Source: Pedobacter sp. MC2016-24 (GTDB lineage Bacteria > Bacteroidota > Bacteroidia > Sphingobacteriales > Sphingobacteriaceae). Taken from it: a stretch of 64,000 nt of DNA. Below the pieces are notes generated by a model. That model ran no database searches. It was not told where the DNA came from and saw only the letters and a program-made list of their open reading frames with translations. Location of the stretch: the NCBI RefSeq assembly GCF_015223055.1, contig NZ_JADFBX010000004.1:1-64000 (forward strand), written 5' to 3'. Below, in pieces: positions 1-64,000 of the stretch (within the stretch, counting starts at the first letter, position 1; each line of letters starts with the position of its first letter). Both the position numbers and the translations under genes were made by a program.

Positions 1-1
1 G

Positions 2-322
2 GAGAATAAGCATGAATACAGTTATGGTAATAAATTCACCACAAATGTATTGGCTTATTATAAATTTCGGATAGCAAATAAAGTAACGGTAGCTCCAAAT
101 GTTGGCGTACTTTACGAAACGGCCGATAAAGATGTGGAGAATAAGAAATATGATGTGGCTGTCTCGGGCGGTTATTCTTTATCTGCTGTTGGGGGTGTCG
201 AGGTGGCTATGAAAAGACTGTCATTCGGTGCCAATTATCAAAATGTACGTTCACAGGATCTTGCTGGTGGCAGAGCCTATGCAGGCAACCGTATGATGGT
301 TCACATGTCAATACCATTCTAA
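2..322 (+). CDS. C-terminal end of an outer-membrane beta-barrel protein (partial)
   Basis: The reading frame is open from the first bases of the window and ends at 322, so only about 106 C-terminal residues are seen and the real start lies outside. The internal TTG at 50 is not a convincing start. The residues alternate polar and hydrophobic in short beta-strand-like runs (YYKFRIANKVTVAPNVGVLY, then SFGANYQNVRS), and the chain ends in Met-Ser-Ile-Pro-Phe. A terminal aromatic residue is the usual signal for beta-barrel assembly in the outer membrane. A hairpin at 524-554 is a plausible terminator. The family cannot be named from this fragment. Confidence 0.6.
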   Translation, partial: ENKHEYSYGNKFTTNVLAYYKFRIANKVTVAPNVGVLYETADKDVENKKYDVAVSGGYSLSAVGGVEVAMKRLSFGANYQNVRSQDLAGGRAYAGNRMMVHMSIPF

Positions 323-523
323 TTCAATTCATCATGAAAAATAAATGTGCTTTAGGAGATCAATGATGTAATCTAAATCTTAAATAATGACTGATAGTGT
401 ATTGGTTTTCTTGATGAGTACCAGTCCGCCCGTAAAATATCTAATTCAGCTTTGGAATAGTATAACCAAATGAGTAGTTATGTGAATGTTGTCTTTTATG
501 GTTTTAGCGCTTTCTTATTAAAA

Positions 524-554
524 AAAACCGATATACATAACTGATATCGGTTTT
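524..554. terminator. Bidirectional hairpin terminator
   Basis: Arms 524-534 and 544-554 are an 11-bp perfect inverted repeat (AAAACCGATAT and its complement) around a 9-base loop. A-runs on one side and T-runs on the other fit termination in both directions. It sits between the barrel gene ending at 322 and the convergent DUF892 gene ending at 593. Confidence 0.65.
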
Positions 555-592
555 AGAAAAATAGATTGTTTCTTTAATACTAAATGGACTGC

Positions 593-1081
593 TTATACCT
601 TTGAGTTTGCCAATTTTGTGTAATGTTCATCAGCTTTTTTCATCTCGTCAGTCATTTTTGAAAATTTTTCTGCTTGCTTCTTATAACCAAGCTTATTTGC
701 CGTCGCTGCTAATCCTCCATAAGCTGATATGTAATAATGCAATGCGATTTGAGCAGATGCAATTACCCCCAAATCCCTAACATCTTCATCTTTAGATTCA
801 GCAATACTATCAGTGGCGTCATGAATGCCCTGCATAATCTCGTTATTTATCTCAAGAACTTCTTGGCCTGTCTCTTCTATTAAAGTATCTATTTTTTTCG
901 CATGTTCTGCAGCAGCAGCCGAACCATGGTCAATAGCATCATTCAATTCTTCAGAAGTAATGTATTCTTTCAATTTTTCAGTTGTTTTTACTCCAATTTC
1001 ATTGGCTTTTTTCAATGAACTTAATCCATGAAGATACCATACTTTTAGTGCTTCTTCATTAGGTTTTTGTAATTTCGACAT
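593..1081 (-). CDS. DUF892 / YciE-YciF-type ferritin-like protein
   Basis: This is a 162-residue, almost wholly helical protein of the DUF892 (YciE/YciF) ferritin-like family. Members form four-helix bundles that can bind a di-metal centre and are usually linked to stress or stationary phase. Visible family traits are a first helix with Leu-His-Gly-Leu, the A-A-E-H-A-K-K-I-D helix carrying Glu and His ligands, and the late helix A-Q-I-A-L-H-Y-Y-I-S-A-Y-G-G that matches the conserved 'Q...HYEIAGYG' region. There is no signal peptide, so it is cytoplasmic. Its length is normal for the family. It is divergent from the TetR gene at 1272 and shares with it a long palindrome at 1120-1164, which suggests that the repressor controls it. 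Ferroxidase activity is not shown by the sequence alone. Confidence 0.8.
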   Translation of the reverse strand: MSKLQKPNEEALKVWYLHGLSSLKKANEIGVKTTEKLKEYITSEELNDAIDHGSAAAAEHAKKIDTLIEETGQEVLEINNEIMQGIHDATDSIAESKDEDVRDLGVIASAQIALHYYISAYGGLAATANKLGYKKQAEKFSKMTDEMKKADEHYTKLANSKV

Positions 1082-1108
1082 AGTAATTTTTTTAGATTAA
1101 TAAATACA

Positions 1109-1116
1109 TAATTTTG
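1109..1116 (+). promoter_or_regulatory. TAnnTTTG-type -7 promoter box
   Basis: TAATTTTG matches the Bacteroidota -7 consensus exactly. It sits just upstream of the palindrome at 1120-1164 and points toward the TetR gene. No clear -33 TTTG was confirmed, so this is tentative. Confidence 0.35.
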
Positions 1117-1119
1117 AAT

Positions 1120-1164
1120 ATATAACACAATGACAAAATAAAAGTTTTTGTCATTGTGTTATAT
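1120..1164. promoter_or_regulatory. 19-bp perfect inverted repeat, probable TetR operator
   Basis: Arms 1120-1138 and 1146-1164 are exact reverse complements (ATATAACACAATGACAAAA) around a 7-base centre. It lies between the divergent DUF892 and TetR genes and overlaps the likely transcription start region of the TetR gene. TetR dimers bind palindromes in their own divergent promoters, so an operator is the simplest reading. It has no terminator position, because both genes are transcribed away from it. Confidence 0.65.
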
Positions 1165-1271
1165 TTTACTGCTTAGTCTATTTCATTTGTTGTATATATA
1201 GCTATTTCATCATTTATAAAAAATGAATGATAGATTTTGACAATCAATTTTTTTTGCTCTATTTCGGGTAT

Positions 1272-1874
1272 ATGAAAGATACATCCAAAGAAGAGTCATT
1301 CAAGTTGCAGGTGCTGGAGCAGGCTAAGAAACTAATCGAAATATTTGGATATCACTCTCTTGTTATGGAAGATATTGCGAGGGCTGTAGGAAAATCTAGG
1401 TCGACACTTTACCTATATTTCAAAGACAAGGAAGATATTTTCGATTATGTTATCAATGATGAACTTGCTTCTTATAAATCAAAATTGGCTGAAAATATAA
1501 ATGAAATAGAGAGTGCAGACAAGATGTTTGTTGAATTTATTGCAATTAAGTTAAACTTCGTAATTTCAAAGATCCGACAGTATGAACATTTGAGTGCGGA
1601 AATAGATACGCATCCGGAAATTTTGAAAAGAATACTTTCACTCAGCAGTCCTGATGACTTAATGATCTTAGAATCAATAATCTTAAAAGGAACTAAAGAT
1701 GGGGTTTTCAAAGGATCCGAACCAAACAAGCTAGATCTGAGGGCAAAAATTTTGCTGGATTGCATAAACGGAATTACCGGTGCTTTGGGCCATAATTATT
1801 CAGACGTTAAAACACTGATTTTGACAGTTCAGGAGCTCCTATTGGGAGCACTTTTTATAAAAAATAAATTATGA
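1272..1874 (+). CDS. TetR/AcrR family transcriptional regulator
   Basis: This is a TetR-type repressor of about 200 residues. The N-terminal helix-turn-helix is clear: A-K-K-L-I-E-I-F-G-Y-H-S, then V-M-E-D-I-A-R-A-V-G-K-S-R-S-T-L-Y-L-Y-F-K-D-K-E-D-I-F, the classical TetR recognition helix and its 'LYxYFxxKexlf' tail. The remaining about 140 residues form the variable helical ligand and dimerisation domain. The frame opens at 1227, but the first 15 residues there are hydrophobic and unlike the family, so the ATG at 1272 is preferred. It is divergent from the DUF892 gene across the palindrome at 1120-1164, which suggests autoregulation and control of that gene. The ligand is unknown. Confidence 0.85.
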   Translation: MKDTSKEESFKLQVLEQAKKLIEIFGYHSLVMEDIARAVGKSRSTLYLYFKDKEDIFDYVINDELASYKSKLAENINEIESADKMFVEFIAIKLNFVISKIRQYEHLSAEIDTHPEILKRILSLSSPDDLMILESIILKGTKDGVFKGSEPNKLDLRAKILLDCINGITGALGHNYSDVKTLILTVQELLLGALFIKNKL

Positions 1875-3150
1875 GCCAGTATGATAAATAATGATCAGGG
1901 TATTTAGAGTTACAATATAAACGCAGATCTTAATCTTGGGTAATTATTATTAATATTACATAAGACTTATAAAAATAAATGGCTAAAAATCTAGTATAAT
2001 AAAAATATTGTGAACGAATAAAAATATAATTTCATAACCATTATGATTATTCTATTAAATATTAAGATAATATATTGCATTCGGAAGGAAGCTTAATTTG
2101 AATTTTTTAAAAATTGTTAATGAAAAGCACAGCATATCATTAAGCCAAGCTTTATCTTTGAATGTCAAATGAGGAAACTCTGTTAAATGCTTTTTCTCGG
2201 TATGGCAGATTTAATTATTGACCAAAGATGAATCGGGAGATAAGAGCGAAAATCTGCATTTACTACTGTTTCCATCAAATAACCCAATGCACATTATTGA
2301 TGAAGTTCTTGATTTTGACATCATAGACAAGCTTAAAATTGTAATCAACAATCAGACTTTTAATCTAGATTTATTATTGCAAAAATTAGGAACAGCCTTT
2401 AAAACCAATCCAAAGTTGGATTCATTTAGCTATCCTATTACAATGGAATGAGTGATTTGCAAGTTTTAGGAGAAGGTGATTGACTATCCCAGATATTTTT
2501 GCATAGTGGGCATGCTTTAAAATTGACAACTAAATGCAATGACATCTATAATATATTCAACCCTAATCAAGCCAAGCGGAAAAGCTAATAATCATATTTC
2601 AGATCAAGAAAACTTGTATCCGTATTCCAAATATCTATCCGTAAGGAATTTTTGATCTATATTTTCGCAAGCCTTAAAAAAAAATCTACTACAGGAATAG
2701 GGCTTGGCTTTAAAATAGGCTTTCTTGTCATTAAACCTTATCGTAGCAGCCATAAGATCTTCTTGAATGAAATTTTCTTAACATTTAGTTTTGAAATGAT
2801 TTTTAAACTAAACACAAAGGTATAACAAACATGTAGGCGAATTGTAAAAAAATACCTATACCCATGTGAGCATTAATGTTTTCAATAAAAACGGCAATTG
2901 AAATCATAATTATTATCGATACATAGAAGATCATATAATTAACCGTTTAAAAAGAGCATACTAAAAATAAGTTTAACAAAATAAATCTTAAAAAAATGAA
3001 TCATTGAAGGCTTTTATTTTAATTATCAAAACTATTACCTCCTGAAATCCGTCGCGGATTTTTTCCCCGAATAGCATTTAAATGATAAGTCCTGATATAT
3101 TGCCTTTAAAGTGATATTGGTTGTATTAGTGATTGCTTCAAAAAGATTTT
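1875..3150. other. 1.3-kb gene-poor stretch
   Basis: No recognisable gene family was found here. Two short open frames look slightly protein-like: one at 2218-2451 on the plus strand (listed separately) and one at 2604-2753 on the minus strand (49 codons from ATG, beginning M-A-A-T-I-R-F-N-D-K-K, with a stop just upstream in frame). The rest is AT-rich with stops in all frames. It is probably old decayed DNA. Confidence 0.5.
2218..2451 (+). CDS. Doubtful short open frame, possible gene remnant
   Basis: This 77-codon frame begins at TTG with no visible ribosome binding site. Its middle (L-H-L-L-L-F-P-S-N-N-P-M-H-I-I, then D-K-L-K-I-V-I-N-N-Q-T-F) has a globular composition, and no family was recognised. 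A nearby ATG frame (2204: M-A-D-L-I-I) runs into a stop where a shift would join this frame, so it may be a frameshifted relic. It could equally be chance. Confidence 0.2.
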   Translation: MTKDESGDKSENLHLLLFPSNNPMHIIDEVLDFDIIDKLKIVINNQTFNLDLLLQKLGTAFKTNPKLDSFSYPITME

Positions 3151-3534
3151 TTACAGCTTCTTTGAGTCACCTCCAATCATTTCCCTCCTGTGGTGTAAGC
3201 CCCAATCTGCAATAGCGTTGAGTACAGTTTGCAGGCTCATGCCATGCTTGGTAATCTCGTATTGCACCTTTATCGGCTTGGTATCCAATACAGTTCTTTT
3301 TATAAGCTGGTGCAATTCCAGCTCTTGCAATTCCTTAGACAGCATTCTTGGTGCTATCCCTTCTATTTCACGCATTAACTGCATAAAATGCATACTCCCT
3401 TTATACATTAATGTACCTATAATAAAAGTTTTCCATTTACCATTCAGTACATCCTTGGCGTCACGAATACCGCGAAGCATTTTTCCGCATAACAGTGGAT
3501 TTTCCAGATCGTAAATTATATTATCATCCCTCAT
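3151..3534 (-). CDS. HxlR/MarR-type winged-helix transcriptional regulator
   Basis: This 127-residue protein matches the HxlR family. It has a Cys near the start (N-P-L-L-C-G-K-M-L), the helix-1 motif V-L-N-G-K-W-K-T-F-I-I-G-T-L, the H-F-M-Q-L-M-R-E-I-E-G-I-A-P-R-M-L-S-K-E-L-Q-E-L recognition region, and the wing that ends V-Q-Y-E-I-T-K-H-G-M-S-L. These small dimeric regulators often sense redox or electrophile stress through the N-terminal Cys. It is transcribed away from the damaged DsbA-family stub at 3811, which may once have been its target. Length is typical, so the gene looks intact. Confidence 0.85.
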   Translation of the reverse strand: MRDDNIIYDLENPLLCGKMLRGIRDAKDVLNGKWKTFIIGTLMYKGSMHFMQLMREIEGIAPRMLSKELQELELHQLIKRTVLDTKPIKVQYEITKHGMSLQTVLNAIADWGLHHRREMIGGDSKKL

Positions 3535-3682
3535 CTCAATATTATTTTAGACTAAGTTCCCGATAATTATCAACATATACAATGGTAATATACTTCCCTT
3601 TTTGTAACCACTACACTAAAGTTAAGACATATCTGATTTATAGTTGCCAAGCCGGAAATTTGTGGCAGAATCACTCAGTTAT

Positions 3683-4050
3683 ATGATCAAACAAGCAACC
3701 ATAGTTTTCCAGCTACTATTGATTGCCTTGTATTTACGGCTTGTAGCCAGGAAAACCCAGAGCAAGGGGTAGATAAAACTTCAAACAAAAAAAACTTAAA
3801 ATTAACTAACATGAAAACAGCAAATCAAAAGATAAAAGTAGATATCTGGTCTGACATCGCCTGTCCATTTTGCTACCTAGTTAAAAGAAATTTTGAAACG
3901 GCAATGAAATATTTCCCAAACAGGGATCAGATAGAAGTTGAATGGCATAGTTTCCAGTTAGTGCCCGATGCTAAAAGCGGCACCGGGCTAAATGCTGATG
4001 ATGCCCTCGCAGCACAAGCTATTGTGAAGGTTTTTTACTCATCGGTATAA
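3683..4050 (+). pseudogene. Truncated DsbA-family (FrnE-like) oxidoreductase with a broken leader
   Basis: From the ATG at 3811 about 66 residues match the start of FrnE-type DsbA oxidoreductases: K-V-D-I-W-S-D-I-A-C-P-F-C-Y-L-V-K-R-N-F-E includes the C-P-F-C active site on a thioredoxin fold, followed by E-W-H-S-F-Q-L. Family members are about 230 residues, but similarity stops after A-A-Q-A near 4020 and the frame ends at 4050. Upstream, an ATG at 3683 begins a hydrophobic leader (M-I-K-Q-A-T-I-V-F-Q-L-L-L-I-A). A frameshift would join it to T-A-C-S-Q-E-N-P-E-Q-G, a lipobox-like sequence that reads in frame into the 3811 ORF. The gene is therefore cut at the 3' end and possibly shifted at the 5' end. 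Confidence 0.6.
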
Positions 4051-4187
4051 TGTGTGCCGTTGTGATTCCGCTGATTTTCCTGTCCAAGATTAAAAATGGC
4101 GAGAGCTTGGTAGTTGATAGAGGACATTTATTGACATATCCATTTAAAACAATTGCTTTACCCCGACAAAGTGTCATTGCTTGCTGA
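4029..4187 (+). pseudogene. C-terminal fragment of an MFS-type transporter
   Basis: In another frame from the DsbA stub, 4029-4187 reads G-F-L-L-I-G-I-M-C-A-V-V-I-P-L-I-F-L-S-K-I-K-N-G-E-S, then a short polar tail and a stop. A last transmembrane helix followed by a Lys-rich cytoplasmic tail is typical of DHA-type major facilitator proteins. No start or upstream helices exist in this frame, so it is a remnant joined to the DsbA stub by deletion. The MFS assignment rests on about 25 residues and is tentative. Confidence 0.4.
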
Positions 4188-4309
4188 TGCTAGGAAACTT
4201 TTTTCCGATCTTTTGCTTTGAATGTGTTTTAATAACAAGTATAAATCTTTTAGATGCGCGAAGGAATGAAATTCATAACCCCTATTTGCGTGATTCTTTT
4301 TTTTATCGA

Positions 4310-4477
4310 TCACGGGAATTTGCCAGTGGTTTCTGCTATATTACCTATTGTAAATGCCAATTTAGCTTTTCCTTTTGGTAAATAAATCCGGGTTTTTTCT
4401 GCTTTTCCGTCTAAATACATCTTGATAGTTTCGGCATATCTTGAGTTTGAAAAATTGTATACATTAACCGGTATTTT
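4310..4477 (-). pseudogene. Decayed coding remnant on the minus strand
   Basis: Reading the minus strand from 4477 to a stop at 4310 gives 55 clearly protein-like codons (K-I-P-V-N-V-Y-N-F-S-N-S-R-Y-A-E-T-I-K-M-Y-L-D-G-K, then R-I-Y-L-P-K-G-K-A-K-L-A-F-T-I-G-N). The same frame continues sensibly past the stop for about 20 more codons. The pattern of beta-strands suggests the C-terminal domain of a secreted enzyme, but the family is not recognised. No start was found. Confidence 0.35.
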
Positions 4478-5032
4478 TAGTGTTTCTTATTTTTGTCAGT
4501 TTGCAACCGTTAAAAGTAATTAAATTTAGTACCATAATTTTTTTGACGCTCTATGCAACGATTGATTGGCATCTAGATAAATTCTTAGTTTTGTGATTTC
4601 AGATTGCTCAGCAATAGATCAAGTATAGTAATAAGGTTGACCTTCCGTCAAACTCACTAATGAATTGTCTGTAAAGCTTTCATGGAAAAGCTATCTGGAT
4701 ATTCTATTTGCTAATTAATAAAAAGATAACCAAATAGTAGATCTGCTTAGGGAGAGGTTCTTTTTTGATAAATGATTATATGCAGAGTCGATCATCGTGT
4801 TATTCTGTTAAAAATTAATCTTAAAAATCGTAATGACAATATGCTGATATTTTTGAGACTGCTGATATGTGGCCTGCCTTTGCATATTTTTTTTTATAAA
4901 TATTTGAGTATAATTTACTTATCTCGTTGTCCTTCTCTATAGTGAAGAAATAATATTGTTTTAGACAGTACTTCCAAAAGCTGATAAACAAGAAATCTAA
5001 AGCGCTTTATCTAACCAAATTATATATAGACC
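4478..5032. other. Gene-free stretch upstream of the first lyase
   Basis: This stretch is AT-rich with stops in all frames. It must contain the promoter of the lyase gene at 5033, but no convincing TAnnTTTG box was identified. Confidence 0.4.
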
Positions 5033-7495
5033 ATGATTGCATTTTTATTAATCAGGAAAAAGTTAACCGATGTTTCGGTTGCTATTTTCTTTAAAGGGGA
5101 CAGTAAACAATTTGTTTTTCTTTTTTTCTTGTTGTTTTTAGCAAGCCAGACCGTTAAAAGCCAATTTGTACATCCTGGTGGGGTACATAATCAGGCTGAT
5201 CTGAACAGGATGAAAACTAAAGTTGCAGCAAATATTTCCCCATGGATTGAAGGTTGGAATTTGATGATTGCAGATTCTAAAGCTCGTAATACATACGTGG
5301 CAAATCCTTCTTCAAATATCGGCGGCTCAGGAATTCGTCAGCAAGCGGCAAGAGATGCAACTGCAGCTTACTACAACACATTACGCTGGCATATCACTGG
5401 GGATACAACCTATGCTAATTGCGCCGTCCGAATTCTGAATGCCTGGTCTGCTGCTATCAACCAGGTCGTATCAGGAGAATTATTCCAGCTTCCTGTTATG
5501 CAGATGGTACAGGCTGCCGAACTTTTAAGGACTTATCCCGGATGGGCACCGACAGATTTTACGCGTTTTAAGAATGTTAGTCTTAATTATTTCTATCCGG
5601 CCTGTCATAATTTTCTTGGAGGCTGTGGTAGCTGGCCAGGTTGGGACGCACCGGCCAATGCCTGCATCCTTTATATAGGTATATTATGTGATGATCAGGC
5701 AAAATTTGATGAAGCAATAAATTATTACAAAACTGGCACTGGTGGCGGAAATATCCTGAATGCGATCCCACATGCTTCCGGTCAGATATCTGAAATGGGT
5801 CGTGACCAGCCACATGCAGAAATTGGCCCAACCATTATGGCTGAGATGTGCCAGACAGCATTGAATCAGGGCGTGGATTTGTTTGGCTTTTCAAGCAACA
5901 GATTGCTTGCCGGATTTGAATATTTCAGTAAATTCAATTTGAACAATGCGGTTAACTGGGTTCCATATAATGACTGTGATAACCACAATTTTTTGTACTT
6001 GGCTTTGAGCGCTCAAAATCGTATTAGCCAGGCTCCCGCATATGAGTTAATCTATAATTATTATGTAGTTAGTAAAGGATTAAGTGCTCCATTTACCAGA
6101 GCAATGATCAATCTAAGGGGGATGAAGGCAGTTACGGGAGAATATTTAGGTTACTGCGGCCTGACTTACACGCTTTCTGATACCACAACGATATTCAATC
6201 CAAAGCCGCTTCCTATAGCTCCAACTGGTCTGACCGCTACTGCAGGATTATCAAGTATAGCACTCCATTGGACAAAGCCAACTGGAAACGTTGCCAATGG
6301 ATACAGTATTTTGCGTTCCACGAGTGCCGGTGGTACTTTTACACCTATAGGAACACTTGATTACAATACTTCAACGGAATACATAGACAAGACCGTAACC
6401 AATGGCACGACTTACTATTATAAGGTCTCAGCTAGAAATCAATCGGGAACTGGTGCGGCCTCAGGAGTGGCAATCGCAGTACCTGCAGCATCAGGTACTG
6501 CGATTCCCGTCGAATGGAATATGAATGATGTTGGAACTGTTGCCTCTAATGGGAGCACTGTGTATGCAGATGCCAATAATAAAACTTTTGTAGTAACTGG
6601 TTCTGGCGTTAAAATTGGCGGTAACGCTGATTCACATGCTTACTTGAATCTTAATGTGACAGGAGATTTTACCATTACAAGCCGTCTGCTTAGCACTACG
6701 CTTTCCTCGACCAATGCGGACAGAGCAGGCATCATTATGCGCGAATCCCTCAATGCTAATTCTGCGATGGCTTCTATTGGTCTGGGTGATTCCGGATTTC
6801 GAACCGTATGGCTTGCCACGCGGGCGACGACTGCTGGGGGGACTTCCTGGAGTGCTGGTGACTCTCATACCTGGCAGCCCGTTTGGTTCAGATTGCAGCG
6901 AGTAGGAAATGTATTCGCCGGATATCAATCCTCTGATGGAATTACCTGGTTTTCTGTTGGTTCTGTGACAATTTCGATGTCTGCTAGTTACTATGTTGGT
7001 TTCTATGTATGTAGTGGCTCGACTACTGCTGGGGTAACTACCGCGGCTACTTTTGATAATATTTCAGGAACCGGGACGGTAAACATAAGTGGTAATTACA
7101 TGCTAACTAATGTGGCTAGTATAAAAAAACTGGATAATCTAGGTCTTACAACAGATGGGTCGGAGGTCGGACAATGGATAAATACAGGCAGCAATAGTCA
7201 AAAGTGGGCTGTAGAACCATATGGAGATTACTACAGACTAAAGTGTATACAAAGCGGTAAATATCTTGATGGATTAGGGCATACAGCAAATGCTTCAACC
7301 GTCGGTCAATGGGCCGGAACCGGTAGTAATAATCAGCAATGGTCGATCGTTCCTCAGGGAGGTTCTTACAGGCTAGTTAATCGTTCTAATGGTAAATGTA
7401 TCGACACAGGTGGTGGCACGATTGATGGATCTATTATGCAATTTTGGCCACAGGCTAATACCAATAATCAATTATGGATTTTAACTAAACTGTAA
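5033..7495 (+). CDS. Secreted multidomain alginate-lyase-fold polysaccharide lyase with lectin domain
   Basis: This is an 820-residue exported enzyme. A hydrophobic segment at about residues 27-42 (ending S-Q-T-V-K-S-Q) is the signal peptide, though the N-terminus before it is unusually long. Residues about 45-365 form an alpha-barrel of the alginate lyase superfamily. It shares F-V-H-P-G, then G-R-D-Q-P-H-A (256-262) and A-Y-E-L-I-Y-N-Y-Y with the proteins at 11293 and 30331. A fibronectin type III domain follows (about 390-485), then a DUF1349-like beta-sandwich (about 490-680), then a ricin-type beta-trefoil (about 683-820) with repeated Q-x-W motifs. Such enzymes cleave uronate-containing glycans by beta-elimination, and the added domains probably hold the enzyme on its substrate. 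It stands alone upstream of the lyase operon. The exact substrate is not evident. Confidence 0.85.
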   Translation: MIAFLLIRKKLTDVSVAIFFKGDSKQFVFLFFLLFLASQTVKSQFVHPGGVHNQADLNRMKTKVAANISPWIEGWNLMIADSKARNTYVANPSSNIGGSGIRQQAARDATAAYYNTLRWHITGDTTYANCAVRILNAWSAAINQVVSGELFQLPVMQMVQAAELLRTYPGWAPTDFTRFKNVSLNYFYPACHNFLGGCGSWPGWDAPANACILYIGILCDDQAKFDEAINYYKTGTGGGNILNAIPHASGQISEMGRDQPHAEIGPTIMAEMCQTALNQGVDLFGFSSNRLLAGFEYFSKFNLNNAVNWVPYNDCDNHNFLYLALSAQNRISQAPAYELIYNYYVVSKGLSAPFTRAMINLRGMKAVTGEYLGYCGLTYTLSDTTTIFNPKPLPIAPTGLTATAGLSSIALHWTKPTGNVANGYSILRSTSAGGTFTPIGTLDYNTSTEYIDKTVTNGTTYYYKVSARNQSGTGAASGVAIAVPAASGTAIPVEWNMNDVGTVASNGSTVYADANNKTFVVTGSGVKIGGNADSHAYLNLNVTGDFTITSRLLSTTLSSTNADRAGIIMRESLNANSAMASIGLGDSGFRTVWLATRATTAGGTSWSAGDSHTWQPVWFRLQRVGNVFAGYQSSDGITWFSVGSVTISMSASYYVGFYVCSGSTTAGVTTAATFDNISGTGTVNISGNYMLTNVASIKKLDNLGLTTDGSEVGQWINTGSNSQKWAVEPYGDYYRLKCIQSGKYLDGLGHTANASTVGQWAGTGSNNQQWSIVPQGGSYRLVNRSNGKCIDTGGGTIDGSIMQFWPQANTNNQLWILTKL

Positions 7496-7579
7496 ATACT
7501 TTTTATAGGATGATGAATGGCTAAGTCAAGTTTGGAGCGATATTCCGCTTAGCTGCTGAATTGAAAACATAATTGTAAT

Positions 7580-8480
7580 CAATGGATACAAAACGATACT
7601 TTGGGTTGCTTTATTTCTATCTAACATAACTTCTTTTGCACAGTCTCAGGTTAAGTATTTATCTGAGACTGGCGCAGAAAGTACTTTAAGCTGGGATTTT
7701 TATTGTTCAGCGGGTATGAACAGTAAAAAATGGACCAATATTAATGTATCTTTCTTCTGGGAACAGAAAAGTTTTTGACATTATAACTAAGGATATGTAC
7801 CAATAAAAAAGCGATTCAATGAGGAAGGATATTATGAGTATGCTTTAATTAAGTTCCCCAGTGGAAAGGAAAAAACTTTCGGTTTTTTGAAGGCGTATTT
7901 ACAGATTGTGAAGTATTTCCCGAATGGTAAATCTGTCGGAAAGCATCATGGGCGTATGAATTTAATTTTGACATATCAGCTTTCCTAAGCTATGAGCATA
8001 AGAATATACTGGAAGTAAAAGTAAAAAAACTTTCTGAGAATAAATCTGTAAACCAAGCCGAACTCGAATCTGATTTTTGGAATTTCGGAGGGATTTTTCG
8101 CCCGGTATATCTTCAGATTAATCCTGTTGAATATATTGAGCATCTGGACATCGATGCAGGTGCAGATGGGACAATTAAGACGGATGTTGCGATAAGTAAA
8201 TATAGAAATGACAAGAAATTATAATTGTCTATCCAGGATTTAAGGGTGAAAAAATCGCTGTTTTTAGCGATCCTATCAGTGTAAAATCGGGGACATTTCG
8301 CGTTAAGCATAAGGCTGAAAATCCTATGCTGTGGTCAGCTGAATTCTCAAACCTCTATCTGGCAGTATATCAAATACGAGATAAAGCTGGAAAGGAACTG
8401 CATCAGAAGATAGAAAAAATTGTTTTTAGAACGGTTGAAGTGACGGAACAGGATGGCACCTAAGTCAATGGGGTCCGAGG
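7580..8480 (+). pseudogene. Remains of a GH2 family glycosidase (beta-galactosidase/glucuronidase type)
   Basis: The N-terminal half of a secreted GH2 enzyme is readable in pieces. A signal-peptide-like stretch (A-L-F-L-S-N-I-T-S-F-A-Q) is followed by V-K-Y-L-S-E-T-G and S-W-D-F-Y-C-S-A-G. Later come V-N-Q-A-E-L-E-S-D-F-W-N-F-G-G-I-F-R-P-V-Y-L (8041-8115), the hallmark of the GH2 sugar-binding domain, and F-R-T-V-E-V-T-E-Q-D-G (8430-8460), which normally leads into the catalytic TIM barrel. Stops and frameshifts break it at least four times (for example near 7778, 7988, 8222 and 8461), and the barrel with its two catalytic glutamates is absent. It once probably removed terminal sugars from oligosaccharides made by the neighbouring lyases. 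Confidence 0.75.
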
Positions 8481-8760
8481 CCACTGGGGTAGCATAGCTA
8501 ACGAAATTGGGCTGGTCGAGGGGCGGAATCTTCTTGAACGAAATGAAAAAACAAGGCCTAAAAGATCTTAAAGTCATCATCATATTGGTTCAGTACCAAC
8601 CCCACTTGTTTTATTTCATTCGACCAGATGTGATCTATAAAAGTAACTTTGTAAGGATCTTTTAGCGATAACACTAAAGTATAACCTACCTGTATAATTC
8701 CTATTTTTAAAAAATATTACTTTTTTGAGTATGTAATCGGAATGTCTTTGTCATTATTAT

Positions 8761-8904
8761 ATGAACATAGATAATTCTCTTATCAAAGATATTCAAGGCG
8801 AACTTCCATTTTCTTTTAAAAAGAATGAAATTTCGAGCGTAAACGTAAAGAAACATTGGCAACGTATACTCAACAATATGGCGGTTATGTCAGCTGGAAA
8901 TTAA
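8761..8904 (+). CDS. Doubtful 47-codon open frame before the heparinase gene
   Basis: An ATG frame of 47 codons (M-N-I-D-N-S-L-I-K-D-I-Q-G, then K-K-H-W-Q-R-I-L-N-N) ends 14 bases before the heparinase start. The composition is plausible for a small helical protein, but no family is recognised. It may be a relic or a chance frame in the leader of the lyase operon. Confidence 0.2.
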   Translation: MNIDNSLIKDIQGELPFSFKKNEISSVNVKKHWQRILNNMAVMSAGN

Positions 8905-8918
8905 AGTATAATTACTAG

Positions 8919-11285
8919 ATGAAATCAATTATATCAGGTGTGAGACAGCCAATATTTTTTGTTATTACGATCGTGTCTTTATTTTCCTTTAGCAAAGGGC
9001 TCTCACAACAGGCGGATAAGGTGAAAAGCCATCCTTATTTGTTGTATACCACCGAGCGTATAAATCATGTTAAAGAACAAATAAAACGCGACAGCTCATT
9101 TTACAATTCTTGGAATGGCATTAAATCGAAAGCTGATCAGTCCATTTGTCAAGGCAAGGGGGTGGATATAGAAGGTTTGGCTTTGGCATACAGAATGACG
9201 GGTGAGCGTCGTTATGCTGAACAGGCTAAAAGACTCTTGATCCAGTTGACTGAGCAAAAGGGCTGGGATGGAATGGAGGATCGTACGCCAGAATGGAACT
9301 CGGGATTGGGGACAGCACATAAAAATTTTTTAACAGCAGTTACTTTCGATGCAATATATGACGTGCTCTCTTCAGAGGAAAGGAGAACTATTGCCAATGG
9401 TATTGTCGCTCTGGGAATAAAGCCATCGTTGGCGGATTGGTTGTCACATGATCAGCGTATTCACTCGATCAACTCCATGGGCCACAACTGGTGGAGTTCT
9501 ATTGTGTTTCAGGCGGGTATGGCATCTCTGGCAGTGATGACTGAGATACCTGAAGCTAAAAGTTGGGCTGAAGATGTGATTCTGGCAAGTAAGGAATGGT
9601 TTGGTTTTTCAGGAAGTATTCTAGAAAACAAGCCGTCTAATTTCGATTCTGCTGGTGGATTTTATGAGAGTGTGAGCTATGCTAATTTTGGTATCGGTGA
9701 GTACCTGATGTTCCGCGTCGCCTGGACCAATGCGTTTTCTCCCATAAAAATGCCTTATGATCAACTGCTTGAAAAAACAATCACCTGGTTTATGGACATT
9801 TCTTATCCGAATTCAGGGGCTTTGATGTCACTGAACTTTGGTGATTCAAATCCTTATGCGAACGGTGACCGACTTGTTAAGTTAATGCTCGCTCTTGGCT
9901 TTAAGAATAAAAACTACAACTGGTACCTCAATCATCTGGGAAACAGCAGGCATAAAGAAGACCTTCGGATAAGTACGCCATTGGGATTGCTTTATTCTCC
10001 GGGTAGGGTCTCATCGCCTGAAAGTCCTGAGTTGCCGAGATCTGCTATATATCCGGATATGGGATGGGCAATGTTGAGATCGTCCTGGGATAAAAATGCA
10101 ACATTGCTTGGTGTCAAGTCTGGTTTTACCTGGAATCATGCTCATGCAGATGCTGGATCGTTTATTTTATACCATAGTGGAAAAAATATTTTGATAGATG
10201 GCGGCAATGTGAGTTATGGAGATGCTGAATATAGTGCTTATTCAGTTCGCAGCGAGGTACATAATGTAATGTTATTCAATGGGAAGGCTCAAAATTCTCA
10301 AGATCAGCATTTTGCTGTTAAAAACAGCGGGCATTTATATCACTTAATGGATGCTGGAGGTATCAAATACATTCTTGCTGATGCCCAGGGTCCAACAGCT
10401 CAAAATTTCTTGAAAAATTATCGCAGTTTTTTCTGGATCGGAGATGTTATCCTGGTTATTGATGATGTCAAAGCTTATGAGCAAGGTCGGTTCGAGTGGT
10501 TGTTGCACTATGCCAACACTATTAAAAAGAAGGGGATAGACCTGGAAATAGAGAATGATTCAGCACTTGTTCTTGTCAGACCGCTTTTTCCTGAAACTTT
10601 GCCGAATGGTTATCCTCATGATTTTCCTGAAAAAATGCGTTTGGAAGAGCGTATGGCAATTAAGGATCACGATGCAAAAACAAAATTACCTTATTTCGCT
10701 ATTTACCCTCCGGAAAACTATAGTCAGACAAAATTCATTAATGCAATTATATTACTTTGGGATCAGCATAAAGCGATGGACACCTTTACGGGTTATTCAG
10801 GTGCCGTTGCTCCTTCGCCGAGAACCAATCTTCCTCAGATTGAAAAGCTGGAAGGAAAAAATTACATCGGCGTGAAAATTACTCAAAAGGGAAAAGTGAC
10901 AGAACTTTATTTTAACCTGCTGGCTGATGGAAGGCTTATGCATCGGAACAGTAATAATGCAATTAATGGCTGGGAAACTGATGCTTACTTGATGGCTTTA
11001 ACATATAATGAAAATGTCAAAATTCCTTCCGTGTCAAATGTAGAGCGGTATTTCGTAGCTAACGGTAGCTATTTAAGGAAAGCAAACGAAACCGTACTGC
11101 ATTCGCTCTCAAAGGTTTTTATGGTCAGCAACTACAAGAATGGTACGGCAGAGGTAGTTTTGCAAGGACAGCCCACCATTCGCGCAGATTTAAAGCTAAA
11201 TACTAAACCAGCTCAGCTCAACCTAAATGCAAAAACATCGCCGGTGATTTATAAAGATGGAAAACTGGTTTTAAACGTCAATTAA
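8919..11285 (+). CDS. Heparinase II/III family polysaccharide lyase
   Basis: This 788-residue secreted lyase has a signal peptide (about 12-30, ending G-L-S-Q-Q). An N-terminal alpha/alpha toroid follows (about 35-370), with M-G-H-N-W-W-S-S around N190 and a Tyr in A-G-G-F-Y-E-S near 249. The C-terminal part is the heparinase II/III beta-sandwich with the signature W-N-H-A-H-A-D-A-G-S-F (H407, H409, D411) and D-G-G-N-V-S-Y-G-D. In the family, an Asn neutralises the uronate while Tyr and His carry out beta-elimination, and all candidate residues are present. It is the first gene of an operon with 11293 (7-base gap) and 12423 (overlap). The substrate is probably a glycosaminoglycan-like or other uronate-rich polymer; heparin itself is not proven. 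Confidence 0.88.
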   Translation: MKSIISGVRQPIFFVITIVSLFSFSKGLSQQADKVKSHPYLLYTTERINHVKEQIKRDSSFYNSWNGIKSKADQSICQGKGVDIEGLALAYRMTGERRYAEQAKRLLIQLTEQKGWDGMEDRTPEWNSGLGTAHKNFLTAVTFDAIYDVLSSEERRTIANGIVALGIKPSLADWLSHDQRIHSINSMGHNWWSSIVFQAGMASLAVMTEIPEAKSWAEDVILASKEWFGFSGSILENKPSNFDSAGGFYESVSYANFGIGEYLMFRVAWTNAFSPIKMPYDQLLEKTITWFMDISYPNSGALMSLNFGDSNPYANGDRLVKLMLALGFKNKNYNWYLNHLGNSRHKEDLRISTPLGLLYSPGRVSSPESPELPRSAIYPDMGWAMLRSSWDKNATLLGVKSGFTWNHAHADAGSFILYHSGKNILIDGGNVSYGDAEYSAYSVRSEVHNVMLFNGKAQNSQDQHFAVKNSGHLYHLMDAGGIKYILADAQGPTAQNFLKNYRSFFWIGDVILVIDDVKAYEQGRFEWLLHYANTIKKKGIDLEIENDSALVLVRPLFPETLPNGYPHDFPEKMRLEERMAIKDHDAKTKLPYFAIYPPENYSQTKFINAIILLWDQHKAMDTFTGYSGAVAPSPRTNLPQIEKLEGKNYIGVKITQKGKVTELYFNLLADGRLMHRNSNNAINGWETDAYLMALTYNENVKIPSVSNVERYFVANGSYLRKANETVLHSLSKVFMVSNYKNGTAEVVLQGQPTIRADLKLNTKPAQLNLNAKTSPVIYKDGKLVLNVN

Positions 11286-11292
11286 CATTTTT

Positions 11293-12426
11293 ATGTTCTA
11301 TTCGATCAGGATTTTTTATTTAATAATGCTATCTCTGTTGTTTTTTAATGGCCGTGCTCAGAAACGCTTTGTACATCCTGGTGTTTTGCATTCCTTGGCC
11401 TCATTTGAAACTATGCGTGAGGTTGTTCAGCGAAAAAATGTTCCCGGCTACAGCGCTTATCTCCTGATGGCCGGGCATCCTTGTGCAAGTGCTTTCTACC
11501 AGTTAAGGGGCCCTTTTGAGTTCATTGCACGTGATGGTGAGTTTAAGTATACTAAGGGTGAAATGGAAATGGATTTTAGTGCAGCCTACCTCAATGCAAT
11601 TATGTGGATGATCACTAAAGATCAGGCCCATGCCCGTAAGTCAATAGAAATTCTCGAATCTTACGCTGATAGCTTAAAGGGAATTCCTGTAAGTAACGAT
11701 GCTGCCTTGCTGGCAGGCCTGGAGGGATCTAAAATTGTGAATGCTATTGAAATATTATCGCATTCGGAGAGTGGCTTGAAAAAGTTCCAGGTCGATAAAA
11801 TCAATAAAATGATTAAATGTATTTTTTTGCCCGTATGTGATCGTTTTTATAGTTCCAGGGCATACACTAACGGAAATTGGGGGGCAATAGTCACCCGTAT
11901 GTATATTGGGGCGGCAGTGTATTTTGACGATGAAAAGATGTACCGTAGTGCGGTAGAATTTTACATAAATGGGAATGATAATGGAACCATAAAAAATTAT
12001 GTCAGTGAAAACGGTCAGATTCAAGAAAGTGGACGTGATCAGGGACATGCTCAACTGGGTTTGGGAGCAATGGCATCTATATGCGAAATTTCCTGGAATC
12101 AAGGACAGGACTTGTACAAAATCTTTAATAATCGATTGCTTAATGGTTTCGAATATGTAGCTAAATACAATTTAGGAGAAGATCATGTTCCTTTTGTTCG
12201 CTGGAAAGATATTACAGGGAAATATAGTAACTGGACGGAAATTTCGGCCATTGGAAGGGGGAAATTCATACCTATCTACGAAATGGTTTACAACCACTAT
12301 GTAGGCTTAAAAGGGCTTTCCATGCCTTTTACCAGAAAAGTTTTGGAACGAACCAGGCCGGAAGGATATGACAGGGATCAACCTGCATTTGGAACTTTGC
12401 TTTTTAAATATGCCACATATAAATGA
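11293..12426 (+). CDS. Alginate-lyase-fold protein, compact form
   Basis: This 377-residue exported protein has a short signal peptide (ending N-G-R-A-Q) and a single alpha-barrel of the alginate lyase superfamily. It keeps F-V-H-P-G-V-L-H at the mature start, T-N-G-N-W-G-A (a probable substrate-neutralising Asn), Q-E-S-G-R-D-Q-G-H-A-Q-L-G (putative catalytic His) and Y-E-M-V-Y-N-H-Y. It has no binding domains, unlike its relative at 5033. It lies 7 bases after the heparinase gene, and its stop overlaps the GH97 start by 4 bases, so the three are one transcription unit. It probably acts in the periplasm on oligosaccharides released by the larger lyases. This cellular placing is inference. Confidence 0.85.
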   Translation: MFYSIRIFYLIMLSLLFFNGRAQKRFVHPGVLHSLASFETMREVVQRKNVPGYSAYLLMAGHPCASAFYQLRGPFEFIARDGEFKYTKGEMEMDFSAAYLNAIMWMITKDQAHARKSIEILESYADSLKGIPVSNDAALLAGLEGSKIVNAIEILSHSESGLKKFQVDKINKMIKCIFLPVCDRFYSSRAYTNGNWGAIVTRMYIGAAVYFDDEKMYRSAVEFYINGNDNGTIKNYVSENGQIQESGRDQGHAQLGLGAMASICEISWNQGQDLYKIFNNRLLNGFEYVAKYNLGEDHVPFVRWKDITGKYSNWTEISAIGRGKFIPIYEMVYNHYVGLKGLSMPFTRKVLERTRPEGYDRDQPAFGTLLFKYATYK

Positions 12427-14276
12427 CAAATAAGATAATTATGAAGATTTTTACTCCTCGTTTTTCGCAGCTGTTTTTGCTGCTTTTATTGTTCAACAGA
12501 TTTAATAGTTTCGCTCAGCATAAGGCTACTTATCAGGTGTATTCACCTGATAAGTACACAGCAGCAACATTTTCAACAGATTCTGAAGGAACACTAAAAT
12601 ACATGGTCAGTTATGATGGTAAGACTGTTGTTGACTGGTCGGATTTGGGATTAAAACTGCAGGACGCTGTAACAGGAAAAAATATCGTTATCGGAAAAGT
12701 TGTCCAGAAAAAATATGTTGAGAAATTCAAATGGCAATTTGGCGAACGGGAATTTATTGAAAGCAGGTTTCAGGAAATGATCCTCTCTTGTAGTTCAGAA
12801 GATTTTAAATTTGATGTTACTATCAGGCTTTTTAATGGGAGTCTAGCATTCAAATATGTAATTCCTAAGCAAAAGAAAACAGATTTTGTCATTGAAAAGG
12901 AATTGACTGCTTTTAATTTCCCGGACCCGTATCTGCTGTATCAGTATCACCATGAATCTGTCTTTACACCTACAATGATTGATTCATTACGAACCAACTC
13001 CGACTTCCCGGTTACACTTAGCAACGGTAATTTATTTCTTATGATAGGTGAAGCAAACAATACCAGCTATACCAAAGCTGAACTTCAAAAAGGAGAGGGA
13101 AGTAATAGTTTGGTAGTTTCCTTTGCTCAAGATAAGAATGTTAAGTTTTCAGAAGCTTTTGACACGCCTTGGAGAACCATAAGTTTTTCGAAATCCGCTA
13201 TTGGATTACATCAGTATAGTGATTTGTTCTTAAAATTAAGTCCTGCACCTTCACTAAAATTAGCCGCTGGTATTAAACCGGGAAAATTGATCAGGTCGGA
13301 TTTAAATACTCAGGCAGGTCTGGACTGTATAGATCTTGCTCATAAAATGAATTTTAAATACATCATGTTCGATGCCGGCTGGTATGGCCCGGAGCGGTCA
13401 GTCTCATCTGATCCTCGTTTACCCATTGAAAAGCTAGATCTAAAGAAGGTTATCAAATATGGTGAAGATCGAGGTGTGGGTGTACTACTCTATGTCAATT
13501 ATATTGCATTGCAAAATCACTTGGATGAGATTTTACCTTTGTATAAGAAATGGGGAATTGCTGGTATGAAGTTTGGATTTGTCGATGGTTTTACGCAGAA
13601 AGGTCTTACCTGGCTTAGTGGTGCGATAAAGAAAGTAAATGACTATGGCTTGGTTCTGAACATTCACGATAATTATAAACCAACGGGATTGAGTAGAACT
13701 TACCCTTCCTTGTTTTCTCAGGAAGGTATAAGGGGGGATGAAAATGGGCCTGATGCTTTTCATAATACCACTTTGCCGTATACACGTTTTTTAGCTGGCG
13801 CTGCAGATTTTACGTTCTGCTTTCCCAATCCTAAGAATAATTTTACAAAGAATTTGAAGGTTAGTAAAGCGCAGCAACTTGCTTTGACTGTAGTTTATTA
13901 TAGTCCTCTCCAAGCGATATTCTGGTATGGGAAACCGAATGATTATACAAACGAAAATGAAATTGAGTTTTTTAAGTATGTTCCGACTGTTTGGGATGAA
14001 ACGCATTACGTATCTGGAGAAATAGGAAAGTCTGTTTGTGTTGCCAGGCGAAGTGCTGCAACCTGGTATTTGGGGAATGCAGCAGGACTAACCGACTGGA
14101 AACAGACTATTAAATTGGATTTTCTGGATGCTAAGAAGAGGTATAATGCCACTGTCTACGAAGATGATGGAAATGGCGGTATATCGAAGAGAAGTCTGAG
14201 GGTTAAAAAAGGAGATGTGTTTTCAATTGAAATAAAGGCAAAAGGTGGTCAGGCAATGATCATTAGTCCTGTATAG
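12423..14276 (+). CDS. Glycoside hydrolase family 97 enzyme
   Basis: This 617-residue secreted protein has the GH97 layout. A signal peptide (ending N-S-F-A-Q) precedes an N-terminal beta-sandwich (about 35-275, with V-Y-S-P-D-K). A TIM barrel (about 285-530) carries Y-I-M-F-D-A-G-W-Y-G, G-I-A-G-M-K-F-G-F-V-D-G and L-N-I-H-D-N-Y-K-P-T-G-L-S-R-T-Y-P, and a C-terminal sandwich follows. GH97 members hydrolyse alpha-glucosides or alpha-galactosides. At the barrel position where retaining members have a nucleophile Asp after the Lys, this protein has Gly (about G385). The motif usually read H-E in SusB-type enzymes is H-D here (H415, D416), so its class is unclear. ATGA overlap couples it to the upstream lyase; a second ATG at 12441 is an equally good start and gives a cleaner signal peptide. 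Confidence 0.85.
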   Translation: MTNKIIMKIFTPRFSQLFLLLLLFNRFNSFAQHKATYQVYSPDKYTAATFSTDSEGTLKYMVSYDGKTVVDWSDLGLKLQDAVTGKNIVIGKVVQKKYVEKFKWQFGEREFIESRFQEMILSCSSEDFKFDVTIRLFNGSLAFKYVIPKQKKTDFVIEKELTAFNFPDPYLLYQYHHESVFTPTMIDSLRTNSDFPVTLSNGNLFLMIGEANNTSYTKAELQKGEGSNSLVVSFAQDKNVKFSEAFDTPWRTISFSKSAIGLHQYSDLFLKLSPAPSLKLAAGIKPGKLIRSDLNTQAGLDCIDLAHKMNFKYIMFDAGWYGPERSVSSDPRLPIEKLDLKKVIKYGEDRGVGVLLYVNYIALQNHLDEILPLYKKWGIAGMKFGFVDGFTQKGLTWLSGAIKKVNDYGLVLNIHDNYKPTGLSRTYPSLFSQEGIRGDENGPDAFHNTTLPYTRFLAGAADFTFCFPNPKNNFTKNLKVSKAQQLALTVVYYSPLQAIFWYGKPNDYTNENEIEFFKYVPTVWDETHYVSGEIGKSVCVARRSAATWYLGNAAGLTDWKQTIKLDFLDAKKRYNATVYEDDGNGGISKRSLRVKKGDVFSIEIKAKGGQAMIISPV

Positions 14277-14348
14277 ATCAGAGAACGCTGATCAGTTGAG
14301 TTAGAATTATTTTTCTGCTGTCTTACAAATAACCACAATTGAATTTTT

Positions 14349-15121
14349 ATGAAAATTTTGCGAACCTTATTGATGTCTTCTGTATTTCTATTTTCTTGTT
14401 CTGCAATTAATGCACAATTTAATCCTTATAAAACGATTTTTTATTTGAACAAGCTTCAAACTTTGAAAGTTATTTCTTCAGATAGTCTTAATATTTAACG
14501 CAGTGTCGGACATGACAAAAAAGACTGGCGTTTTGTAGGTTATAAAGAATCGTGAAGTGGTTTTTGGTCTTGTATACTGTGTTATGTTTATGAAAGTACC
14601 CATCAGACCAGGTTTAAAGAACAGGATGATCGGTTCTCCCGGTAACTTGCTCCACTTTCTCAGATAAGAGCTTTTGATCAAGATATCTGTTTTCAGATTT
14701 TTAATAGCCATTGGTAATGGCTACCGGTTAACCAAAAATTCAGAATATAAAAAGATTATACTTGCCGCTACTGATATACTAGCTACGCTATTTAATATTA
14801 ATTATTGGAACAATACTCTCCTGGCGCCGGCCGGTCCCAGAAAGGGAATAGCCTCAGAAAAATACTATTATAGATAATATGATCAATCTTGAAATGTTGT
14901 TCTTAGTTTCTAAAAACGCAGGCAGTAAAAGGCTTTTTAAAATTGCAGTATCTCATGTGAAGACTACCATTAAGAATCATTTTAGGCCCGATTATACTTC
15001 ATATCACGCTGTTGTATATAACAAAGAAAGTGATAAGAAAATAAAAGAAGTGCCTCACCAGGCATACGCTGATGATTCTATGTGGAAAGAGCTATTCAAT
15101 GATAATTCCTTTGGAGAGTGA
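14349..15121 (+). pseudogene. Remains of a GH88 unsaturated glucuronyl hydrolase
   Basis: An intact-looking start (ATG 14349) and signal peptide (L-L-M-S-S-V-F-L-F-S-C-S-A-I-N-A) lead to a stop at about 14497. Further pieces in shifting frames match GH88: W-R-F-V-G-Y-K-E-S, S-G-F-W-S-C-I-L-C-Y-V-Y-E-S-T, G-N-G-Y-R-L-T-K-N-S-E-Y-K-K-I-I-L, I-D-N-M-I-N-L-E-M-L-F, and N-H-F-R-P-D-Y-T-S-Y-H-A-V-V-Y with H-Q-A-Y-A-D-D-S-M-W. GH88 enzymes remove the 4,5-unsaturated uronic acid left by polysaccharide lyases. The last third is missing, the D-H-D-x-G-F catalytic region is scrambled and several stops intervene, so the enzyme cannot be made. It shows what the pathway once did. Confidence 0.8.
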
Positions 15122-15129
15122 AGAGTCAG

Positions 15130-15762
15130 ACACCGATGGATTTGGTTTGCGGTGGCAATGGCATACAAATCAAAAATACATTGGAGCTTAATGATTAGAA
15201 ATTAGCACTACCTGCGGCTTTTTGTTTATACAACCATAAAGATGCTACAAACCTATGGCCAGTGCCGAATTTATTACTGCAAAAGCTGCCTGCTCCCAAC
15301 TTTACCGCTACAAAAAAAGTGAAATTAGGGATCGAATGGGGGGAAGTATGCATGGTAAAAAAGCTGGTTTATTTATGATGGGAAATGATTATACTTATGT
15401 TGCGATTTCAAGAGATGAAGCAGGTTAAAAGCTAAGTCAGGTGATCTGTAAGGATGCATTGAACGGAAATATGGGTTTGTTGATGGAAGAAATAAAATCC
15501 TGAAATAAGAAGTTTACCTCAGGCTGCATCTATCTGCGGCCGATCCGCTGTGTACTTTTACTTATAGTGAAGGTGGTGTCAATTTAATCCTATAGGCATT
15601 TCTTTCAATGCGCAGACTGATAAGTGGATTGGAGCCAAGATTGGAATTTTTTGCCCAAGTAAGCCCGATGTTAGGTAGGTGGCTATGTTGATTTTGGCTG
15701 GTTTAGGTAGAAGAAAAAGATTTAGGTATGTGATCTTTTTACGTTTGAAAAAAACGTTGTAA
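15130..15762 (+). pseudogene. C-terminal remnant of a GH43-type glycosidase
   Basis: Fragments in several frames spell the C-terminal beta-sandwich found behind GH43 catalytic domains. One run is N-L-W-P-V-P-N-L-L-L-Q-K-L-P-A-P-N-F-T-A-T. Others are H-G-K-K-A-G-L-F-M-M-G-N-D-Y-T-Y-V-A-I-S-R-D-E-A-G, then K-L-S-Q-V-I-C-K-D-A-L-N-G, then W-I-G-A-K-I-G-I-F near 15630 and Y-V-D-F-G-W-F near 15685. No five-bladed propeller and no start are present. The remnant directly follows the cut GH88 gene, which suggests that one deletion joined the two, after which both decayed by point mutation. Confidence 0.65.
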
Positions 15763-15870
15763 TTCAATGAGTATAAGATAAATATTTGGTTGTCTTTTAG
15801 GTGTAATGTCAGCTTGACGATTATAAAACGTCTGCTGATATTCTAACTTTTTCATTTTAACCAAATATTC

Positions 15871-18800
15871 ATGGAACAAAGTTTTACTCACTTTTGCACA
15901 ATTTTCTACTGTATCCGGAATTGGATCCTTAGTTCAAATAGAAGATATTTGCAGCTATTATGCATCGTATTCTTTCAGCTCATTGCTACACTCTCCTATG
16001 GACAGGATAGGTTAATTACGGGTATAGTCACAGATGATGGTGGTGTCGGTCTGCCGGGTGTCAGCGTCAAGTTGAAGAATAGTCAGTTAGGTACAATGAC
16101 GATTACTGATGGTAAATTTAGTATCAAAATACCCCCTAAAACTGCGGATGCCATACTGGTGTTATCTTACATCGGCTATAATACAACGGAGGTTCCTGTT
16201 GGGGATAAAAAAACGCTTACGGTAATACTTAGGGAGAATGTAAGTTCTCTGACAGAGGTTGTGATTGCTTATGGCTCTGCAAAAAAAAGCGACCTCACTG
16301 GAGCGGTTGGCGTGGTTAATATGAAAGACTTTGAGAAAGCACCGGTTAAATCCCTGGACGAGGCGCTTGCCGGTAGAGTGGCGGGTGTGCAGGTGGTGTC
16401 CCCGGACGGTCAGCCTGGTAATAATGGCGACATTATTGTTCGGGGAGTCGGAACTTTTGGTAGTGCAGGTCCGTTATATGTTATTGATGGCTTTCCGCAG
16501 GAAGGAAATGCTTTTAATAACATTAATCCAAATGATATCGAGTCCATTACTGTTTTAAAAGATGCGTCATCTACTGCTATATATGGTGCAAGGGGAGCGA
16601 ATGGTGTTATCATCATCACGACAAAACGGGGCAAAGCTGGCCTTCCTGTGATTAATTATAATGGATATGCGGGCTTTCAAAAGGTAACCAGTAAAATGGA
16701 TTTGATGGATGCCTATGAGTATGTCAGGTTGCAGGCTGAAATTGCCGCTGCGCTCAACAGTTCTGCAGTAACAACTTTTGTGAATACCAGTTACTTCTCT
16801 GATGGAAAAACCCTGGACGACTACAAGAATGTCAAAGGCATCGACTGGCAGGATAAGATGTATACCAATGCCCCTTATATGAGTCATTCCTTATCCATAT
16901 CGGGGAGGAGCAATTCTGGCTTAAACTATTTCGTTTCGGGAAATTTAACAGATCAGAACGGATTAATTATCAATAGTGGTTTCAAGCGTTATCAGGGGCG
17001 AGTTACCCTGGAACAGTCTTTTAATGAAAAATTAAAAGTTGGGCTAATTACCAATTACAGTGCAACGAGTTCTTTTGGTACGGTAACCAGCACACAGACG
17101 CCCGCAGTAGGAACAAATGCCAATACAAATAATGCGCAGTTTAACTTAATGTTTAATATTTGGGCCTACAGGCCTGTTGGTAATAACGGTACAATAAGCG
17201 GACTTGAAGATGACTTTTATGATTTTGGCTCAACAGATGCCGGATCGGCGCGTGTGAATCCCTACATTACTACGCTGAATGAATTAGACGAAAAGCGGGA
17301 AAATAACCTTTCTGCAAATGCCTATATAGATTATGAGATCACTAAAGGTTTAAAATTAAAAGTTACCGGAGGAGTCACCAATATATCTTCCGGCAGAGAA
17401 GTTTTTCATAATTCTTTAACCAGGGGGGGGGCTCCTGTATATTCCTATGGTGCAATCAATCCAAATGGTCAGAACGGAGGGATCAACTCAGGCTTATTCC
17501 AAAGTTATCTGAATGAAAATACGCTAACCTATTCAAAAAAGATATATCGTGATCATGACCTGAATTTTTTAGCGGGATTTACCACACAGAAAAGTATGAC
17601 TAAGGGGAATGGATTTAATGCCATCAACGTTCCTAACGAAAATTTAGGTGTTAGTGGCCTTGATGAAGGAACCTTAACGGGCTCCGCTACTTCATATTCC
17701 TCAATGAGTACAATGATGTCGTATTTTGGAAGAGCCAATTATAATTACAAGAACAAATATTTTTTAACGGGAACAATTAGGGCCGATGGTTCATCCAAAT
17801 TTGCACCGGGAAACAAATGGGGATACTTCCCTTCGGGTGGGGTATCTTGGCAACTCGGTCGCGAAAAATTCATGCAGGGGTTCAAAAATTTTCTGTCTGA
17901 AGCTAAAGTTAGAGCCAGCTATGGCCTTACTGGAAATAACCGTGTATCTGATTTTGCATACGAATCAGAATTAAGGATTTTAGGGTCCACAAGGACCATA
18001 TGGAATAACCAGGCAATAAATGGTCTCGGTGTTCAGACCATATACAATCCTAATCTAACCTGGGAGACTGCGTCAACGCTTGATATGGGCCTGGAGCTTT
18101 CGTTTTTGAAAAACAAACTTAATTTAGAAGTGGGGTATTATAACAAAAAGACAATTGATCTTTTACTAAATAGTACCATATCTTCTAACTCCGGATTTAC
18201 AAGTGCCAATCAGAATATCGGAAATATCAGAAATACCGGATTGGAGATTTCCCTGAATTCAACGAATGTTTCTAGGGGTAGTTTTTACTGGAATACCAGC
18301 TTTAACATTTCATTTAATCGCAACAGGTTACTTGCTTTGAGCAGTAACCAGGAGAGTAGAATTGACAATTCTACATCGGGTGCCTTTAGTGCTGATTTTT
18401 CAACAGGATTCTATATTGCTAAATTGGGACAGCCTGTAGCACAATTTTATGGTTATGTTTATGATGGATTGTATCAGGTAGGCGATTTTGATGTGAGTGC
18501 CAATGGAATCGGATCTACTTATGCGCTGAAAGATGGTGTGCCATATTATACGGCTTCGAAAGCTACAACCCAACCTGGAGATATTAAATTGAAGGATCTG
18601 AATGGTGATGGCTTTATCAATGCAAATGATGCTACCGTTATAGGTTCTCCATTACCTATACATATTGGAGGTATTTCCAATAATTTCGGTTATAAAGGAT
18701 TTGATCTGAATGTTTTTTTTCAATGGTCTTATGGAAATGACGTATTTAATGCAAACAGGGTAAGAATGGAAGGTCTAACTACTGGTGATTTACGTAGTCT

Positions 18801-19161
18801 GGGGCTTAACATGTTCGCGACATATGCTGATCGCTGGAACTTCGATAATCAGGAAGCAAAATACCAGCGGGTAAATGCTAATGGTATCCGTTATTTCACA
18901 ACTAATTATGTCGAAGATGCATCCTTCCTTAGATTAAAAACCGTTTCGTTGTCTTATAGTATTCCTGAGAAGCTATTGAAAAATATCAAGCTGGGATCTG
19001 CAAAGGTTTACCTGACAGGACAAAACCTGTATACTTGGACCAAATATACTGGGCCTGATCCTGAGGTGTCAACAAGAAATTCTGCATTGACTCCGGGATT
19101 TGATTATTCTCCATACCCACGTACCAGGGTAATCGTTTTTGGTGCTAACATCACATTTTAA
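15871..19161 (+). CDS. SusC/RagA-type TonB-linked outer-membrane importer (first pair)
   Basis: This is a 1096-residue outer-membrane protein. An N-terminal hydrophobic segment (about 27-44, ending S-Y-G-Q) precedes a carboxypeptidase-regulatory-like domain (about 45-125, I-T-G-I-V-T-D-D-G and V-L-S-Y-I-G-Y). A TonB plug follows with V-V-I-A-Y-G-S, R-V-A-G-V-Q-V and the SusC signature I-E-S-I-T-V-L-K-D-A-S-S-T-A-I-Y-G-A-R-G-A-N-G-V-I, then a C-terminal barrel ending V-I-V-F-G-A-N-I-T-F. There is no STN domain, so it is not an anti-sigma transducer. SusC works with the SusD at 19171 to import oligosaccharides. It is the first gene of a SusC-SusD-DUF5017 operon (9- and 11-base gaps). Confidence 0.93.
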   Translation: MEQSFTHFCTIFYCIRNWILSSNRRYLQLLCIVFFQLIATLSYGQDRLITGIVTDDGGVGLPGVSVKLKNSQLGTMTITDGKFSIKIPPKTADAILVLSYIGYNTTEVPVGDKKTLTVILRENVSSLTEVVIAYGSAKKSDLTGAVGVVNMKDFEKAPVKSLDEALAGRVAGVQVVSPDGQPGNNGDIIVRGVGTFGSAGPLYVIDGFPQEGNAFNNINPNDIESITVLKDASSTAIYGARGANGVIIITTKRGKAGLPVINYNGYAGFQKVTSKMDLMDAYEYVRLQAEIAAALNSSAVTTFVNTSYFSDGKTLDDYKNVKGIDWQDKMYTNAPYMSHSLSISGRSNSGLNYFVSGNLTDQNGLIINSGFKRYQGRVTLEQSFNEKLKVGLITNYSATSSFGTVTSTQTPAVGTNANTNNAQFNLMFNIWAYRPVGNNGTISGLEDDFYDFGSTDAGSARVNPYITTLNELDEKRENNLSANAYIDYEITKGLKLKVTGGVTNISSGREVFHNSLTRGGAPVYSYGAINPNGQNGGINSGLFQSYLNENTLTYSKKIYRDHDLNFLAGFTTQKSMTKGNGFNAINVPNENLGVSGLDEGTLTGSATSYSSMSTMMSYFGRANYNYKNKYFLTGTIRADGSSKFAPGNKWGYFPSGGVSWQLGREKFMQGFKNFLSEAKVRASYGLTGNNRVSDFAYESELRILGSTRTIWNNQAINGLGVQTIYNPNLTWETASTLDMGLELSFLKNKLNLEVGYYNKKTIDLLLNSTISSNSGFTSANQNIGNIRNTGLEISLNSTNVSRGSFYWNTSFNISFNRNRLLALSSNQESRIDNSTSGAFSADFSTGFYIAKLGQPVAQFYGYVYDGLYQVGDFDVSANGIGSTYALKDGVPYYTASKATTQPGDIKLKDLNGDGFINANDATVIGSPLPIHIGGISNNFGYKGFDLNVFFQWSYGNDVFNANRVRMEGLTTGDLRSLGLNMFATYADRWNFDNQEAKYQRVNANGIRYFTTNYVEDASFLRLKTVSLSYSIPEKLLKNIKLGSAKVYLTGQNLYTWTKYTGPDPEVSTRNSALTPGFDYSPYPRTRVIVFGANITF

Positions 19162-19170
19162 TTTAGATCC

Positions 19171-21201
19171 ATGAAAAAGATAAATCATATTTTAACAGCA
19201 ACTTTGGTTTTGATATCATTTGGTTCCTGTAAGGACTATCTTGACACAAAACCTACTGATTTTAATGTTGCTTCGAATTACTACCAGAATAAGCAGCAGT
19301 TGGAGTTTGCCCTTGCCGGTATCTATTCTGGTTTAAAGAATACGCCTTTGGGTGCAAACGTTATGGATATTAATGTGCCCACAGATGAAGGATATTATTA
19401 TAATGGCACACAAACTGGACCTACAACTTTCAGCAACACACCTGACATCGGTATAATTGGTTCTTATTGGACGGAGTGCTATAAAAATATCAACTATGCA
19501 AATACTATGTTGGATAATCTTGGCAGATCAACAGGTATAGATCAGGAATCTCTCGACTTTGCTAAAGGAGAAGCGATGTTCATGCGTGCTTACTATTATT
19601 TTCTTCTGGTTCAGTTTTTTGGTGATATCCCGATGCCTTTAAAGGCAACATCCTCTGTAAATGATGCAATTATAGAAGAAACTCCCGCAAAACTGGTTTA
19701 CGACCAGATCATAGCAGATATGACCATTGCAGAGGGTTTGCTTCAGAATAGAACTTCAGCTGCATTTCCATACGCGGAGCGGGCTACGGTTGATGTCGTT
19801 CAGGGTATACTGGCGAGAGTGTGTTTGTATGCCGCGGGCGAGCCTGTTAATGATACCAAAAGGTATGCAGATGCATTGAAATGGGCATTGAAAGTGAAAG
19901 AATCAAATAGACATAGCCTGAATGTGGATTTCAGACAGATTTTTATCAATTATATGCAGGATAAATATGAACTAAAGGAAAGCATGTGGGAAGTTGGTTA
20001 TGGTTACTTCGGGCCTACATCAACAGTAAATATACCAGGGGCAGTTGGCGTAAATGTCGCTGTGAGACAGCAGGTACAAACCGTGTTAGGCCTGGATACG
20101 GGATATGCATTTGGTTATACTCAGATACATCCCCGTTTGTACAAAGCCTATTCTCCAAGTGACATAAGAAGAAACTGGACAGTAGGGAATTATATCTACT
20201 CCAGTAACACAACCGCTCCCAACAATGCGATTTGGAAGTCTCCGCTTTCTCCAACTCAACTCTGGGAAAGATACCCTGCAAAATACAGACGTGAGTATGA
20301 AGCACAAAGTAACCGGTCTAACAGCAGGACAGCTACAACGGCAAATTTTCCGATATTAAGATATGCTGATGTGCTACTCATGTTGGCTGAGGCTGAAAAT
20401 GAAGTCAACGGGCCTACAGCTTTGGCTTATGAAGCAATTAATACAGTCCGCCGCCGCTCCATTAAAGCTTCGCCAACCATTGATGAAATTAATGTTACCA
20501 ATATCGGTTTGGGCTACCCTGGAATCCCTACCGTAAGTGTATCTGGTGGCGGAGGTACAGGAGCGGTATTTGAAGTAAATCTTAACCCTGCAAATCGTAG
20601 TGTAGCTTTAGTTCTTCGCAATCAGGGAACTGGTTACACTTCCTCACCAACAATTACAATCAGCTCGCCAGTTGGAGGCCTAACAACACCTTGGGCTGCT
20701 CAAACAGACTACATTGCAGGTACGCAGATCAACTCAGGTGGCAGAACCTATACTGTGACTGCTGCGGGTAAATCTACCAATACAGCACCAACTAACACCT
20801 CTGGTTCTTCCGCTGCCGGAACTACGGGTGCAGTGTTTACAGTACCCGTTCAGGCTACGGCAACGGCCTCGATTGGGGCGGCACCTTCGGTCGACCTTTC
20901 AGGTTTAAATAAAGATACGTTCAAACAAGCCGTGCGGGATGAACGCTATCGCGAGCTCGCATTTGAGTGCCTGAGACTTGGTGATTTAAGGCGTTGGGGA
21001 ATATTGGTATCAACTATTAAAGGTTTGGTGAATGACATTAATGGTCTGCGCACTGCTGAAGGAATACCTGCTGCACCAGCAAGCTTTCAGTCTCCTGCCA
21101 TTGCTCCGGTTACCAATATATCCGACAGGGATGTGTTTTGGCCGATACCAGCAACTAACATCAATTATAATCCTAAACTAACCCAGAATCTTGGTTTTTA
21201 A
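19171..21201 (+). CDS. SusD/RagB-type surface lipoprotein with a large insertion
   Basis: This 676-residue lipoprotein has a lipobox (I-S-F-G-S-C-K, Cys about 20) and SusD helices: L-D-T-K-P-T-D-F, F-A-L-A-G-I-Y-S-G-L, A-K-G-E-A-M-F-M-R-A-Y-Y-Y-F-L-L. The end is typical, with A-V-R-D-E-R-Y-R-E-L-A-F-E, L-G-D-L-R-R-W-G, W-P-I-P and N-P-K-L-T-Q-N. SusD lids the SusC pore and helps capture glycans. Between R-R-R-S-I-K-A-S (about 434) and L-S-G-L-N-K-D-T-F (about 570) lies an insertion of about 135 residues, rich in Gly, Thr and Ser, with two similar stretches (G-L-G-Y-P-G-I-P-T-V-S-V-S and G-T-G-Y-T-S-S-P-T-I-T-I-S). It looks like a small added beta-domain. It is part of the SusC operon. Confidence 0.92.
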   Translation: MKKINHILTATLVLISFGSCKDYLDTKPTDFNVASNYYQNKQQLEFALAGIYSGLKNTPLGANVMDINVPTDEGYYYNGTQTGPTTFSNTPDIGIIGSYWTECYKNINYANTMLDNLGRSTGIDQESLDFAKGEAMFMRAYYYFLLVQFFGDIPMPLKATSSVNDAIIEETPAKLVYDQIIADMTIAEGLLQNRTSAAFPYAERATVDVVQGILARVCLYAAGEPVNDTKRYADALKWALKVKESNRHSLNVDFRQIFINYMQDKYELKESMWEVGYGYFGPTSTVNIPGAVGVNVAVRQQVQTVLGLDTGYAFGYTQIHPRLYKAYSPSDIRRNWTVGNYIYSSNTTAPNNAIWKSPLSPTQLWERYPAKYRREYEAQSNRSNSRTATTANFPILRYADVLLMLAEAENEVNGPTALAYEAINTVRRRSIKASPTIDEINVTNIGLGYPGIPTVSVSGGGGTGAVFEVNLNPANRSVALVLRNQGTGYTSSPTITISSPVGGLTTPWAAQTDYIAGTQINSGGRTYTVTAAGKSTNTAPTNTSGSSAAGTTGAVFTVPVQATATASIGAAPSVDLSGLNKDTFKQAVRDERYRELAFECLRLGDLRRWGILVSTIKGLVNDINGLRTAEGIPAAPASFQSPAIAPVTNISDRDVFWPIPATNINYNPKLTQNLGF

Positions 21202-21212
21202 TCAGCGTAGAG

Positions 21213-22145
21213 ATGAAAATATTTAAAGTATTATTAGCTATGATAGCCGTATTGGTCATTTATAGCTGCAATAAAGTAGAATTAGCTGCTCCGGAAGATT
21301 TTTTAGTTCAAACTGACAAGGACACCTATGCTGTGAATGAGGATGTAACCTTCAGGTTTTTAGGAAACCCAAACAACATATCTTTTTATTCCGGGGAAGT
21401 AGGTCGTAGTTACGAGTTCCGGACAAGACTGTCCAGTCCCGGGGCAAAAAATGAATTGTCTTTTAGTACTCAGCTAGCGAACCTACCCGCTGGAAGTACA
21501 ATTGGGCAGACAAATAACTTAAAGTTTTTGGTTTCTTCCAATTTCAATGGAAGGGCGGATTCGGCCAATATAAGGAACGCTGTATGGAAGGATATGACCA
21601 GTAAGGTTACACTCGCTTCAAATGCAACATCTACAGCTTCAGGAGTCCTAAATGTTTCAGACTTTCAGACTGAAGGAGATACAGTTTATGTGGCTTTCAG
21701 ATACAGTAGCCAATTATCTTCTCCAACCAGTAGGGCCAGAGCTTGGACAGTGAGTAGCCTGACATTCAAAAATACTTTCCCTGACGGCACTGTTTACTCA
21801 CACAATACTGTAACCACTGATGTTAGAAATACTGGATTCAGGCAATTTAGTTACAAAGGCGGGTCTGTAAAAGACTCCTTAAAGTGGGCGATTGGTTCGA
21901 CCCTTTTCTTTCCTGCTGGAATTGATGATTTAAGCGATGAAGATTGGTCGATTTCAAAGCCATTCAAGTTATCTAAAATAGCCAATGACAATGGAGTGGG
22001 TATCAAGGATTTCACAGTAACCTTGGCAAAATATACTTACAAGTTTAAAAAAGCAGGTACCTATAATGTAACTTTTGTAGCAAACAATGCAACTGGAGAG
22101 GGGGTTAAGGAAGTTGTTAGACAATTGGTTATCAATATAAAGTAA
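21213..22145 (+). CDS. DUF5017-type surface glycan-binding lipoprotein
   Basis: This 310-residue lipoprotein has lipobox V-I-Y-S-C (Cys about 19). The mature part begins E-L-A-A-P-E-D-F-L-V-Q-T-D-K and continues V-T-F-R-F-L-G-N-P-N-N-I-S-F-Y-S-G-E, the usual opening of DUF5017 proteins, whose N-terminal part resembles a PKD/Ig sandwich. The rest is beta-rich with no catalytic motif. Genes of this type occupy the SusE/SusF position in PULs and are thought to bind glycan at the cell surface. It is 11 bases after the SusD gene and ends the operon before the hairpin at 22204-22253. Confidence 0.8.
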   Translation: MKIFKVLLAMIAVLVIYSCNKVELAAPEDFLVQTDKDTYAVNEDVTFRFLGNPNNISFYSGEVGRSYEFRTRLSSPGAKNELSFSTQLANLPAGSTIGQTNNLKFLVSSNFNGRADSANIRNAVWKDMTSKVTLASNATSTASGVLNVSDFQTEGDTVYVAFRYSSQLSSPTSRARAWTVSSLTFKNTFPDGTVYSHNTVTTDVRNTGFRQFSYKGGSVKDSLKWAIGSTLFFPAGIDDLSDEDWSISKPFKLSKIANDNGVGIKDFTVTLAKYTYKFKKAGTYNVTFVANNATGEGVKEVVRQLVINIK

Positions 22146-22203
22146 ATTTGTAGCAGGGAAGCTGATTTGTATAGCACGGTGTTTTGCGTGATACTGACGG
22201 CTA

Positions 22204-22253
22204 AAATCCGGTTAATATACTGTTGACAATTAAACTATATATTAACTGGATTT
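22204..22253 (+). terminator. Long hairpin after the first SusCD operon
   Basis: Arms 22204-22219 and 22238-22253 are a 16-bp inverted repeat with one mismatch (a G-T pair in RNA). The sequence is AT-rich and lies 60 bases after the DUF5017 stop. It has no long T-run, so it could also protect the mRNA end or bind a regulator. Confidence 0.45.
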
Positions 22254-22534
22254 AATTTGCTAGTATGAATCAAAAACTCGGGTTTTCAATAAATTGATTC
22301 TAAGGGTGTATTAAATGGTATAAAGTATCGCACCAGTTAGTATTATTAAAATTTAATAAAATATGATGAGTATAGATATATTTTTTAGTTGTCTTTTAAT
22401 TGTGACGTTGGCTTAATGGAAATAATTTTCCTACTGCCAACACAATTAGTTATTTCATAAAGGCAGCCGATGATCTCATTTTGCTCTATTTAATTAGATC
22501 TGAATCGTAATTAAAAATTAATTTAATATATATA

Positions 22535-23548
22535 ATGGCAAAAATATTATCCATAAGAGATATTGCTAATGAACTCAACATATCAAAAACAACAATTTCC
22601 TTTATTTTAAATGGAAAGGCAAAGGAGAAGCGCATCAGTGATGAGCTCGATGAAAGTGTTACAAAGTACCTAGCGCAAAGAGACTATAAACCTAATCAGC
22701 TCGCCAAGAGTTTAATTATGGGAAAAACCATGATGATTGGCCTTATGGTTGAAAATATTTCCTATTATTTCTTCGCGCAGGTAGCCTATCATATAGAAGA
22801 ACTGGCCTACCAGAACGGCTATAGGATCATTTATTGTATTTCAGACAACGATTTACATAAAACTCAGGAACTCATTGGAATGTTCAGAGAACGACATGTT
22901 GATGGCTATATCATTACTCCTCCATCTGGGATCGAAAAAGATATTAAGGGGCTGCTTGACGATGGACTTCCTGTAGTGCTTTTTGACAGATATCTTGAAG
23001 GTGTTGACACCAGCTATGTTGTCCTCGATAATTATAAAGCAAGTTATGATGCTGCAAAATACCTAACAAGTAAAGGCTTTAAAAATATTGCTTTTTTAGA
23101 GCTTGATTCTGATCAGAGTCAAATGCATGATCGACGTCAAGTCTACCAGGACGCACTTGCTGAAAGTAATCTGCCGCTATCGATCAAAAAAATACCATTT
23201 ATTAGTGATTTTGATTATAAAGTAAAAGAAATGGTGAAGTTTATTAAGAAAAATCAACAGATCGATGCTGTTTTCTTTGCAACAAACTATCTTGCTTTTA
23301 GTGGTATTAAAGCGATAAATGAGTTAAAAATGTCTACTCATAAGGACCTGGCACTAGTTGCATTTGATGACCATGAAGTGTTTAATATTTACTCCCCTTC
23401 TATAACAGCAGTTGCACAGCCCATTAGAAAGCTCGCAAGACAATCTATTAATGCCTTTTTGAAAATGTTGGACGCTGATGGTCGATCTAACAATGCAGAG
23501 AAAATTGAGGTCCCGGCGGAGTTAATGATCAGATATTCTACAGGTTGA
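22535..23548 (+). CDS. LacI family transcriptional regulator
   Basis: This 337-residue regulator has an N-terminal LacI helix-turn-helix (L-S-I-R-D-I-A-N-E-L-N-I-S-K-T-T-I-S-F-I-L-N-G) and hinge region (Y-K-P-N-Q-L-A-K-S-L). A periplasmic-binding-protein-like sensor domain follows (I-G-L-M-V-E-N-I, D-G-Y-I-I-T-P-P, V-V-L-F-D-R-Y, V-A-F-D-D-H-E). It probably senses a sugar released from the target glycan and controls the flanking SusCD operons. LacI control instead of a hybrid two-component system is less usual for Bacteroidota PULs. The leader at about 22365-22415 resembles that of the SusC gene at 15871. Confidence 0.92.
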   Translation: MAKILSIRDIANELNISKTTISFILNGKAKEKRISDELDESVTKYLAQRDYKPNQLAKSLIMGKTMMIGLMVENISYYFFAQVAYHIEELAYQNGYRIIYCISDNDLHKTQELIGMFRERHVDGYIITPPSGIEKDIKGLLDDGLPVVLFDRYLEGVDTSYVVLDNYKASYDAAKYLTSKGFKNIAFLELDSDQSQMHDRRQVYQDALAESNLPLSIKKIPFISDFDYKVKEMVKFIKKNQQIDAVFFATNYLAFSGIKAINELKMSTHKDLALVAFDDHEVFNIYSPSITAVAQPIRKLARQSINAFLKMLDADGRSNNAEKIEVPAELMIRYSTG

Positions 23549-23754
23549 TAAGTTTTTATTTCATTTTTTTACATCTATTTATGCAAAGACATTCAGATGT
23601 CTGATTTTATAATGAGTACTGAATCCCGTCATTTCAGTAATTGTTTTTTAAGTGATTTTGATGTATCGCTAGTATCTGTTATTTGAAAAAATACTTTTTA
23701 ATTAATGATTCTATGAAAAGATGTGGTGTAAAATAAAAATAAACAAATAAGTGA

Positions 23755-23772
23755 ACAGGTTTAGTTACCTGT
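23755..23772. promoter_or_regulatory. Inverted repeat upstream of the second SusC gene
   Basis: ACAGGT (23755-23760) and ACCTGT (23767-23772) flank a 6-base centre, 70 bases before the SusC start at 23842. This is operator-sized and could serve the LacI protein just upstream. The decamer TTACCTGTAA that contains the right arm recurs in the hairpin at 31591-31630 after the last gene of this group. Confidence 0.4.
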
Positions 23773-23841
23773 AATTAAATAGGAATTAAACTCATTACAG
23801 ATTATCATTCAAACCAAATAAAACCCAAAAATTAAATTAAA

Positions 23842-26800
23842 ATGAGGATTTTTTCACGAAAAAGCATCTGCTTACCTTGTATTTTTTTACTGTTTTTGTT
23901 CGCCTACATGCCATTGTATGCACAACAGACAGTAAAGGGGAGAGTAGTAGATGCGCAACAAAACCAACCAGTTATTGGCGCTGCCATAAAAATCAAAGGT
24001 GTCACTGGTGGAACGCAAACTGACACTAATGGGAATTTTCAATTAAAAGCAGAAGCTGGTGCTGTTTTGGAGATAACTTACGTCGGTTATTTAAGAAAGG
24101 AAATAGCAGCAGCTTTTTCAGGAGTTATGGAAATTGTCCTCATTGAGGACAATAAAATGCTGGATGACGTTGTGGTGGTAGGTTATGGTACGCAAAAGAA
24201 AGAGACCTTAACGGGATCAGTTTCTGTGGTTGGAAAAGAGATTTTCCAGGACAAGGGAACTGTTGCCAATCCTTTGCAAGCTATGCAGGGCCAAGTTCCG
24301 GGGCTTAGAATAACACGCTCTTCCTCTACTCCTGGAGAAGAAGGTTGGAATGTGTCTGTACGCGGAGCTGTTTCAAAAAATAATATTGAGCCATTGGTGA
24401 TTATCGATGGTGTGCCCGCAGATGGTACTGGTGTACTGGCGCAGATAAATTCGTCTGATATTGAATCTATAAATGTATTAAAAGATGCTTCAGCAGCCAT
24501 TTATGGTGCAAAGGCTGCGGGTGGTGTTATACTTGTAACAACTAAAAAACCAAGTCTTGGAAAACTAAAAATTGATTATAATGGCTCTTTTACCTACAAA
24601 AAAGTTGGGTTGCAACCACGGTTGATGAGTATGGACCAATGGATAGATGGAATTATTCAGGCCCGTTACAATGATGGTTATGGCGAAGATGATACCTGGG
24701 TTAGATATGCAAGACTGGCCAAAGCAAATAAGGGATCATATATAGATCTCACCGATGGTAAAAATCCCGATCCTATACCGGGAAGATTTGGAGGGGTGGC
24801 AGACTTTGTTTTTCATGATGTCAACTGGACGGATGCACTATGGGGCGGGGCAGGCTCAACTCAACATGACTTGAGTTTGTCTGGAGGAAATGAAAAATCT
24901 GGTTACCGCTTATCTCTGGGGTACCTCAAAGATAATGGTACACTGAAGTGGGGAAACAACAGTAATGAGCGTTACAATTTAAGGTTGTCCAATAATTTTA
25001 AACTCTCTGAGCGAATCTCTGTGGAATCTGTAATTTCTTCCAGTCGGCAGAATCAGATTTCTCCAACCATGATTGGAAATGCGCTTACCGTATCTACTCC
25101 TCAGCCAGGATTGCCTGTATCTACTATCGATGGAAAAGCTTACGCATGGGGTGGACAATATACACCAAACTGGTTGGCTGAACTGGGTGGTGATAATAAG
25201 TTGCTGGTGACTACTTTTACGGCCAATGAGACCTTTAAGTATCAGATGTTAAAAGATTTTAACTTAATAACTACGTTGGGTTACAGCACTGCTTACGCTA
25301 CAAGAGATGAACAATTTCTTTCAATAGACTGGTACAGCTACAATGGCAAGGCGATCGTTGGCGACAACAGCCCTTATCCAACAAAAGCAAGCAGTTCTTA
25401 CACAAAATCAAATGCCAGAACAGACAATTATACCATCGCATCTTACATGAATTATATGAAAACTATTCAGTCAGATCATAAAATCAATCTAATGGTGGGT
25501 ACACAGTATGATCGTAAGGCTTATGATTTCAACGCGACCAGAGCGAAAGATATCAATTCTTCTCTAGACGTGTTAAATGGTTCAGGAGAAATAACAATCA
25601 ATGGAGTTCAGCGATACCAGGAAGCCTTGATGTCTTATTTTTCCCGTGCTAACTACGACTATAAATCCAAATATCTTTTGGAAGCAAATGCCAGATATGA
25701 TGGATCTTCAAAATTTCAGCCTAAAAACAGATGGTCATTCTTCTATGGTGTTTCTGGTGGCTGGAGAATAACAAAGGAGTCATTTATGGAAAACGCGAAG
25801 AAATTTCTGGATGAACTTAAGCTGCGTGTTTCCTATGGTGAAGTTGGAAATCAAAGTGGAATCGGACGTTTTGATGGCATTCAGTTGTACGATTTCCGTT
25901 CGGGAGGAGGAGCTTATATAGGTGATGGAAGTATTTCCTATATTTCCGCTGTAAATGAGTTGGTGAGTACACAACGTACCTGGGAACGTATCAAAAACTA
26001 TAACTTGGGAATTGATTTTGGCATTTTTGGACGCAGACTTTCTGGTAGTTTTGACATATTTCTAAAGCGAAATGATAATATGCTCGTAGGTGTACTCATG
26101 CCAGGTGTCCTTGGAGGCAACGCTCCGCAAACCAACAATGGCAAATTTGAATCCAAAGGGATGGACTGGAGTCTAAGCTGGCGTGAGAAAATAGGAGAGC
26201 TTTCTTATCACCTTGGTGCTACTTATACTTATATGGAAAATAAGCTGATCAGTGGAGGCAATAATGTGATTGCTGATGGATTAAATCAGACAGTTAACGG
26301 ATACGCACTGAATTCTGTTTTTGGTTACAGGTATGTCGGAAAAATTCAGAACCAGGAACAATTGAAAAAATATACTAACCGTTACCTTGGTAGCAACAGT
26401 ATTGGTATGCCGGCTGCGATTCGTTTGGGAGATCATATGTATAACGATGAGAACGGAGATGGCAAGCTAAACCAAAGTGATTTAGTTTATTTAGGTACAG
26501 ACGACCCGAAGGCCTCATTCTCTTTAAATTTAGGGCTGGAATGGAAAAATTTTGATTTCTCCGCTATCTTTCAGGGAGTAAGTAAGCGTACCGTATACCG
26601 TACACTGGATTCCTGGAAAGTTCCTTTCAAAGCGATTTGGTTAAATACTTCTGATCAGTCGGTAGGTAATGTGTGGAGCCCGGAAACACCAGGTAATAGA
26701 TTCCCTAGTTATTCTAATAACACCATTACAAATAATTACAATTACATTCCCTCCAGTTGGTCTGTTGAAGATGGAACTTATCTGCGTTTGAAAAATATAG

Positions 26801-26997
26801 TATTGGGATACAATTTCTCCCAATTGGCTTTTAAAAAATTGTTTAGCAATATAAGGGTATATGTTGCTGGTGCTGACCTTTGGGAAATATCTAAAATTAA
26901 TGATGGATGGGATCCTGAGGCAACCCGTAATGTAGATAAAAAGGAACGCTATCCATTTAACAGAACAATTACAGCTGGTCTTAATGCAACATTTTAA
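23842..26997 (+). CDS. SusC/RagA-type TonB-linked outer-membrane importer (second pair)
   Basis: This 1051-residue protein has a clean signal peptide (ending M-P-L-Y-A-Q-Q), a carboxypeptidase-regulatory-like domain (V-K-G-R-V-V-D-A-Q to E-I-T-Y-V-G-Y) and a TonB plug. The plug carries V-V-V-G-Y-G-T-Q-K-K-E-T-L-T-G-S-V, V-P-G-L-R-I-T and the SusC hallmark I-E-S-I-N-V-L-K-D-A-S-A-A-I-Y-G-A-K-A-A-G-G-V-I. The barrel ends I-T-A-G-L-N-A-T-F. It is only distantly like the SusC at 15871, so the pairs probably bind different oligosaccharides or lengths. It begins an operon with SusD (11-base gap), the Ig-like lipoprotein and the lyase at 30331. Confidence 0.93.
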   Translation: MRIFSRKSICLPCIFLLFLFAYMPLYAQQTVKGRVVDAQQNQPVIGAAIKIKGVTGGTQTDTNGNFQLKAEAGAVLEITYVGYLRKEIAAAFSGVMEIVLIEDNKMLDDVVVVGYGTQKKETLTGSVSVVGKEIFQDKGTVANPLQAMQGQVPGLRITRSSSTPGEEGWNVSVRGAVSKNNIEPLVIIDGVPADGTGVLAQINSSDIESINVLKDASAAIYGAKAAGGVILVTTKKPSLGKLKIDYNGSFTYKKVGLQPRLMSMDQWIDGIIQARYNDGYGEDDTWVRYARLAKANKGSYIDLTDGKNPDPIPGRFGGVADFVFHDVNWTDALWGGAGSTQHDLSLSGGNEKSGYRLSLGYLKDNGTLKWGNNSNERYNLRLSNNFKLSERISVESVISSSRQNQISPTMIGNALTVSTPQPGLPVSTIDGKAYAWGGQYTPNWLAELGGDNKLLVTTFTANETFKYQMLKDFNLITTLGYSTAYATRDEQFLSIDWYSYNGKAIVGDNSPYPTKASSSYTKSNARTDNYTIASYMNYMKTIQSDHKINLMVGTQYDRKAYDFNATRAKDINSSLDVLNGSGEITINGVQRYQEALMSYFSRANYDYKSKYLLEANARYDGSSKFQPKNRWSFFYGVSGGWRITKESFMENAKKFLDELKLRVSYGEVGNQSGIGRFDGIQLYDFRSGGGAYIGDGSISYISAVNELVSTQRTWERIKNYNLGIDFGIFGRRLSGSFDIFLKRNDNMLVGVLMPGVLGGNAPQTNNGKFESKGMDWSLSWREKIGELSYHLGATYTYMENKLISGGNNVIADGLNQTVNGYALNSVFGYRYVGKIQNQEQLKKYTNRYLGSNSIGMPAAIRLGDHMYNDENGDGKLNQSDLVYLGTDDPKASFSLNLGLEWKNFDFSAIFQGVSKRTVYRTLDSWKVPFKAIWLNTSDQSVGNVWSPETPGNRFPSYSNNTITNNYNYIPSSWSVEDGTYLRLKNIVLGYNFSQLAFKKLFSNIRVYVAGADLWEISKINDGWDPEATRNVDKKERYPFNRTITAGLNATF

Positions 26998-27008
26998 TTT
27001 TTGAAAAC

Positions 27009-28715
27009 ATGAAATTATTTAAAATAAATACTTTTCTGCTATGCTTGTGTCTGGCATTTAATTCCTGTACGGATATCGATCCGCAGGACCAGTTGGCTGA
27101 AACTAATGTTTGGAAGACACCAGAACAGTACAATTTATTTGCCAATCAATTCTATGGATGGCTGCGTGATTTTAACGCCATTACTGATGGCCCTCATAGT
27201 GATTCGCGTTCAGATTTGGTTACATCTTCCACTTTAAACGTATTTAGTAACGGTACAAATACGATTCCTTCGTCTGACGCAAACTATACAACAGCTTATA
27301 ACAGGTTACGACAAGTCAATCTTTTACTGAAAAATGCAGTTTCCTACACTAATCCTAATGATATTAAAAAATCAGTCGGAGAAGCTAAATTTTTTAGAGC
27401 TTACCTGCATTTTGAATTGCTACAGTTATACGGAGATGCGGTGATTGCGGACAAAACTTTTGAAACGACTTCTCCTGAACTCAATGCAAAAAGAAACCCT
27501 AGAGCAGAAGTGATCGATTTTATCATGCGGGATTTGTATGATGCCAGTGGAAACTTACCGGGCGCGCAGGAGTTGAGCGGTAGGGATGCTGGGCGTGTTT
27601 CCAGGGAAGCGGCTCAGGCGTTCCTTTCCCGTGTAGCGCTTTATGAGGGAACATGGCAGAAATTTAGGGCGAATGACGCCAGGGGTAAGGAACTATTAGC
27701 TGTTGCCGCGGTTGCCGCCAAAAAAGTTATCGATAGCAGAGCATACATTCTGTTTAAAAATACAGCATTAGATACCACAGCTTACAAATACCTGTTTATT
27801 TTAGAAAATATCAAATCGAACCCTGAAGGCCTTTCCAAGTCATCTAATACGGAATATATCTTAAGTAAAAGACATGATGAGGCCATTGCACCGATAGGAC
27901 TTAATATTACGCAGGGATATCTGGCTAATTCACTGTACATCACGAGAAAAATGGCAAATATGTATCTGGCAAGAACAGGTCTGCCGATCAATCCGGAAAC
28001 CTGGAATTATAGTAAAATGGCTTCAGAGTTTAACAACCGCGATTATAGGATGACCAATACGATGATGGTTGCCGGTAGACCCTACTGGAGTAATGCAAAA
28101 GGAAGAACAACATGGCAATTGGACGATACAGATTTAAAGCTGTCGATGTATCCTTCGTTTACACCCACATTTAGCAGTGGTTACCATAATCAAAAATGGT
28201 GTACAGAAAGAGTGGTAGCCAATACTAAGGAAGGCTATGATTTTCCGGTCATACGTTATGGCGAAGTATTACTAAACTATGCTGAGGCCGTATTTGAGCG
28301 TGATGGGGCAATTTCAGATGAAGATTTAAATATTTCCTTAAACTTGGTACGCTCAAGGGTGAACAGCGGCATGCCTAAATTAACTAACGCACTGGCCTCT
28401 GGAAACGGATTGGATATGCGTACGGAAATACGTAGAGAGCGGACAGTGGAATTGTTTAATGAGGGATTCCGTCTGGATGATTTGAAACGATGGAAAACAG
28501 CGGAAGTCGAATTGTCTATGGACCTATTGGGTGTAAAATGGACAGGTACCGAGTTCCAGGCCAAATGGACAGATGTTTCCAGAAATAAAAATTCGCAAGG
28601 CTGTTTGATTATGGAAACGGGTAGGGTGTGGAAGGAAAGAAATTATTTATATCCTTTGCCTACGGATCAGCTACAACTCAATCCTAATTTGAAACAAAAC
28701 TCAGGCTGGGAATAA
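27009..28715 (+). CDS. SusD/RagB-type surface lipoprotein (second pair)
   Basis: This 568-residue lipoprotein has lipobox L-A-F-N-S-C-T (Cys about 20). SusD features include Y-N-L-F-A-N-Q-F-Y-G-W-L, V-G-E-A-K-F-F-R-A-Y-L-H-F-E-L-L, F-P-V-I-R-Y-G-E-V-L-L-N-Y-A-E-A-V, R-R-E-R-T-V-E-L-F-N-E-G-F-R-L-D-D-L-K-R-W and L-Y-P-L-P-T-D-Q-L-Q-L-N-P-N-L-K-Q-N. Length is normal and no insertion is seen, in contrast to the SusD at 19171. It partners the SusC at 23842. Confidence 0.93.
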   Translation: MKLFKINTFLLCLCLAFNSCTDIDPQDQLAETNVWKTPEQYNLFANQFYGWLRDFNAITDGPHSDSRSDLVTSSTLNVFSNGTNTIPSSDANYTTAYNRLRQVNLLLKNAVSYTNPNDIKKSVGEAKFFRAYLHFELLQLYGDAVIADKTFETTSPELNAKRNPRAEVIDFIMRDLYDASGNLPGAQELSGRDAGRVSREAAQAFLSRVALYEGTWQKFRANDARGKELLAVAAVAAKKVIDSRAYILFKNTALDTTAYKYLFILENIKSNPEGLSKSSNTEYILSKRHDEAIAPIGLNITQGYLANSLYITRKMANMYLARTGLPINPETWNYSKMASEFNNRDYRMTNTMMVAGRPYWSNAKGRTTWQLDDTDLKLSMYPSFTPTFSSGYHNQKWCTERVVANTKEGYDFPVIRYGEVLLNYAEAVFERDGAISDEDLNISLNLVRSRVNSGMPKLTNALASGNGLDMRTEIRRERTVELFNEGFRLDDLKRWKTAEVELSMDLLGVKWTGTEFQAKWTDVSRNKNSQGCLIMETGRVWKERNYLYPLPTDQLQLNPNLKQNSGWE

Positions 28716-28746
28716 TAATGGTTTTTACATTTTTAAATTAATGATT

Positions 28747-30201
28747 ATGAAATCTATTGATTTTACAAAAAAGAGGAGTTTATTCCACTTTTTATTATTT
28801 ATATGTTTGGCATCTTGTTTTCTATCCTGTAAGGATGCTATTTATCCTCAACTGGATGAGAAATTTATAGTTTCCAAGGTTAAACTCAATGTTACCGGGC
28901 AATTGCCGCTGCTATTGGGAAGGGATACAACAATAAGTTTTGATGTATTTCCTGAAAAAGCTTCTAATAAGAAATTGGTCTGGACCTCCGCAGATAATGA
29001 AATTGCAACGGTGAACAGTGATGGAAAGATCACTGCTAGAAATTTGGGTAAGGTGCTGATCACTGCCAGCTCTGAGGTGGGTTATGCAGGCTCAGCCACG
29101 ATTGAGGTCCAGGTTATTGACAGGATCATCTATACAGAGAATGTAACTATAGCTGGTGTATCTTCTGATCTGTATGTTTCTGATTCACTAAAACTAGTGA
29201 CTGCCACCCAGCCGGCTGTAGTTACTTATAATACTTTATCCTGGGTTTCTAACAATCCCGAAGTTGCAAGTGTATCAAAAAATGGAGTGGTAACCGGCTT
29301 GAAGACTGGAAATGCAAAAATTACCGCGACTTCAACAGATGGTACGAAGAAATCAGCTTCAGTGGACGTGGTTGTTAAAGAGCCAATCGTTGTTCAGGAC
29401 ATTACTTTCGATGACGCTCAAAAAGAAATTGCCTTATATGAGGTGTCTAAGTTAAAAATCACGCCTAAGCCGCTGGATGCCACGATTGCCACGATTGTTT
29501 GGACAAGTTCAGCGCCAAATATCGTAAGTATTGATGCTTCTGGTGTTTTCACTGGAAAAGGTTATGGCTCTGCCACAATCACAGCAAAAACAAACTATAA
29601 AGGTGCAGGTATAGAAAAAGAGTTTACCATCACTGTTGTTCCCGGGAAAATTAATGACACTTTCTTTTATGGAAGCAATTGGGCTGCACAAACCAACAAT
29701 GCTGTAAGTACTATAGAAAGAGGAAAGCTAATTGTTAAGGCCGTTGTGCAGGGAGGCGTCCTTTATAAAGGAATTATCAACCGTAAGTCTTCAACCGATT
29801 TCCATGCAGGTAATTACCCGATTTTTGCATTAAAAATCAGATATTCTGGTATAACAGATAGCAGGGGGCCTAATCGGGTGCTCAATGTTTGGGGAGGTAC
29901 AGCTGGTTACGGGAAATATGGAGCGGCCACAGGAAGTCCGAACAATAAAATGGCAACCTTGACGGCCAAAGATGGGGCTCAGGTACATTATGCAAATGTT
30001 TCAAGTACCGGACTTGGTTTTGGTTCTTCGGGAGGGATGTCTGCAACAACTGTAACAAATTTCACGAATTGCATTTATGAAATTTGGGAGATGCAGTTTA
30101 GTGTCGGTGATATAGCTGCTGGAAAGGCAGGTTATGAACTTTATTGGGTGAAGTCCTTTAAGTCCGTGGCTGAACTGGAGGCCTATCTTGCAAATGAATA
30201 G
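28747..30201 (+). CDS. Surface lipoprotein with bacterial Ig-like (Big_2) repeats
   Basis: About 484 residues with a lipobox (S-C-F-L-S-C-K). The frame opens at 28741, but the second Met (28747) sits closer to the Lys-rich start of the signal peptide. Three tandem Big_2 Ig-like repeats of about 85 residues follow, each with the typical W-T-S-x-x-x-x-I-A-T-V and G-K-V-L-I-T-A motifs (L-V-W-T-S-A-D-N-E-I-A-T-V, L-S-W-V-S-N-N-P-E-V-A-S-V, I-V-W-T-S-S-A-P-N-I-V-S-I). The last about 180 residues, starting F-F-Y-G-S-N-W-A, are a separate beta-rich domain resembling DUF4979-type glycan-binding modules. By position it plays the SusE/SusF role, lifting a binding domain off the surface. Confidence 0.82.
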   Translation: MKSIDFTKKRSLFHFLLFICLASCFLSCKDAIYPQLDEKFIVSKVKLNVTGQLPLLLGRDTTISFDVFPEKASNKKLVWTSADNEIATVNSDGKITARNLGKVLITASSEVGYAGSATIEVQVIDRIIYTENVTIAGVSSDLYVSDSLKLVTATQPAVVTYNTLSWVSNNPEVASVSKNGVVTGLKTGNAKITATSTDGTKKSASVDVVVKEPIVVQDITFDDAQKEIALYEVSKLKITPKPLDATIATIVWTSSAPNIVSIDASGVFTGKGYGSATITAKTNYKGAGIEKEFTITVVPGKINDTFFYGSNWAAQTNNAVSTIERGKLIVKAVVQGGVLYKGIINRKSSTDFHAGNYPIFALKIRYSGITDSRGPNRVLNVWGGTAGYGKYGAATGSPNNKMATLTAKDGAQVHYANVSSTGLGFGSSGGMSATTVTNFTNCIYEIWEMQFSVGDIAAGKAGYELYWVKSFKSVAELEAYLANE

Positions 30202-30330
30202 GCTTATGGAGTCGAGTTCTGGTGTAAGTAAAAGTTTAATTAAGTAAAAATATTATAGATAGCAAACTGCTGTGATTAGTCCTGCAAATGGATCAATCAT
30301 AGGGGTTCATCAAAATTAGAATTTAAACAG

Positions 30331-31578
30331 ATGAAAAAAAGTTTAATTTATGCATGCTTTGGCACTTTGATCCTTTCGGTTACAAGTTGTAAGCCAGAGT
30401 TTAGTAATGGTCCTTCGGATATTGACAGCTGGCCTTCTGACCAGACTATTGAATTTAAGCATCCTGGATTGGTGCACAGTAATGAAGATTTTGATTATGT
30501 CAGGAATAAGGTAAATGCGCAGGCACAGCCCTGGTACATCGGATATCAGACCTTGTTAAGCAGTCCGCGGGCCCAGTTAAACTATACTCCCAGTCCGGTA
30601 GAGATTATCGTAAGGACAGCTAATGGTGGTAATTATGGCAGGGTTGCCAATGATGGAGCCGCGGCTTATCAATTGGCATTGGTTTGGAAAATTACCGGTA
30701 ATTCTCAGTACGCTGAAGCTTCCATTAATGTGCTCAATAAGTGGGCGCAGACTTGTAAAGGAATTTCCAGAGAAGATGGACACAGGTTGTTGGTCGCTGG
30801 TTTTTGTGGATATCAGTATGCCAATGCGGCAGAGTTGATGAGGGATTATTCTGGTTGGAAAAAAGAGGATTTTACCAAGTTTAAGACTTGGATAGTAGAA
30901 GTTTTTTATCCTCATTGCTATGAATTTCTTGGGGATCACTACAATACCCCTGCTGAACAGACCTGGCTAAGCTGGGATCTTCCTGCAATGCTGACGGTAT
31001 TATCTATTGGTGTTTTGTGTGATGATTCCGAGAAAGTAAATTTTGCGCTGAATTATTTTTATAATGGTGCTGGGCCTGGTTGTATCAAAAATATGGTAGT
31101 AGCCATGCATGCAGATCCTGCAGGAAAAGTAAAGGGGCTTAATCTTGGTCAAAGTCAGGAAATGGGAAGAGATCAAGCGCACGCCACTTTAGATGTTCCT
31201 CTTTTGGGGTATTTCTGTCAAACTGCTAAGAATATCGGTGTTGATCTTTTTTCATATGATAAAAATAAAATTTTGGCCCTGTGTGAGTATACTGCAAAAT
31301 ATAACGTTAATCCTGATCAGGCTGTTGTGATGCCTTACACGCCTTATCTCAGTTTGAAGGAGGGGTGGCATAATGAAATATCTAATGAGTTAAGGGGCCG
31401 CGCACGGCCGGGATGGGAATTGATCTACAATCAATATGCAAATGTTATGGGACTTGAGGCGCCTTATTCTAAGGAGTTTGCGGCTAAGATGAGACCTGAA
31501 AATGGAGGTGCACAGGGTGGAGAACAAGATGACTTGGGATTTGGAACACTAATGTACACCCGGGTACCTAAAAATTAA
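30331..31578 (+). CDS. Alginate-lyase-fold lipoprotein
   Basis: This 415-residue lipoprotein has lipobox S-V-T-S-C-K (Cys about 20). The mature barrel begins E-F-K-H-P-G-L-V-H-S-N-E-D-F. It shares with the 820-residue lyase at 5033 the segments D-G-A-A-A-Y-Q-L-A-L-V-W-K-I-T-G, L-S-W-D-L-P-A-M, I-G-V-L-C-D-D, Q-E-M-G-R-D-Q-A-H-A-T-L-D and W-E-L-I-Y-N-Q-Y-A. Conserved His and Tyr of the superfamily are therefore present. As a lipoprotein encoded with a SusCD pair it is probably displayed on the surface, making the fragments that the pair imports. It ends this transcription unit at the hairpin 31591-31630. Confidence 0.87.
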   Translation: MKKSLIYACFGTLILSVTSCKPEFSNGPSDIDSWPSDQTIEFKHPGLVHSNEDFDYVRNKVNAQAQPWYIGYQTLLSSPRAQLNYTPSPVEIIVRTANGGNYGRVANDGAAAYQLALVWKITGNSQYAEASINVLNKWAQTCKGISREDGHRLLVAGFCGYQYANAAELMRDYSGWKKEDFTKFKTWIVEVFYPHCYEFLGDHYNTPAEQTWLSWDLPAMLTVLSIGVLCDDSEKVNFALNYFYNGAGPGCIKNMVVAMHADPAGKVKGLNLGQSQEMGRDQAHATLDVPLLGYFCQTAKNIGVDLFSYDKNKILALCEYTAKYNVNPDQAVVMPYTPYLSLKEGWHNEISNELRGRARPGWELIYNQYANVMGLEAPYSKEFAAKMRPENGGAQGGEQDDLGFGTLMYTRVPKN

Positions 31579-31590
31579 ATAGTATTTACT

Positions 31591-31630
31591 TACCTGTAAA
31601 AAATCTAAAAGCCTAGATTTTTTACAGGTA
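31591..31630. terminator. 17-bp perfect hairpin after the PUL
   Basis: Arms 31591-31607 and 31614-31630 are exact complements around a 6-base loop, starting 12 bases after the lyase stop. A T-rich tract lies in the right arm. It probably terminates the operon; because it contains TTACCTGTAA, it might also be a protein-binding site. Confidence 0.6.
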
Positions 31631-31794
31631 TCTTAATTTTTTGAAGATTAACATATGGTGAGGTTTGACTCATAATGGCAGGCGCTGACCGCTTTAAATA
31701 AATGGAAAATTTGATGTCATATATTACTAAACCCGGTGAAAAGTAAATGATAATAGACCGATTTAGTTTTGCGACATCTGAAATATAAAATTAT

Positions 31795-32190
31795 GTGAAT
31801 ATCGAGCAGGATAATTTTTTAGCCGTGGTTGATATCGGAGGATAACACATTACAGTAACTCTGGTTGGACTCTGGTAAGTATTTGTGACGAATATCATAT
31901 TGAGAGATGATGTAAATAGTAAAGGATCGGCAGCAGAGATTCTAAAAAGTTGGATGTTTTCTTCGGAGAAATTAATAATTGAAAGCGGCTTAACCATAAA
32001 CAAATTGGCTTTTTCAATATCCGGACCATTTGATTATGAAAATGGCATATCATTTATCAGGGGAATGGATAAATATGACTATATTTATTGGCTTAACATC
32101 AGAACTATTTCTCTAAAAAACTGGGCATAAGGCCTTCGTATATTATATTCAGAAATGATGCGGAATCTTTTTTACATGTTGAGGTATTTT
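31795..32190 (+). pseudogene. Remains of a ROK-family sugar kinase or regulator
   Basis: In one frame from about 31795 the text reads F-L-A-V-V-D-I-G-G-stop-H-I-T-V-T-L-V, then R-D-D-V-N-S-K-G-S-A-A-E-I-L-K-S-W, L-A-F-S-I-S-G-P-F-D-Y-E-N-G-I-S and Y-W-L-N-I-R-T. After a frameshift near 32130 it continues F-R-N-D-A-E-S-F-L. These are the ROK ATP-binding start (usually D-I-G-G-T), the P-G-P-F-D-Y motif and the I-x-x-x-N-D-A motif with its catalytic Asp. Stops at the Thr codon and after L-W, plus the loss of the zinc-binding and C-terminal parts, make it non-functional. It could have phosphorylated a sugar from the PUL. Confidence 0.65.
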
Positions 32191-32930
32191 GCGGTGCATC
32201 TCGTTAAGCAGCAAAAGTCATGGGACTTAATTTCGGTTTGCTTTGTTCCTAGCTAAGGAACGGATAAAGTTTTATGCCGCTCAGCATAAACACATTCATC
32301 ACAATTATTCCAAATTGACCAATAAAGGAGACGTTGGTAATGTATTGATCAGTTTCCTAAATGTTATTCCGCTCATACTTTGAGATTATCATGAAGCTTC
32401 GTTTAATTTTATCTGTGCAAGAACAATTTAAAGGGCCTCCAAGAGAGTAGAGGGATATTGAAATACGTAGCGATTTCGTGTTTATAAAGAGATCGTAATA
32501 CGGAAAATAGGACATAAGACATTTGAACATATTGTTTATAGGGATATCATTGGATATTTACTTATCAACTGAAGATCACGAAATGTATATGATAAATAAC
32601 GCGCATTAGTAGTTATGTTTTCTGCAACTTACAGGAATTTACTTGACGTGTAAATCCCATTATTGCTGCATTTCTGGTTTTGAAAGGCGCTTTGTGCGCT
32701 CCATGATACTTAAGGAATTGTTTCTATCGAAAAGGAAAATACTTAGCTGATTTTTTAGAAATTATCACTCAAATCTGTTTAAGTATCTTATCGCTTTGGG
32801 TAGCTTAATGCTGTAAAAGTGTAAATACCCCACCTATATTTAAATAGGAACTCCTCAGAAAGAGAAGTTGTTATTCACTCGGGGTATACTGATTGTTTAA
32901 TAAAAATTCTCTAAATGTTTGCTTGAAGAA
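32191..32930. other. Gene-free stretch with faint remnants
   Basis: Frames are broken throughout. A readable run near 32260-32380 (K-E-R-I-K-F-Y-A-A-Q-H-K-H-I-H-H-N-Y-S-K) looks coding-derived but is not recognised as ROK or any other family. Nothing else can be supported. Confidence 0.35.
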
Positions 32931-32938
32931 TGAGCACT

Positions 32939-33811
32939 TTAATTTTGAATAAATATAGATTGGTCTTTTTTAAATTTATAAACCTGTTTCTCCTGGAAAC
33001 TTAAGATCACGACTTCAAAAAATAAGGCTAGTTCTTTAACTTCAAGTACAGTGCCGAAGTTGACCAACTCATCATTTTGCTTTAATTCTATAATCAATAT
33101 TTCCCGTAATTTTTTTAGGCCACCTATTTTTTTTCCTTCCGCCTCTTCGTATGCCCAGGTTGTAATTTGATGAAGAGTCTTCCTCAGCGCATTTTTCCCC
33201 TCTTCGGCTCTAATATCAATTCCGCAAAAAGTGCTGCCATTAGATATCGAGTGCAGCACCATATAATTGATGCCCCCAATCAATAGGGCTTCAATTACAC
33301 GGATATCTATACCTGTGTTTCTAAATAAATCTGCCGAAAGGGAAAAAAACCTTTCTCCAAGAAGTTCGCGGGAGTTTGAAAGCTCATACAATAGTTTACT
33401 ATTTCCGGTGAGCTCCATGATGCTTACCTGCTGCAACAATTTATTGGACATGAAGTTTTGAAAATGATTTTTAAGTAATAGTGAGGAAAGTTCCCGACCA
33501 TTATCGTGCATATGGCTATCTAAAAGATCTTCTATTTTTTCTGCGTAAGACAGCCAGTAGTCATTCTGCTCAAAGTATACCCTGATCAGGCCTTCGAGAT
33601 TTTCAAAATATTCATATATTAATCTCTTGTTTCTGCCGGCTCTTTTGGCAATTTGATTGATCCGTAATGCTTTTATTCCCGACTCCTGGATAATTTCCCC
33701 TGTAGCATCAAGAAAACGTTGTTTTGTAGCTGCGATATTTCTAGATTGTCTAGGTTTTGGGGCTGGGTTGCTTGTTTTTTTTCTTTTACACAAATTAGCG
33801 TTGTTTTTCAT
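32939..33811 (-). CDS. TetR family transcriptional regulator
   Basis: This 290-residue regulator has a basic N-terminal tail (about 1-25, Lys/Arg/Pro-rich). A TetR helix-turn-helix follows: T-K-Q-R-F-L-D-A-T-G-E-I-I-Q-E-S-G, then L-R-I-N-Q-I-A-K-R-A-G-R-N-K-R-L-I-Y-E-Y-F. The C-terminal helical domain is longer than usual (family about 200 residues), with an extra tail of about 60 residues. Its ATG lies inside the end of the upstream alpha-oxoamine synthase gene (17-base overlap), so the two are translationally coupled. It probably controls that enzyme or shares its signal. Confidence 0.85.
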   Translation of the reverse strand: MKNNANLCKRKKTSNPAPKPRQSRNIAATKQRFLDATGEIIQESGIKALRINQIAKRAGRNKRLIYEYFENLEGLIRVYFEQNDYWLSYAEKIEDLLDSHMHDNGRELSSLLLKNHFQNFMSNKLLQQVSIMELTGNSKLLYELSNSRELLGERFFSLSADLFRNTGIDIRVIEALLIGGINYMVLHSISNGSTFCGIDIRAEEGKNALRKTLHQITTWAYEEAEGKKIGGLKKLREILIIELKQNDELVNFGTVLEVKELALFFEVVILSFQEKQVYKFKKDQSIFIQN

Positions 33812-35084
33812 AGTGTTGTTTCAATTCTTGTTTGGAAATCCCTAGTTTCCGATCTACATATTCAAAGGCGTTAAGTGCCTTGTCCAGTTGTGCTTTGGAA
33901 TGTGTTGCCATCACGCTCATGCGGATTCTTGCATTTTTTAGGCTGACTGCCGGAAACTGAATGGGATTCGCATATATACCTGCCTTCAGCAACAGCGATC
34001 CGGCTTCCCCTGTCTTAAGTGTATCTCCAATTTTTATAGGTATTACCGCAGATTGAGTTGAGCCTATATCTAGACCAAGCGTTTGGAGGCCATTTTTAAA
34101 ATAATTGATATTTTCCCATAAACGTTTACGCCATTGAGGTTCTTCATCAATTAGGTCTAATGCCCTGATAATACCAGCGGTTGCCGGAGTTGCTGTACTG
34201 GAAAAAATATGCTGATCAGACTGGTATTTCAGTAGTCTGATCAGTTCTGGTGAAGCAATGACAAATCCGCCGATATTGCCAAATGCCTTACTAAATGTAC
34301 CGGTCAGCAGGTCGATCTGTTCAAGCAGATCATATAGTTCAGCTGCTCCGCGGCCTGTTTTGCCTACAACCCCAATCCCATGTGCATCGTCTACGGCAAC
34401 CATAGCCCCATACTTTTTGGCAAGTGCGATAATTGTGGGAAGATTCGCGATGTCTCCATCCTGAGAGTATACACCATCAACAATGATCATTCTCGTTCGG
34501 AAGTTATTATTTGTGGCTTTTAGTATCTTCTCCAGGTGTTCCATATTATTATGAAGGAAATCTTTCCTGTTTGTTCCCCGGCATCCCTCATATACGCTCG
34601 CGTGGACGGCCATGTCAACTATGGCCAAATCCTGTTTTTGCAACAGGCAAAATAGCATTGCCGTATTTGCAGTATAACCAGTCGTATAGGAGATTGCGTT
34701 TTCTGGGGAAAGTCCTAAGAATCTGGCAATGCTACTTTCCAGGTTTGCATGATAGTCATGAAGACCACCGATAAGTGGAGAGGCACCTCCACCAGTACCA
34801 TATTTTAGAATAGCATTAATGACTGCGAGTTTGATCTCAGGATGTTGTGTAAATCCAAGGTAATCGTTGGAGACAAAGCTAACAAGTCCTTTCAGTGGTC
34901 CATTTTCTGTAACAAGGTCCATTACAGGGCCACAGCCTGTAGTGGATTGTAATCTATAGTTTAGTAATTCTTTTTCTTTGAGGTGATCAAGATATTTGCT
35001 AAAGATTTTTGCTCTTGCTTTTGCGTCGTACCCTGGTATGTTTACGAAGTCTTTTGAAGTAGTTTTATTGAAGTCGAGATCCAT
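33795..35084 (-). CDS. PLP-dependent alpha-oxoamine synthase family enzyme
   Basis: This 429-residue enzyme belongs to the family of 8-amino-7-oxononanoate synthase, 2-amino-3-ketobutyrate CoA ligase and serine palmitoyltransferase, which condense an amino acid with an acyl-CoA and release CO2. Visible sites are V-S-N-D-Y-L-G-F (71-78), G-T-G-G-G-A-S-P-L-I-G-G (96-107), H161 in A-V-H-A-S, D-D-A-H-G-I-G-V (232-239) for the PLP pyridine, and the Schiff-base Lys in G-T-F-S-K-A-F-G (K266). Sphingobacteriaceae make sphingolipids, so a serine palmitoyltransferase is possible. There are no bio genes nearby, and coupling to a TetR gene would be odd for a housekeeping enzyme, so a role in a special lipid or pigment is equally possible. 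Confidence 0.8.
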   Translation of the reverse strand: MDLDFNKTTSKDFVNIPGYDAKARAKIFSKYLDHLKEKELLNYRLQSTTGCGPVMDLVTENGPLKGLVSFVSNDYLGFTQHPEIKLAVINAILKYGTGGGASPLIGGLHDYHANLESSIARFLGLSPENAISYTTGYTANTAMLFCLLQKQDLAIVDMAVHASVYEGCRGTNRKDFLHNNMEHLEKILKATNNNFRTRMIIVDGVYSQDGDIANLPTIIALAKKYGAMVAVDDAHGIGVVGKTGRGAAELYDLLEQIDLLTGTFSKAFGNIGGFVIASPELIRLLKYQSDQHIFSSTATPATAGIIRALDLIDEEPQWRKRLWENINYFKNGLQTLGLDIGSTQSAVIPIKIGDTLKTGEAGSLLLKAGIYANPIQFPAVSLKNARIRMSVMATHSKAQLDKALNAFEYVDRKLGISKQELKQHYEKQR

Positions 35085-35645
35085 GTGAGATGATTAATTT
35101 CGAGATACGGGTTAGAAATATAATCATTCTTGATAGAAGTATAAGGGTTATCCTTTTAAACTATAAAATGCGGGCTTTTTAGAACTGGTTATTCATTTTA
35201 ACTAAACGTTTTTTAAGAAAATGTATAGTTATTCTTACGGTAAACTCATGCTTTTTTACAAAAATAAATATGGAAATTTTTATAGCCTTATGCAAAAAAT
35301 CTCAATTGATAAATTGACATTTCTTCGTCAAAAATCCATAACTCAAGAACTTAAAATTTAAATTAATTTGAAGTATTAAATCTATTCTGGGAATTTATTT
35401 TCGGGAATTTCTATTTCAAATATTTGTTTTTTTTAATGTACACTTTAGGTGAAATGGTGTAATAAATTAACGTGGGAAAAAGTATGGATGCAATTTTTGG
35501 CCTTACAGCGCCTATTTTTAAATATATTTTTCTGATAGATAGACTGCTTCTTATATTTTGAAACTCATTTCTATGAGTTTATCATGAACAACTAATCACC
35601 TAACAACTATGAATTAGCGTAATCAACCATAAATCCTACCTTGTT
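35085..35645. other. Intergenic region between divergent genes
   Basis: This AT-rich region between the oxoamine synthase gene and the gene at 35646 must carry both promoters. No gene, repeat or clear promoter box was recognised. Confidence 0.4.
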
Positions 35646-36836
35646 ATGACAGAAACTTTAAATCCCTTGTATGTATTCAGTACTATATCGTTAAATCCGC
35701 AAATACTTGCCAAACATGTTTTATCAGATGAGGATTTCCGGGTATGGAAATCTTTCCTGAGTAATGAACATGATAAAATTCGCCTTAAAATGGTTCAGCA
35801 ATTGCTTGGTACCAAATCTGCTGCTGAAAAAAAAATATTTGCTAGCTCAGCTCAGCAGCAATTGATATTCATCAGTGACCAGCTGAATATTTCTCTTTTC
35901 AGGAAAAAAAAATATTGGGAGTCTCATTCACATGCTGCTGAAATCAGAAATCATTACTTTCATACGCTTTCCTTTGTAGAGGAGTTGCTGGATTTTGCGC
36001 AACAGGCATTTCCCGATTATTACGATTGTAATCTGAAATTAACTGATTTCCGTCTGAAGGATGCACTTCCTGAGCTCAGAATGTTTTTTAATCGTTTGAG
36101 GATCCGACTTTTTAGCAAGGGTATCTCTTCAAGACTTTTGGGATGCGTTATTTCTGGATTGGATGATCTGCTCGGTAAGGGGCCGTCAAAAAATGATGAG
36201 CTATATATAAGGCATCTCTGTGAAAGGCTTTTATCGGAAGATATACATGATGATACTTCGCTAAATGAGATGCTGATCAGGCTTGATTTCAATCAGCCTG
36301 AGTTCTTTCTGTATCAGGTTGACCATCTTGACCAACGGTTGTTCGAGATACATGGGCTTCATGAACAGCGGGAGTTTCTGTTTCAGCAAAAAACATTAAA
36401 CAGAAGATTTGCTCCGGATTCTAATTATCGGCTTTATCCGAAGCAGTCTTCGCTGATTTCTGATCTGGACTGTTATATTACTGAAAGGGAGGTTGCTGTC
36501 GAGGGGCTTATGGAATTAAGGCGTAGGGCTGTTATTGATAAGATCAATGCGGAGCAGGCCTTCAGGATTCTAATGGATATGACTGTTCCGCAACTGGCGC
36601 TTTTTTTTAGGATACAAATGGAGGTTGGGTTGCTAGTTAAGGATCAGATTACTGAAGTATTCAATTTTGTTGCGCAGCATTTTTATACTGAAAAGGCATT
36701 ATTTATTTCTTCTACGAATATGCTTAAACTCTCCACTACTATAGAATTCAATACTGTTTTAAAGGTTTACGATATGCTCTCGAAGATGACTGCCTGGCTG
36801 GAAGAGCATTTCGGGGTGAGCAATTACAGCCGGTAA
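35646..36836 (+). CDS. Helical protein of unknown function
   Basis: This is a 396-residue soluble protein with no signal peptide or membrane segment. It is mostly helical and Leu-rich. The C-terminal part (about 270-390) contains V-P-Q-L-A-L-F-F-R-I-Q-M-E-V-G-L-L, F-V-A-Q-H-F-Y-T-E-K and I-S-S-T-N-M-L-K-L-S-T-T. This pattern is reminiscent of C-terminal regions in uncharacterised proteins and RteC-like regulators of Bacteroidota mobile elements, but that is recollection and not a firm match. It is followed after 18 bases by a Crp-like gene (36855), so the two are probably co-transcribed. Function unknown. Confidence 0.6.
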   Translation: MTETLNPLYVFSTISLNPQILAKHVLSDEDFRVWKSFLSNEHDKIRLKMVQQLLGTKSAAEKKIFASSAQQQLIFISDQLNISLFRKKKYWESHSHAAEIRNHYFHTLSFVEELLDFAQQAFPDYYDCNLKLTDFRLKDALPELRMFFNRLRIRLFSKGISSRLLGCVISGLDDLLGKGPSKNDELYIRHLCERLLSEDIHDDTSLNEMLIRLDFNQPEFFLYQVDHLDQRLFEIHGLHEQREFLFQQKTLNRRFAPDSNYRLYPKQSSLISDLDCYITEREVAVEGLMELRRRAVIDKINAEQAFRILMDMTVPQLALFFRIQMEVGLLVKDQITEVFNFVAQHFYTEKALFISSTNMLKLSTTIEFNTVLKVYDMLSKMTAWLEEHFGVSNYSR

Positions 36837-36854
36837 TACTTAATTTTAAATGTT

Positions 36855-37427
36855 ATGGATATTCATCATTTGCTGAATTATCTGGGCACTATGTTTCCTT
36901 TACCGCCCACTTTCCCAGTCATCCTTTCTCAGATCGTTTATGATCAGCTTGCAGTTCATAAACAAAAGTTGCTGGAGCCTCCCGCTCGTGCCCGTTATGC
37001 TTGGTTTTTGAAGACAGGTGCTGTCTCAGCTTCTATTTTTGATAAAAAGGGTAAAGAAGTGGTTATACGTCTTTATCTGCCCTATGTGGTGTTTACGGAT
37101 TTGAATAGTTTCTGGTATGATCGACCGTCCACGTTGATGCTTAGGGCAGTGGGTGATGTAGCACTGCAGGTGATTAGTTTGAATGATTTCAGGAAGCATT
37201 TGCTTTTGCTTTACCAGACGCGTGAATTGAAGGATGAGATCCTGTTGCAGGATCAGCTTCTGGACCAGCAAAGGAGTGGCTTGATCAGTTTATCAGATCA
37301 GGATCGTTTTTCTGAATTCACAAGTCTTTATCCCATGAACAAATTCCCCAATCTAGTGGCTGCATCTTTTTTAAACATGAGTGCTACCAAGTATTGTAAG
37401 CTTAAAGCTGCATGGAATGCTGGCTGA
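36855..37427 (+). CDS. Crp/Fnr-like cyclic-nucleotide-binding-fold protein
   Basis: This 190-residue protein has a cNMP-binding-like beta-roll (about 35-120: K-Q-K-L-L-E-P-P-A, then A-W-F-L-K-T-G-A-V-S-A-S-I-F-D-K-K-G-K-E-V-V-I-R-L, and F-T-D-L-N-S-F). The C-terminal end recalls the Crp-family linker and helix-turn-helix (R-F-S-E-F-T-S-L-Y-P, then F-P-N-L-V-A-A-S-F-L-N-M-S-A-T-K-Y-C-K-L). The residues that contact cAMP phosphate (R-x-A after G-E) are not evident, as in many Bacteroidota members. It is probably a transcription regulator. It is 18 bases after the unknown gene at 35646. Confidence 0.65.
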   Translation: MDIHHLLNYLGTMFPLPPTFPVILSQIVYDQLAVHKQKLLEPPARARYAWFLKTGAVSASIFDKKGKEVVIRLYLPYVVFTDLNSFWYDRPSTLMLRAVGDVALQVISLNDFRKHLLLLYQTRELKDEILLQDQLLDQQRSGLISLSDQDRFSEFTSLYPMNKFPNLVAASFLNMSATKYCKLKAAWNAG

Positions 37428-37708
37428 TAGGCGATGAACCGGATAGAAAATTAAAAGCAATAGTTTTTAGCTCCAAGTAATAAATAAAAATATTTAGGAT
37501 TAGATTTCTGTTCCTTTAAATGTAATAATATTCCCGGGTTATGAAAATTTAAACCATACTTTGACTATCTTAAAATATAGTGTAAATATTGATTTTTTAT
37601 ATTAAAACTTCTAATTTTTGGTCATCATTTGGTTTTGATTTTGGTATTGTTAATGAGGGCATAATTAGAATGATTTTGCTCATAGAATACGTTTTTATCT
37701 GATGAATT

Positions 37709-38722
37709 CTAATTTTCAACCGGATACACCACTGCTAACATTTTTTTTGGGGAACAGCCATAGTAAGATTTGAATGCGGAGGAAAACCTGGAGAGGCTAT
37801 TATAACCGCACATATATGTCAGTTCACTGATCTGGTATTTATTCTCATTTAAAAGCGATAGTGCTTTCTTCATTTTTAAGGCTATAACATAACTTTTAAT
37901 AGTAATTCCATAGCATATCTTAAATCCACGTTTTAATTTGAATTCGTTAAGGTATACTCTCTTGGCAAGCTCGTTAATTAATGGCGCAGTTTTATACTCT
38001 TGGTCTAGTATCATTTTTGCCTCGCGTAATTTCAGTATATCTTGATGGTTAAAGCGTCTTTTCTCGAGTAATAAATATTGCTGCTGTTGATGCATCTCAA
38101 ACTGAAGCAGTAATAACTCCTGTATTTTGTTCTCGATATATAGTCGCTTAAGCTCTCCCTTTCGTTTGCAGTGTCTGATCTGATAAAGTATGGTCTGTAT
38201 CTCTGAGGTAAATGGCAGGTGCACATCAGACAACATGCCTGAGCGACTATCAGAAATCAACTTTGAAAATTCTTGATGTAATTTTGATGTTTCTGGAATG
38301 AGTTTAAAGTAAAAATCTCTGGAAAGCATGATCATTATGAAATTGACGTTGGTTCCCTGATTCATTTTGAATGATCCACCATAATCACTTGCGTAGGTGA
38401 TATTATGGGTATTGGTCTGATAAGTTTCTATACCTTCCATATGATACAATTCTACCTCCACATCTGCTGTAAATAAAAATTCCATAACTATGCTGTGACC
38501 TGTAATTTTAAAAATATCGGTCATCGGTTTAAAAAAGGCCATCTGAACATCGACGAAGATTAGCCCATTAGTTGATAATTGTATGCCATTTAGGTAATCC
38601 ACATCCTTACCAATGAGCCTAACCTCATGCTCATCCAACAAGAGTGCACTATCATATACATCGCTAACCTCTTTTAATAAGTAGTTTTCATTCAGTTCCA
38701 GTAATCTTGCTGATAGGTTCAC
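37709..38722 (-). CDS. AraC family transcriptional regulator
   Basis: This 337-residue regulator has a C-terminal double helix-turn-helix (about 235-330): A-P-L-I-N-E-L-A-K-R-V-Y-L-N-E-F-K-L-K-R-G-F-K and I-S-E-L-T-Y-M-C-G-Y-N-S-L-S-R-F-S-S-A-F-K-S-Y-Y-G-C-S-P. The N-terminal about 200 residues are a sensor domain without a recognised motif, as in the PchR/YbtA-like branch that controls siderophore receptors. It is divergent from the TonB receptor at 38834, with 111 bases between, so it probably activates that operon. The siderophore link comes from context. Confidence 0.85.
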   Translation of the reverse strand: MNLSARLLELNENYLLKEVSDVYDSALLLDEHEVRLIGKDVDYLNGIQLSTNGLIFVDVQMAFFKPMTDIFKITGHSIVMEFLFTADVEVELYHMEGIETYQTNTHNITYASDYGGSFKMNQGTNVNFIMIMLSRDFYFKLIPETSKLHQEFSKLISDSRSGMLSDVHLPFTSEIQTILYQIRHCKRKGELKRLYIENKIQELLLLQFEMHQQQQYLLLEKRRFNHQDILKLREAKMILDQEYKTAPLINELAKRVYLNEFKLKRGFKICYGITIKSYVIALKMKKALSLLNENKYQISELTYMCGYNSLSRFSSAFKSYYGCSPKKMLAVVYPVEN

Positions 38723-38783
38723 AATAATCCGCTTTTATTAAAAATTAATCCTATTTCGATAACTGCTGTTTTTTTTAATGCAG

Positions 38784-38791
38784 TATTTTTG
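38784..38791 (+). promoter_or_regulatory. TAnnTTTG-type -7 box before the TonB receptor gene
   Basis: TATTTTTG matches the Bacteroidota -7 consensus, 42 bases before the start at 38834. An ACTGC/GCAGT inverted repeat (about 38762-38785) just upstream may be an activator site for the divergent AraC protein. Confidence 0.4.
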
Positions 38792-38833
38792 CACGAAATT
38801 ATCTAAAATAAGTCTAAATAAAAATAAATTAAT

Positions 38834-41242
38834 ATGTTTAAATGCCGTTTGCATCCATTTCGATACATTATCTTCTTAATGCTCTTATCGTGTCAGGGGC
38901 TATATGCACAGTCTGCTGGAAGTTTATCTGGATCAGTGGTGAGTGAGTCCGGTATAAAAATACCCAACGTATTGATAAGATTTAGTAGTAAAAAAAATAA
39001 TCAATATTCGGACACTGAAGGCATGTTTAAAGTCTCTTCCCTACCTAAGGGTGACTATGAAATTGTTTTATCGGCTATTGGATTTGCAAACTTAAATGCA
39101 ACTATTAAAATCAACTCGGGTATGGTTACTAATCAGCAATTTGTACTTAAAGAACAGGTTCAGGAGTTGAATGAAGTTGGTGTATTTGGGAAAAATGATG
39201 CAAAGCGGTCTGCTGAACAAGCTTACCAGGTTGCTGTAATAGATGCTCGAAAACTACACAATACTACCCTTAATATCGCTCATGCTTTAAATAATGTTCC
39301 TGGCATACGGGTACGTGAATCTGGTGGTCTTGGTTCCGATGTTGATTTTTCTTTAAATGGCTTCATTGGAAACCAGGTAAAATTTTTTATCGATGGAATC
39401 CCCATGGAAAATATGGGTAATGCTTTCCGTATCAATAATATTCCAATTAATATGGCGGAAAGAATTGAGGTTTATAAGGGGGTTGTACCGGTTACCCTTG
39501 GTGCTGACGCCCTTGGCGGAGCTATCAATATTGTCACTAATTCAGGTAGAACAAATTATCTGGATGCGTCTTATGCTGTAGGATCTTTTAATACCCATAA
39601 AGCATCGTTAAACCTGGCTTCAAATTCAAAAAGTGGATTTACGCTAATGATTAATGCTTTCCAAAATTATTCCAAAAATAATTATTGGATAGAATCCGAA
39701 ACTCCTGTTAATCAGTATGGACAGGTAGAGCTGGTCAGAGCAAGGCGTTTTCATGATCGTTATAAGAATGAAATGCTGATGTTGGGCCTTGGTGTTCGTA
39801 ATAAAACCTGGGCAGATCAGTTAATTTTTGGTATTGACTTTGGCCGTTATGTTAAAGACATTCAGAGTGGGGCAACCATGGAGGATGTATACGGTGAGCG
39901 GGAATCCAAGGGTGTGACAATCTTGCCTTCGGTTAAATATTTAAAGCGAAATTTATTGCTCAAAGGAATGGACCTGAATGTAAGTGGAAACTTTAACTTC
40001 GGACATGATAGGATAATAGATACAGCAAATAGGCAATACAATTGGCTGGGGCAGGTTATTCGTAAATCGGCAGCTACCGGCTCAGAAAGAAGTAGAATGG
40101 ATAGTCGCTACCGTAACAATGACGGGGTATTTACTTCAAACCTGAGTTATCGTATAAATGAAAGACACTCACTCGTACTGAGTAATAACTATACGACTTT
40201 TAAAAGGGTTAATCACGATTTACTTCCTGATGGAAATGATCAGTTTGCCAATAGACCCAATACTATTGTGAAAAATGTACTCGGAATCTCATATCGATAT
40301 GATCATTCGGCCAAATGGAGTACTTCAGTTTTTGGTAAGTACTTTCATCAGACCAGCCGCTCTTTCATGAACGTTAATGGTGTAGATAACCCTAGGCATG
40401 AAGATTATGATTGGCGGAGTAATGTATTTAGTACTAAAGGATATGGTTTAGCCACAACCTATTTCATCACTCCTGTATTGCAAGTCAGAAGTTCTTACGA
40501 AAAGGGGGTAAGAGTGCCTACAAGTGGAGAACTCTTTGGAAATATGAATGAACTCGATGGTAATATCCAGCTTAAACCAGAAAGTAGCGATAATATTAAT
40601 CTTGGAATGATTTACAGCCCAGTGATTAATAAAACCCATTTTTTTATTTTTGATGCAGCTTTCCTTTATCGCAATTCGAAAGACTTTATCAGACCGAGTC
40701 TTTTAAAAACCATGAGATCTACTTTATTGCGCATGGTTAACCTGAGAGACGTTGACAATAAGGGGTTGGAGGCGAGTATTCGATACCGCTTTAAAAATAA
40801 GATTAATCTGGGAACAAATATCAGTTATCAAAATCTGATCAATCGGACTAAATATGAAGGCGGGCACAATGATATGGTGAGTATTGTGTACAAAGATCGT
40901 ATTCCGAATATGCCTTATCTGTTTGGAAATGCAGATGCTTCTTACACCTTTAATAAACCTTTTGGAACAGATGGAACATTAACCTTTGGTTATCAGCTAC
41001 AGTACGTTCATGCATACTACGAGGGCTGGCCAAGCCTCGGAGACCGATCAGGTAAGATTACCATACCTAAGCAATGGAATCACAATGCCAATATGATTTA
41101 TAGTTTCAAAGGTGGTAAATATAATTTAACTGTTGAGTCACTCAATTTGACTGATGCATTGCTATATGATCACTTCAAACTTCAGAAGCCAAGCCGGGCT
41201 TTTAATGCCAAGCTAAGGTATTTCTTGTTTAATGCTAAATAA
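38834..41242 (+). CDS. TonB-dependent outer-membrane receptor, siderophore type
   Basis: This 802-residue receptor has a signal peptide (ending G-L-Y-A-Q-S), a carboxypeptidase-regulatory-like domain (about 30-115: L-S-G-S-V-V-S-E-S-G, E-I-V-L-S-A-I-G-F), a plug (about 125-245: N-N-V-P-G-I-R-V-R-E-S-G-G-L-G and R-I-E-V-Y-K-G-V-V-P-V-T-L-G-A-D-A-L-G-G-A-I-N-I-V) and a 22-strand-type barrel to the end. The plug matches iron-complex receptors (FecA/FepA type), not SusC. A DUF4374 lipoprotein gene follows 14 bases later and an AraC gene diverges, an arrangement known for xenosiderophore uptake in Bacteroidota. The ligand is unknown. Confidence 0.88.
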   Translation: MFKCRLHPFRYIIFLMLLSCQGLYAQSAGSLSGSVVSESGIKIPNVLIRFSSKKNNQYSDTEGMFKVSSLPKGDYEIVLSAIGFANLNATIKINSGMVTNQQFVLKEQVQELNEVGVFGKNDAKRSAEQAYQVAVIDARKLHNTTLNIAHALNNVPGIRVRESGGLGSDVDFSLNGFIGNQVKFFIDGIPMENMGNAFRINNIPINMAERIEVYKGVVPVTLGADALGGAINIVTNSGRTNYLDASYAVGSFNTHKASLNLASNSKSGFTLMINAFQNYSKNNYWIESETPVNQYGQVELVRARRFHDRYKNEMLMLGLGVRNKTWADQLIFGIDFGRYVKDIQSGATMEDVYGERESKGVTILPSVKYLKRNLLLKGMDLNVSGNFNFGHDRIIDTANRQYNWLGQVIRKSAATGSERSRMDSRYRNNDGVFTSNLSYRINERHSLVLSNNYTTFKRVNHDLLPDGNDQFANRPNTIVKNVLGISYRYDHSAKWSTSVFGKYFHQTSRSFMNVNGVDNPRHEDYDWRSNVFSTKGYGLATTYFITPVLQVRSSYEKGVRVPTSGELFGNMNELDGNIQLKPESSDNINLGMIYSPVINKTHFFIFDAAFLYRNSKDFIRPSLLKTMRSTLLRMVNLRDVDNKGLEASIRYRFKNKINLGTNISYQNLINRTKYEGGHNDMVSIVYKDRIPNMPYLFGNADASYTFNKPFGTDGTLTFGYQLQYVHAYYEGWPSLGDRSGKITIPKQWNHNANMIYSFKGGKYNLTVESLNLTDALLYDHFKLQKPSRAFNAKLRYFLFNAK

Positions 41243-41268
41243 TTACAAACAATATAATGATAACAAAT

Positions 41269-42492
41269 ATGAAATTTAACAAACAATTTTTATTGCTGCC
41301 TGCGGTCGCTATGATGCTTTTAAGTGCTTGTAGCAAAGATAAGCCAATTGATAACCCAGTTCCTAACCTGAAAGAAAAGTTCGTTATTGCCGGTACGGCA
41401 GCAACTGCTGAACAAGATAAAGCTTATTTGTTTTTGACAGATAATTTAGATGCAGGAGAGATTACGGTGAAAGGTAATGGATATGAAACATCTGGAGAGA
41501 CGATGTTTACTCTTAACAATAAGGTGTTTGCTTTTAAATATAATAGAGGTGATCCTGGATTTACCGAGGTTTTTAATCTTGATGAGCAGTCGCAGTTGAA
41601 AAAGGTCAGCTCTTTCTCGGTAAAATCAGTAAACGTATTTCTACCATATAAGGATCAAAAACACTTACTTGCCTACTCAATTGGCAGAAGTCTAGCAACT
41701 CCTGGTAGTGCGTACTGGATCAACACAGAAAGCAATATCGTGGACAGGGATGCTCAGTTTGACCAAAAGATCATTTATGTAGATGGAAAACTTATTCCTA
41801 ACTATTATGCCTTTGTATATTCATTTTTTGAATTTGGCGATAAACTCTATGCTGTATACCAGCCTACATATGGTGGTACAGGTGAAAAAGATAAAAATGA
41901 CTATAGAGACAGGGCTTTCATTTCTGTATTTGATAAGGATATGAAATTTATTAAAACCATATCCGATACAAGGATGCCTTATATTGGTAAGTACTATAAT
42001 GTTATGGGCCTGGGTCAGTCTGATAATGGTGATATCTATGCTTTTTCAACCGGAGATGTTCAAAGTACCAACAACCATTCTGCTTTTTTACGTTTAAAAA
42101 ATGATGAATTTGATAAAAGTTACTATTGGGATGTAGAGGCGATAGCTGGGAAGAAAATACATGCAGGTAAGCACCTGGGTAATAATAAGTTTATCCTCTC
42201 GATGGTGGACAGGGATGAAACCAAAGCAGGATCAGAAGGAGTAAAACTTGCTTTCGTGGATGTAGCTCAAAAACAATTTACTTGGGTAACTGGTATCGAT
42301 GCTAAAATACCGGCAGATTTTTATGGTTCTCCTTTATTTATAAATAATGGAAAGGCCTACCTTCCATTATCCTCAGAGCAGACATCAGTATCTTATTTGT
42401 ATGTGATAGATCCTTCCACAAATACGGCTAAAAGAGGCCTCAAGTTAATTGGTATTAAGGATGTTTCTGGAATGGGGGTCTTAAAAAAATAA
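41269..42492 (+). CDS. DUF4374 lipoprotein, partner of the TonB receptor
   Basis: About 407 residues with lipobox L-L-S-A-C-S. The frame opens at 41257, but the Met at 41269 (M-K-F-N-K-Q-F) gives a normal signal peptide. The mature protein is beta-rich with repeated blade-like segments (F-V-I-A-G-T-A-A-T, Y-L-F-L-T-D-N-L-D-A-G, G-L-G-Q-S-D-N-G-D-I-Y-A-F-S-T-G, L-A-F-V-D-V-A), as expected for the DUF4374 propeller. Members sit beside TonB receptors and are thought to capture siderophores at the surface (XusB-like). No PepSY reductase gene of the XusC kind follows; a hairpin and an insertion sequence do. Confidence 0.85.
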   Translation: MKFNKQFLLLPAVAMMLLSACSKDKPIDNPVPNLKEKFVIAGTAATAEQDKAYLFLTDNLDAGEITVKGNGYETSGETMFTLNNKVFAFKYNRGDPGFTEVFNLDEQSQLKKVSSFSVKSVNVFLPYKDQKHLLAYSIGRSLATPGSAYWINTESNIVDRDAQFDQKIIYVDGKLIPNYYAFVYSFFEFGDKLYAVYQPTYGGTGEKDKNDYRDRAFISVFDKDMKFIKTISDTRMPYIGKYYNVMGLGQSDNGDIYAFSTGDVQSTNNHSAFLRLKNDEFDKSYYWDVEAIAGKKIHAGKHLGNNKFILSMVDRDETKAGSEGVKLAFVDVAQKQFTWVTGIDAKIPADFYGSPLFINNGKAYLPLSSEQTSVSYLYVIDPSTNTAKRGLKLIGIKDVSGMGVLKK

Positions 42493-42578
42493 ACATGAAA
42501 ATCAATTGATGAAAAAATGATTTTGATTCTTTTTTGGAAAGATTAATTTTTAAACATCTCTAGTTAAGTATTATTATT

Positions 42579-42605
42579 GGCATGATCGAAGATTTCGGTC
42601 ATGCC
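42579..42605 (+). terminator. Hairpin terminator after the DUF4374 gene
   Basis: GGCATGAtCGAA and TTCGgTCATGCC pair as a 12-bp stem with one internal mismatch and a 3-base loop. It lies 87 bases after the stop and is followed by CTATTTAT. It plausibly ends the receptor operon. Confidence 0.55.
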
Positions 42606-42755
42606 CTATTTATGGTTAACATGATTTCATGCGACTTTATCATGATACAATTAGCTGTTTTTTTGGAAATTAGTAGTGTTATAAAAATTATAAAGAGTTA
42701 TAAATATAAATAGGCTAGGCAATTGTGAAAAAATAAAATATGAGTGATGAAATAA

Positions 42756-42763
42756 AATCTTGG
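42756..42763. repeat. Left target site duplication of the insertion sequence
   Basis: AATCTTGG directly precedes the left inverted repeat at 42764 and is repeated exactly at 44097-44104. Eight bases is within the 8-9 bp expected for IS256-family insertion. Confidence 0.8.
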
Positions 42764-44096
42764 GGGAGTGTAACGTGAACTGTGTCAGTTTCAAAATTAA
42801 CGCCTCTCAGAATCCTCTATTCTCCTGAAGAATTCTGTCACCAAATTTAATATAAAGCTGTGAAAATGCCAGTCCCCAGTTATGGATTGGCATTGTCCAT
42901 TTTTTACTGATATTTTTAATGACCAAATACATGAGTTTCATCAGCGCCTGTTCGGATGAGAAAGCCCCTTTTGTCTTGGTAATTTTGCGGATCTGGCGAT
43001 GTACGCCTTCAATTGGATTGGTGGTGTAAATGACCTTTCGGATCACCTGGTCGTACTCAAAGAATGCAGAGAGGTTTACCCAGTTGTCCAGCCATGACTT
43101 ACAACTCAGGGGATATTTCTTACCCCACTTCTCTTCAAACTCCAGCAGTCTTTCATATCCCTGCTGTTCGTTACTTGCCTGATAGATTGGTTTCATATCA
43201 GCCATTACGGCCTTCTTATCTTTCTCAGGGACATAGCGCATGGATGCACGGATTTGGTGAACAATGCAAAGCTGGACCCTTGTCTTGGGGAAAATCGCCT
43301 CCACCGCTTCAGGGAAACCTTTCAATCCATCAATGCAGGCAATCAGGATGTCTTCTACACCACGCGCTTTCAAATCGGTAAGCACTGACAGCCAGAATTT
43401 GGCGCCTTCGTTTTCGGAAGTATAAAGACCTAACACATCTTTCTTGCCCTCAATGTCCACACCCAGTATATTGTAGATGGCACGGGTTTCCACCGCTCCG
43501 TTTATCCGAACCTTGAAGAACATACAATCCAGGAATACAAAGGGGTAAACGGCCTCCAGCGGACGATTGCGCCATTCCTGTACTGCTGGAAGCACACTGT
43601 CAGTAATCCTTGATATCTCTGCAGCAGAGATATCCATAGCGTACATTTCCTGCACATAATCCCGCATGGCACGCGTACTCATGCCCATGGCATACATCGA
43701 GAGAATGTTCCCTTCCAGTTCCTCAGTAATGATCAGCTGACGCTTGGGGACAACCTTAGGGTCAAAGGTGCCCAGACGGTCCCGGCCGGTTTCAAGCTCA
43801 AATTCTCCCGAGCTTAAGCTCCGTACTGTCTTCTTGCTTTTGCCGTTCTTGCGGTTAGCCTGACCAGACAGTTTACTCTCGGAAATATGGTGCTCCAGCT
43901 CACCGGTCATCATAGATTCCAGAAAGTGTTTCATCATCGGGGCTAGTACTCCGTCCGTGCCAGTCATTTTCTTGCCGGCATATAAGCCAGCGATAGCTTC
44001 CTTCTTGAAGCTTTCAAAATCAAAGTCTTCTTGTGTTGCCACACTTATGTCGATAGTTTAAAGTTACACTATTGACACAGTTTGTGAAACACCCTC
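42764..44096 (-). mobile_element. IS256-family insertion sequence, complete (1333 bp)
   Basis: The element has imperfect terminal inverted repeats: left 42764-42787 and right 44073-44096, matching at 17 of 24 positions, both ending inward in ACTGTGTCA. It is flanked by the 8-bp direct repeat AATCTTGG and carries one intact transposase gene on the minus strand. Exact target duplication shows that the insertion was not rearranged afterwards. It sits in intergenic DNA between the DUF4374 operon and a small hypothetical gene. Confidence 0.88.
42807..44042 (-). CDS. IS256-family (mutator-type) transposase
   Basis: This 411-residue DDE transposase is complete. It shows the N-terminal region with M-T-G-E-L-E-H-H-I and a catalytic core with D172 (F-L-D-C-M-F-F-K-V), D238 (A-C-I-D-G-L-K-G-F-P-E-A) and E345 (T-N-P-I-E-G-V-H-R-Q-I-R-K). 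The conserved C259-x2-H262 motif (L-C-I-V-H-Q-I-R) is present. Length is standard for the family and no frameshift is seen, so the element is likely active or recently so. It fills the insertion sequence between the inverted repeats. Confidence 0.95.
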   Translation of the reverse strand: MATQEDFDFESFKKEAIAGLYAGKKMTGTDGVLAPMMKHFLESMMTGELEHHISESKLSGQANRKNGKSKKTVRSLSSGEFELETGRDRLGTFDPKVVPKRQLIITEELEGNILSMYAMGMSTRAMRDYVQEMYAMDISAAEISRITDSVLPAVQEWRNRPLEAVYPFVFLDCMFFKVRINGAVETRAIYNILGVDIEGKKDVLGLYTSENEGAKFWLSVLTDLKARGVEDILIACIDGLKGFPEAVEAIFPKTRVQLCIVHQIRASMRYVPEKDKKAVMADMKPIYQASNEQQGYERLLEFEEKWGKKYPLSCKSWLDNWVNLSAFFEYDQVIRKVIYTTNPIEGVHRQIRKITKTKGAFSSEQALMKLMYLVIKNISKKWTMPIHNWGLAFSQLYIKFGDRILQENRGF

Positions 44097-44104
44097 AATC
44101 TTGG
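44097..44104. repeat. Right target site duplication of the insertion sequence
   Basis: AATCTTGG follows the right inverted repeat directly and is identical to 42756-42763. Confidence 0.8.
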
Positions 44105-44218
44105 ATAATTGTGTTTGGTCTAAATGCTTTGATTATTATCTCCTGACCATTCCCAGTTTTATTATTCAACAAAGTGAGCGTTTTTATTCAATTTAATAAC
44201 CTGGATTTATCTCTCCAA

Positions 44219-44527
44219 TTAAAAATCTCTGTGAAATATTGCTTTGTTTTGTAAAATATGGATTGAGTTTTCGTAATGCATTGTGCATTCACTATAATAA
44301 TTCCTATAAAGATCGTAATCAGGATATGACTGACCGCCTCTGATTTTATAGCCAGTGTATGCTAATTTACCCAGAAGTACCTTAAGCTTCTTGACCATCT
44401 CAATGGCTTTTAGAATTTCGTCCCGGAGATTAGATGGTGTTTTCTCATTAATACATTCGCCTTCATTTCTGATGCTCCATCTTGCCAGGTTGATAAGGTA
44501 ACCTAAAAAATCACGTTCTTGTTCCAA
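44219..44527 (-). CDS. Small hypothetical protein
   Basis: This 102-residue protein begins M-E-Q-E-R-D-F-L-G-Y-L-I-N-L-A-R-W-S-I-R-N-E-G-E-C. It is charged and helical, with N-L-R-D-E-I-L-K-A-I-E-M-V-K-K-L-K-V-L-L and a Tyr-rich end. There is no signal peptide or membrane segment. Codon usage and amino-acid balance look genuine, but no family is recognised. It stands alone between the insertion sequence and a gene-free stretch. Confidence 0.5.
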   Translation of the reverse strand: MEQERDFLGYLINLARWSIRNEGECINEKTPSNLRDEILKAIEMVKKLKVLLGKLAYTGYKIRGGQSYPDYDLYRNYYSECTMHYENSIHILQNKAIFHRDF

Positions 44528-44937
44528 GCAAATGGCATGGTAAAAATATCATGTTTAAACTGTTCCATATCTAAGGTTTTCAAAAATAAAAAATGTCTAC
44601 ATCGGTTGGAGGTGGCTATTCCTATGTTTAAAAAGCAGAGGCAAGCCGAAATGCCCTAATCAGAGTTATATTAGCGAAACGATATATAGAGCAAATTTAT
44701 ATAATAGACTGATTAAGGTAAATGGATATTGCAGAAAAATGTTATAGAAATTGATGGGTTTCAAAAAACTGTATAAATAGTTTAACTTTTAACTATCTAC
44801 CTAGTACATGGCTAGATAACAAGAATTTGATTTTTCATTAGTTTTTATTTTTTTTATAGGTATTTGGTGGGCTTCTCGCAGCTTGGAAAGCTTCAAAAAA
44901 TAAGCTATGCCTTGATTATATGCTCAGGGCTTCAACA
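44528..44937. other. Gene-free stretch
   Basis: AT-rich DNA with no readable gene. It separates the small gene at 44219 from the duplicated sigma/promoter repeat that starts at about 44938. Confidence 0.4.
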
Positions 44938-45385
44938 GTAGCGTTAGTTCTTGGTCAGAAGATTTATGAATACCCCTGTTCTGTATTTTCCCTATAGCTA
45001 AATTTACAGAATGATTGCCCGTTGTTAGTGAATTTTCAGATAAAATACTGGTTGATTAGCATTTTATTAGCTTGAAATTATTCTAAGTATTAATTTAATT
45101 GGTGTGTTTTCTGCGCTAAACAACTAATAGGTTTATTTGGGTTAGACCGTTTACAACCTTTTTGAGGTTTGTAATTTGAAATGATTGTTCAATATGTGGA
45201 GTGCCTGAATTCTGAATGTGGTGATGTCTCATTAAATGTTGTGGCCTGTAAGTGGTTTGGTATGCAGGGAATAATGGATGAACTGAATTCGAAATATAAC
45301 AATACCGAAAATTTCTGAGATTAATATTTCTGTGAGGAATATTTTGGTTTTTTTTAAATGGAGATTTGAGTCAATCAATCATCCC
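44938..45385. repeat. Diverged repeat, copy 1: sigma-gene stub plus divergent promoter region
   Basis: This stretch is alignable along most of its length with 54202-54650. Shared blocks include TGGTCAGAAGATTTATGAAT, GCTAAATTTAC, TTAGTGAATTTTCAGATAAA (ATTAG/GTTAG variants), AATGCAGGGAATAA and GAGATTAATATTTC. On the minus strand, 44938-44985 still encodes I-H-K-S-S-D-Q-E-L, identical to the start of the sigma factor at 54238, but its ATG has become AGG and a stop follows. It is therefore the 5' stub of a lost sigma gene, with the promoter region that still serves the mauE-like gene at 45390. Confidence 0.7.
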
Positions 45386-45389
45386 AGAC

Positions 45390-45863
45390 ATGAAAACCAA
45401 AGGCCGACTTAATGAATTTATCACTTTTATCCCGGCGGTATTGCTGCTGATGTTATGGGGGTATGCTGCGGTTTCTAAAATTGCCGAATATAATAAGTTC
45501 GTTTTGCAAATGCAGCTTGCACCTGTTCCATTAATGAAGCTAGCAGGTCCTGTACTTGGATGGCTCGTTCCGGCGGTTGAGTTATTGCTTGTTTTGCTTT
45601 TATTGAAGGATAAGTTCAGAATCGTAGGACTTTGGTCTTCTTTCTTTTTGTTGCTCGTTTTTGAGATTTACATTACTGTGATGCTGTCATCTGGATTACA
45701 TTTACCATGCACATGCGGTGGGCTGATCTCGAAATTACAGTGGAAAGAGCATCTCATTTTCAATGCTATCTTCATGCTGGTCGCCTTATTTCCCATGGCT
45801 TACACTTGGATCAATCATAAATTTTTTTCATCTCGATATTCACCGCGGAGTATATATAAATAA
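45390..45863 (+). CDS. MauE/DoxX-like redox-associated membrane protein
   Basis: This 157-residue membrane protein has four predicted transmembrane helices (about 11-30, 55-72, 80-100, 120-140). It matches the MauE/DoxX superfamily: W-G-Y-A-A-V-S-K-I-A-E-Y-N-K-F near helix 1 and P-C-T-C-G-G-L-I-S-K-L-Q-W-K-E-H-L-I-F-N (C107, C109) before the last helix. MauE-type proteins are thought to pass electrons across the inner membrane to periplasmic thiol proteins such as TlpA relatives. The frame opens at a TTG (45366), but ATG 45390 is the better start. It is co-directional with the small exported protein at 45894 (30-base gap). Confidence 0.85.
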   Translation: MKTKGRLNEFITFIPAVLLLMLWGYAAVSKIAEYNKFVLQMQLAPVPLMKLAGPVLGWLVPAVELLLVLLLLKDKFRIVGLWSSFFLLLVFEIYITVMLSSGLHLPCTCGGLISKLQWKEHLIFNAIFMLVALFPMAYTWINHKFFSSRYSPRSIYK

Positions 45864-45893
45864 CCATTTTTTTAATCCTTAATCTTTAACAAC

Positions 45894-46181
45894 ATGAAAA
45901 CAAATTTTAAAACAGGAATTCTGGCATTAGCCTTAATGGCCAGTGTTACAGGAGTGTTTGCTTCTGATATTGCAAATGCATTTAGTGGCGGAAAATTTGC
46001 CGCTTACAACTGGCAAAGAGTAGATGAGACAACTCAACTACCTACAGGACCAATTGTACCAGGAGATGAGTCTAACCCTTTTCCTGAAGCTTGTAATGGC
46101 GATAAAGATCCAATCTGTGCCCAGGGTATACCTCAATCTAATCCAGGTGGAGGCCCAACCTTGTTTTATCACTACAATTAA
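45894..46181 (+). CDS. Small exported protein with a cysteine pair (DUF6520-like), module A
   Basis: This 95-residue protein has a clear signal peptide (about 1-23, ending V-F-A-S). The mature part is about 70 residues, Pro/Gly/Asn-rich, with two cysteines in E-A-C-N-G-D-K-D-P-I-C-A (C67, C75; spacing C-x7-C) and an aromatic end (L-F-Y-H-Y-N). It resembles the small DUF6520 proteins that occur beside MauE-type genes in Bacteroidota; this assignment is from memory of the pattern. The sequence does not show an enzyme. A likely disulfide and the neighbouring thiol-redox genes suggest an exported redox-matured peptide. It ends at a strong hairpin (46191-46221). Confidence 0.7.
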   Translation: MKTNFKTGILALALMASVTGVFASDIANAFSGGKFAAYNWQRVDETTQLPTGPIVPGDESNPFPEACNGDKDPICAQGIPQSNPGGGPTLFYHYN

Positions 46182-46190
46182 TTAAAAAAT

Positions 46191-46221
46191 AGCATCGGCG
46201 GGAAAATATCCCGCCGATGCT
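46191..46221. terminator. Strong bidirectional terminator
   Basis: AGCATCGGCGGGA (46191-46203) and its exact complement (46209-46221) flank a 5-base loop, with A-rich sequence before and T-rich sequence after. It serves both the small exported protein gene and the convergent TlpA-like gene that ends at 46221. Confidence 0.85.
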
Positions 46222-47585
46222 TATTGCTTATTTTTGAGGTCATAAAGGACCAATATTTGGTACGGCCTAATTAAATTGGTAAATTGGTAGCCATATTTGT
46301 TCAACTGACTATAAATTGCCTGAAGCGGTATTCCTTTTTCATAGTCTGCTTTAGAAAAGATAAGTGCCAGATCAAAGCGAACATCATCAGCCGGACTTAG
46401 CTCGATTACAAAAGGATCAGGCAAAGGTTTTGCGCCATAGACGCTGAAAATCCAATTGGTGACATCTTTAATTTTTGAATTCTGGATTTCAAGTTTGTTC
46501 CCTGGAGCCCACTTGATCGACGGGATTTCATTTGTCTCAACGCTTAATTTTAAAGGCGCACCAACAGTTTTAGTGACTACATTACAGGGTATGTTTCGGG
46601 ACTCGATCTTAGCAGAAACTCCAAAATAGCGCTCAAGGTCGCTGAACAGGTAAGATCTGAATACCGTATCAGCGACGCGATTTGGTAAAGTAAGCGCATA
46701 ACAAAAGGTGTTTTCCTGTTTCCAGGCATCGAGGTCTTGATATTTGGAGCCTTCTGGAAATTGTTTCAAATCTTGGCTGGGGTAGAAGAGCCTTAAAGAA
46801 TCTTTGGTATGTACCTCTATCAGATTTTTTCTCCAGACAAGGGATGGTGATTGGTTATACAGTGAGTAAGCTGCATGGAAGAGGCTGGTGATTGAGGCAT
46901 TCCACTGGAAAAAACGGTTGTAGGCTAATCCTTCTGCAGCGCCGCCAAGTACCCCACCGTTACCCACCGGGATGTGGGGGGTAATGATGGAACGATAAGA
47001 AAAGCTGGTGTCGGCAAGATGGAATTCCTTTGTGGCATCAAAGTTCAGGATTTCTTTCTTGACCTTAAATTTTGAAGTCAGTTCTGTATTGAAATTCAAG
47101 ATGTTTTGTGCTGTGATTTCATCACTGGAGGTAATTGCTTTGATGATCCCGTTTTTGTCGATCCATATGTTGTGAGGTATTGTGCGCTTGGGAAATAAGT
47201 TATTGAGCACTGTATCTGCCAAGACAATGCTGAGCTGACTGGTAAAACCCGAAGGATGTTTTCTGATGAATTTTTGAACAGTCTTTTCTGATTCCCTGGT
47301 CACTAGGAGTACTTCAAATTTATCGGGGTGTTTTTGTTTTAAGGAATCGAGCAAACGCATTTCTTTAATGCAGGGTGCACACCAGGTTGCCCAAAAGTTG
47401 ATGATCAGGAGGCGGTTTTTGGAGAGGTCCTTAAAGCTTACATCGGCGCGATTGAGCAGTCCTTTGATTTGCAGGTTGGGAATGGTATCGTTGATTTGGA
47501 GTGTTTTGGTTCCTTGCGCTTTCACAGTATGGGCGATTAGCAAAAAATATAAAGAGAATATCAGCTTAATTTTAATAGTCTTCAT
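46221..47585 (-). CDS. TlpA-like thioredoxin-fold exported protein, module A
   Basis: This 454-residue protein has a signal peptide (ending H-T-V-K-A-Q). A TlpA/redoxin domain follows (about 30-170) with the W-A-T-W-C-A-P-C motif (C69, C72) and a cis-Pro loop at R-T-I-P-H-N-I-W-I-D. The extra about 280-residue C-terminal domain has no recognised motif but shows two alpha/beta repeats near the end (D-D-V-R-F-D-L-A-L-I-F-S, then G-I-P-L-Q-A-I-Y-S-Q-L-N-K-Y-G-Y), as in DUF3738-type extensions. TlpA-like proteins reduce or isomerise disulfides in the periplasm. It is the last gene of the sigma-FecR-SusC-SusD-TlpA group; the SusD stop overlaps its start by 14 bases. Confidence 0.87.
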   Translation of the reverse strand: MKTIKIKLIFSLYFLLIAHTVKAQGTKTLQINDTIPNLQIKGLLNRADVSFKDLSKNRLLIINFWATWCAPCIKEMRLLDSLKQKHPDKFEVLLVTRESEKTVQKFIRKHPSGFTSQLSIVLADTVLNNLFPKRTIPHNIWIDKNGIIKAITSSDEITAQNILNFNTELTSKFKVKKEILNFDATKEFHLADTSFSYRSIITPHIPVGNGGVLGGAAEGLAYNRFFQWNASITSLFHAAYSLYNQSPSLVWRKNLIEVHTKDSLRLFYPSQDLKQFPEGSKYQDLDAWKQENTFCYALTLPNRVADTVFRSYLFSDLERYFGVSAKIESRNIPCNVVTKTVGAPLKLSVETNEIPSIKWAPGNKLEIQNSKIKDVTNWIFSVYGAKPLPDPFVIELSPADDVRFDLALIFSKADYEKGIPLQAIYSQLNKYGYQFTNLIRPYQILVLYDLKNKQ

Positions 47586-48942
47586 TTTGTTTCAAATTTG
47601 AATTGTAAGCGATTTCACTGTTTGGGATGGGTAAGACTTTTGCGCTTGTCTTCCAGGTGGTTTTAAGCGGTTCCATAACCGCATCCAATTGCCCGGTACG
47701 CTTGAGGTCGAAGAAACGGTGTCCCCATTCTCCAAAGAACTCAATGCGCCTTTCTTTGGTAATTGCATCCAGACATTCCTGTTCCGAAAGGGTATTACTC
47801 AGGGGAAGTAATCCTCCCCTCATCCGGATGATATTGAGGTCTGCTATTGCAGCTGGTACATCTTTCAGTTGTGCAAAAGCTTCAGCCCGGATCAGCAATT
47901 GCTCACTAAGTCTTAAGGCCATCACATATTCGGCTTTTGTGGTATTTGCTGTGCGGTTTTTGTATTTGGAAGGGTAACTATAAGGTGTGGTTATGCCGCC
48001 AACTGTTACGTTGTTGCTTGTAATCCATTTGGATTTCCTGCTATCCGTATTTTCAAATGATGCGGCAAGTGCAGTTGAAATGGTGTAGGTAGGCTGAACT
48101 GTTGCTGATACCGGGATGAATTGGGTGGCATCGCTTACAAATCCATTGACAGCCCAAAACTGTAAAATGGTTTCTTTGCTATTGGCTAGAAATACATCTT
48201 CAGGTTTTGGAAGGGGCGTGTACTGATTTGAATTGATTATTTCTGACGCTTTCGCAACAGCTTGCGTCCATTTGCGCTCAAATAGGAAAGCTCTGGCCAG
48301 TAAGGCATCAGCGGCTTGTTTGTTTGCGCGGACTTTCCCGGTACCAGCGTATTGATTTTTTAGAATTGCCGATGCATCCAGCAAATCCTTTTCAATCTGT
48401 TCATACACCTGGCTTTCAGGAACCTGTGCTGCTCTGGCATTGCCATTTACCTCGGTTGTCAAAATCAAGGGCACATGTTCATATAGGTTAACAAGATAAA
48501 AGTTTGCGTATGCCCTAAGGAATTTAGCCTCTGCAATCAACTTTTCCTTAACTGGGATTTTTACCCCTGTGGAATGTTCCAGTCCTTCCATCAGTGAGTT
48601 GCATTGATAAATTACCAAATATAACCCGTTCCATAAGCTGGAATTTGTACTGTTTCCGGAACCTAATTGGCTTTTGTTAAATTCAACAATAGGACCGGTT
48701 GAAGCTGTATAATTGTATTCATCTGCGTAAATGTTGAGGTTTTTATGAATCCCTCCGTATACGGTGGTACCCATGGTAAAATAGGCACCAAGTAGTGCAG
48801 AAGTGGCCAGTGTGCTGTCTCTAAATACATCAGTATTTTCGATTTGATTTTTGGACTGGGGAATTTCGACCAATTTGTTGCAGGACATCCATGCAAAACA
48901 GCAGCCAAAAAACACAATCAGTTTATTTGAATAGAATTTCAT
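47572..48942 (-). CDS. SusD/RagB-type surface lipoprotein, module A
   Basis: About 456 residues with lipobox F-A-W-M-S-C-N. The frame opens at 48981, inside the upstream SusC gene, but the Met at 48942 starts a normal lipoprotein signal (M-K-F-Y-S-N-K-L-I-V). SusD features are A-E-A-K-F-L-R-A-Y-A-N-F-Y-L-V, M-A-L-R-L-S-E-Q-L-L-I-R-A-E-A-F-A, K-E-R-R-I-E-F-F-G-E-W-G-H-R-F-F-D-L-K-R and L-P-I-P-N-S-E-I-A-Y-N-S-N-L-K-Q-N. It partners the SusC at 48953. As no glycan enzyme is near, the cargo may be a peptide or another molecule, as in RagAB. Confidence 0.92.
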   Translation of the reverse strand: MKFYSNKLIVFFGCCFAWMSCNKLVEIPQSKNQIENTDVFRDSTLATSALLGAYFTMGTTVYGGIHKNLNIYADEYNYTASTGPIVEFNKSQLGSGNSTNSSLWNGLYLVIYQCNSLMEGLEHSTGVKIPVKEKLIAEAKFLRAYANFYLVNLYEHVPLILTTEVNGNARAAQVPESQVYEQIEKDLLDASAILKNQYAGTGKVRANKQAADALLARAFLFERKWTQAVAKASEIINSNQYTPLPKPEDVFLANSKETILQFWAVNGFVSDATQFIPVSATVQPTYTISTALAASFENTDSRKSKWITSNNVTVGGITTPYSYPSKYKNRTANTTKAEYVMALRLSEQLLIRAEAFAQLKDVPAAIADLNIIRMRGGLLPLSNTLSEQECLDAITKERRIEFFGEWGHRFFDLKRTGQLDAVMEPLKTTWKTSAKVLPIPNSEIAYNSNLKQNEDY

Positions 48943-48952
48943 TTTTTGATAG

Positions 48953-51900
48953 TTATAAGGTGAATTGAAGGCCAAAAACAAATGTTTTTAACGGCGGGAA
49001 GTTTCTGGAAGAATTGGCAAAAAAGCCACCCGACTCCGGATCAAAAAGTGGGGTGTTCTTTTTCCATAGCGTATACAGATTTTGGCCCTGGGCATAGATC
49101 TTCAAGTGATCGAACTTTAGCTTTTTCAACAGCTTAGCATCAACAGCGTAGGTCAGTGATACATTTTTTAACCGGAGATAGGATGTGTTGAACAGGTTGA
49201 GGGAAGACTGCAGGTAATAGAAGTCGTAGCTTGTTGTAGCCTTAGGTATAGTGGATTGCGGGTTTTCGGCTGACCACCTGTTTTTAACCAGCTCAAAATT
49301 GTTTGCAGCAAATGCCCCTGGATTGTTGTTGATGGATCCGAAGCTCTGCTGTTTGACAAACTGGGCAAACACATTTAGTTCAAAGTTTTTAAAGTTAAAG
49401 GTGTTGTTGTACCCGCCATAACAATCCGGGCTAGTTTTTCCAAGTGTAAAATTGTAATAAGGTGTGGCAGAATAGGTACCGTTTTCACCGGCATATTGTG
49501 GCTTACCTGTATTTGGATCCATGCCGACAAAGCTGTATCCGGCAATCCGGCTAATATCATGACCCAGTTCATAGCTGGTTGCATAGCTTGAGTTTTCAAA
49601 GTTTTGAAAGGATTTTAGCGTGTTTTTAGGGATGGTCAAATTGAACATCGTAGACCAGCTGAATGCCTTTTGATCAATGATCCTTGCGTTGATGCTGAAT
49701 TCCCATCCTTTATTGATCAGTACAGCTGGCAGATTGGCCTGGTAGGAGGCAAAGCCAGTGATCTGAGGGATGCTGTATAAGACGAGTTGATCTTTACTCT
49801 GGTTGCGGTAATAATCAACCGAGATAGAAATTCTATCCTTTAAAAATCCAAGGTCCATAGCCAGATCCAGTTTGCGCGTGGTTTCCCAGTGGAAATCGGC
49901 ATTGCTGATCCGGTTTGGCCGGATGGTTACCATATCCTGGTAAATGTTGGTACCGGGACTGCTATAGGTGGAAAGGTACTGGTAGTCGCCAATCTGATCA
50001 TTTCCTGTGGTGCCATAGCTCGCCCGAAACTTTCCAAGATTAAGAAATGGGACTTTATCTTTTATAAATGAAAGGTTGCTAAATATCCAGGTGGCCCCAA
50101 TGGATCCAAAATTACCAAAACGGTTACCCGTGCCAAAGCGCGAAGATCCGTCTCTTCTGATGGTGGCATTGATGACATAGCTATCCTTCAGATTGTAGGT
50201 GATCCTGCCGAATACTGAAGCGTATTTGTATTCGGAAAAATTGCTGGTTCGGCTGTCTATGGTACCGGCAGAACTTAGATCTTCCATCACGTCTTCCAGT
50301 TTAAAATTACTGGCCTGGATGTATTTACTTTCAGCTTTTCGGTTTTGAAAAGTAGCCCCGGCAAGAAATGTGAGCGCGGAGTTTTTGAATTTCATGCTGT
50401 AATCCAATTGCGGTTCAATGAGGAATGAACGTGATCCATTGTCGCCAAACTGGGAATAGTTAACCGTGCCGGGAGTGAGTGAACTGGTAGGAAAAATGAG
50501 GGTTTGCTGATACCTGGTTTTGGTATATCCTGCATTTAATTTAATGTTGAGGCTGGAGACTAAATTGTAACCTACATTTAAATTGGTAATGAGATTATCA
50601 GTGCCGGTTTTACTTCTGGCATTTGCGTCTGCTACCGGATTTGCCCCCGAGTACCAATTTAACGATCCGTCTTCAAGATATAAGGGGTAGTTGGGTGCAA
50701 AACCGAAGCTGCCCAGGCTTTTGAACAAGTTGGAGAGGTCATTGTTGGCCTGTGTGAGCTGGCTGATCAGGGAAATGTTTAGTTTGTTGTTCTCGGAATG
50801 GTGCTGTAGGTGGGAAGTTAGTCCACCACGCTGAAAGTCATTTTGGCCGGGAAGCACGGTAGTTTCCTGACGATAATTCCCGCTTATGGAGAAGGTAGTG
50901 TTTGCCTGTCCTCCTGATAGTTTAACCTGTGCATCTGTTGAATGCGCTGTACCACCGAATAAATAATCTACCCAGTCGGTACTTTGGCTTTGGTTCCAAA
51001 CGGTGAGATCCGGCGCGTAATTTGCGGAACTGGGGTTCGCAGAAGGTGTTTTTCCATCATTGCTAAATGCCTCTTTTCTTAAGGAAAGGTAATCGTCCAA
51101 ATTTAAAAGCTGCGGCCTTTGTACCAGCGTACTGAAACCCTGTTGAATATTTGCATCCAATTTTGTAGCCCCTGTTTTAGAACGCTTTGTGGTGATGAGT
51201 ACTACACCATTTGTGCCCCGGCTGCCATAAATTGAGGTGGCATCTGCGTCTTTAAGCACGGTTATACTTTCGATATCGGCGGGGTTAATGTTGTTTAGCG
51301 GGCTAATTGAACCTGCTATGTTATTTACAGCCAATGATCCTTTTGCAGGAGCACTTCCGTCGTATGGCATTCCGTCTATGATGTACAAGGGATCTGTACC
51401 GGCTAAGATTGAACCTTTTCCCCTGATTTGGACGCTGATGTTTCCGCCAGGCAAACCGTTAGTGGTTTGTACGAATACGCCAGGCATCCTGCCGGACAAT
51501 GCGGATAGTACATTTGTTATTGGTTGCTGTTCGATTTGTTTAGCCGAAATCGATGACATACTTCCAGTATTCAGCTTTCGGGTAGTTTGTCCGTAACCGA
51601 TAATTTGAATTTCATCCAATTTACCATCATTAATTTTTAAAGTTAATGTACCTAAGTTGGCTTTAGCATCAATTTCCCTGGTTTGGTAGCCGATATAGCT
51701 GATCATTAAAACAGCTTGCTCATCCACATTTTGCAAATAAAATGCTCCCTCATCATTTGTTTTTATTGATCTTGATGATCCTTTGATCATCACGGTTGCT
51801 CCAGTCAATGGATTCCCCTTTTCATCAACGATTTGACCTTTGATATCAATAACTTGAAATCGGGCTGCTAAATTTTCAAAGAAAGACTTTTCTTTTTCCT

Positions 51901-52243
51901 TGATTACAACGGTTTTGTTAGATATGGTGTAGGTTAACGGTTGTTCTTTAAATATCAAAGTCAATGCATCAGAAAGTTCAATTTGGTTAACCTCAATACT
52001 TACTGGCCGGGATTGTTTAAGGAGCTCGCCGGTAATGATGAAATTATAGCCGCTTTGCTTCCTGATTTCTTTTAAAACGGAGTTTAACGGCTCTTTTTTC
52101 TGGGACAATGAGATTTTCTGGGCAAAGCCCGAGGCACTCACCTGCATGATTGTGGCTATTAAAATGACGATGACTAAGCGCATAATGAACAATATTTTTT
52201 GGTATAGCCCAGCAGGTATACCGTCTTTGTTGGTATAAATCAT
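48953..52243 (-). CDS. SusC-type TonB-linked importer with STN signalling domain, module A
   Basis: This 1096-residue protein has a signal peptide (about 14-42, ending S-G-F-A-Q-K), then an STN domain (about 45-115: E-P-L-N-S-V-L-K-E-I-R-K-Q-S-G-Y-N-F-I). A carboxypeptidase-regulatory-like domain follows (about 133-215), then a plug with I-I-G-Y-G-Q-T, S-G-R-M-P-G-V-F-V and I-E-S-I-T-V-L-K-D-A-D-A-T-S-I-Y-G-S-R-G-T-N-G, and a barrel ending V-F-G-L-Q-F-T-L. The STN domain contacts FecR (52432) to signal ligand binding to the ECF sigma factor (53663). This makes an induction loop on its own cargo. Confidence 0.93.
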   Translation of the reverse strand: MIYTNKDGIPAGLYQKILFIMRLVIVILIATIMQVSASGFAQKISLSQKKEPLNSVLKEIRKQSGYNFIITGELLKQSRPVSIEVNQIELSDALTLIFKEQPLTYTISNKTVVIKEKEKSFFENLAARFQVIDIKGQIVDEKGNPLTGATVMIKGSSRSIKTNDEGAFYLQNVDEQAVLMISYIGYQTREIDAKANLGTLTLKINDGKLDEIQIIGYGQTTRKLNTGSMSSISAKQIEQQPITNVLSALSGRMPGVFVQTTNGLPGGNISVQIRGKGSILAGTDPLYIIDGMPYDGSAPAKGSLAVNNIAGSISPLNNINPADIESITVLKDADATSIYGSRGTNGVVLITTKRSKTGATKLDANIQQGFSTLVQRPQLLNLDDYLSLRKEAFSNDGKTPSANPSSANYAPDLTVWNQSQSTDWVDYLFGGTAHSTDAQVKLSGGQANTTFSISGNYRQETTVLPGQNDFQRGGLTSHLQHHSENNKLNISLISQLTQANNDLSNLFKSLGSFGFAPNYPLYLEDGSLNWYSGANPVADANARSKTGTDNLITNLNVGYNLVSSLNIKLNAGYTKTRYQQTLIFPTSSLTPGTVNYSQFGDNGSRSFLIEPQLDYSMKFKNSALTFLAGATFQNRKAESKYIQASNFKLEDVMEDLSSAGTIDSRTSNFSEYKYASVFGRITYNLKDSYVINATIRRDGSSRFGTGNRFGNFGSIGATWIFSNLSFIKDKVPFLNLGKFRASYGTTGNDQIGDYQYLSTYSSPGTNIYQDMVTIRPNRISNADFHWETTRKLDLAMDLGFLKDRISISVDYYRNQSKDQLVLYSIPQITGFASYQANLPAVLINKGWEFSINARIIDQKAFSWSTMFNLTIPKNTLKSFQNFENSSYATSYELGHDISRIAGYSFVGMDPNTGKPQYAGENGTYSATPYYNFTLGKTSPDCYGGYNNTFNFKNFELNVFAQFVKQQSFGSINNNPGAFAANNFELVKNRWSAENPQSTIPKATTSYDFYYLQSSLNLFNTSYLRLKNVSLTYAVDAKLLKKLKFDHLKIYAQGQNLYTLWKKNTPLFDPESGGFFANSSRNFPPLKTFVFGLQFTL

Positions 52244-52431
52244 ATATTTGATTGGGTTTGGTTATGCAGCAGCCTTTCGATTCGACCCCTTGGGCAACTG
52301 CGGTTTAATTGATAATTTTATGATTATTGAATGCCTGACCCCATATATCAGGTTCCGATGTTAATCGGGATCTGATATTATTAGTAAGTATTAACTGTGT
52401 TTTTGCCAGATATACATTCTTAAAATAGTAT

Positions 52432-53541
52432 TTATTTAAGCACTGTAATCCTCCTTCCTTCAATTTTAAAATGAACACTGCCGGTTGATTCCAGAACGTT
52501 AAGCACTTTCGATACCTGGTCAAACCTTGATACACTTCCTATAAAGGTGTTATTAGGGATTCCATTGGTATACACGATTTCAACGTTATACCAGCGCGCT
52601 ACTTTTCGTAATACGCTTTCCAATGGCTCGTTATCGAAAATAAAGAGACCGTTTTTCCATGCAATTGCTTCTTCTGTATCAACATCCCGAATACTGATGC
52701 CTTTGGCTGTTGCGATGGATTGCTGGTTTGGTTTTAATAATTGTGTTTTACCATTTGAGGTTACTTTTACTGATCCTTCAACAAGGGTGGTCTTTATATG
52801 GGTTTCATCCGCATAACTGCTCACATTAAAATGAGTACCAAGCACCTCTATCTGCTGATCTGCACTCTTTACAATAAATGGATGTTGCTTATCTTTTGCA
52901 ACCTGGAAGTACCCTTCGCCGGTAAGCTCAACTGTTCTTGTCACTAATCCTGAAAATGTGGATGGAAATTTAAGGGTGCTGGCGGCGTTTAGCGCTACGG
53001 TTGTGCCATCTGGCAATTCCACATTATACTGTCCTCCCCGGGGGGTGGTTATGGTAGAGATTGGATTTGCTTTGATGTTCAGGTTTTGAATTGCGGTACC
53101 ATCATCATAGGTCAATTGAGACCCCTTGATTACAATGCCGGATTTGGTGTCATTTAAGTTGATCGTTTTGCCGTTTGCTAGAGTTAGGACAGCTTTATTG
53201 CTGCCGGGGGCAACATCGTTGGCGTAGGTTGGGGTATTGGTATTCACCGGCTTTACTGTATCGTTGTTTTTAAAGAAGTAAAGACCAAGTATAATTAATG
53301 CTATTGCAGCGGCTATTGAACTGGCCCATTTAAATGCAATTGTTTTTGTACTTGTTGGTTTTGGAAGCCTATTGTAGATCTTTGTTTGCTGTTCGATAAA
53401 ATCAACAGTTCCTGGTTTATCTTCCCTGTTCTTTACTTCATTGTTGTACCAGCTTTCAAAAATTATTTTTTCTTGATGGCTGCAGGTTCCATTAAGATAT
53501 TTTTCCAGCAGCTGCTTTGCTCTTTGTGATTCCATATTCAA
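52432..53541 (-). CDS. FecR-type anti-sigma regulator
   Basis: This 369-residue protein has an N-terminal cytoplasmic part with L-L-E-K-Y-L-N-G-T-C and F-E-S-W-Y, one transmembrane helix (about 72-90, A-S-S-I-A-A-A-I-A-L-I-I-L-G), the FecR domain (I-T-T-P-R-G-G-Q-Y-N-V-E-L-P-D-G-T, then L-N-A-A-S-T-L-K-F-P) and a C-terminal DUF4974 domain (A-R-W-Y-N-V-E-I-V-Y). It holds the sigma factor at 53663 inactive until the SusC STN domain signals across the periplasm. An ATG two codons in (53535) is also possible. It lies 121 bases after the sigma gene. Confidence 0.92.
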   Translation of the reverse strand: MNMESQRAKQLLEKYLNGTCSHQEKIIFESWYNNEVKNREDKPGTVDFIEQQTKIYNRLPKPTSTKTIAFKWASSIAAAIALIILGLYFFKNNDTVKPVNTNTPTYANDVAPGSNKAVLTLANGKTINLNDTKSGIVIKGSQLTYDDGTAIQNLNIKANPISTITTPRGGQYNVELPDGTTVALNAASTLKFPSTFSGLVTRTVELTGEGYFQVAKDKQHPFIVKSADQQIEVLGTHFNVSSYADETHIKTTLVEGSVKVTSNGKTQLLKPNQQSIATAKGISIRDVDTEEAIAWKNGLFIFDNEPLESVLRKVARWYNVEIVYTNGIPNNTFIGSVSRFDQVSKVLNVLESTGSVHFKIEGRRITVLK

Positions 53542-53662
53542 AACATAATTATGCTTTATATAGGTATGACGAACAGCTACCCATGCTTGTGCTGTATGCA
53601 GGGCAATAAAAAAAACAGAAACTAATTAACTGTCTGTATATCAGTTTAAAAAAAAACAGTTG

Positions 53663-54238
53663 TTAAGGAAAGATGTTCACCAAAATGATGATGGAGGCGC
53701 CAAATTTTACGCGTAATATTTTTAAGGCCTTGCTGATTCTTTTCTTTACAGAGTCGTCACTGATATTCATCTCTGTGGCAATTTCTTTGTAGGAAAGGTT
53801 TGTTTTTCGGCTCAGCTGGAATGTTTCGCGTATATTTTGGGGTAATTTTGAAATTTCCTGATCAATTAACGCAGCAAACTCATTATACCTGACTTGATCA
53901 TCAGTAACATACTGCCCATGGTCGATAAAACTATCCAGGGAGGCAAGGTAATTTTTAGCTAGGCGCCCACGATTGATCATATCTATAGTTTTGTTTCTCA
54001 CTGTGGTATATAAATAGGAACTCAAAGTCGTAGTTATCTGGATGTCCGCAGATTTTTTCCAGATCTGTGTAAATATTTCCTGTACAACATCAGCAGCCTC
54101 ATCTTCATCATGTAACATTCTTCTGGCATGCCTGAAAAGAATCGCCCAGTACCGATTGTAAATTTCTGTAAATGCAGCATGGTCTTTGGCCTTTAAAAGT
54201 ACCATCAATTCCTGGTCAGAAGATTTATGAATATTCAT
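53663..54238 (-). CDS. ECF RNA polymerase sigma factor (FecI-like), module A
   Basis: This 191-residue sigma-70 factor of the ECF class has region 2 (F-T-E-I-Y-N-R-Y-W, D-E-A-A-D-V-V-Q-E-I-F-T-Q-I-W-K) and region 4 (L-P-Q-N-I-R-E-T-F-Q-L-S-R, L-S-Y-K-E-I-A-T-E-M-N-I-S-D-D-S-V-K-K-R-I-S-K-A). It should drive the SusC-SusD-TlpA operon when released by FecR. Its first nine or so codons are also found as a dead stub at 44938-44985, showing a duplicated origin. Confidence 0.93.
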   Translation of the reverse strand: MNIHKSSDQELMVLLKAKDHAAFTEIYNRYWAILFRHARRMLHDEDEAADVVQEIFTQIWKKSADIQITTTLSSYLYTTVRNKTIDMINRGRLAKNYLASLDSFIDHGQYVTDDQVRYNEFAALIDQEISKLPQNIRETFQLSRKTNLSYKEIATEMNISDDSVKKRISKALKILRVKFGASIIILVNIFP

Positions 54239-54650
54239 GTTCTATATTATCCATGTAGCTAAATTTACCGAACAATTGCCCAATGTTAGTAAATTTTCAG
54301 ATAAAACACTTGTTTGTTAGCATTTTGTTAGCAATGAGATTAGGTTTAAGTGATGATATGATTGGTCTGTTTTCTTCGCTAAAAGCCTAATCGGTCTATT
54401 TGGGGTAGCTGTTTACAATCTTTTTTGAGCCTTAGAAGTTTGACTGATTTGTCAATATGATTGGTGCCTGAATTTTAATATAATGCTGTCTTCATTAAAT
54501 GTTGTAGTATGAAAGAGCTTTGGAATGCAGGGAATAAGGAATTAACTGAATTTTAAACATAACGATACCAAAAATTTTTGAGATTAATATTTCCATAAGG
54601 AATTTTTTCAATTTTTTTTCGGTTGAAATTTGAGTGTATCAAATATCCCC
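54202..54650. repeat. Diverged repeat, copy 2: start of the sigma gene plus divergent promoter region
   Basis: This is the copy that matches 44938-45385. It contains the intact start of the sigma gene (ATG at 54238, minus strand) and about 400 bases of non-coding sequence. The most conserved block in both copies is around 54525-54600 (AATGCAGGGAATAA through GAGATTAATATTTC), which probably holds a plus-strand promoter. In copy 1 that promoter leads to the mauE-like gene; here it leads to a terminator at 54706. Confidence 0.7.
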
Positions 54651-54705
54651 TTTAAGATCAGGATTGATTATAAGAGCTCATTCATAATTGTTTAGGTTTA
54701 ATATG

Positions 54706-54734
54706 CAGCTGGTTTAATAGACCAGCTGTTTTTT
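54706..54734 (+). terminator. Rho-independent terminator with no gene before it
   Basis: CAGCTGGT (54706-54713) and ACCAGCTG (54721-54728) pair exactly around a 7-base loop and are followed directly by six T. Only the repeat-derived promoter region lies upstream, so transcripts from it would be about 130-150 bases: a leader with an attenuator, a small RNA, or the tail of a lost mauE copy. Confidence 0.65.
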
Positions 54735-54925
54735 CTCACTTGTGTAGGAGTGGAAGCCTTAACCTTAAGGGAGAGATTTTGATGATTGATCTGGACATGA
54801 GTTACGATGTACCAAAAGCAATCGGGCGGTGAATGTATGGTGGGTAAAACCTCAAAGTGCACATAGTGAAGGGGGGGCAAGGATGTATTGTCGGAGTTAA
54901 AGAACAATGAAAATAAAATGTAAAG

Positions 54926-55192
54926 ATGATGAAAACGTTGGATACAGTAAAGATAATGGACATTCCATGGACTTTAATTCCTTTGTCAATGCTTGCTGCG
55001 ATAGCGATACTGAACATTGGTTTTATTAGGAGTTACATGGATGTAGAGGTAGATTGTATTACCATATATGTACTTCCATTTTTTATGTCCGCTTACGCCC
55101 GTAAGAGAGTCTTTAATAGGGTTATTCATAATCGCAAAGATGCTACATTCCCGATCAACCCGGATAGTAAGGAATCGCTATCCGGGAAATGA
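54926..55192 (+). CDS. Possible small membrane protein, doubtful
   Basis: An 88-codon frame has two hydrophobic runs (I-P-L-S-M-L-A-A-I-A-I-L-N-I-G-F-I and I-T-I-Y-V-L-P-F-F-M) and a basic tail. It occupies the place where module A has its MauE-like gene but shows no similarity to it, and lacks the cysteine pair. Another frame from 54907 is also open for about 40 codons. It may be real, a relic or chance. A 9-bp inverted repeat (CCCGGATAG, 55159-55167 with 55178-55186) lies over its end. Confidence 0.25.
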   Translation: MMKTLDTVKIMDIPWTLIPLSMLAAIAILNIGFIRSYMDVEVDCITIYVLPFFMSAYARKRVFNRVIHNRKDATFPINPDSKESLSGK

Positions 55193-55277
55193 ATTTCAAA
55201 GTAACGGGATGCAAAGAAATTCAGCGAGGTCTGCTAAAAGACAAACTCTAACTACATTATATAAATTTAAAGTTTTT

Positions 55278-55304
55278 CTTTCTTTTTGCTATTATAAAAG
55301 AAAG
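55278..55304 (+). promoter_or_regulatory. Hairpin directly before the start of the small exported protein
   Basis: CTTTCTTTT (55278-55286) and AAAAGAAAG (55296-55304) are exact complements around a 9-base loop. The right arm is the purine-rich stretch just upstream of ATG 55312, where a ribosome would bind. It could limit translation or shield the mRNA end; this is inference. Confidence 0.35.
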
Positions 55305-55311
55305 TAAGATC

Positions 55312-55689
55312 ATGGCAATAAGCATGGTTAAAAATTATAAAGCATGGCTGGGAGCCTTAGCCTTATTTCTAATGGTTGGTATAGCAACCATTACTTTTGG
55401 TTTTAAAAGTGATGTTAAAGCTAACAAGGATGCTGCTGTTTCAAAAAGAACTGTGGAATGGTATTCTATAACCCAAATTGTTGCAGGTCCAAATTGGTCG
55501 GCAAGCAATCTTAAAATAAGTACAGGGGTAACCGGGGAGCCTACTGGTGATGAATGTAATATAGACAATGAAGGGAATCCATGTTCCGCCAGGTTTAATA
55601 ACACAAGTGGAAGTACTTTGCCCTTAAATACGCCACTTAGTTCATTACCTCCGGGCGTAAGTTTCCAGATTTATGCTAATCAACCCTAG
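55312..55689 (+). CDS. Small exported protein with a cysteine pair (DUF6520-like), module B
   Basis: This 125-residue protein has an N-terminal hydrophobic segment (about 12-30, W-L-G-A-L-A-L-F-L-M-V-G-I-A). The mature part has V-E-W-Y-S-I-T-Q-I-V-A-G and one cysteine pair in D-E-C-N-I-D-N-E-G-N-P-C-S (C82, C91; spacing C-x8-C). Compared with the module A protein it keeps an upstream Trp, the Gly-Pro-rich spacer and the C-N-x-D...P-x-C pattern, but little else. ATG 55324 is an alternative start. It ends at a hairpin (55705-55741) and faces the SusD gene of module B. Function unknown; probably an exported disulfide-bonded peptide. Confidence 0.65.
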   Translation: MAISMVKNYKAWLGALALFLMVGIATITFGFKSDVKANKDAAVSKRTVEWYSITQIVAGPNWSASNLKISTGVTGEPTGDECNIDNEGNPCSARFNNTSGSTLPLNTPLSSLPPGVSFQIYANQP

Positions 55690-55704
55690 TTAAATCATAA
55701 CATG

Positions 55705-55741
55705 AAAATAGCGGGTATCTGATAAGGGTGCCCGCTATTTT
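55705..55741. terminator. Bidirectional hairpin terminator, module B
   Basis: AAAATAGCGGG (55705-55715) and its exact complement (55731-55741) form an 11-bp stem. It lies between the small exported protein gene and the convergent SusD gene, the same arrangement as the terminator at 46191-46221 but with unrelated sequence. Confidence 0.8.
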
Positions 55742-55743
55742 AT

Positions 55744-57120
55744 TTATCGGGGGTTTTGTAAATAACCTCCAAGGTCAATTGATTTATCAGGAATAGGCCA
55801 GACATATCGGATGTCATTAGGTGGCAATGTAAAAATCTCACCATTTAAATTCCTGGTCAGGGTCTTAGCTGAATGAGCATCCTTGTTCAGCCTTCTTAAA
55901 TCCTCCCAGCGAGTCCCCCTTAACAGCAGCTCTCTTCGTCTTTCCAATAAGATGATATCAACAAGCACCTCAGCTGATACCTGCTGCAAACTGGAGAAAC
56001 TGTTACTGTCATATCTGGTTACCAGCAATTGATTGAGTCTTTCCAAAGCTACTGATATGTCTCCCAATCGCGCGTTACATTCGGCACTGATCAACAACAT
56101 TTCATCCACGGCCAATCCGGTAAATAAAGTTGCTGCTCCTGTATAGGACCCTTTAAAAAGTGTTCTTCCATTTGTTCCTGGCCTGAAATAGGCCTTTGAC
56201 CGAAGGTCATTTCTTTGATACAAGTTCAATACCTCCTCTGCTATATTAATTCTGGTTGTCGTAACCATAGAGATATTCGCCATATATGAGAGAAAAATGA
56301 CTTCAGGATTGTTGGTGCCTAGCGTGGGAAAAGTATAAGAAGCATTCAGGTTTAGACCATTCAGGTCATTAAGTTCATTTCTGATTTTCAGGCATTTTTC
56401 TGCATTTATTCTGGCATTTTTATAATCCCTCATCAAAAGATATATCCTTGCTAGTAGCGCAAAAGCTGCGGGTTTGGTGGGACGGTAAACGTTTATGCCT
56501 TTTTCTGGAAGGAGATCTGCAGCGAGATTAAGGTCACTAATGATTTGAGCGTACACCTTTTCATTTGTCCCCCGCGAAATCTTTAGGGTTACGTCCGGCT
56601 CCAGTCTCAATGGTATTCCCAAATCAGTTGCAGCGCTTGACTGTTCAAATGGCGCACTGAAAAGTTGTGCCAGTTGATAAAAATTATAGGCTCTGAAAAA
56701 ATGAGCCCCTCCCTTAACATTATTCCAATCCAACTGATTGGAAGGTTTCGGCTGTATCTTTTCTATTCCAGCACAGGCTGTATTGGCAAATAGAATACGT
56801 CTGTAGGCCTTATTCCAATCGTTCACATCTATGCCTTCATATACATTTTTTGCCCAGATATAGCCATTCTTTTCAAATGGTCTGTTAGGAATATCACGCC
56901 AGGATTCATAAGAAAGGCCGATCTCGTCTCCACCAATCACACCCAATTCATGGCCCGAACTTGTGTTCATGGTTACGGTTGCATCATCCAGTAATGCCTG
57001 CAAATCGGCTATACTAGTCGGCACGACCAATGCTTTGTCGCGCTTTTCCTCCAGAAACTCTTTTCCACATCCTGTAAACAGCACAGAAAGGATCATTAAT
57101 ATTTTTATATAATTTTTCAT
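55744..57120 (-). CDS. SusD/RagB-type surface lipoprotein, module B
   Basis: This 458-residue lipoprotein has lipobox V-L-F-T-G-C-G (Cys about 18). Typical segments are F-L-E-E-K-R-D-K-A-L, H-F-F-R-A-Y-N-F-Y-Q-L-A-Q-L-F, A-V-D-E-M-L-L-I-S-A-E-C-N-A-R and R-R-E-L-L-L-R-G-T-R-W-E-D-L-R-R-L-N-K with V-W-P-I-P at the end. It starts 9 bases after the SusC stop (57130). It belongs to the branch of SusD that accompanies TlpA-like genes and is only distantly related to the PUL SusD proteins here. Confidence 0.9.
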   Translation of the reverse strand: MKNYIKILMILSVLFTGCGKEFLEEKRDKALVVPTSIADLQALLDDATVTMNTSSGHELGVIGGDEIGLSYESWRDIPNRPFEKNGYIWAKNVYEGIDVNDWNKAYRRILFANTACAGIEKIQPKPSNQLDWNNVKGGAHFFRAYNFYQLAQLFSAPFEQSSAATDLGIPLRLEPDVTLKISRGTNEKVYAQIISDLNLAADLLPEKGINVYRPTKPAAFALLARIYLLMRDYKNARINAEKCLKIRNELNDLNGLNLNASYTFPTLGTNNPEVIFLSYMANISMVTTTRINIAEEVLNLYQRNDLRSKAYFRPGTNGRTLFKGSYTGAATLFTGLAVDEMLLISAECNARLGDISVALERLNQLLVTRYDSNSFSSLQQVSAEVLVDIILLERRRELLLRGTRWEDLRRLNKDAHSAKTLTRNLNGEIFTLPPNDIRYVWPIPDKSIDLGGYLQNPR

Positions 57121-57129
57121 TTTCTTGAT

Positions 57130-60100
57130 TTAAAATTCAGCATTCAGTCCGATTGAAAAAGATTTGGGATTAGGATAAGAAGAGTTTATATAATCTGGAT
57201 CAATTCCTTGTTTATTAGCACGCCATAAAATTCCCGGATTCTGTAGATACATATACAACCGCAGGCTGGTCAATCCTGTGCCTCGGATTGCCTGTCCATT
57301 AATCCTGTAACTTAGGTTGACATCCTGAATCCTAATGTAGTCGCCCTTTGTAATCAGAGCTGTAGAGGAATTGTATATCTGTGCCTGATAAGAATCAAAA
57401 GTATCAGATCTAGCGGGCACATTTGTCTTCAATTCGTCTCCTGGTTGTGTCCATCGCTGGAAATAATCTACATGATATCCTGATGGCCCGACGTATTCTG
57501 CTCCTGGCACCATTGAACTTCTCCTGAAAGTGTAACCAGCCTTCCATATCAGGTTGGCACTCAACTGAAAATTCTTATAACTGAATGTGTTCCTCAATGA
57601 ACCGAAGTACGGTGGAATGGTTACTCCAGCATCGATCAAATCTCCAAATGATCTACTCAAATAATAGCTTTCGTATTCCCTTCCGAGGTTATTTTCATAA
57701 TTTACCCTTACCTGCCCTGTGCTGGGATCAAGCCCATTCCAGGGTAGGGCATAGATCACATCCAGAGATTTGCCGACCATGACTGGTGGGATATCCAGGT
57801 ATGGAGTAATGGAAGAAGGAATGGCAGTACTGAAATGGGTTACTTCGTTTTTATTATAACTAAACAAAAAGGTTGTTTCCCACTTCAATGCATTGTTAAG
57901 GTTATAACTGGTTAATGCCAAATCGAAACCCTTAGTTTTAAGATTTGCATAGTTGATTTTATTTTCCAGTGTAGGAAGGGCTGCATCAAAAATCCCGGTT
58001 GTAGGATCCATGAAATCAATCCCTATCAGGTCGCTCGCATTTTTGATGTAATATTCCATGCTCCCTTTGAGCCTTTGGTTCAATAACGCGAAATCCATTC
58101 CCAGATTTGTTGTCTTTACTGTTTCCCATCTCAAGTTAGGATTACCAGCACCGATCAGAGAAGCAGCAGGTAAACCTGTTCGTAAATCGGGGATATAAGA
58201 CGCCACCGGAAAGGCACTTACATTTGGATTGACATTACCACTGCTACCATAAGTCGCACGCAGTCTTAAATAAGGTATTGCAGATAAGCTATAAAATTTT
58301 TCTTTACTCAATTCCCAGCTCACGCCTGCTGACCATAGTGGTACACCTTTCTGGTTTGAATTTACGCCAAACAGATTTGAGCCGTCCCAACGGATGCTTC
58401 CTGATAAAATGTACCGATCCATGAATATATCGGATGCATTTACAAAATAGGATAGATATCTATCTGTTGTCAATCTGTGAGATGCAGGAGGTGCCGGAAT
58501 CTGGAGTGCTCCTTCGGGCCTGGCCGGATAATATTTACTATAGTCCAGCATATTATTAGCGGTCAATACATCACTGTTATAGTCATAAAGACGGAATCCA
58601 GGCAGTGATTCTGCAACTAGTTGCCTGACTTCTGCGCCTGCTAGTGCAGTAAGGGAATGACTGGATCTGATCCGTGTCGTATAGTTCAGTTGTACCCTGC
58701 CTGAATGGCTATCGGTCACTTGCTGGTTGCCTTCTAAAATTCCACCAGTAGGGATAACTCGCGTACCATCTGACTGGGTAAATCTATTAACCAGGTTTCT
58801 TACATAATAGCTATCTGGGTTATAATAGTTTCTACCCTTATTGCTATCACCTGTATATTGATAGGTAGCGTTAATATTGAACTCATTAAGAATATTATAT
58901 TTCAAACCACCAATCAACCGGATCTGGGAGCTCAACCGGGTGTTGTCTGCTAGGTTAACTTCGTCAAGAGGTTTGAATGTCCAGTCCAGCAACTCTCTGG
59001 TTGGGGTAGCCTGCTGATAGCTGAAGCGGTATTCCTTTGGGATAGCTAGTGCATTTCCCTGTTCATCTGCCAGTTGCAAGTAAGGTGAAACACTGAGCGT
59101 TCCTGCCGAAAGGTTATTAAAAGAAAGGCCATTGTTTTTTATTTTTTGCATGGTATACCAGATGCCTGCTGTAATTTCCAATTGTTCAATGGGTTTGAAG
59201 GTGTTTTGAAGGTTTAGGTTCAGTCTGCTGCCTGTATTTCCAATGACATCAGATCGGTTTTGGTCATAGTCACTTGAAAAATAATACCGGTGTACATTTC
59301 CACCTCCGCTTATATTTATTGCGTATTGCTGGTTCAAGCTACGCTGATACAGGGATTTTAAGGCCTCAGCTCGGGTATCGGTTGTTTCCATTATGGCTTG
59401 CTGTCTGTTAAATTCTTCTGCAGAAATTGTCTCTTGTTTCTTGCTAATCAGGAGTTCGACATATGGAGGAATCAGAATGGCTGGATTTTCCGAGTAAGTA
59501 CCACCCCTGTTATACAATTCCTTTTCTATTTCCATTACAGCACTGGAGGGCAGGTATTTTCTATCATAAAACAAGTCTGGTTTATTACCTATATTCAAAC
59601 TGGTATTGAAAGATATTCGTGTCTTTTGATTATAACGCCCGGTTTTGGTGGTAATCACGATCACCCCGTTTCCAGCCCTGGCACCCCAGATGGATGCAGC
59701 AGCTGCATCTTTCAATATGGTGATACTTTCCACATCGTTAGGGTTAATGGTCGTAATGTCATTCTCATACGGAAAATTGTCTACTACAATCAGGGGTGAT
59801 TTATTGGATTCAATAGTCGAAAGCCCACGTATCTCGATCTTTGGCCTGGTATTAGGTGAATTGGCCGACAAGTGTCTCCTGTCAAAATTAAGACCTCCGG
59901 CTACTCCTTCGAGCCTGTCCAGAATATTTGTGCTTACATTTCTATTGATTTGGTTATTGTCTAGGTGTGTGAAAGAACCGGTGGCTCGTTCTGGTGAAAC
60001 CTTATAATATCCTGTATTTATTTCTACGGCTTTCAGGTTTAATTCATTGCTTTCAAGAACTACGGTTAACGTTTTTTTTATCTCCTTGTTTACAGCAATC

Positions 60101-60342
60101 ATTTTTGGAAGGTAACCTGTAAAACTCACAAGCAAGGTGTCTGTTACCGAAGTAAGGAAAATGCTAAAATTGCCATGACTATCGGTTGTGGTTTTCGTAC
60201 TACTTCTTTTTAAGGTTACATTTGCTCCGGCAAGGACTTTTCCCTGTACATGGTCATATACTTTTCCTTGTATATAAACCTGTCCTTTTAGCGCGAAAAT
60301 TTGCATGACCATAAAAAAAGTCAGTATATATATATTCCTCAT
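57130..60342 (-). CDS. SusC-type TonB-linked importer, module B
   Basis: This 1070-residue protein has a signal peptide (ending I-F-A-L-K-G-Q), a carboxypeptidase-regulatory-like domain (I-Q-G-K-V-Y-D-H, L-L-V-S-F-T-G-Y) and no STN domain. The plug has a variant opening (V-E-I-N-T-G-Y-Y-K-V-S-P-E-R-A-T-G-S-F) and L-D-R-L-E-G-V-A-G-G-L-N-F. It carries the SusC signature V-E-S-I-T-I-L-K-D-A-A-A-A-S-I-W-G-A-R-A-G-N-G. The barrel ends F-S-I-G-L-N-A-E-F. The E-R-A-T-G-S-F/S-I-W-G-A-R type usually occurs with TlpA partners, as here. Lack of STN fits the lack of FecR in this module. Confidence 0.92.
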   Translation of the reverse strand: MRNIYILTFFMVMQIFALKGQVYIQGKVYDHVQGKVLAGANVTLKRSSTKTTTDSHGNFSIFLTSVTDTLLVSFTGYLPKMIAVNKEIKKTLTVVLESNELNLKAVEINTGYYKVSPERATGSFTHLDNNQINRNVSTNILDRLEGVAGGLNFDRRHLSANSPNTRPKIEIRGLSTIESNKSPLIVVDNFPYENDITTINPNDVESITILKDAAAASIWGARAGNGVIVITTKTGRYNQKTRISFNTSLNIGNKPDLFYDRKYLPSSAVMEIEKELYNRGGTYSENPAILIPPYVELLISKKQETISAEEFNRQQAIMETTDTRAEALKSLYQRSLNQQYAINISGGGNVHRYYFSSDYDQNRSDVIGNTGSRLNLNLQNTFKPIEQLEITAGIWYTMQKIKNNGLSFNNLSAGTLSVSPYLQLADEQGNALAIPKEYRFSYQQATPTRELLDWTFKPLDEVNLADNTRLSSQIRLIGGLKYNILNEFNINATYQYTGDSNKGRNYYNPDSYYVRNLVNRFTQSDGTRVIPTGGILEGNQQVTDSHSGRVQLNYTTRIRSSHSLTALAGAEVRQLVAESLPGFRLYDYNSDVLTANNMLDYSKYYPARPEGALQIPAPPASHRLTTDRYLSYFVNASDIFMDRYILSGSIRWDGSNLFGVNSNQKGVPLWSAGVSWELSKEKFYSLSAIPYLRLRATYGSSGNVNPNVSAFPVASYIPDLRTGLPAASLIGAGNPNLRWETVKTTNLGMDFALLNQRLKGSMEYYIKNASDLIGIDFMDPTTGIFDAALPTLENKINYANLKTKGFDLALTSYNLNNALKWETTFLFSYNKNEVTHFSTAIPSSITPYLDIPPVMVGKSLDVIYALPWNGLDPSTGQVRVNYENNLGREYESYYLSRSFGDLIDAGVTIPPYFGSLRNTFSYKNFQLSANLIWKAGYTFRRSSMVPGAEYVGPSGYHVDYFQRWTQPGDELKTNVPARSDTFDSYQAQIYNSSTALITKGDYIRIQDVNLSYRINGQAIRGTGLTSLRLYMYLQNPGILWRANKQGIDPDYINSSYPNPKSFSIGLNAEF

Positions 60343-60377
60343 AGTTTTAGTTTAATTGATTGATTTTTAGCGTTGTC

Positions 60378-61772
60378 TTAGTTCCAGGTAATTCCTGAGG
60401 GTATTTCTAAGCCTGGTTTTTTCACGATGAGTACAGGAACTTTCCTCTGTTCAATTTTTAATGCTAAGCCATATTTAGAACATTCTCTAGCTGCAATATC
60501 AGAGTGTTCGTCTATGTTTGTGGGTAAATCAAATTGTATTAAGAAATCTTCATCTATGCCAGTACTGTTCAAGATGATTGCGTCTGGATTTGCCTGCTGT
60601 AGGACCCCCAAAATTGAACGAAATCCAACTTTTCTCATTCGGTATTGTTTTTCATTTTTTTCTGCAAGCCATTTTTTACTCTTATTCTTGAGCAGTGATT
60701 TAGTTTTCTGGATAGAGTTACTCACTGACAGGATAACGAATGTTCGGTTTTTCATTCCGATTTTAGATTCCAGATTAAATTTTCTTTCGAAAAAGCCGCT
60801 AATGTCATGTTGCATAATGTTCTGTCCTTCTTTTTCACTGACGCCTGTTGTGGTGAATAGTTGATAGGAGTATAAATTTTGTTCTCTCCATTTTAATAGC
60901 TTAGCATCCAATTTTAGATTTCCTGTCATGTTCACCTTAGGTGTTTTGAGTGCGGTCTTTAGGGAGTCATCAATAAACCAAAATACTCCTGAACCTTCGT
61001 TGTTCTCTAACTCTGCGTAGATTTTGTTCTTATAAGCTTCGTATAATAAGCTCAATGCCGGAAGGTTGACGATGGATAATGATAATGTATCTCCGTTGAT
61101 TTTAGATGTTAACTTAGACTTACGGGCTCCTTGAATTTGTTTGGTGATTGTTGATTGAAATAGGATATCATCCTTTGGTAAGCTCGTGCCGATTGGTTGT
61201 TCACTATCCACGACCCTATCCTGTAGATTCATAACCATTGCAGGATGCTTGTCTTGCAAAATAAGGTTTATGTTTTCTGCTGTGGCGTAAGTCCATTGTG
61301 GAATCGCGATTATTTTTCCATCTTTTATCCAGACCTGATGGGGTATTCCACTGTGTGGAAATATTTGTGAGAGCTGGGTATCAGCCACTATTGAAGTCAT
61401 ATTCCATTTGTACTTATTAAAAGCAGGTTTTGCTTCTATAGCTGATTGATAGGTTACAGGCAAAACAATTACCTGATTTTGATTTTGCATAGTTTGTATA
61501 ACATTATCCAGCTTGTTTAGTGATTTGATGCAGGGACCGCACCACGTTGCCCAGAAGTCAAGTATAATCAGTTTGTTTCTGTAGTTCTTCAGTTGAATAT
61601 TTGTAAGTGTACCTGTTTTAACATTTACGGCCTGATGGGGCGTTTGGTAAAAAGATTCAGGTAGGTTTTCACCCATTCTAATGGTCTTATTAGAAGGTTT
61701 ATAAAACTGTGCCTCCGTCTTAAAAAAAAGGCAAAGCGTGGCCAGGACTATAGTTAGTATAGTTTTTTTCAT
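60378..61772 (-). CDS. TlpA-like thioredoxin-fold exported protein, module B
   Basis: This 464-residue protein has a signal peptide (ending F-K-T-E-A-Q). A TlpA/redoxin domain follows (about 45-180) with W-A-T-W-C-G-P-C (C78, C81) and a cis-Pro loop at S-G-I-P-H-Q-V-W-I. As in module A, a C-terminal domain of about 280 residues follows, and the end again has K-Y-G-L-A-L-K-I-E-Q-R-K-V-P-V-L-I-V, matching the module A end K-Y-G-Y-Q-F...I-L-V-L in form. It is upstream of SusC here, whereas in module A it is last, so gene order has been shuffled. Confidence 0.87.
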   Translation of the reverse strand: MKKTILTIVLATLCLFFKTEAQFYKPSNKTIRMGENLPESFYQTPHQAVNVKTGTLTNIQLKNYRNKLIILDFWATWCGPCIKSLNKLDNVIQTMQNQNQVIVLPVTYQSAIEAKPAFNKYKWNMTSIVADTQLSQIFPHSGIPHQVWIKDGKIIAIPQWTYATAENINLILQDKHPAMVMNLQDRVVDSEQPIGTSLPKDDILFQSTITKQIQGARKSKLTSKINGDTLSLSIVNLPALSLLYEAYKNKIYAELENNEGSGVFWFIDDSLKTALKTPKVNMTGNLKLDAKLLKWREQNLYSYQLFTTTGVSEKEGQNIMQHDISGFFERKFNLESKIGMKNRTFVILSVSNSIQKTKSLLKNKSKKWLAEKNEKQYRMRKVGFRSILGVLQQANPDAIILNSTGIDEDFLIQFDLPTNIDEHSDIAARECSKYGLALKIEQRKVPVLIVKKPGLEIPSGITWN

Positions 61773-61839
61773 ATATAAATCGATTTAGTTAATTAGCAGG
61801 AATTAGGAAAGGTTCCTTATTGAGCTGTTGGTTATGATA

Positions 61840-62190
61840 TTAATTCTTTTTTTCTTCTTTAGCTTTCAACTCCCTGTAAGCATGGTAAACTCTTTTTTGC
61901 ATTTCTAATAGTGGAACTTCCATATGCTCGGCCATAACTTTCATAGAAATTCTAAGTAACCAGATAAAAACACTGGTCTGAGATGATTCGTAATTTTCAA
62001 CCTCATGCCACGCCTTAATGAAAGTCCAATCCAATATTCTATTTCTAGTTTCCTCATCAGTTACTACCAAAGCAACGACACCAGACATGCTATAGACATA
62101 GTTGTCATGAAGCTTTTTTAAACTAGATAGCTCCCTGTTTTTTAGACCATGAATAGTATCATCATTTGAGCGGGAAATCTGTCCTTTCAT
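61840..62190 (-). CDS. Shortened ECF-sigma-like protein, module B
   Basis: This 116-residue protein resembles ECF region 2 (L-K-K-L-H-D-N-Y-V-Y-S-M, D-E-E-T-R-N-R-I-L-D-W-T-F-I-K-A-W, F-I-W-L-L-R-I-S-M-K-V-M). It then ends soon after P-L-L-E-M-Q-K-R-V-Y-H-A-Y-R-E-L-K-A-K, which recalls only the last helix of region 4. Typical ECF factors are 160-190 residues, and the -35-reading helix-turn-helix seems mostly lost. The frame is intact, so it may be a degenerate regulator or an anti-sigma-like decoy. It lies 67 bases upstream of the TlpA gene and could be the first gene of that operon. Confidence 0.6.
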   Translation of the reverse strand: MKGQISRSNDDTIHGLKNRELSSLKKLHDNYVYSMSGVVALVVTDEETRNRILDWTFIKAWHEVENYESSQTSVFIWLLRISMKVMAEHMEVPLLEMQKRVYHAYRELKAKEEKKN

Positions 62191-62640
62191 ATCTTTGTCT
62201 TTAGTAATTTTTCAGTGAAACGCTCAATTAAGCGGTTTTGGGAAGTTTATAGTAAGAAGATAGCGAGGCGACACACTTCCGCTCTCATAAAGGTGCCGCT
62301 CGCTTATCAAAGACCGCCTAGACGGGTGCTTTTATTATGTTTTTGAATAGATTTTTTTGTTGTGCGTGATGTTTAAATAAAAATGAAACAGTATGTAGCA
62401 CAAACCCCCTTTGCTCATTTATGGTTGAGCGTGAGAAACTACGCGACCTTTTAATAAAGGAGGCTGTGCCCTCGATACTGTTATATGTCTTATTTTTTGT
62501 AAACATTCTGGTTTAGTATGGTTTCTCACGCCTAACCACCAGAACAATCGTTTAACAAATATAATAAATATAGCTTTTGTTGCAAGAACTTATAACAAAA
62601 AAGTTTTCTTAAAGCCTTTTCTTGCACCAAAAACAAAGTA
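62191..62640. other. Non-coding region rich in inverted repeats
   Basis: Several stems are visible. GATAGCGAG (62259-62267) pairs with CTCGCTTATC (62299-62308) with one bulge. GCGTGAGAAAC (62429-62439) is an exact complement of 62521-62531. TGCAAGAA (62581-62588) pairs with 62619-62626. A 62-codon minus-strand frame (62318-62506) overlaps these and is not convincing as a gene. The region may encode a structured RNA or be a dispersed palindromic element. Confidence 0.4.
62581..62626. promoter_or_regulatory. Inverted repeat before the XRE regulator gene
   Basis: TGCAAGAA and its exact complement TTCTTGCA flank 30 bases that include a smaller AACTT/AAGTT repeat, ending 14 bases before ATG 62641. 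Small XRE proteins often repress their own gene through such sites, so this is a candidate operator. Confidence 0.4.
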
Positions 62641-62883
62641 ATGAAAGAAGAAAGGGATCTTTCCCGATTAATTGAAATAGGTGGATTTCTAAAAAAGTTG
62701 AGAAAGGAGCAAAAATTAAGTATGGATCAACTTGCCGCCCGTTGTGACCTCACCAAGAGCAATATTAGTAATATTGAAAATGGTAAAAAGGATTTTAATT
62801 TTACAACTTTTCTGGAATATGCAAAAGGCTTACGATTACATCCTAAGCAACTTTTAGATGCAGACTTTTCTTTCTTGAAATAA
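62641..62883 (+). CDS. Small XRE-type helix-turn-helix regulator
   Basis: This 80-residue protein is a single Cro/CI-type HTH domain: I-G-G-F-L-K-K-L-R-K-E-Q-K-L-S-M-D-Q-L-A-A-R-C-D-L-T-K-S-N-I-S-N-I-E-N-G-K-K-D-F-N-F-T-T-F-L. No extra sensor domain is present. It is convergent with the nucleotidyltransferase-HEPN gene at 62903 (19 bases between stops). Such stand-alone regulators are common in Bacteroidota accessory regions; a link to the neighbouring gene is possible but not shown. Confidence 0.88.
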   Translation: MKEERDLSRLIEIGGFLKKLRKEQKLSMDQLAARCDLTKSNISNIENGKKDFNFTTFLEYAKGLRLHPKQLLDADFSFLK

Positions 62884-62902
62884 ATTGCAACATAATATTT
62901 AG

Positions 62903-63781
62903 CTAATTCAGAGCTTTAATTTTTTCATTACACAATCTAACAACGATATCCTTTAGATCCTCAATTTTTGACATTAAGAGTTCCAAGTCTTCTTTTGAGA
63001 TACAATAATCATCTTTGTACCGTGAATCGACATAACTTTTGTGAAGGATCTTAAATAATCTTCGTTCTTCCATATCCTCTGCTGGATATAGAAATACTTG
63101 GTTAAGCTTTTCTGAGATATGCTTTGAGTATCTCCTGTAATCTTTAAGACTATGCGACTTAGGCTTGTATCCTGTATAAACTAGTAAAAGGCCAGCATAA
63201 AATCTCTCAGTAGCTTGATGAAGATAGAAAATAACCTCGTTAAATGGGAAACTTTTTTCAATAGCATAATTGAAACTATTTGTTGTATGTTCAAACATAC
63301 GTATGCCACTTTCGATCCATTTTTGGTAATAATATTCGGTAACTTCCTTTTGTTCTCTTACGGTTGCAATTTTGGCCTCTGAGAACTGGTATTTACCTGT
63401 ATCAAACAGTAATATTCCCTCATTTACTATATCTTGAAAAAAATATTGTCCTTTTTCCAATCCTGTATTAATGTACTCTATGTCATGAATAATTGGACTT
63501 ACCTCGTTCTTATACTTTAATGTACGATTTTCAATCCTACTAATTATATCATGTTCCTTAATTTCTGTAGCATTGTTGATGACTATTAAGAAATCATAAT
63601 CACTGATATAAGTGTATGTAGCTCCTTTGTCAATATAGGAATCTTCTACCCAATTACCGGTAGCATGACTTCCAAATAATATTATTTTTTCCGGATTAGT
63701 TTCTTCTTTTATAATGTTGAGAATTTCTCTAATCTCTTGTTGTTTGTGGTCTGGTAAATGGGTTATAGATGTTTTCATCAA
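62903..63781 (-). CDS. Single-chain nucleotidyltransferase-HEPN protein
   Basis: This 292-residue protein fuses an N-terminal minimal nucleotidyltransferase domain (I-I-L-F-G-S-H-A-T-G at 33-42, S-D-Y-D-F-L-I-V with D61 and D63) to a C-terminal HEPN domain (about 150-285: F-Y-L-H-Q-A-T-E-R-F-Y-A-G-L-L-L-V-Y-T-G-Y, then K-S-H-S-L-K-D-Y). As separate proteins these make type VII toxin-antitoxin pairs, in which the nucleotidyltransferase AMPylates the HEPN RNase. Fused forms are known in Bacteroidota, and their role is not settled. The nucleotidyltransferase motif is intact. The HEPN R-x4-6-H RNase motif is not clearly present, so the protein may not be toxic. Confidence 0.85.
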   Translation of the reverse strand: MMKTSITHLPDHKQQEIREILNIIKEETNPEKIILFGSHATGNWVEDSYIDKGATYTYISDYDFLIVINNATEIKEHDIISRIENRTLKYKNEVSPIIHDIEYINTGLEKGQYFFQDIVNEGILLFDTGKYQFSEAKIATVREQKEVTEYYYQKWIESGIRMFEHTTNSFNYAIEKSFPFNEVIFYLHQATERFYAGLLLVYTGYKPKSHSLKDYRRYSKHISEKLNQVFLYPAEDMEERRLFKILHKSYVDSRYKDDYCISKEDLELLMSKIEDLKDIVVRLCNEKIKALN

Positions 63782-64000
63782 CGTTAAAGGTACGAAATCT
63801 TAAAAACTATCTCACCCCAAATCTTAATTACTTATACTGGTTTCCTCAATATATAAGGTGGCTATATTGATTTTACAAATCAGCAGCTCACATAGCTTTT
63901 AATTCAAATCATATTTTTTAATGATATACCAGCCGGATTTGGGAAGTCGCCTTATTCAGTTATATTTGGGTAGTATAGTCAGCTATGCAATATTTAACCC

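Follow-up and report, generated by a model that had tools for sequence, protein, structure and literature searches.

Gene groups A (45390-54238) and B (54926-62190) of the window, the 64,000-nucleotide stretch of Pedobacter sp. MC2016-24 DNA analysed here, are two members of a widespread and so far apparently undescribed gene module. Across Bacteroidota we found the same order: a MauE gene is followed by a gene for a small Sec-exported protein with a close pair of cysteines, which lies tail to tail with a SusC/SusD operon that usually also encodes a TlpA-type protein. At least eight modules, A and B included, are present in the MC2016-24 genome. The original prediction, made from the sequence of the window, had described two copies; both were found with the genes it named, and the pattern proved larger than it claimed. 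The features of the two groups are listed below.

Features of modules A and B in the window (positions refer to the whole window)
Feature	Position	Strand	Evidence
Module A
MauE-type membrane protein, PCTCGG motif	45390..45863	+	PF07291, 94.7 bits (cut-off 27)
Small Sec-exported protein A, 95 aa, C-x7-C, YNW motif	45894..46181	+	ORF and sequence; in the set of 82 small proteins
Bidirectional terminator-like hairpin, small gene / TlpA gene	46179..46232	.	-26.6 / -27.8 kcal/mol, z -6.4 / -7.5 (two strands)
TlpA-type protein A, 454 aa, WCAPC	46221..47585	-	Pfam AhpC-TSA, 45.6 bits; model pLDDT 86
SusD A	47572..48981	-	PF14322, PF07980
SusC A with N-terminal STN domain	48953..52243	-	PF07660, PF13715, PF07715, PF00593
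FecR anti-sigma factor A	52432..53541	-	PF04773, PF16344
ECF sigma factor A	53663..54238	-	PF04542, PF08281
Module B
88-aa single-TM ORF in the place of MauE, putative gene	54926..55192	+	Similar ORF in the same place in L045, L217, L218, L219, L220 (by eye)
Small Sec-exported protein B, 125 aa, C-x8-C	55312..55689	+	ORF; L045 paralog, 29% identity, E 3e-5; relatives in other genomes
Hairpin, small gene / SusD gene	55687..55750	.	z -5.5 / -3.7 (two strands)
SusD B	55744..57120	-	PF14322, PF07980
SusC B	57130..60342	-	PF13715, PF07715; SusC/RagA chains of PDB match
TlpA-type protein B, 464 aa, WCGPC	60378..61772	-	PF00578, PF08534
Truncated sigma-like ORF B, 116 aa	61840..62190	-	NCBIfam sigma families matched weakly, well under their cut-offs (best E 2.1e-5)

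As predicted, the small gene and the SusC/SusD/TlpA operon are convergent in both groups. A strong hairpin lies between them. The TlpA-like protein, expected at about 450 residues, is encoded in each with its CxxC motif, and the MauE gene assigned to module A scored far above its cut-off. The sigma-like gene placed above each operon was confirmed for A. In module B the ORF had no Pfam match at E<=1 and is at most a truncated sigma region 2. SusC B showed no match to the STN domain, and the 88-aa ORF had no Pfam or NCBIfam match. No structured RNA or tRNA over threshold was found at 40-64 kb of the window. The FecR gene of module A had been overlooked in the original prediction. Employing a profile built for this analysis, we detected FecR in 10 of 78 modules (sigma factors were outside this count), and FecR signalling was rejected as the core of the module. 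FecR and TlpA are not core components, and MauE is not universal, being absent from module B and its relatives L045 and L217-L220.

To define the family sample, we collected 69 MauE places outside the MC2016-24 genome in frames shorter than 345 aa, of which 56 were read, as 52 loci (including L136, at a contig end, and L230, with a DoxX-type protein); the 13 places outside were mostly the weakest. A convergent SusC/SusD operon was present at 46 of the 52 loci in these family genomes. An automatic rule, which allowed a Cys spacing of 2-14, detected the small protein at 42 loci, 38 of them with the operon as well. Hand inspection added L139 and L141 (fusions), L148, L150, L225, L226, L227 and L235 and removed L156 as spurious, which brought the counts to 49 and 46, so that all 46 operon-bearing loci have the small protein (with one Cys lost in L235). 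The phylum sample consisted of 20 of the 21 foreign DUF6520 matches, each locus having such a match by construction; MauE and a convergent SusC/SusD operon were found at 18 of the 20. The two loci without MauE (L173, L181) look like false matches, and the rule detected the small protein in 15 of the 18 others. Among loci from a MauE-motif scan, 14 of 16 showed convergent SusC/SusD. The layout recurs in three samples across the phylum. Small proteins occurring apart from SusCD/TlpA had been named beforehand as what would speak against the original prediction; the DUF6520-seeded loci did not show this.

With 136 SusD genes in the 6.79-Mb MC2016-24 genome, SusCD loci might be so numerous that an adjoining small gene means nothing. 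By arithmetic that assumes uniform placing, about 6% of random sites should have a convergent SusD no more than 6 kb away. Convergent Sus genes were found at none of 19 DoxX-type MauE control loci, and MauE was absent from all 23 ordinary SusD loci of MC2016-24 (drawn from 20 loci, sampled from the SusD list at every third rank, and 7 further loci of that genome; 7 SusD whose 3' side was cut off were removed, leaving 23). The rule gave one match among these 23, which looks spurious. These controls and the recurrence across the phylum make chance neighbourhood a negligible explanation. At the six strong MauE sites of the MC2016-24 genome (E<1e-25; one is a tandem pair), MauE was always followed by a small, exported Cys-pair protein and a convergent SusD; a 388-aa DoxX-type match and three weak MauE matches (30, 25 and 23 bits) sit in no such module. 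Among the DoxX-type controls, L216 has SusC on the same strand.

In a set of 82 small proteins, the first two cysteines were 4-9 residues apart (6 or 7 in 63 of them). This set leaves out L151, L158 (six Cys), L068, L069, L235 (one Cys), and L150, L225-L227, L166, L175 and L176, which the rule missed. Apart from their cysteines, the small proteins differ greatly in sequence, and the AlphaFold model of small protein A had a mean pLDDT of 66. The two small proteins of the window scored below the cut-off of DUF6520 (PF20130; 13.2 bits for A and 12.1 for B, cut-off 25.4), while those of some other modules passed it (31.8 bits for C1:1182769 of the same genome, 29.6 for L128). DUF6520 was not mentioned in the papers searched. 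NVEALA peptides are candidate relatives, on which the same papers gave nothing. A divergent mature part next to a likely cognate receptor, and several different modules per genome, would also suit a bacteriocin-like antagonistic peptide with SusCD as its uptake target or as self-protection. However, neither an immunity gene nor an exporter was recognised, and most of the small proteins are acidic, 84% of the 82 having a net charge under zero, unlike many bacteriocin-like peptides; we consider an antagonistic role very unlikely.

The small protein had been proposed as the target of MauE, and this is now its likely role: it adjoins MauE in nearly all loci read, and in two genomes (L139, L141) MauE and the small protein are fused in frame as one polypeptide. 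At the fusion locus L141, SusD is split in two ORFs and the TlpA ORF is only 183 aa, so this locus could be in decay or a misassembly. When the fusion was aligned by MAFFT with unfused MauE and small proteins, the latter were misplaced. The P-C-x-C-G-G motif is invariant in seven MauE of the MC2016-24 genome (alignment A1). Some modules also encode a membrane-anchored protein of about 340 aa without a family match, which by eye we took for a predicted beta-propeller. This propeller-like protein is fused to MauE in 14 of the 18 MauE of the DUF6520 sample, and the fused and free forms share 26% identity (E 7e-22). Neither MauE nor the propeller-like protein had a PDB match by sequence at E<=1.

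A TlpA-type gene was found in the facing operon of 46 of the 52 family loci. Both AhpC-TSA and Redoxin scored over cut-off, in keeping with a thioredoxin fold with CxxC, and the module A protein also matched by fold: it has an N-terminal ResA/TlpA thioredoxin domain, with about residues 21-172 matching ResA-type chains at Z up to 16. Its C-terminal part gave no family match, and the thioredoxin domain took up the matches when the whole model was searched by fold. At L166 the TlpA protein has CSAS in place of the motif. By Pfam, the third gene encodes a peptidase in some loci, S9 in L167 and Met-zincin in L072 and L165; the S9 identity is by Pfam for L167, and other proteins of 858-902 aa were assigned by length and place. 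Eight Pedobacter loci (L059-L065, L074) have neither a TlpA type nor a peptidase.

The frequency of the TlpA type, the MauE fusions and the speculation in PMC7794033 that MauE forms disulfides would each fit a small protein that shuttles disulfides or electrons from MauE to the TlpA type, with SusCD carrying an unrelated thiol substrate. Against such a shuttle, TlpA-less loci have a peptidase or nothing in that place, the small protein diverges strongly outside its cysteines, and its dereplicated mature part tracks SusD, not MauE (see below). We judge it improbable.

Covariation was analysed in 59 modules, 42 after dereplication, with the window modules A and B outside the set. In the 42 dereplicated modules, the mature small protein correlated with SusD given MauE (0.227, reached in 0 of 400 permutations) but not with MauE given SusD (0.00, 187/400). 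The signal peptide behaved in the opposite way, correlating with MauE given SusD (0.304, 0/400) and hardly with SusD given MauE (0.062, 64/400); MauE against SusD gave 0.094 (43/400). The link of the mature part with SusD persisted with genus, length and composition as covariates and within-genus shuffles (0/400), whereas that of the signal peptide with MauE was weaker after dereplication with within-genus shuffles (16/400). When near-duplicates were kept, mature part against MauE rose to 0.07-0.085 (24/400; 13/400) and signal peptide against SusD to 0.17 (3/400). Based on a MAFFT alignment, the whole small protein followed MauE (0.194) as much as SusD (0.188). Within SusC, the mature part correlated with the barrel when plug and N-terminal domain were controlled for (0.149, 1/500), and the reverse did not hold; plug and N-terminal domain score under every length-matched SusD chunk and may align less well. 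The mature small protein covaries with SusD and the SusC barrel, in a weak but consistent way, and the signal peptide covaries with MauE. The correlations are weak, of the order of 0.2, and the mature parts are difficult to align. Module SusDs are spread over three or more SusD clades of a FastTree tree (midpoint root; the largest module clade has support 47 and includes 10 non-module SusDs), so the pairing of SusD and small protein was made or kept more than once.

These correlations support the predicted partnership of the small protein with SusCD. They would follow equally if the small protein remained periplasmic and served SusC/SusD as a subunit, gate or chaperone, with MauE and TlpA keeping its disulfide in order. 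It has a Sec signal, we recognised no gene in the module for export to the surface, and convergent genes with a shared terminator would fit the parts of one complex. On the other hand, the mature part covaries with the barrel and with SusD, the lid at the cell surface, whereas its covariation with the plug and the periplasmic N-terminal domain vanishes given the barrel. The SusD control loci of the same genome manage without a small protein. A periplasmic subunit is rather unlikely in our view.

We propose, with about even confidence for and against, a self-made disulfide-peptide system in which the small protein is matured by MauE, has its own SusCD as partner, and is encoded with a TlpA type or peptidase that would act on what enters. 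The small protein would be exported via Sec, and MauE would close the Cys pair at the inner membrane or hold it in a set redox state. The mature mini-protein would then be the cognate ligand or cargo of the tail-to-tail SusC/SusD and would make contact with the barrel and SusD on the cell surface, a step to which the covariation points. The TlpA-type protein may reduce whatever enters the periplasm; in other lineages the S9 or Met-zincin peptidase may cleave it instead. As a guess, the peptide could serve as a carrier or signal, first released and later recaptured. More tentatively, the module may represent a phylum-wide, categorically new form of self-peptide transport, in which a one-disulfide mini-protein receives dedicated oxidation by MauE, is released, and is met by a cognate, co-evolving SusC/SusD, several lock-and-key pairs per genome serving as scarce-nutrient carriers or private signals. 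The original interpretation is partly supported.

Many of the SusC/SusD pairs in environmental Bacteroidota have, to our knowledge, no assigned substrate, and a likely protein partner encoded beside the transporter offers a direct route to assigning one. The module links periplasmic thiol chemistry (MauE, TlpA) with outer-membrane transport, and it suggests roles that can be tested for DUF6520 and the single-domain MauE of Bacteroidota. Literature searches linking MauE with SusC, or MauE/DoxX with SusD in Bacteroidetes, gave nothing on point, nor did the matches listed for SusCD with thioredoxin, TlpA, peptide uptake, peptide pheromone or bacteriocin receptor.

Several known systems resemble the module in part. 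In the Mau system, MauE and MauD mature the small subunit of methylamine dehydrogenase, as given in PMC7794033; both comprise MauE with a thioredoxin-like partner and a small cysteine-bearing protein that is exported, and some modules add a propeller-like protein, but the modules usually have two Cys and are paired with SusCD. Neither the light chain (PF02975) nor the heavy chain (PF06433) of methylamine dehydrogenase was detected over cut-off in the MC2016-24 genome: PF02975 reached at most 14.6 bits against a cut-off of 25, and PF06433 had no match at E<=1. The same paper describes decRiPPter RiPP candidates of Streptomyces with MauE (in one family also MauD) as proposed modifier beside a Cys-rich precursor. 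That precursor has at least eight Cys, whereas the Bacteroidota proteins have a Sec signal and usually two Cys and face SusC/SusD; the sole candidate modifying enzymes here would be MauE and TlpA. A LanB-like gene adjoins the TlpA-SusCD operon in L046; the literature gave nothing on point for a lanthipeptide link, which was rejected.

Modules A and B share the SusC/SusD pair with polysaccharide utilisation loci. By Pfam, no glycan-active enzyme was present in the modules. In the scanned flanks (10 proteins on the alginate lyase side and 5 beyond 62 kb, the latter without glycan enzymes) the nearest was an alginate lyase at 30331-31578, which belongs to a different SusD gene cluster and is separated from MauE by about 14 kb. 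This agrees with the original reading of a peptide or thiol system and not a glycan locus. The peptide importer RagAB has the same SusC/SusD architecture, and RagA was among the PDB matches of both SusC and RagB among those of SusD B, but the closest chains by sequence were 8aa4 (SusC A) and 8ypu/8ypt (B), and we know of no dedicated peptide gene for RagAB. Methanobactin is a self-made ligand with a cognate TonB transporter. Such loops are alike as a working principle, a single locus encoding both a peptide and the outer-membrane importer for it, but the modules have SusC/SusD instead of a lone receptor, and no such peptide-modifying enzymes were seen in them.

The genome of Pedobacter sp. MC2016-24 (GCF_015223055.1) contains six strong MauE sites (one a tandem pair), one DoxX-type match (388 aa) and three weak matches. 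At all six strong sites, a small exported Cys-pair protein is encoded downstream of MauE and faces convergent SusC/SusD genes; the other four matches showed no such arrangement. The small gene is doubled in tandem at C4:402k. At 5 of the 6 strong sites the facing operon includes a thioredoxin-like protein; those of ~450 aa carry the thioredoxin domain N-terminally, those of ~500 aa C-terminally. Module B and a B-like module at C1:195k (L045) lack MauE. At MauE's position, just 5' of the small gene, MauE-less modules carry a single-TM ORF of 78-98 aa; these ORFs have a KRV...H-x-R/H-K-like motif in common. The strong sites and MauE-less modules therefore give at least 8 modules in this genome, counted from the loci read, a minority of 136 SusD loci. 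In both window modules, A and B, the facing genes are separated by a strong hairpin.

Modules in the window, single-TM ORFs of MauE-less modules and neighbouring features
Feature	Position	Strand	Genes or remarks
Module A	window 45390-46181 (whole module 45390-54238)	+	MauE, small protein
Module A, convergent operon		-	TlpA, SusD, SusC, FecR, sigma
Module B	window 54926-55689 (whole module 54926-62190)	+	single-TM ORF, small protein
Module B, convergent operon		-	SusD, SusC, TlpA, truncated sigma-like ORF
Single-TM ORF, module B	window 54926-55192	+	
Single-TM ORF	L045:14064-14360		
Single-TM ORF	L218:9278-9514		
Single-TM ORF	L219:4666-4902		
Single-TM ORF	L220:9634-9870		
Single-TM ORF	L217, within 9533-10069		
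Mutator-family transposase	window 42807-44042		separates module A from TonB receptor/DUF4374 pair
HTH gene	window 62641-62883		adjoins module B
Nucleotidyltransferase-HEPN protein	window 62903-63781		adjoins module B
sigma-FecR-SusC-SusD-TlpA operon (L046)	C4:150000-168000		module TlpA family; lantibiotic dehydratase-like gene (1021 aa, by eye) 3' of operon
SusC-SusD-TlpA operon (L044)	C4:560000-578000		module TlpA family, no small protein; putative Zn-metalloprotease (814 aa, by eye)
SusC-SusD-TlpA operon (L047)			module TlpA family, no small protein

Using profiles derived from the above loci, we read three samples of other genomes: D1, 52 loci from MauE matches in 61 family genomes; D2, 20 of the 21 foreign loci with DUF6520 matches (found in 18 of 296 phylum genomes searched); and D3, the 16 loci obtained when named genomes (Pedobacter, Chitinophaga filiformis, Lacibacter luteus, Allomuricauda zhangzhouensis and MAGs) were scanned for the MauE motif. 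On recounting, convergent SusC/SusD were present at 46/52, 18/20 and 14/16 loci, respectively. The automatic rule detected the small protein at 42/52 loci of D1 (49/52 after hand inspection), 15 of the 18 D2 loci having MauE, and 16/16 of D3. Exceptions were both C. filiformis loci and L154, which have the small protein but lack SusCD; L151 and L158, whose small proteins contain six Cys and whose SusC is on the same strand; L156 (neither small protein nor SusCD); L136 (contig end); L230 (DoxX-type MauE); and L173 and L181 (no MauE or Sus genes). One 5.1 Mb family genome (G311, genus g155) has 18 MauE matches. Among 19 DoxX-type control loci of the same family (a twentieth, without an anchor, was left out), none had convergent Sus genes and one matched the small-protein rule. 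At 23 SusD control loci of the own genome, no MauE was found, and the single rule match looks spurious.

In 82 small proteins (excluding L151, L158, L068, L069, the one-Cys L235, and the rule-missed L150, L225-L227, L166, L175 and L176), the mature part contains two (64), four (17) or three (1) Cys, the first two 4-9 residues apart; an aromatic motif (YNW, WY or similar) precedes the pair in 68, and the median net charge is -4. The single Cys of L235 reflects a natural loss, and the TlpA of L166 reads CSAS in place of CxxC. The median distance from MauE to the small gene was 84 nt, and that from the small-gene stop to the convergent stop was 57 nt (67 loci). FecR occurs in 10/78 modules. Ten genes 5' of MauE included four with an AraC-type HTH, four with below-cut-off Crp/cNMP-type matches, one rhomboid and one without a match. 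In D2, 14/18 MauE proteins (including L167, L175 and L176) are extended by a ~350-aa domain that matched no family in our search and resembles a free ~340-aa protein of other modules, located 3' of the small gene in L043.

Mature-part distances tracked those of SusD and SusC, the SusC barrel rather than its plug or N-terminal domain being the linked part, and signal-peptide distances tracked those of MauE, whereas MauE and SusD hardly tracked each other (59 modules; 42 after dereplication); effect sizes are small, the mature part aligns noisily, and keeping near-duplicates or using the MAFFT alignment blurs the separation. The mature-SusD link persisted with genus, length and composition covariates and in within-genus shuffles (0/400). 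On a tree of 131 SusDs, module SusDs are clustered (9 label changes versus at least 29 in 200 shuffles) yet fall into several clades, those of A and B being separate.

PMC7794033 speculates that a small exported subunit acquires its disulfides through MauE, and describes candidate Streptomyces RiPP families whose precursors, with at least 8 cysteines, adjoin MauE genes. Here the small protein is likely the target of MauE, because the two are fused in frame in L139 and L141 (two genomes of one genus; the facing SusD of L141 is split). The mature-SusD link points to possible recognition at the surface face. The facing-operon TlpA, S9 peptidase (third gene of L167) and Met-zincin (third gene of L072 and L165) would be predicted to act on thiol or peptide substrates. 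Taken together, the MauE precedent, the fusion, the mature-SusD link and these enzymes favour a peptide that would be self-made and recognised by its own SusCD.

Both window small proteins score below the DUF6520 (PF20130) cut-off. The module differs from mau systems in that methylamine dehydrogenase light and heavy chains, the marks tested in the own genome, gave no match above cut-off, and from polysaccharide loci in that Pfam scans of module and neighbouring genes found the SusC/SusD pair but, within the locus, none of the glycan-active enzymes tested as their mark. Judged from its genes, it would work most like a self-made ligand loop.
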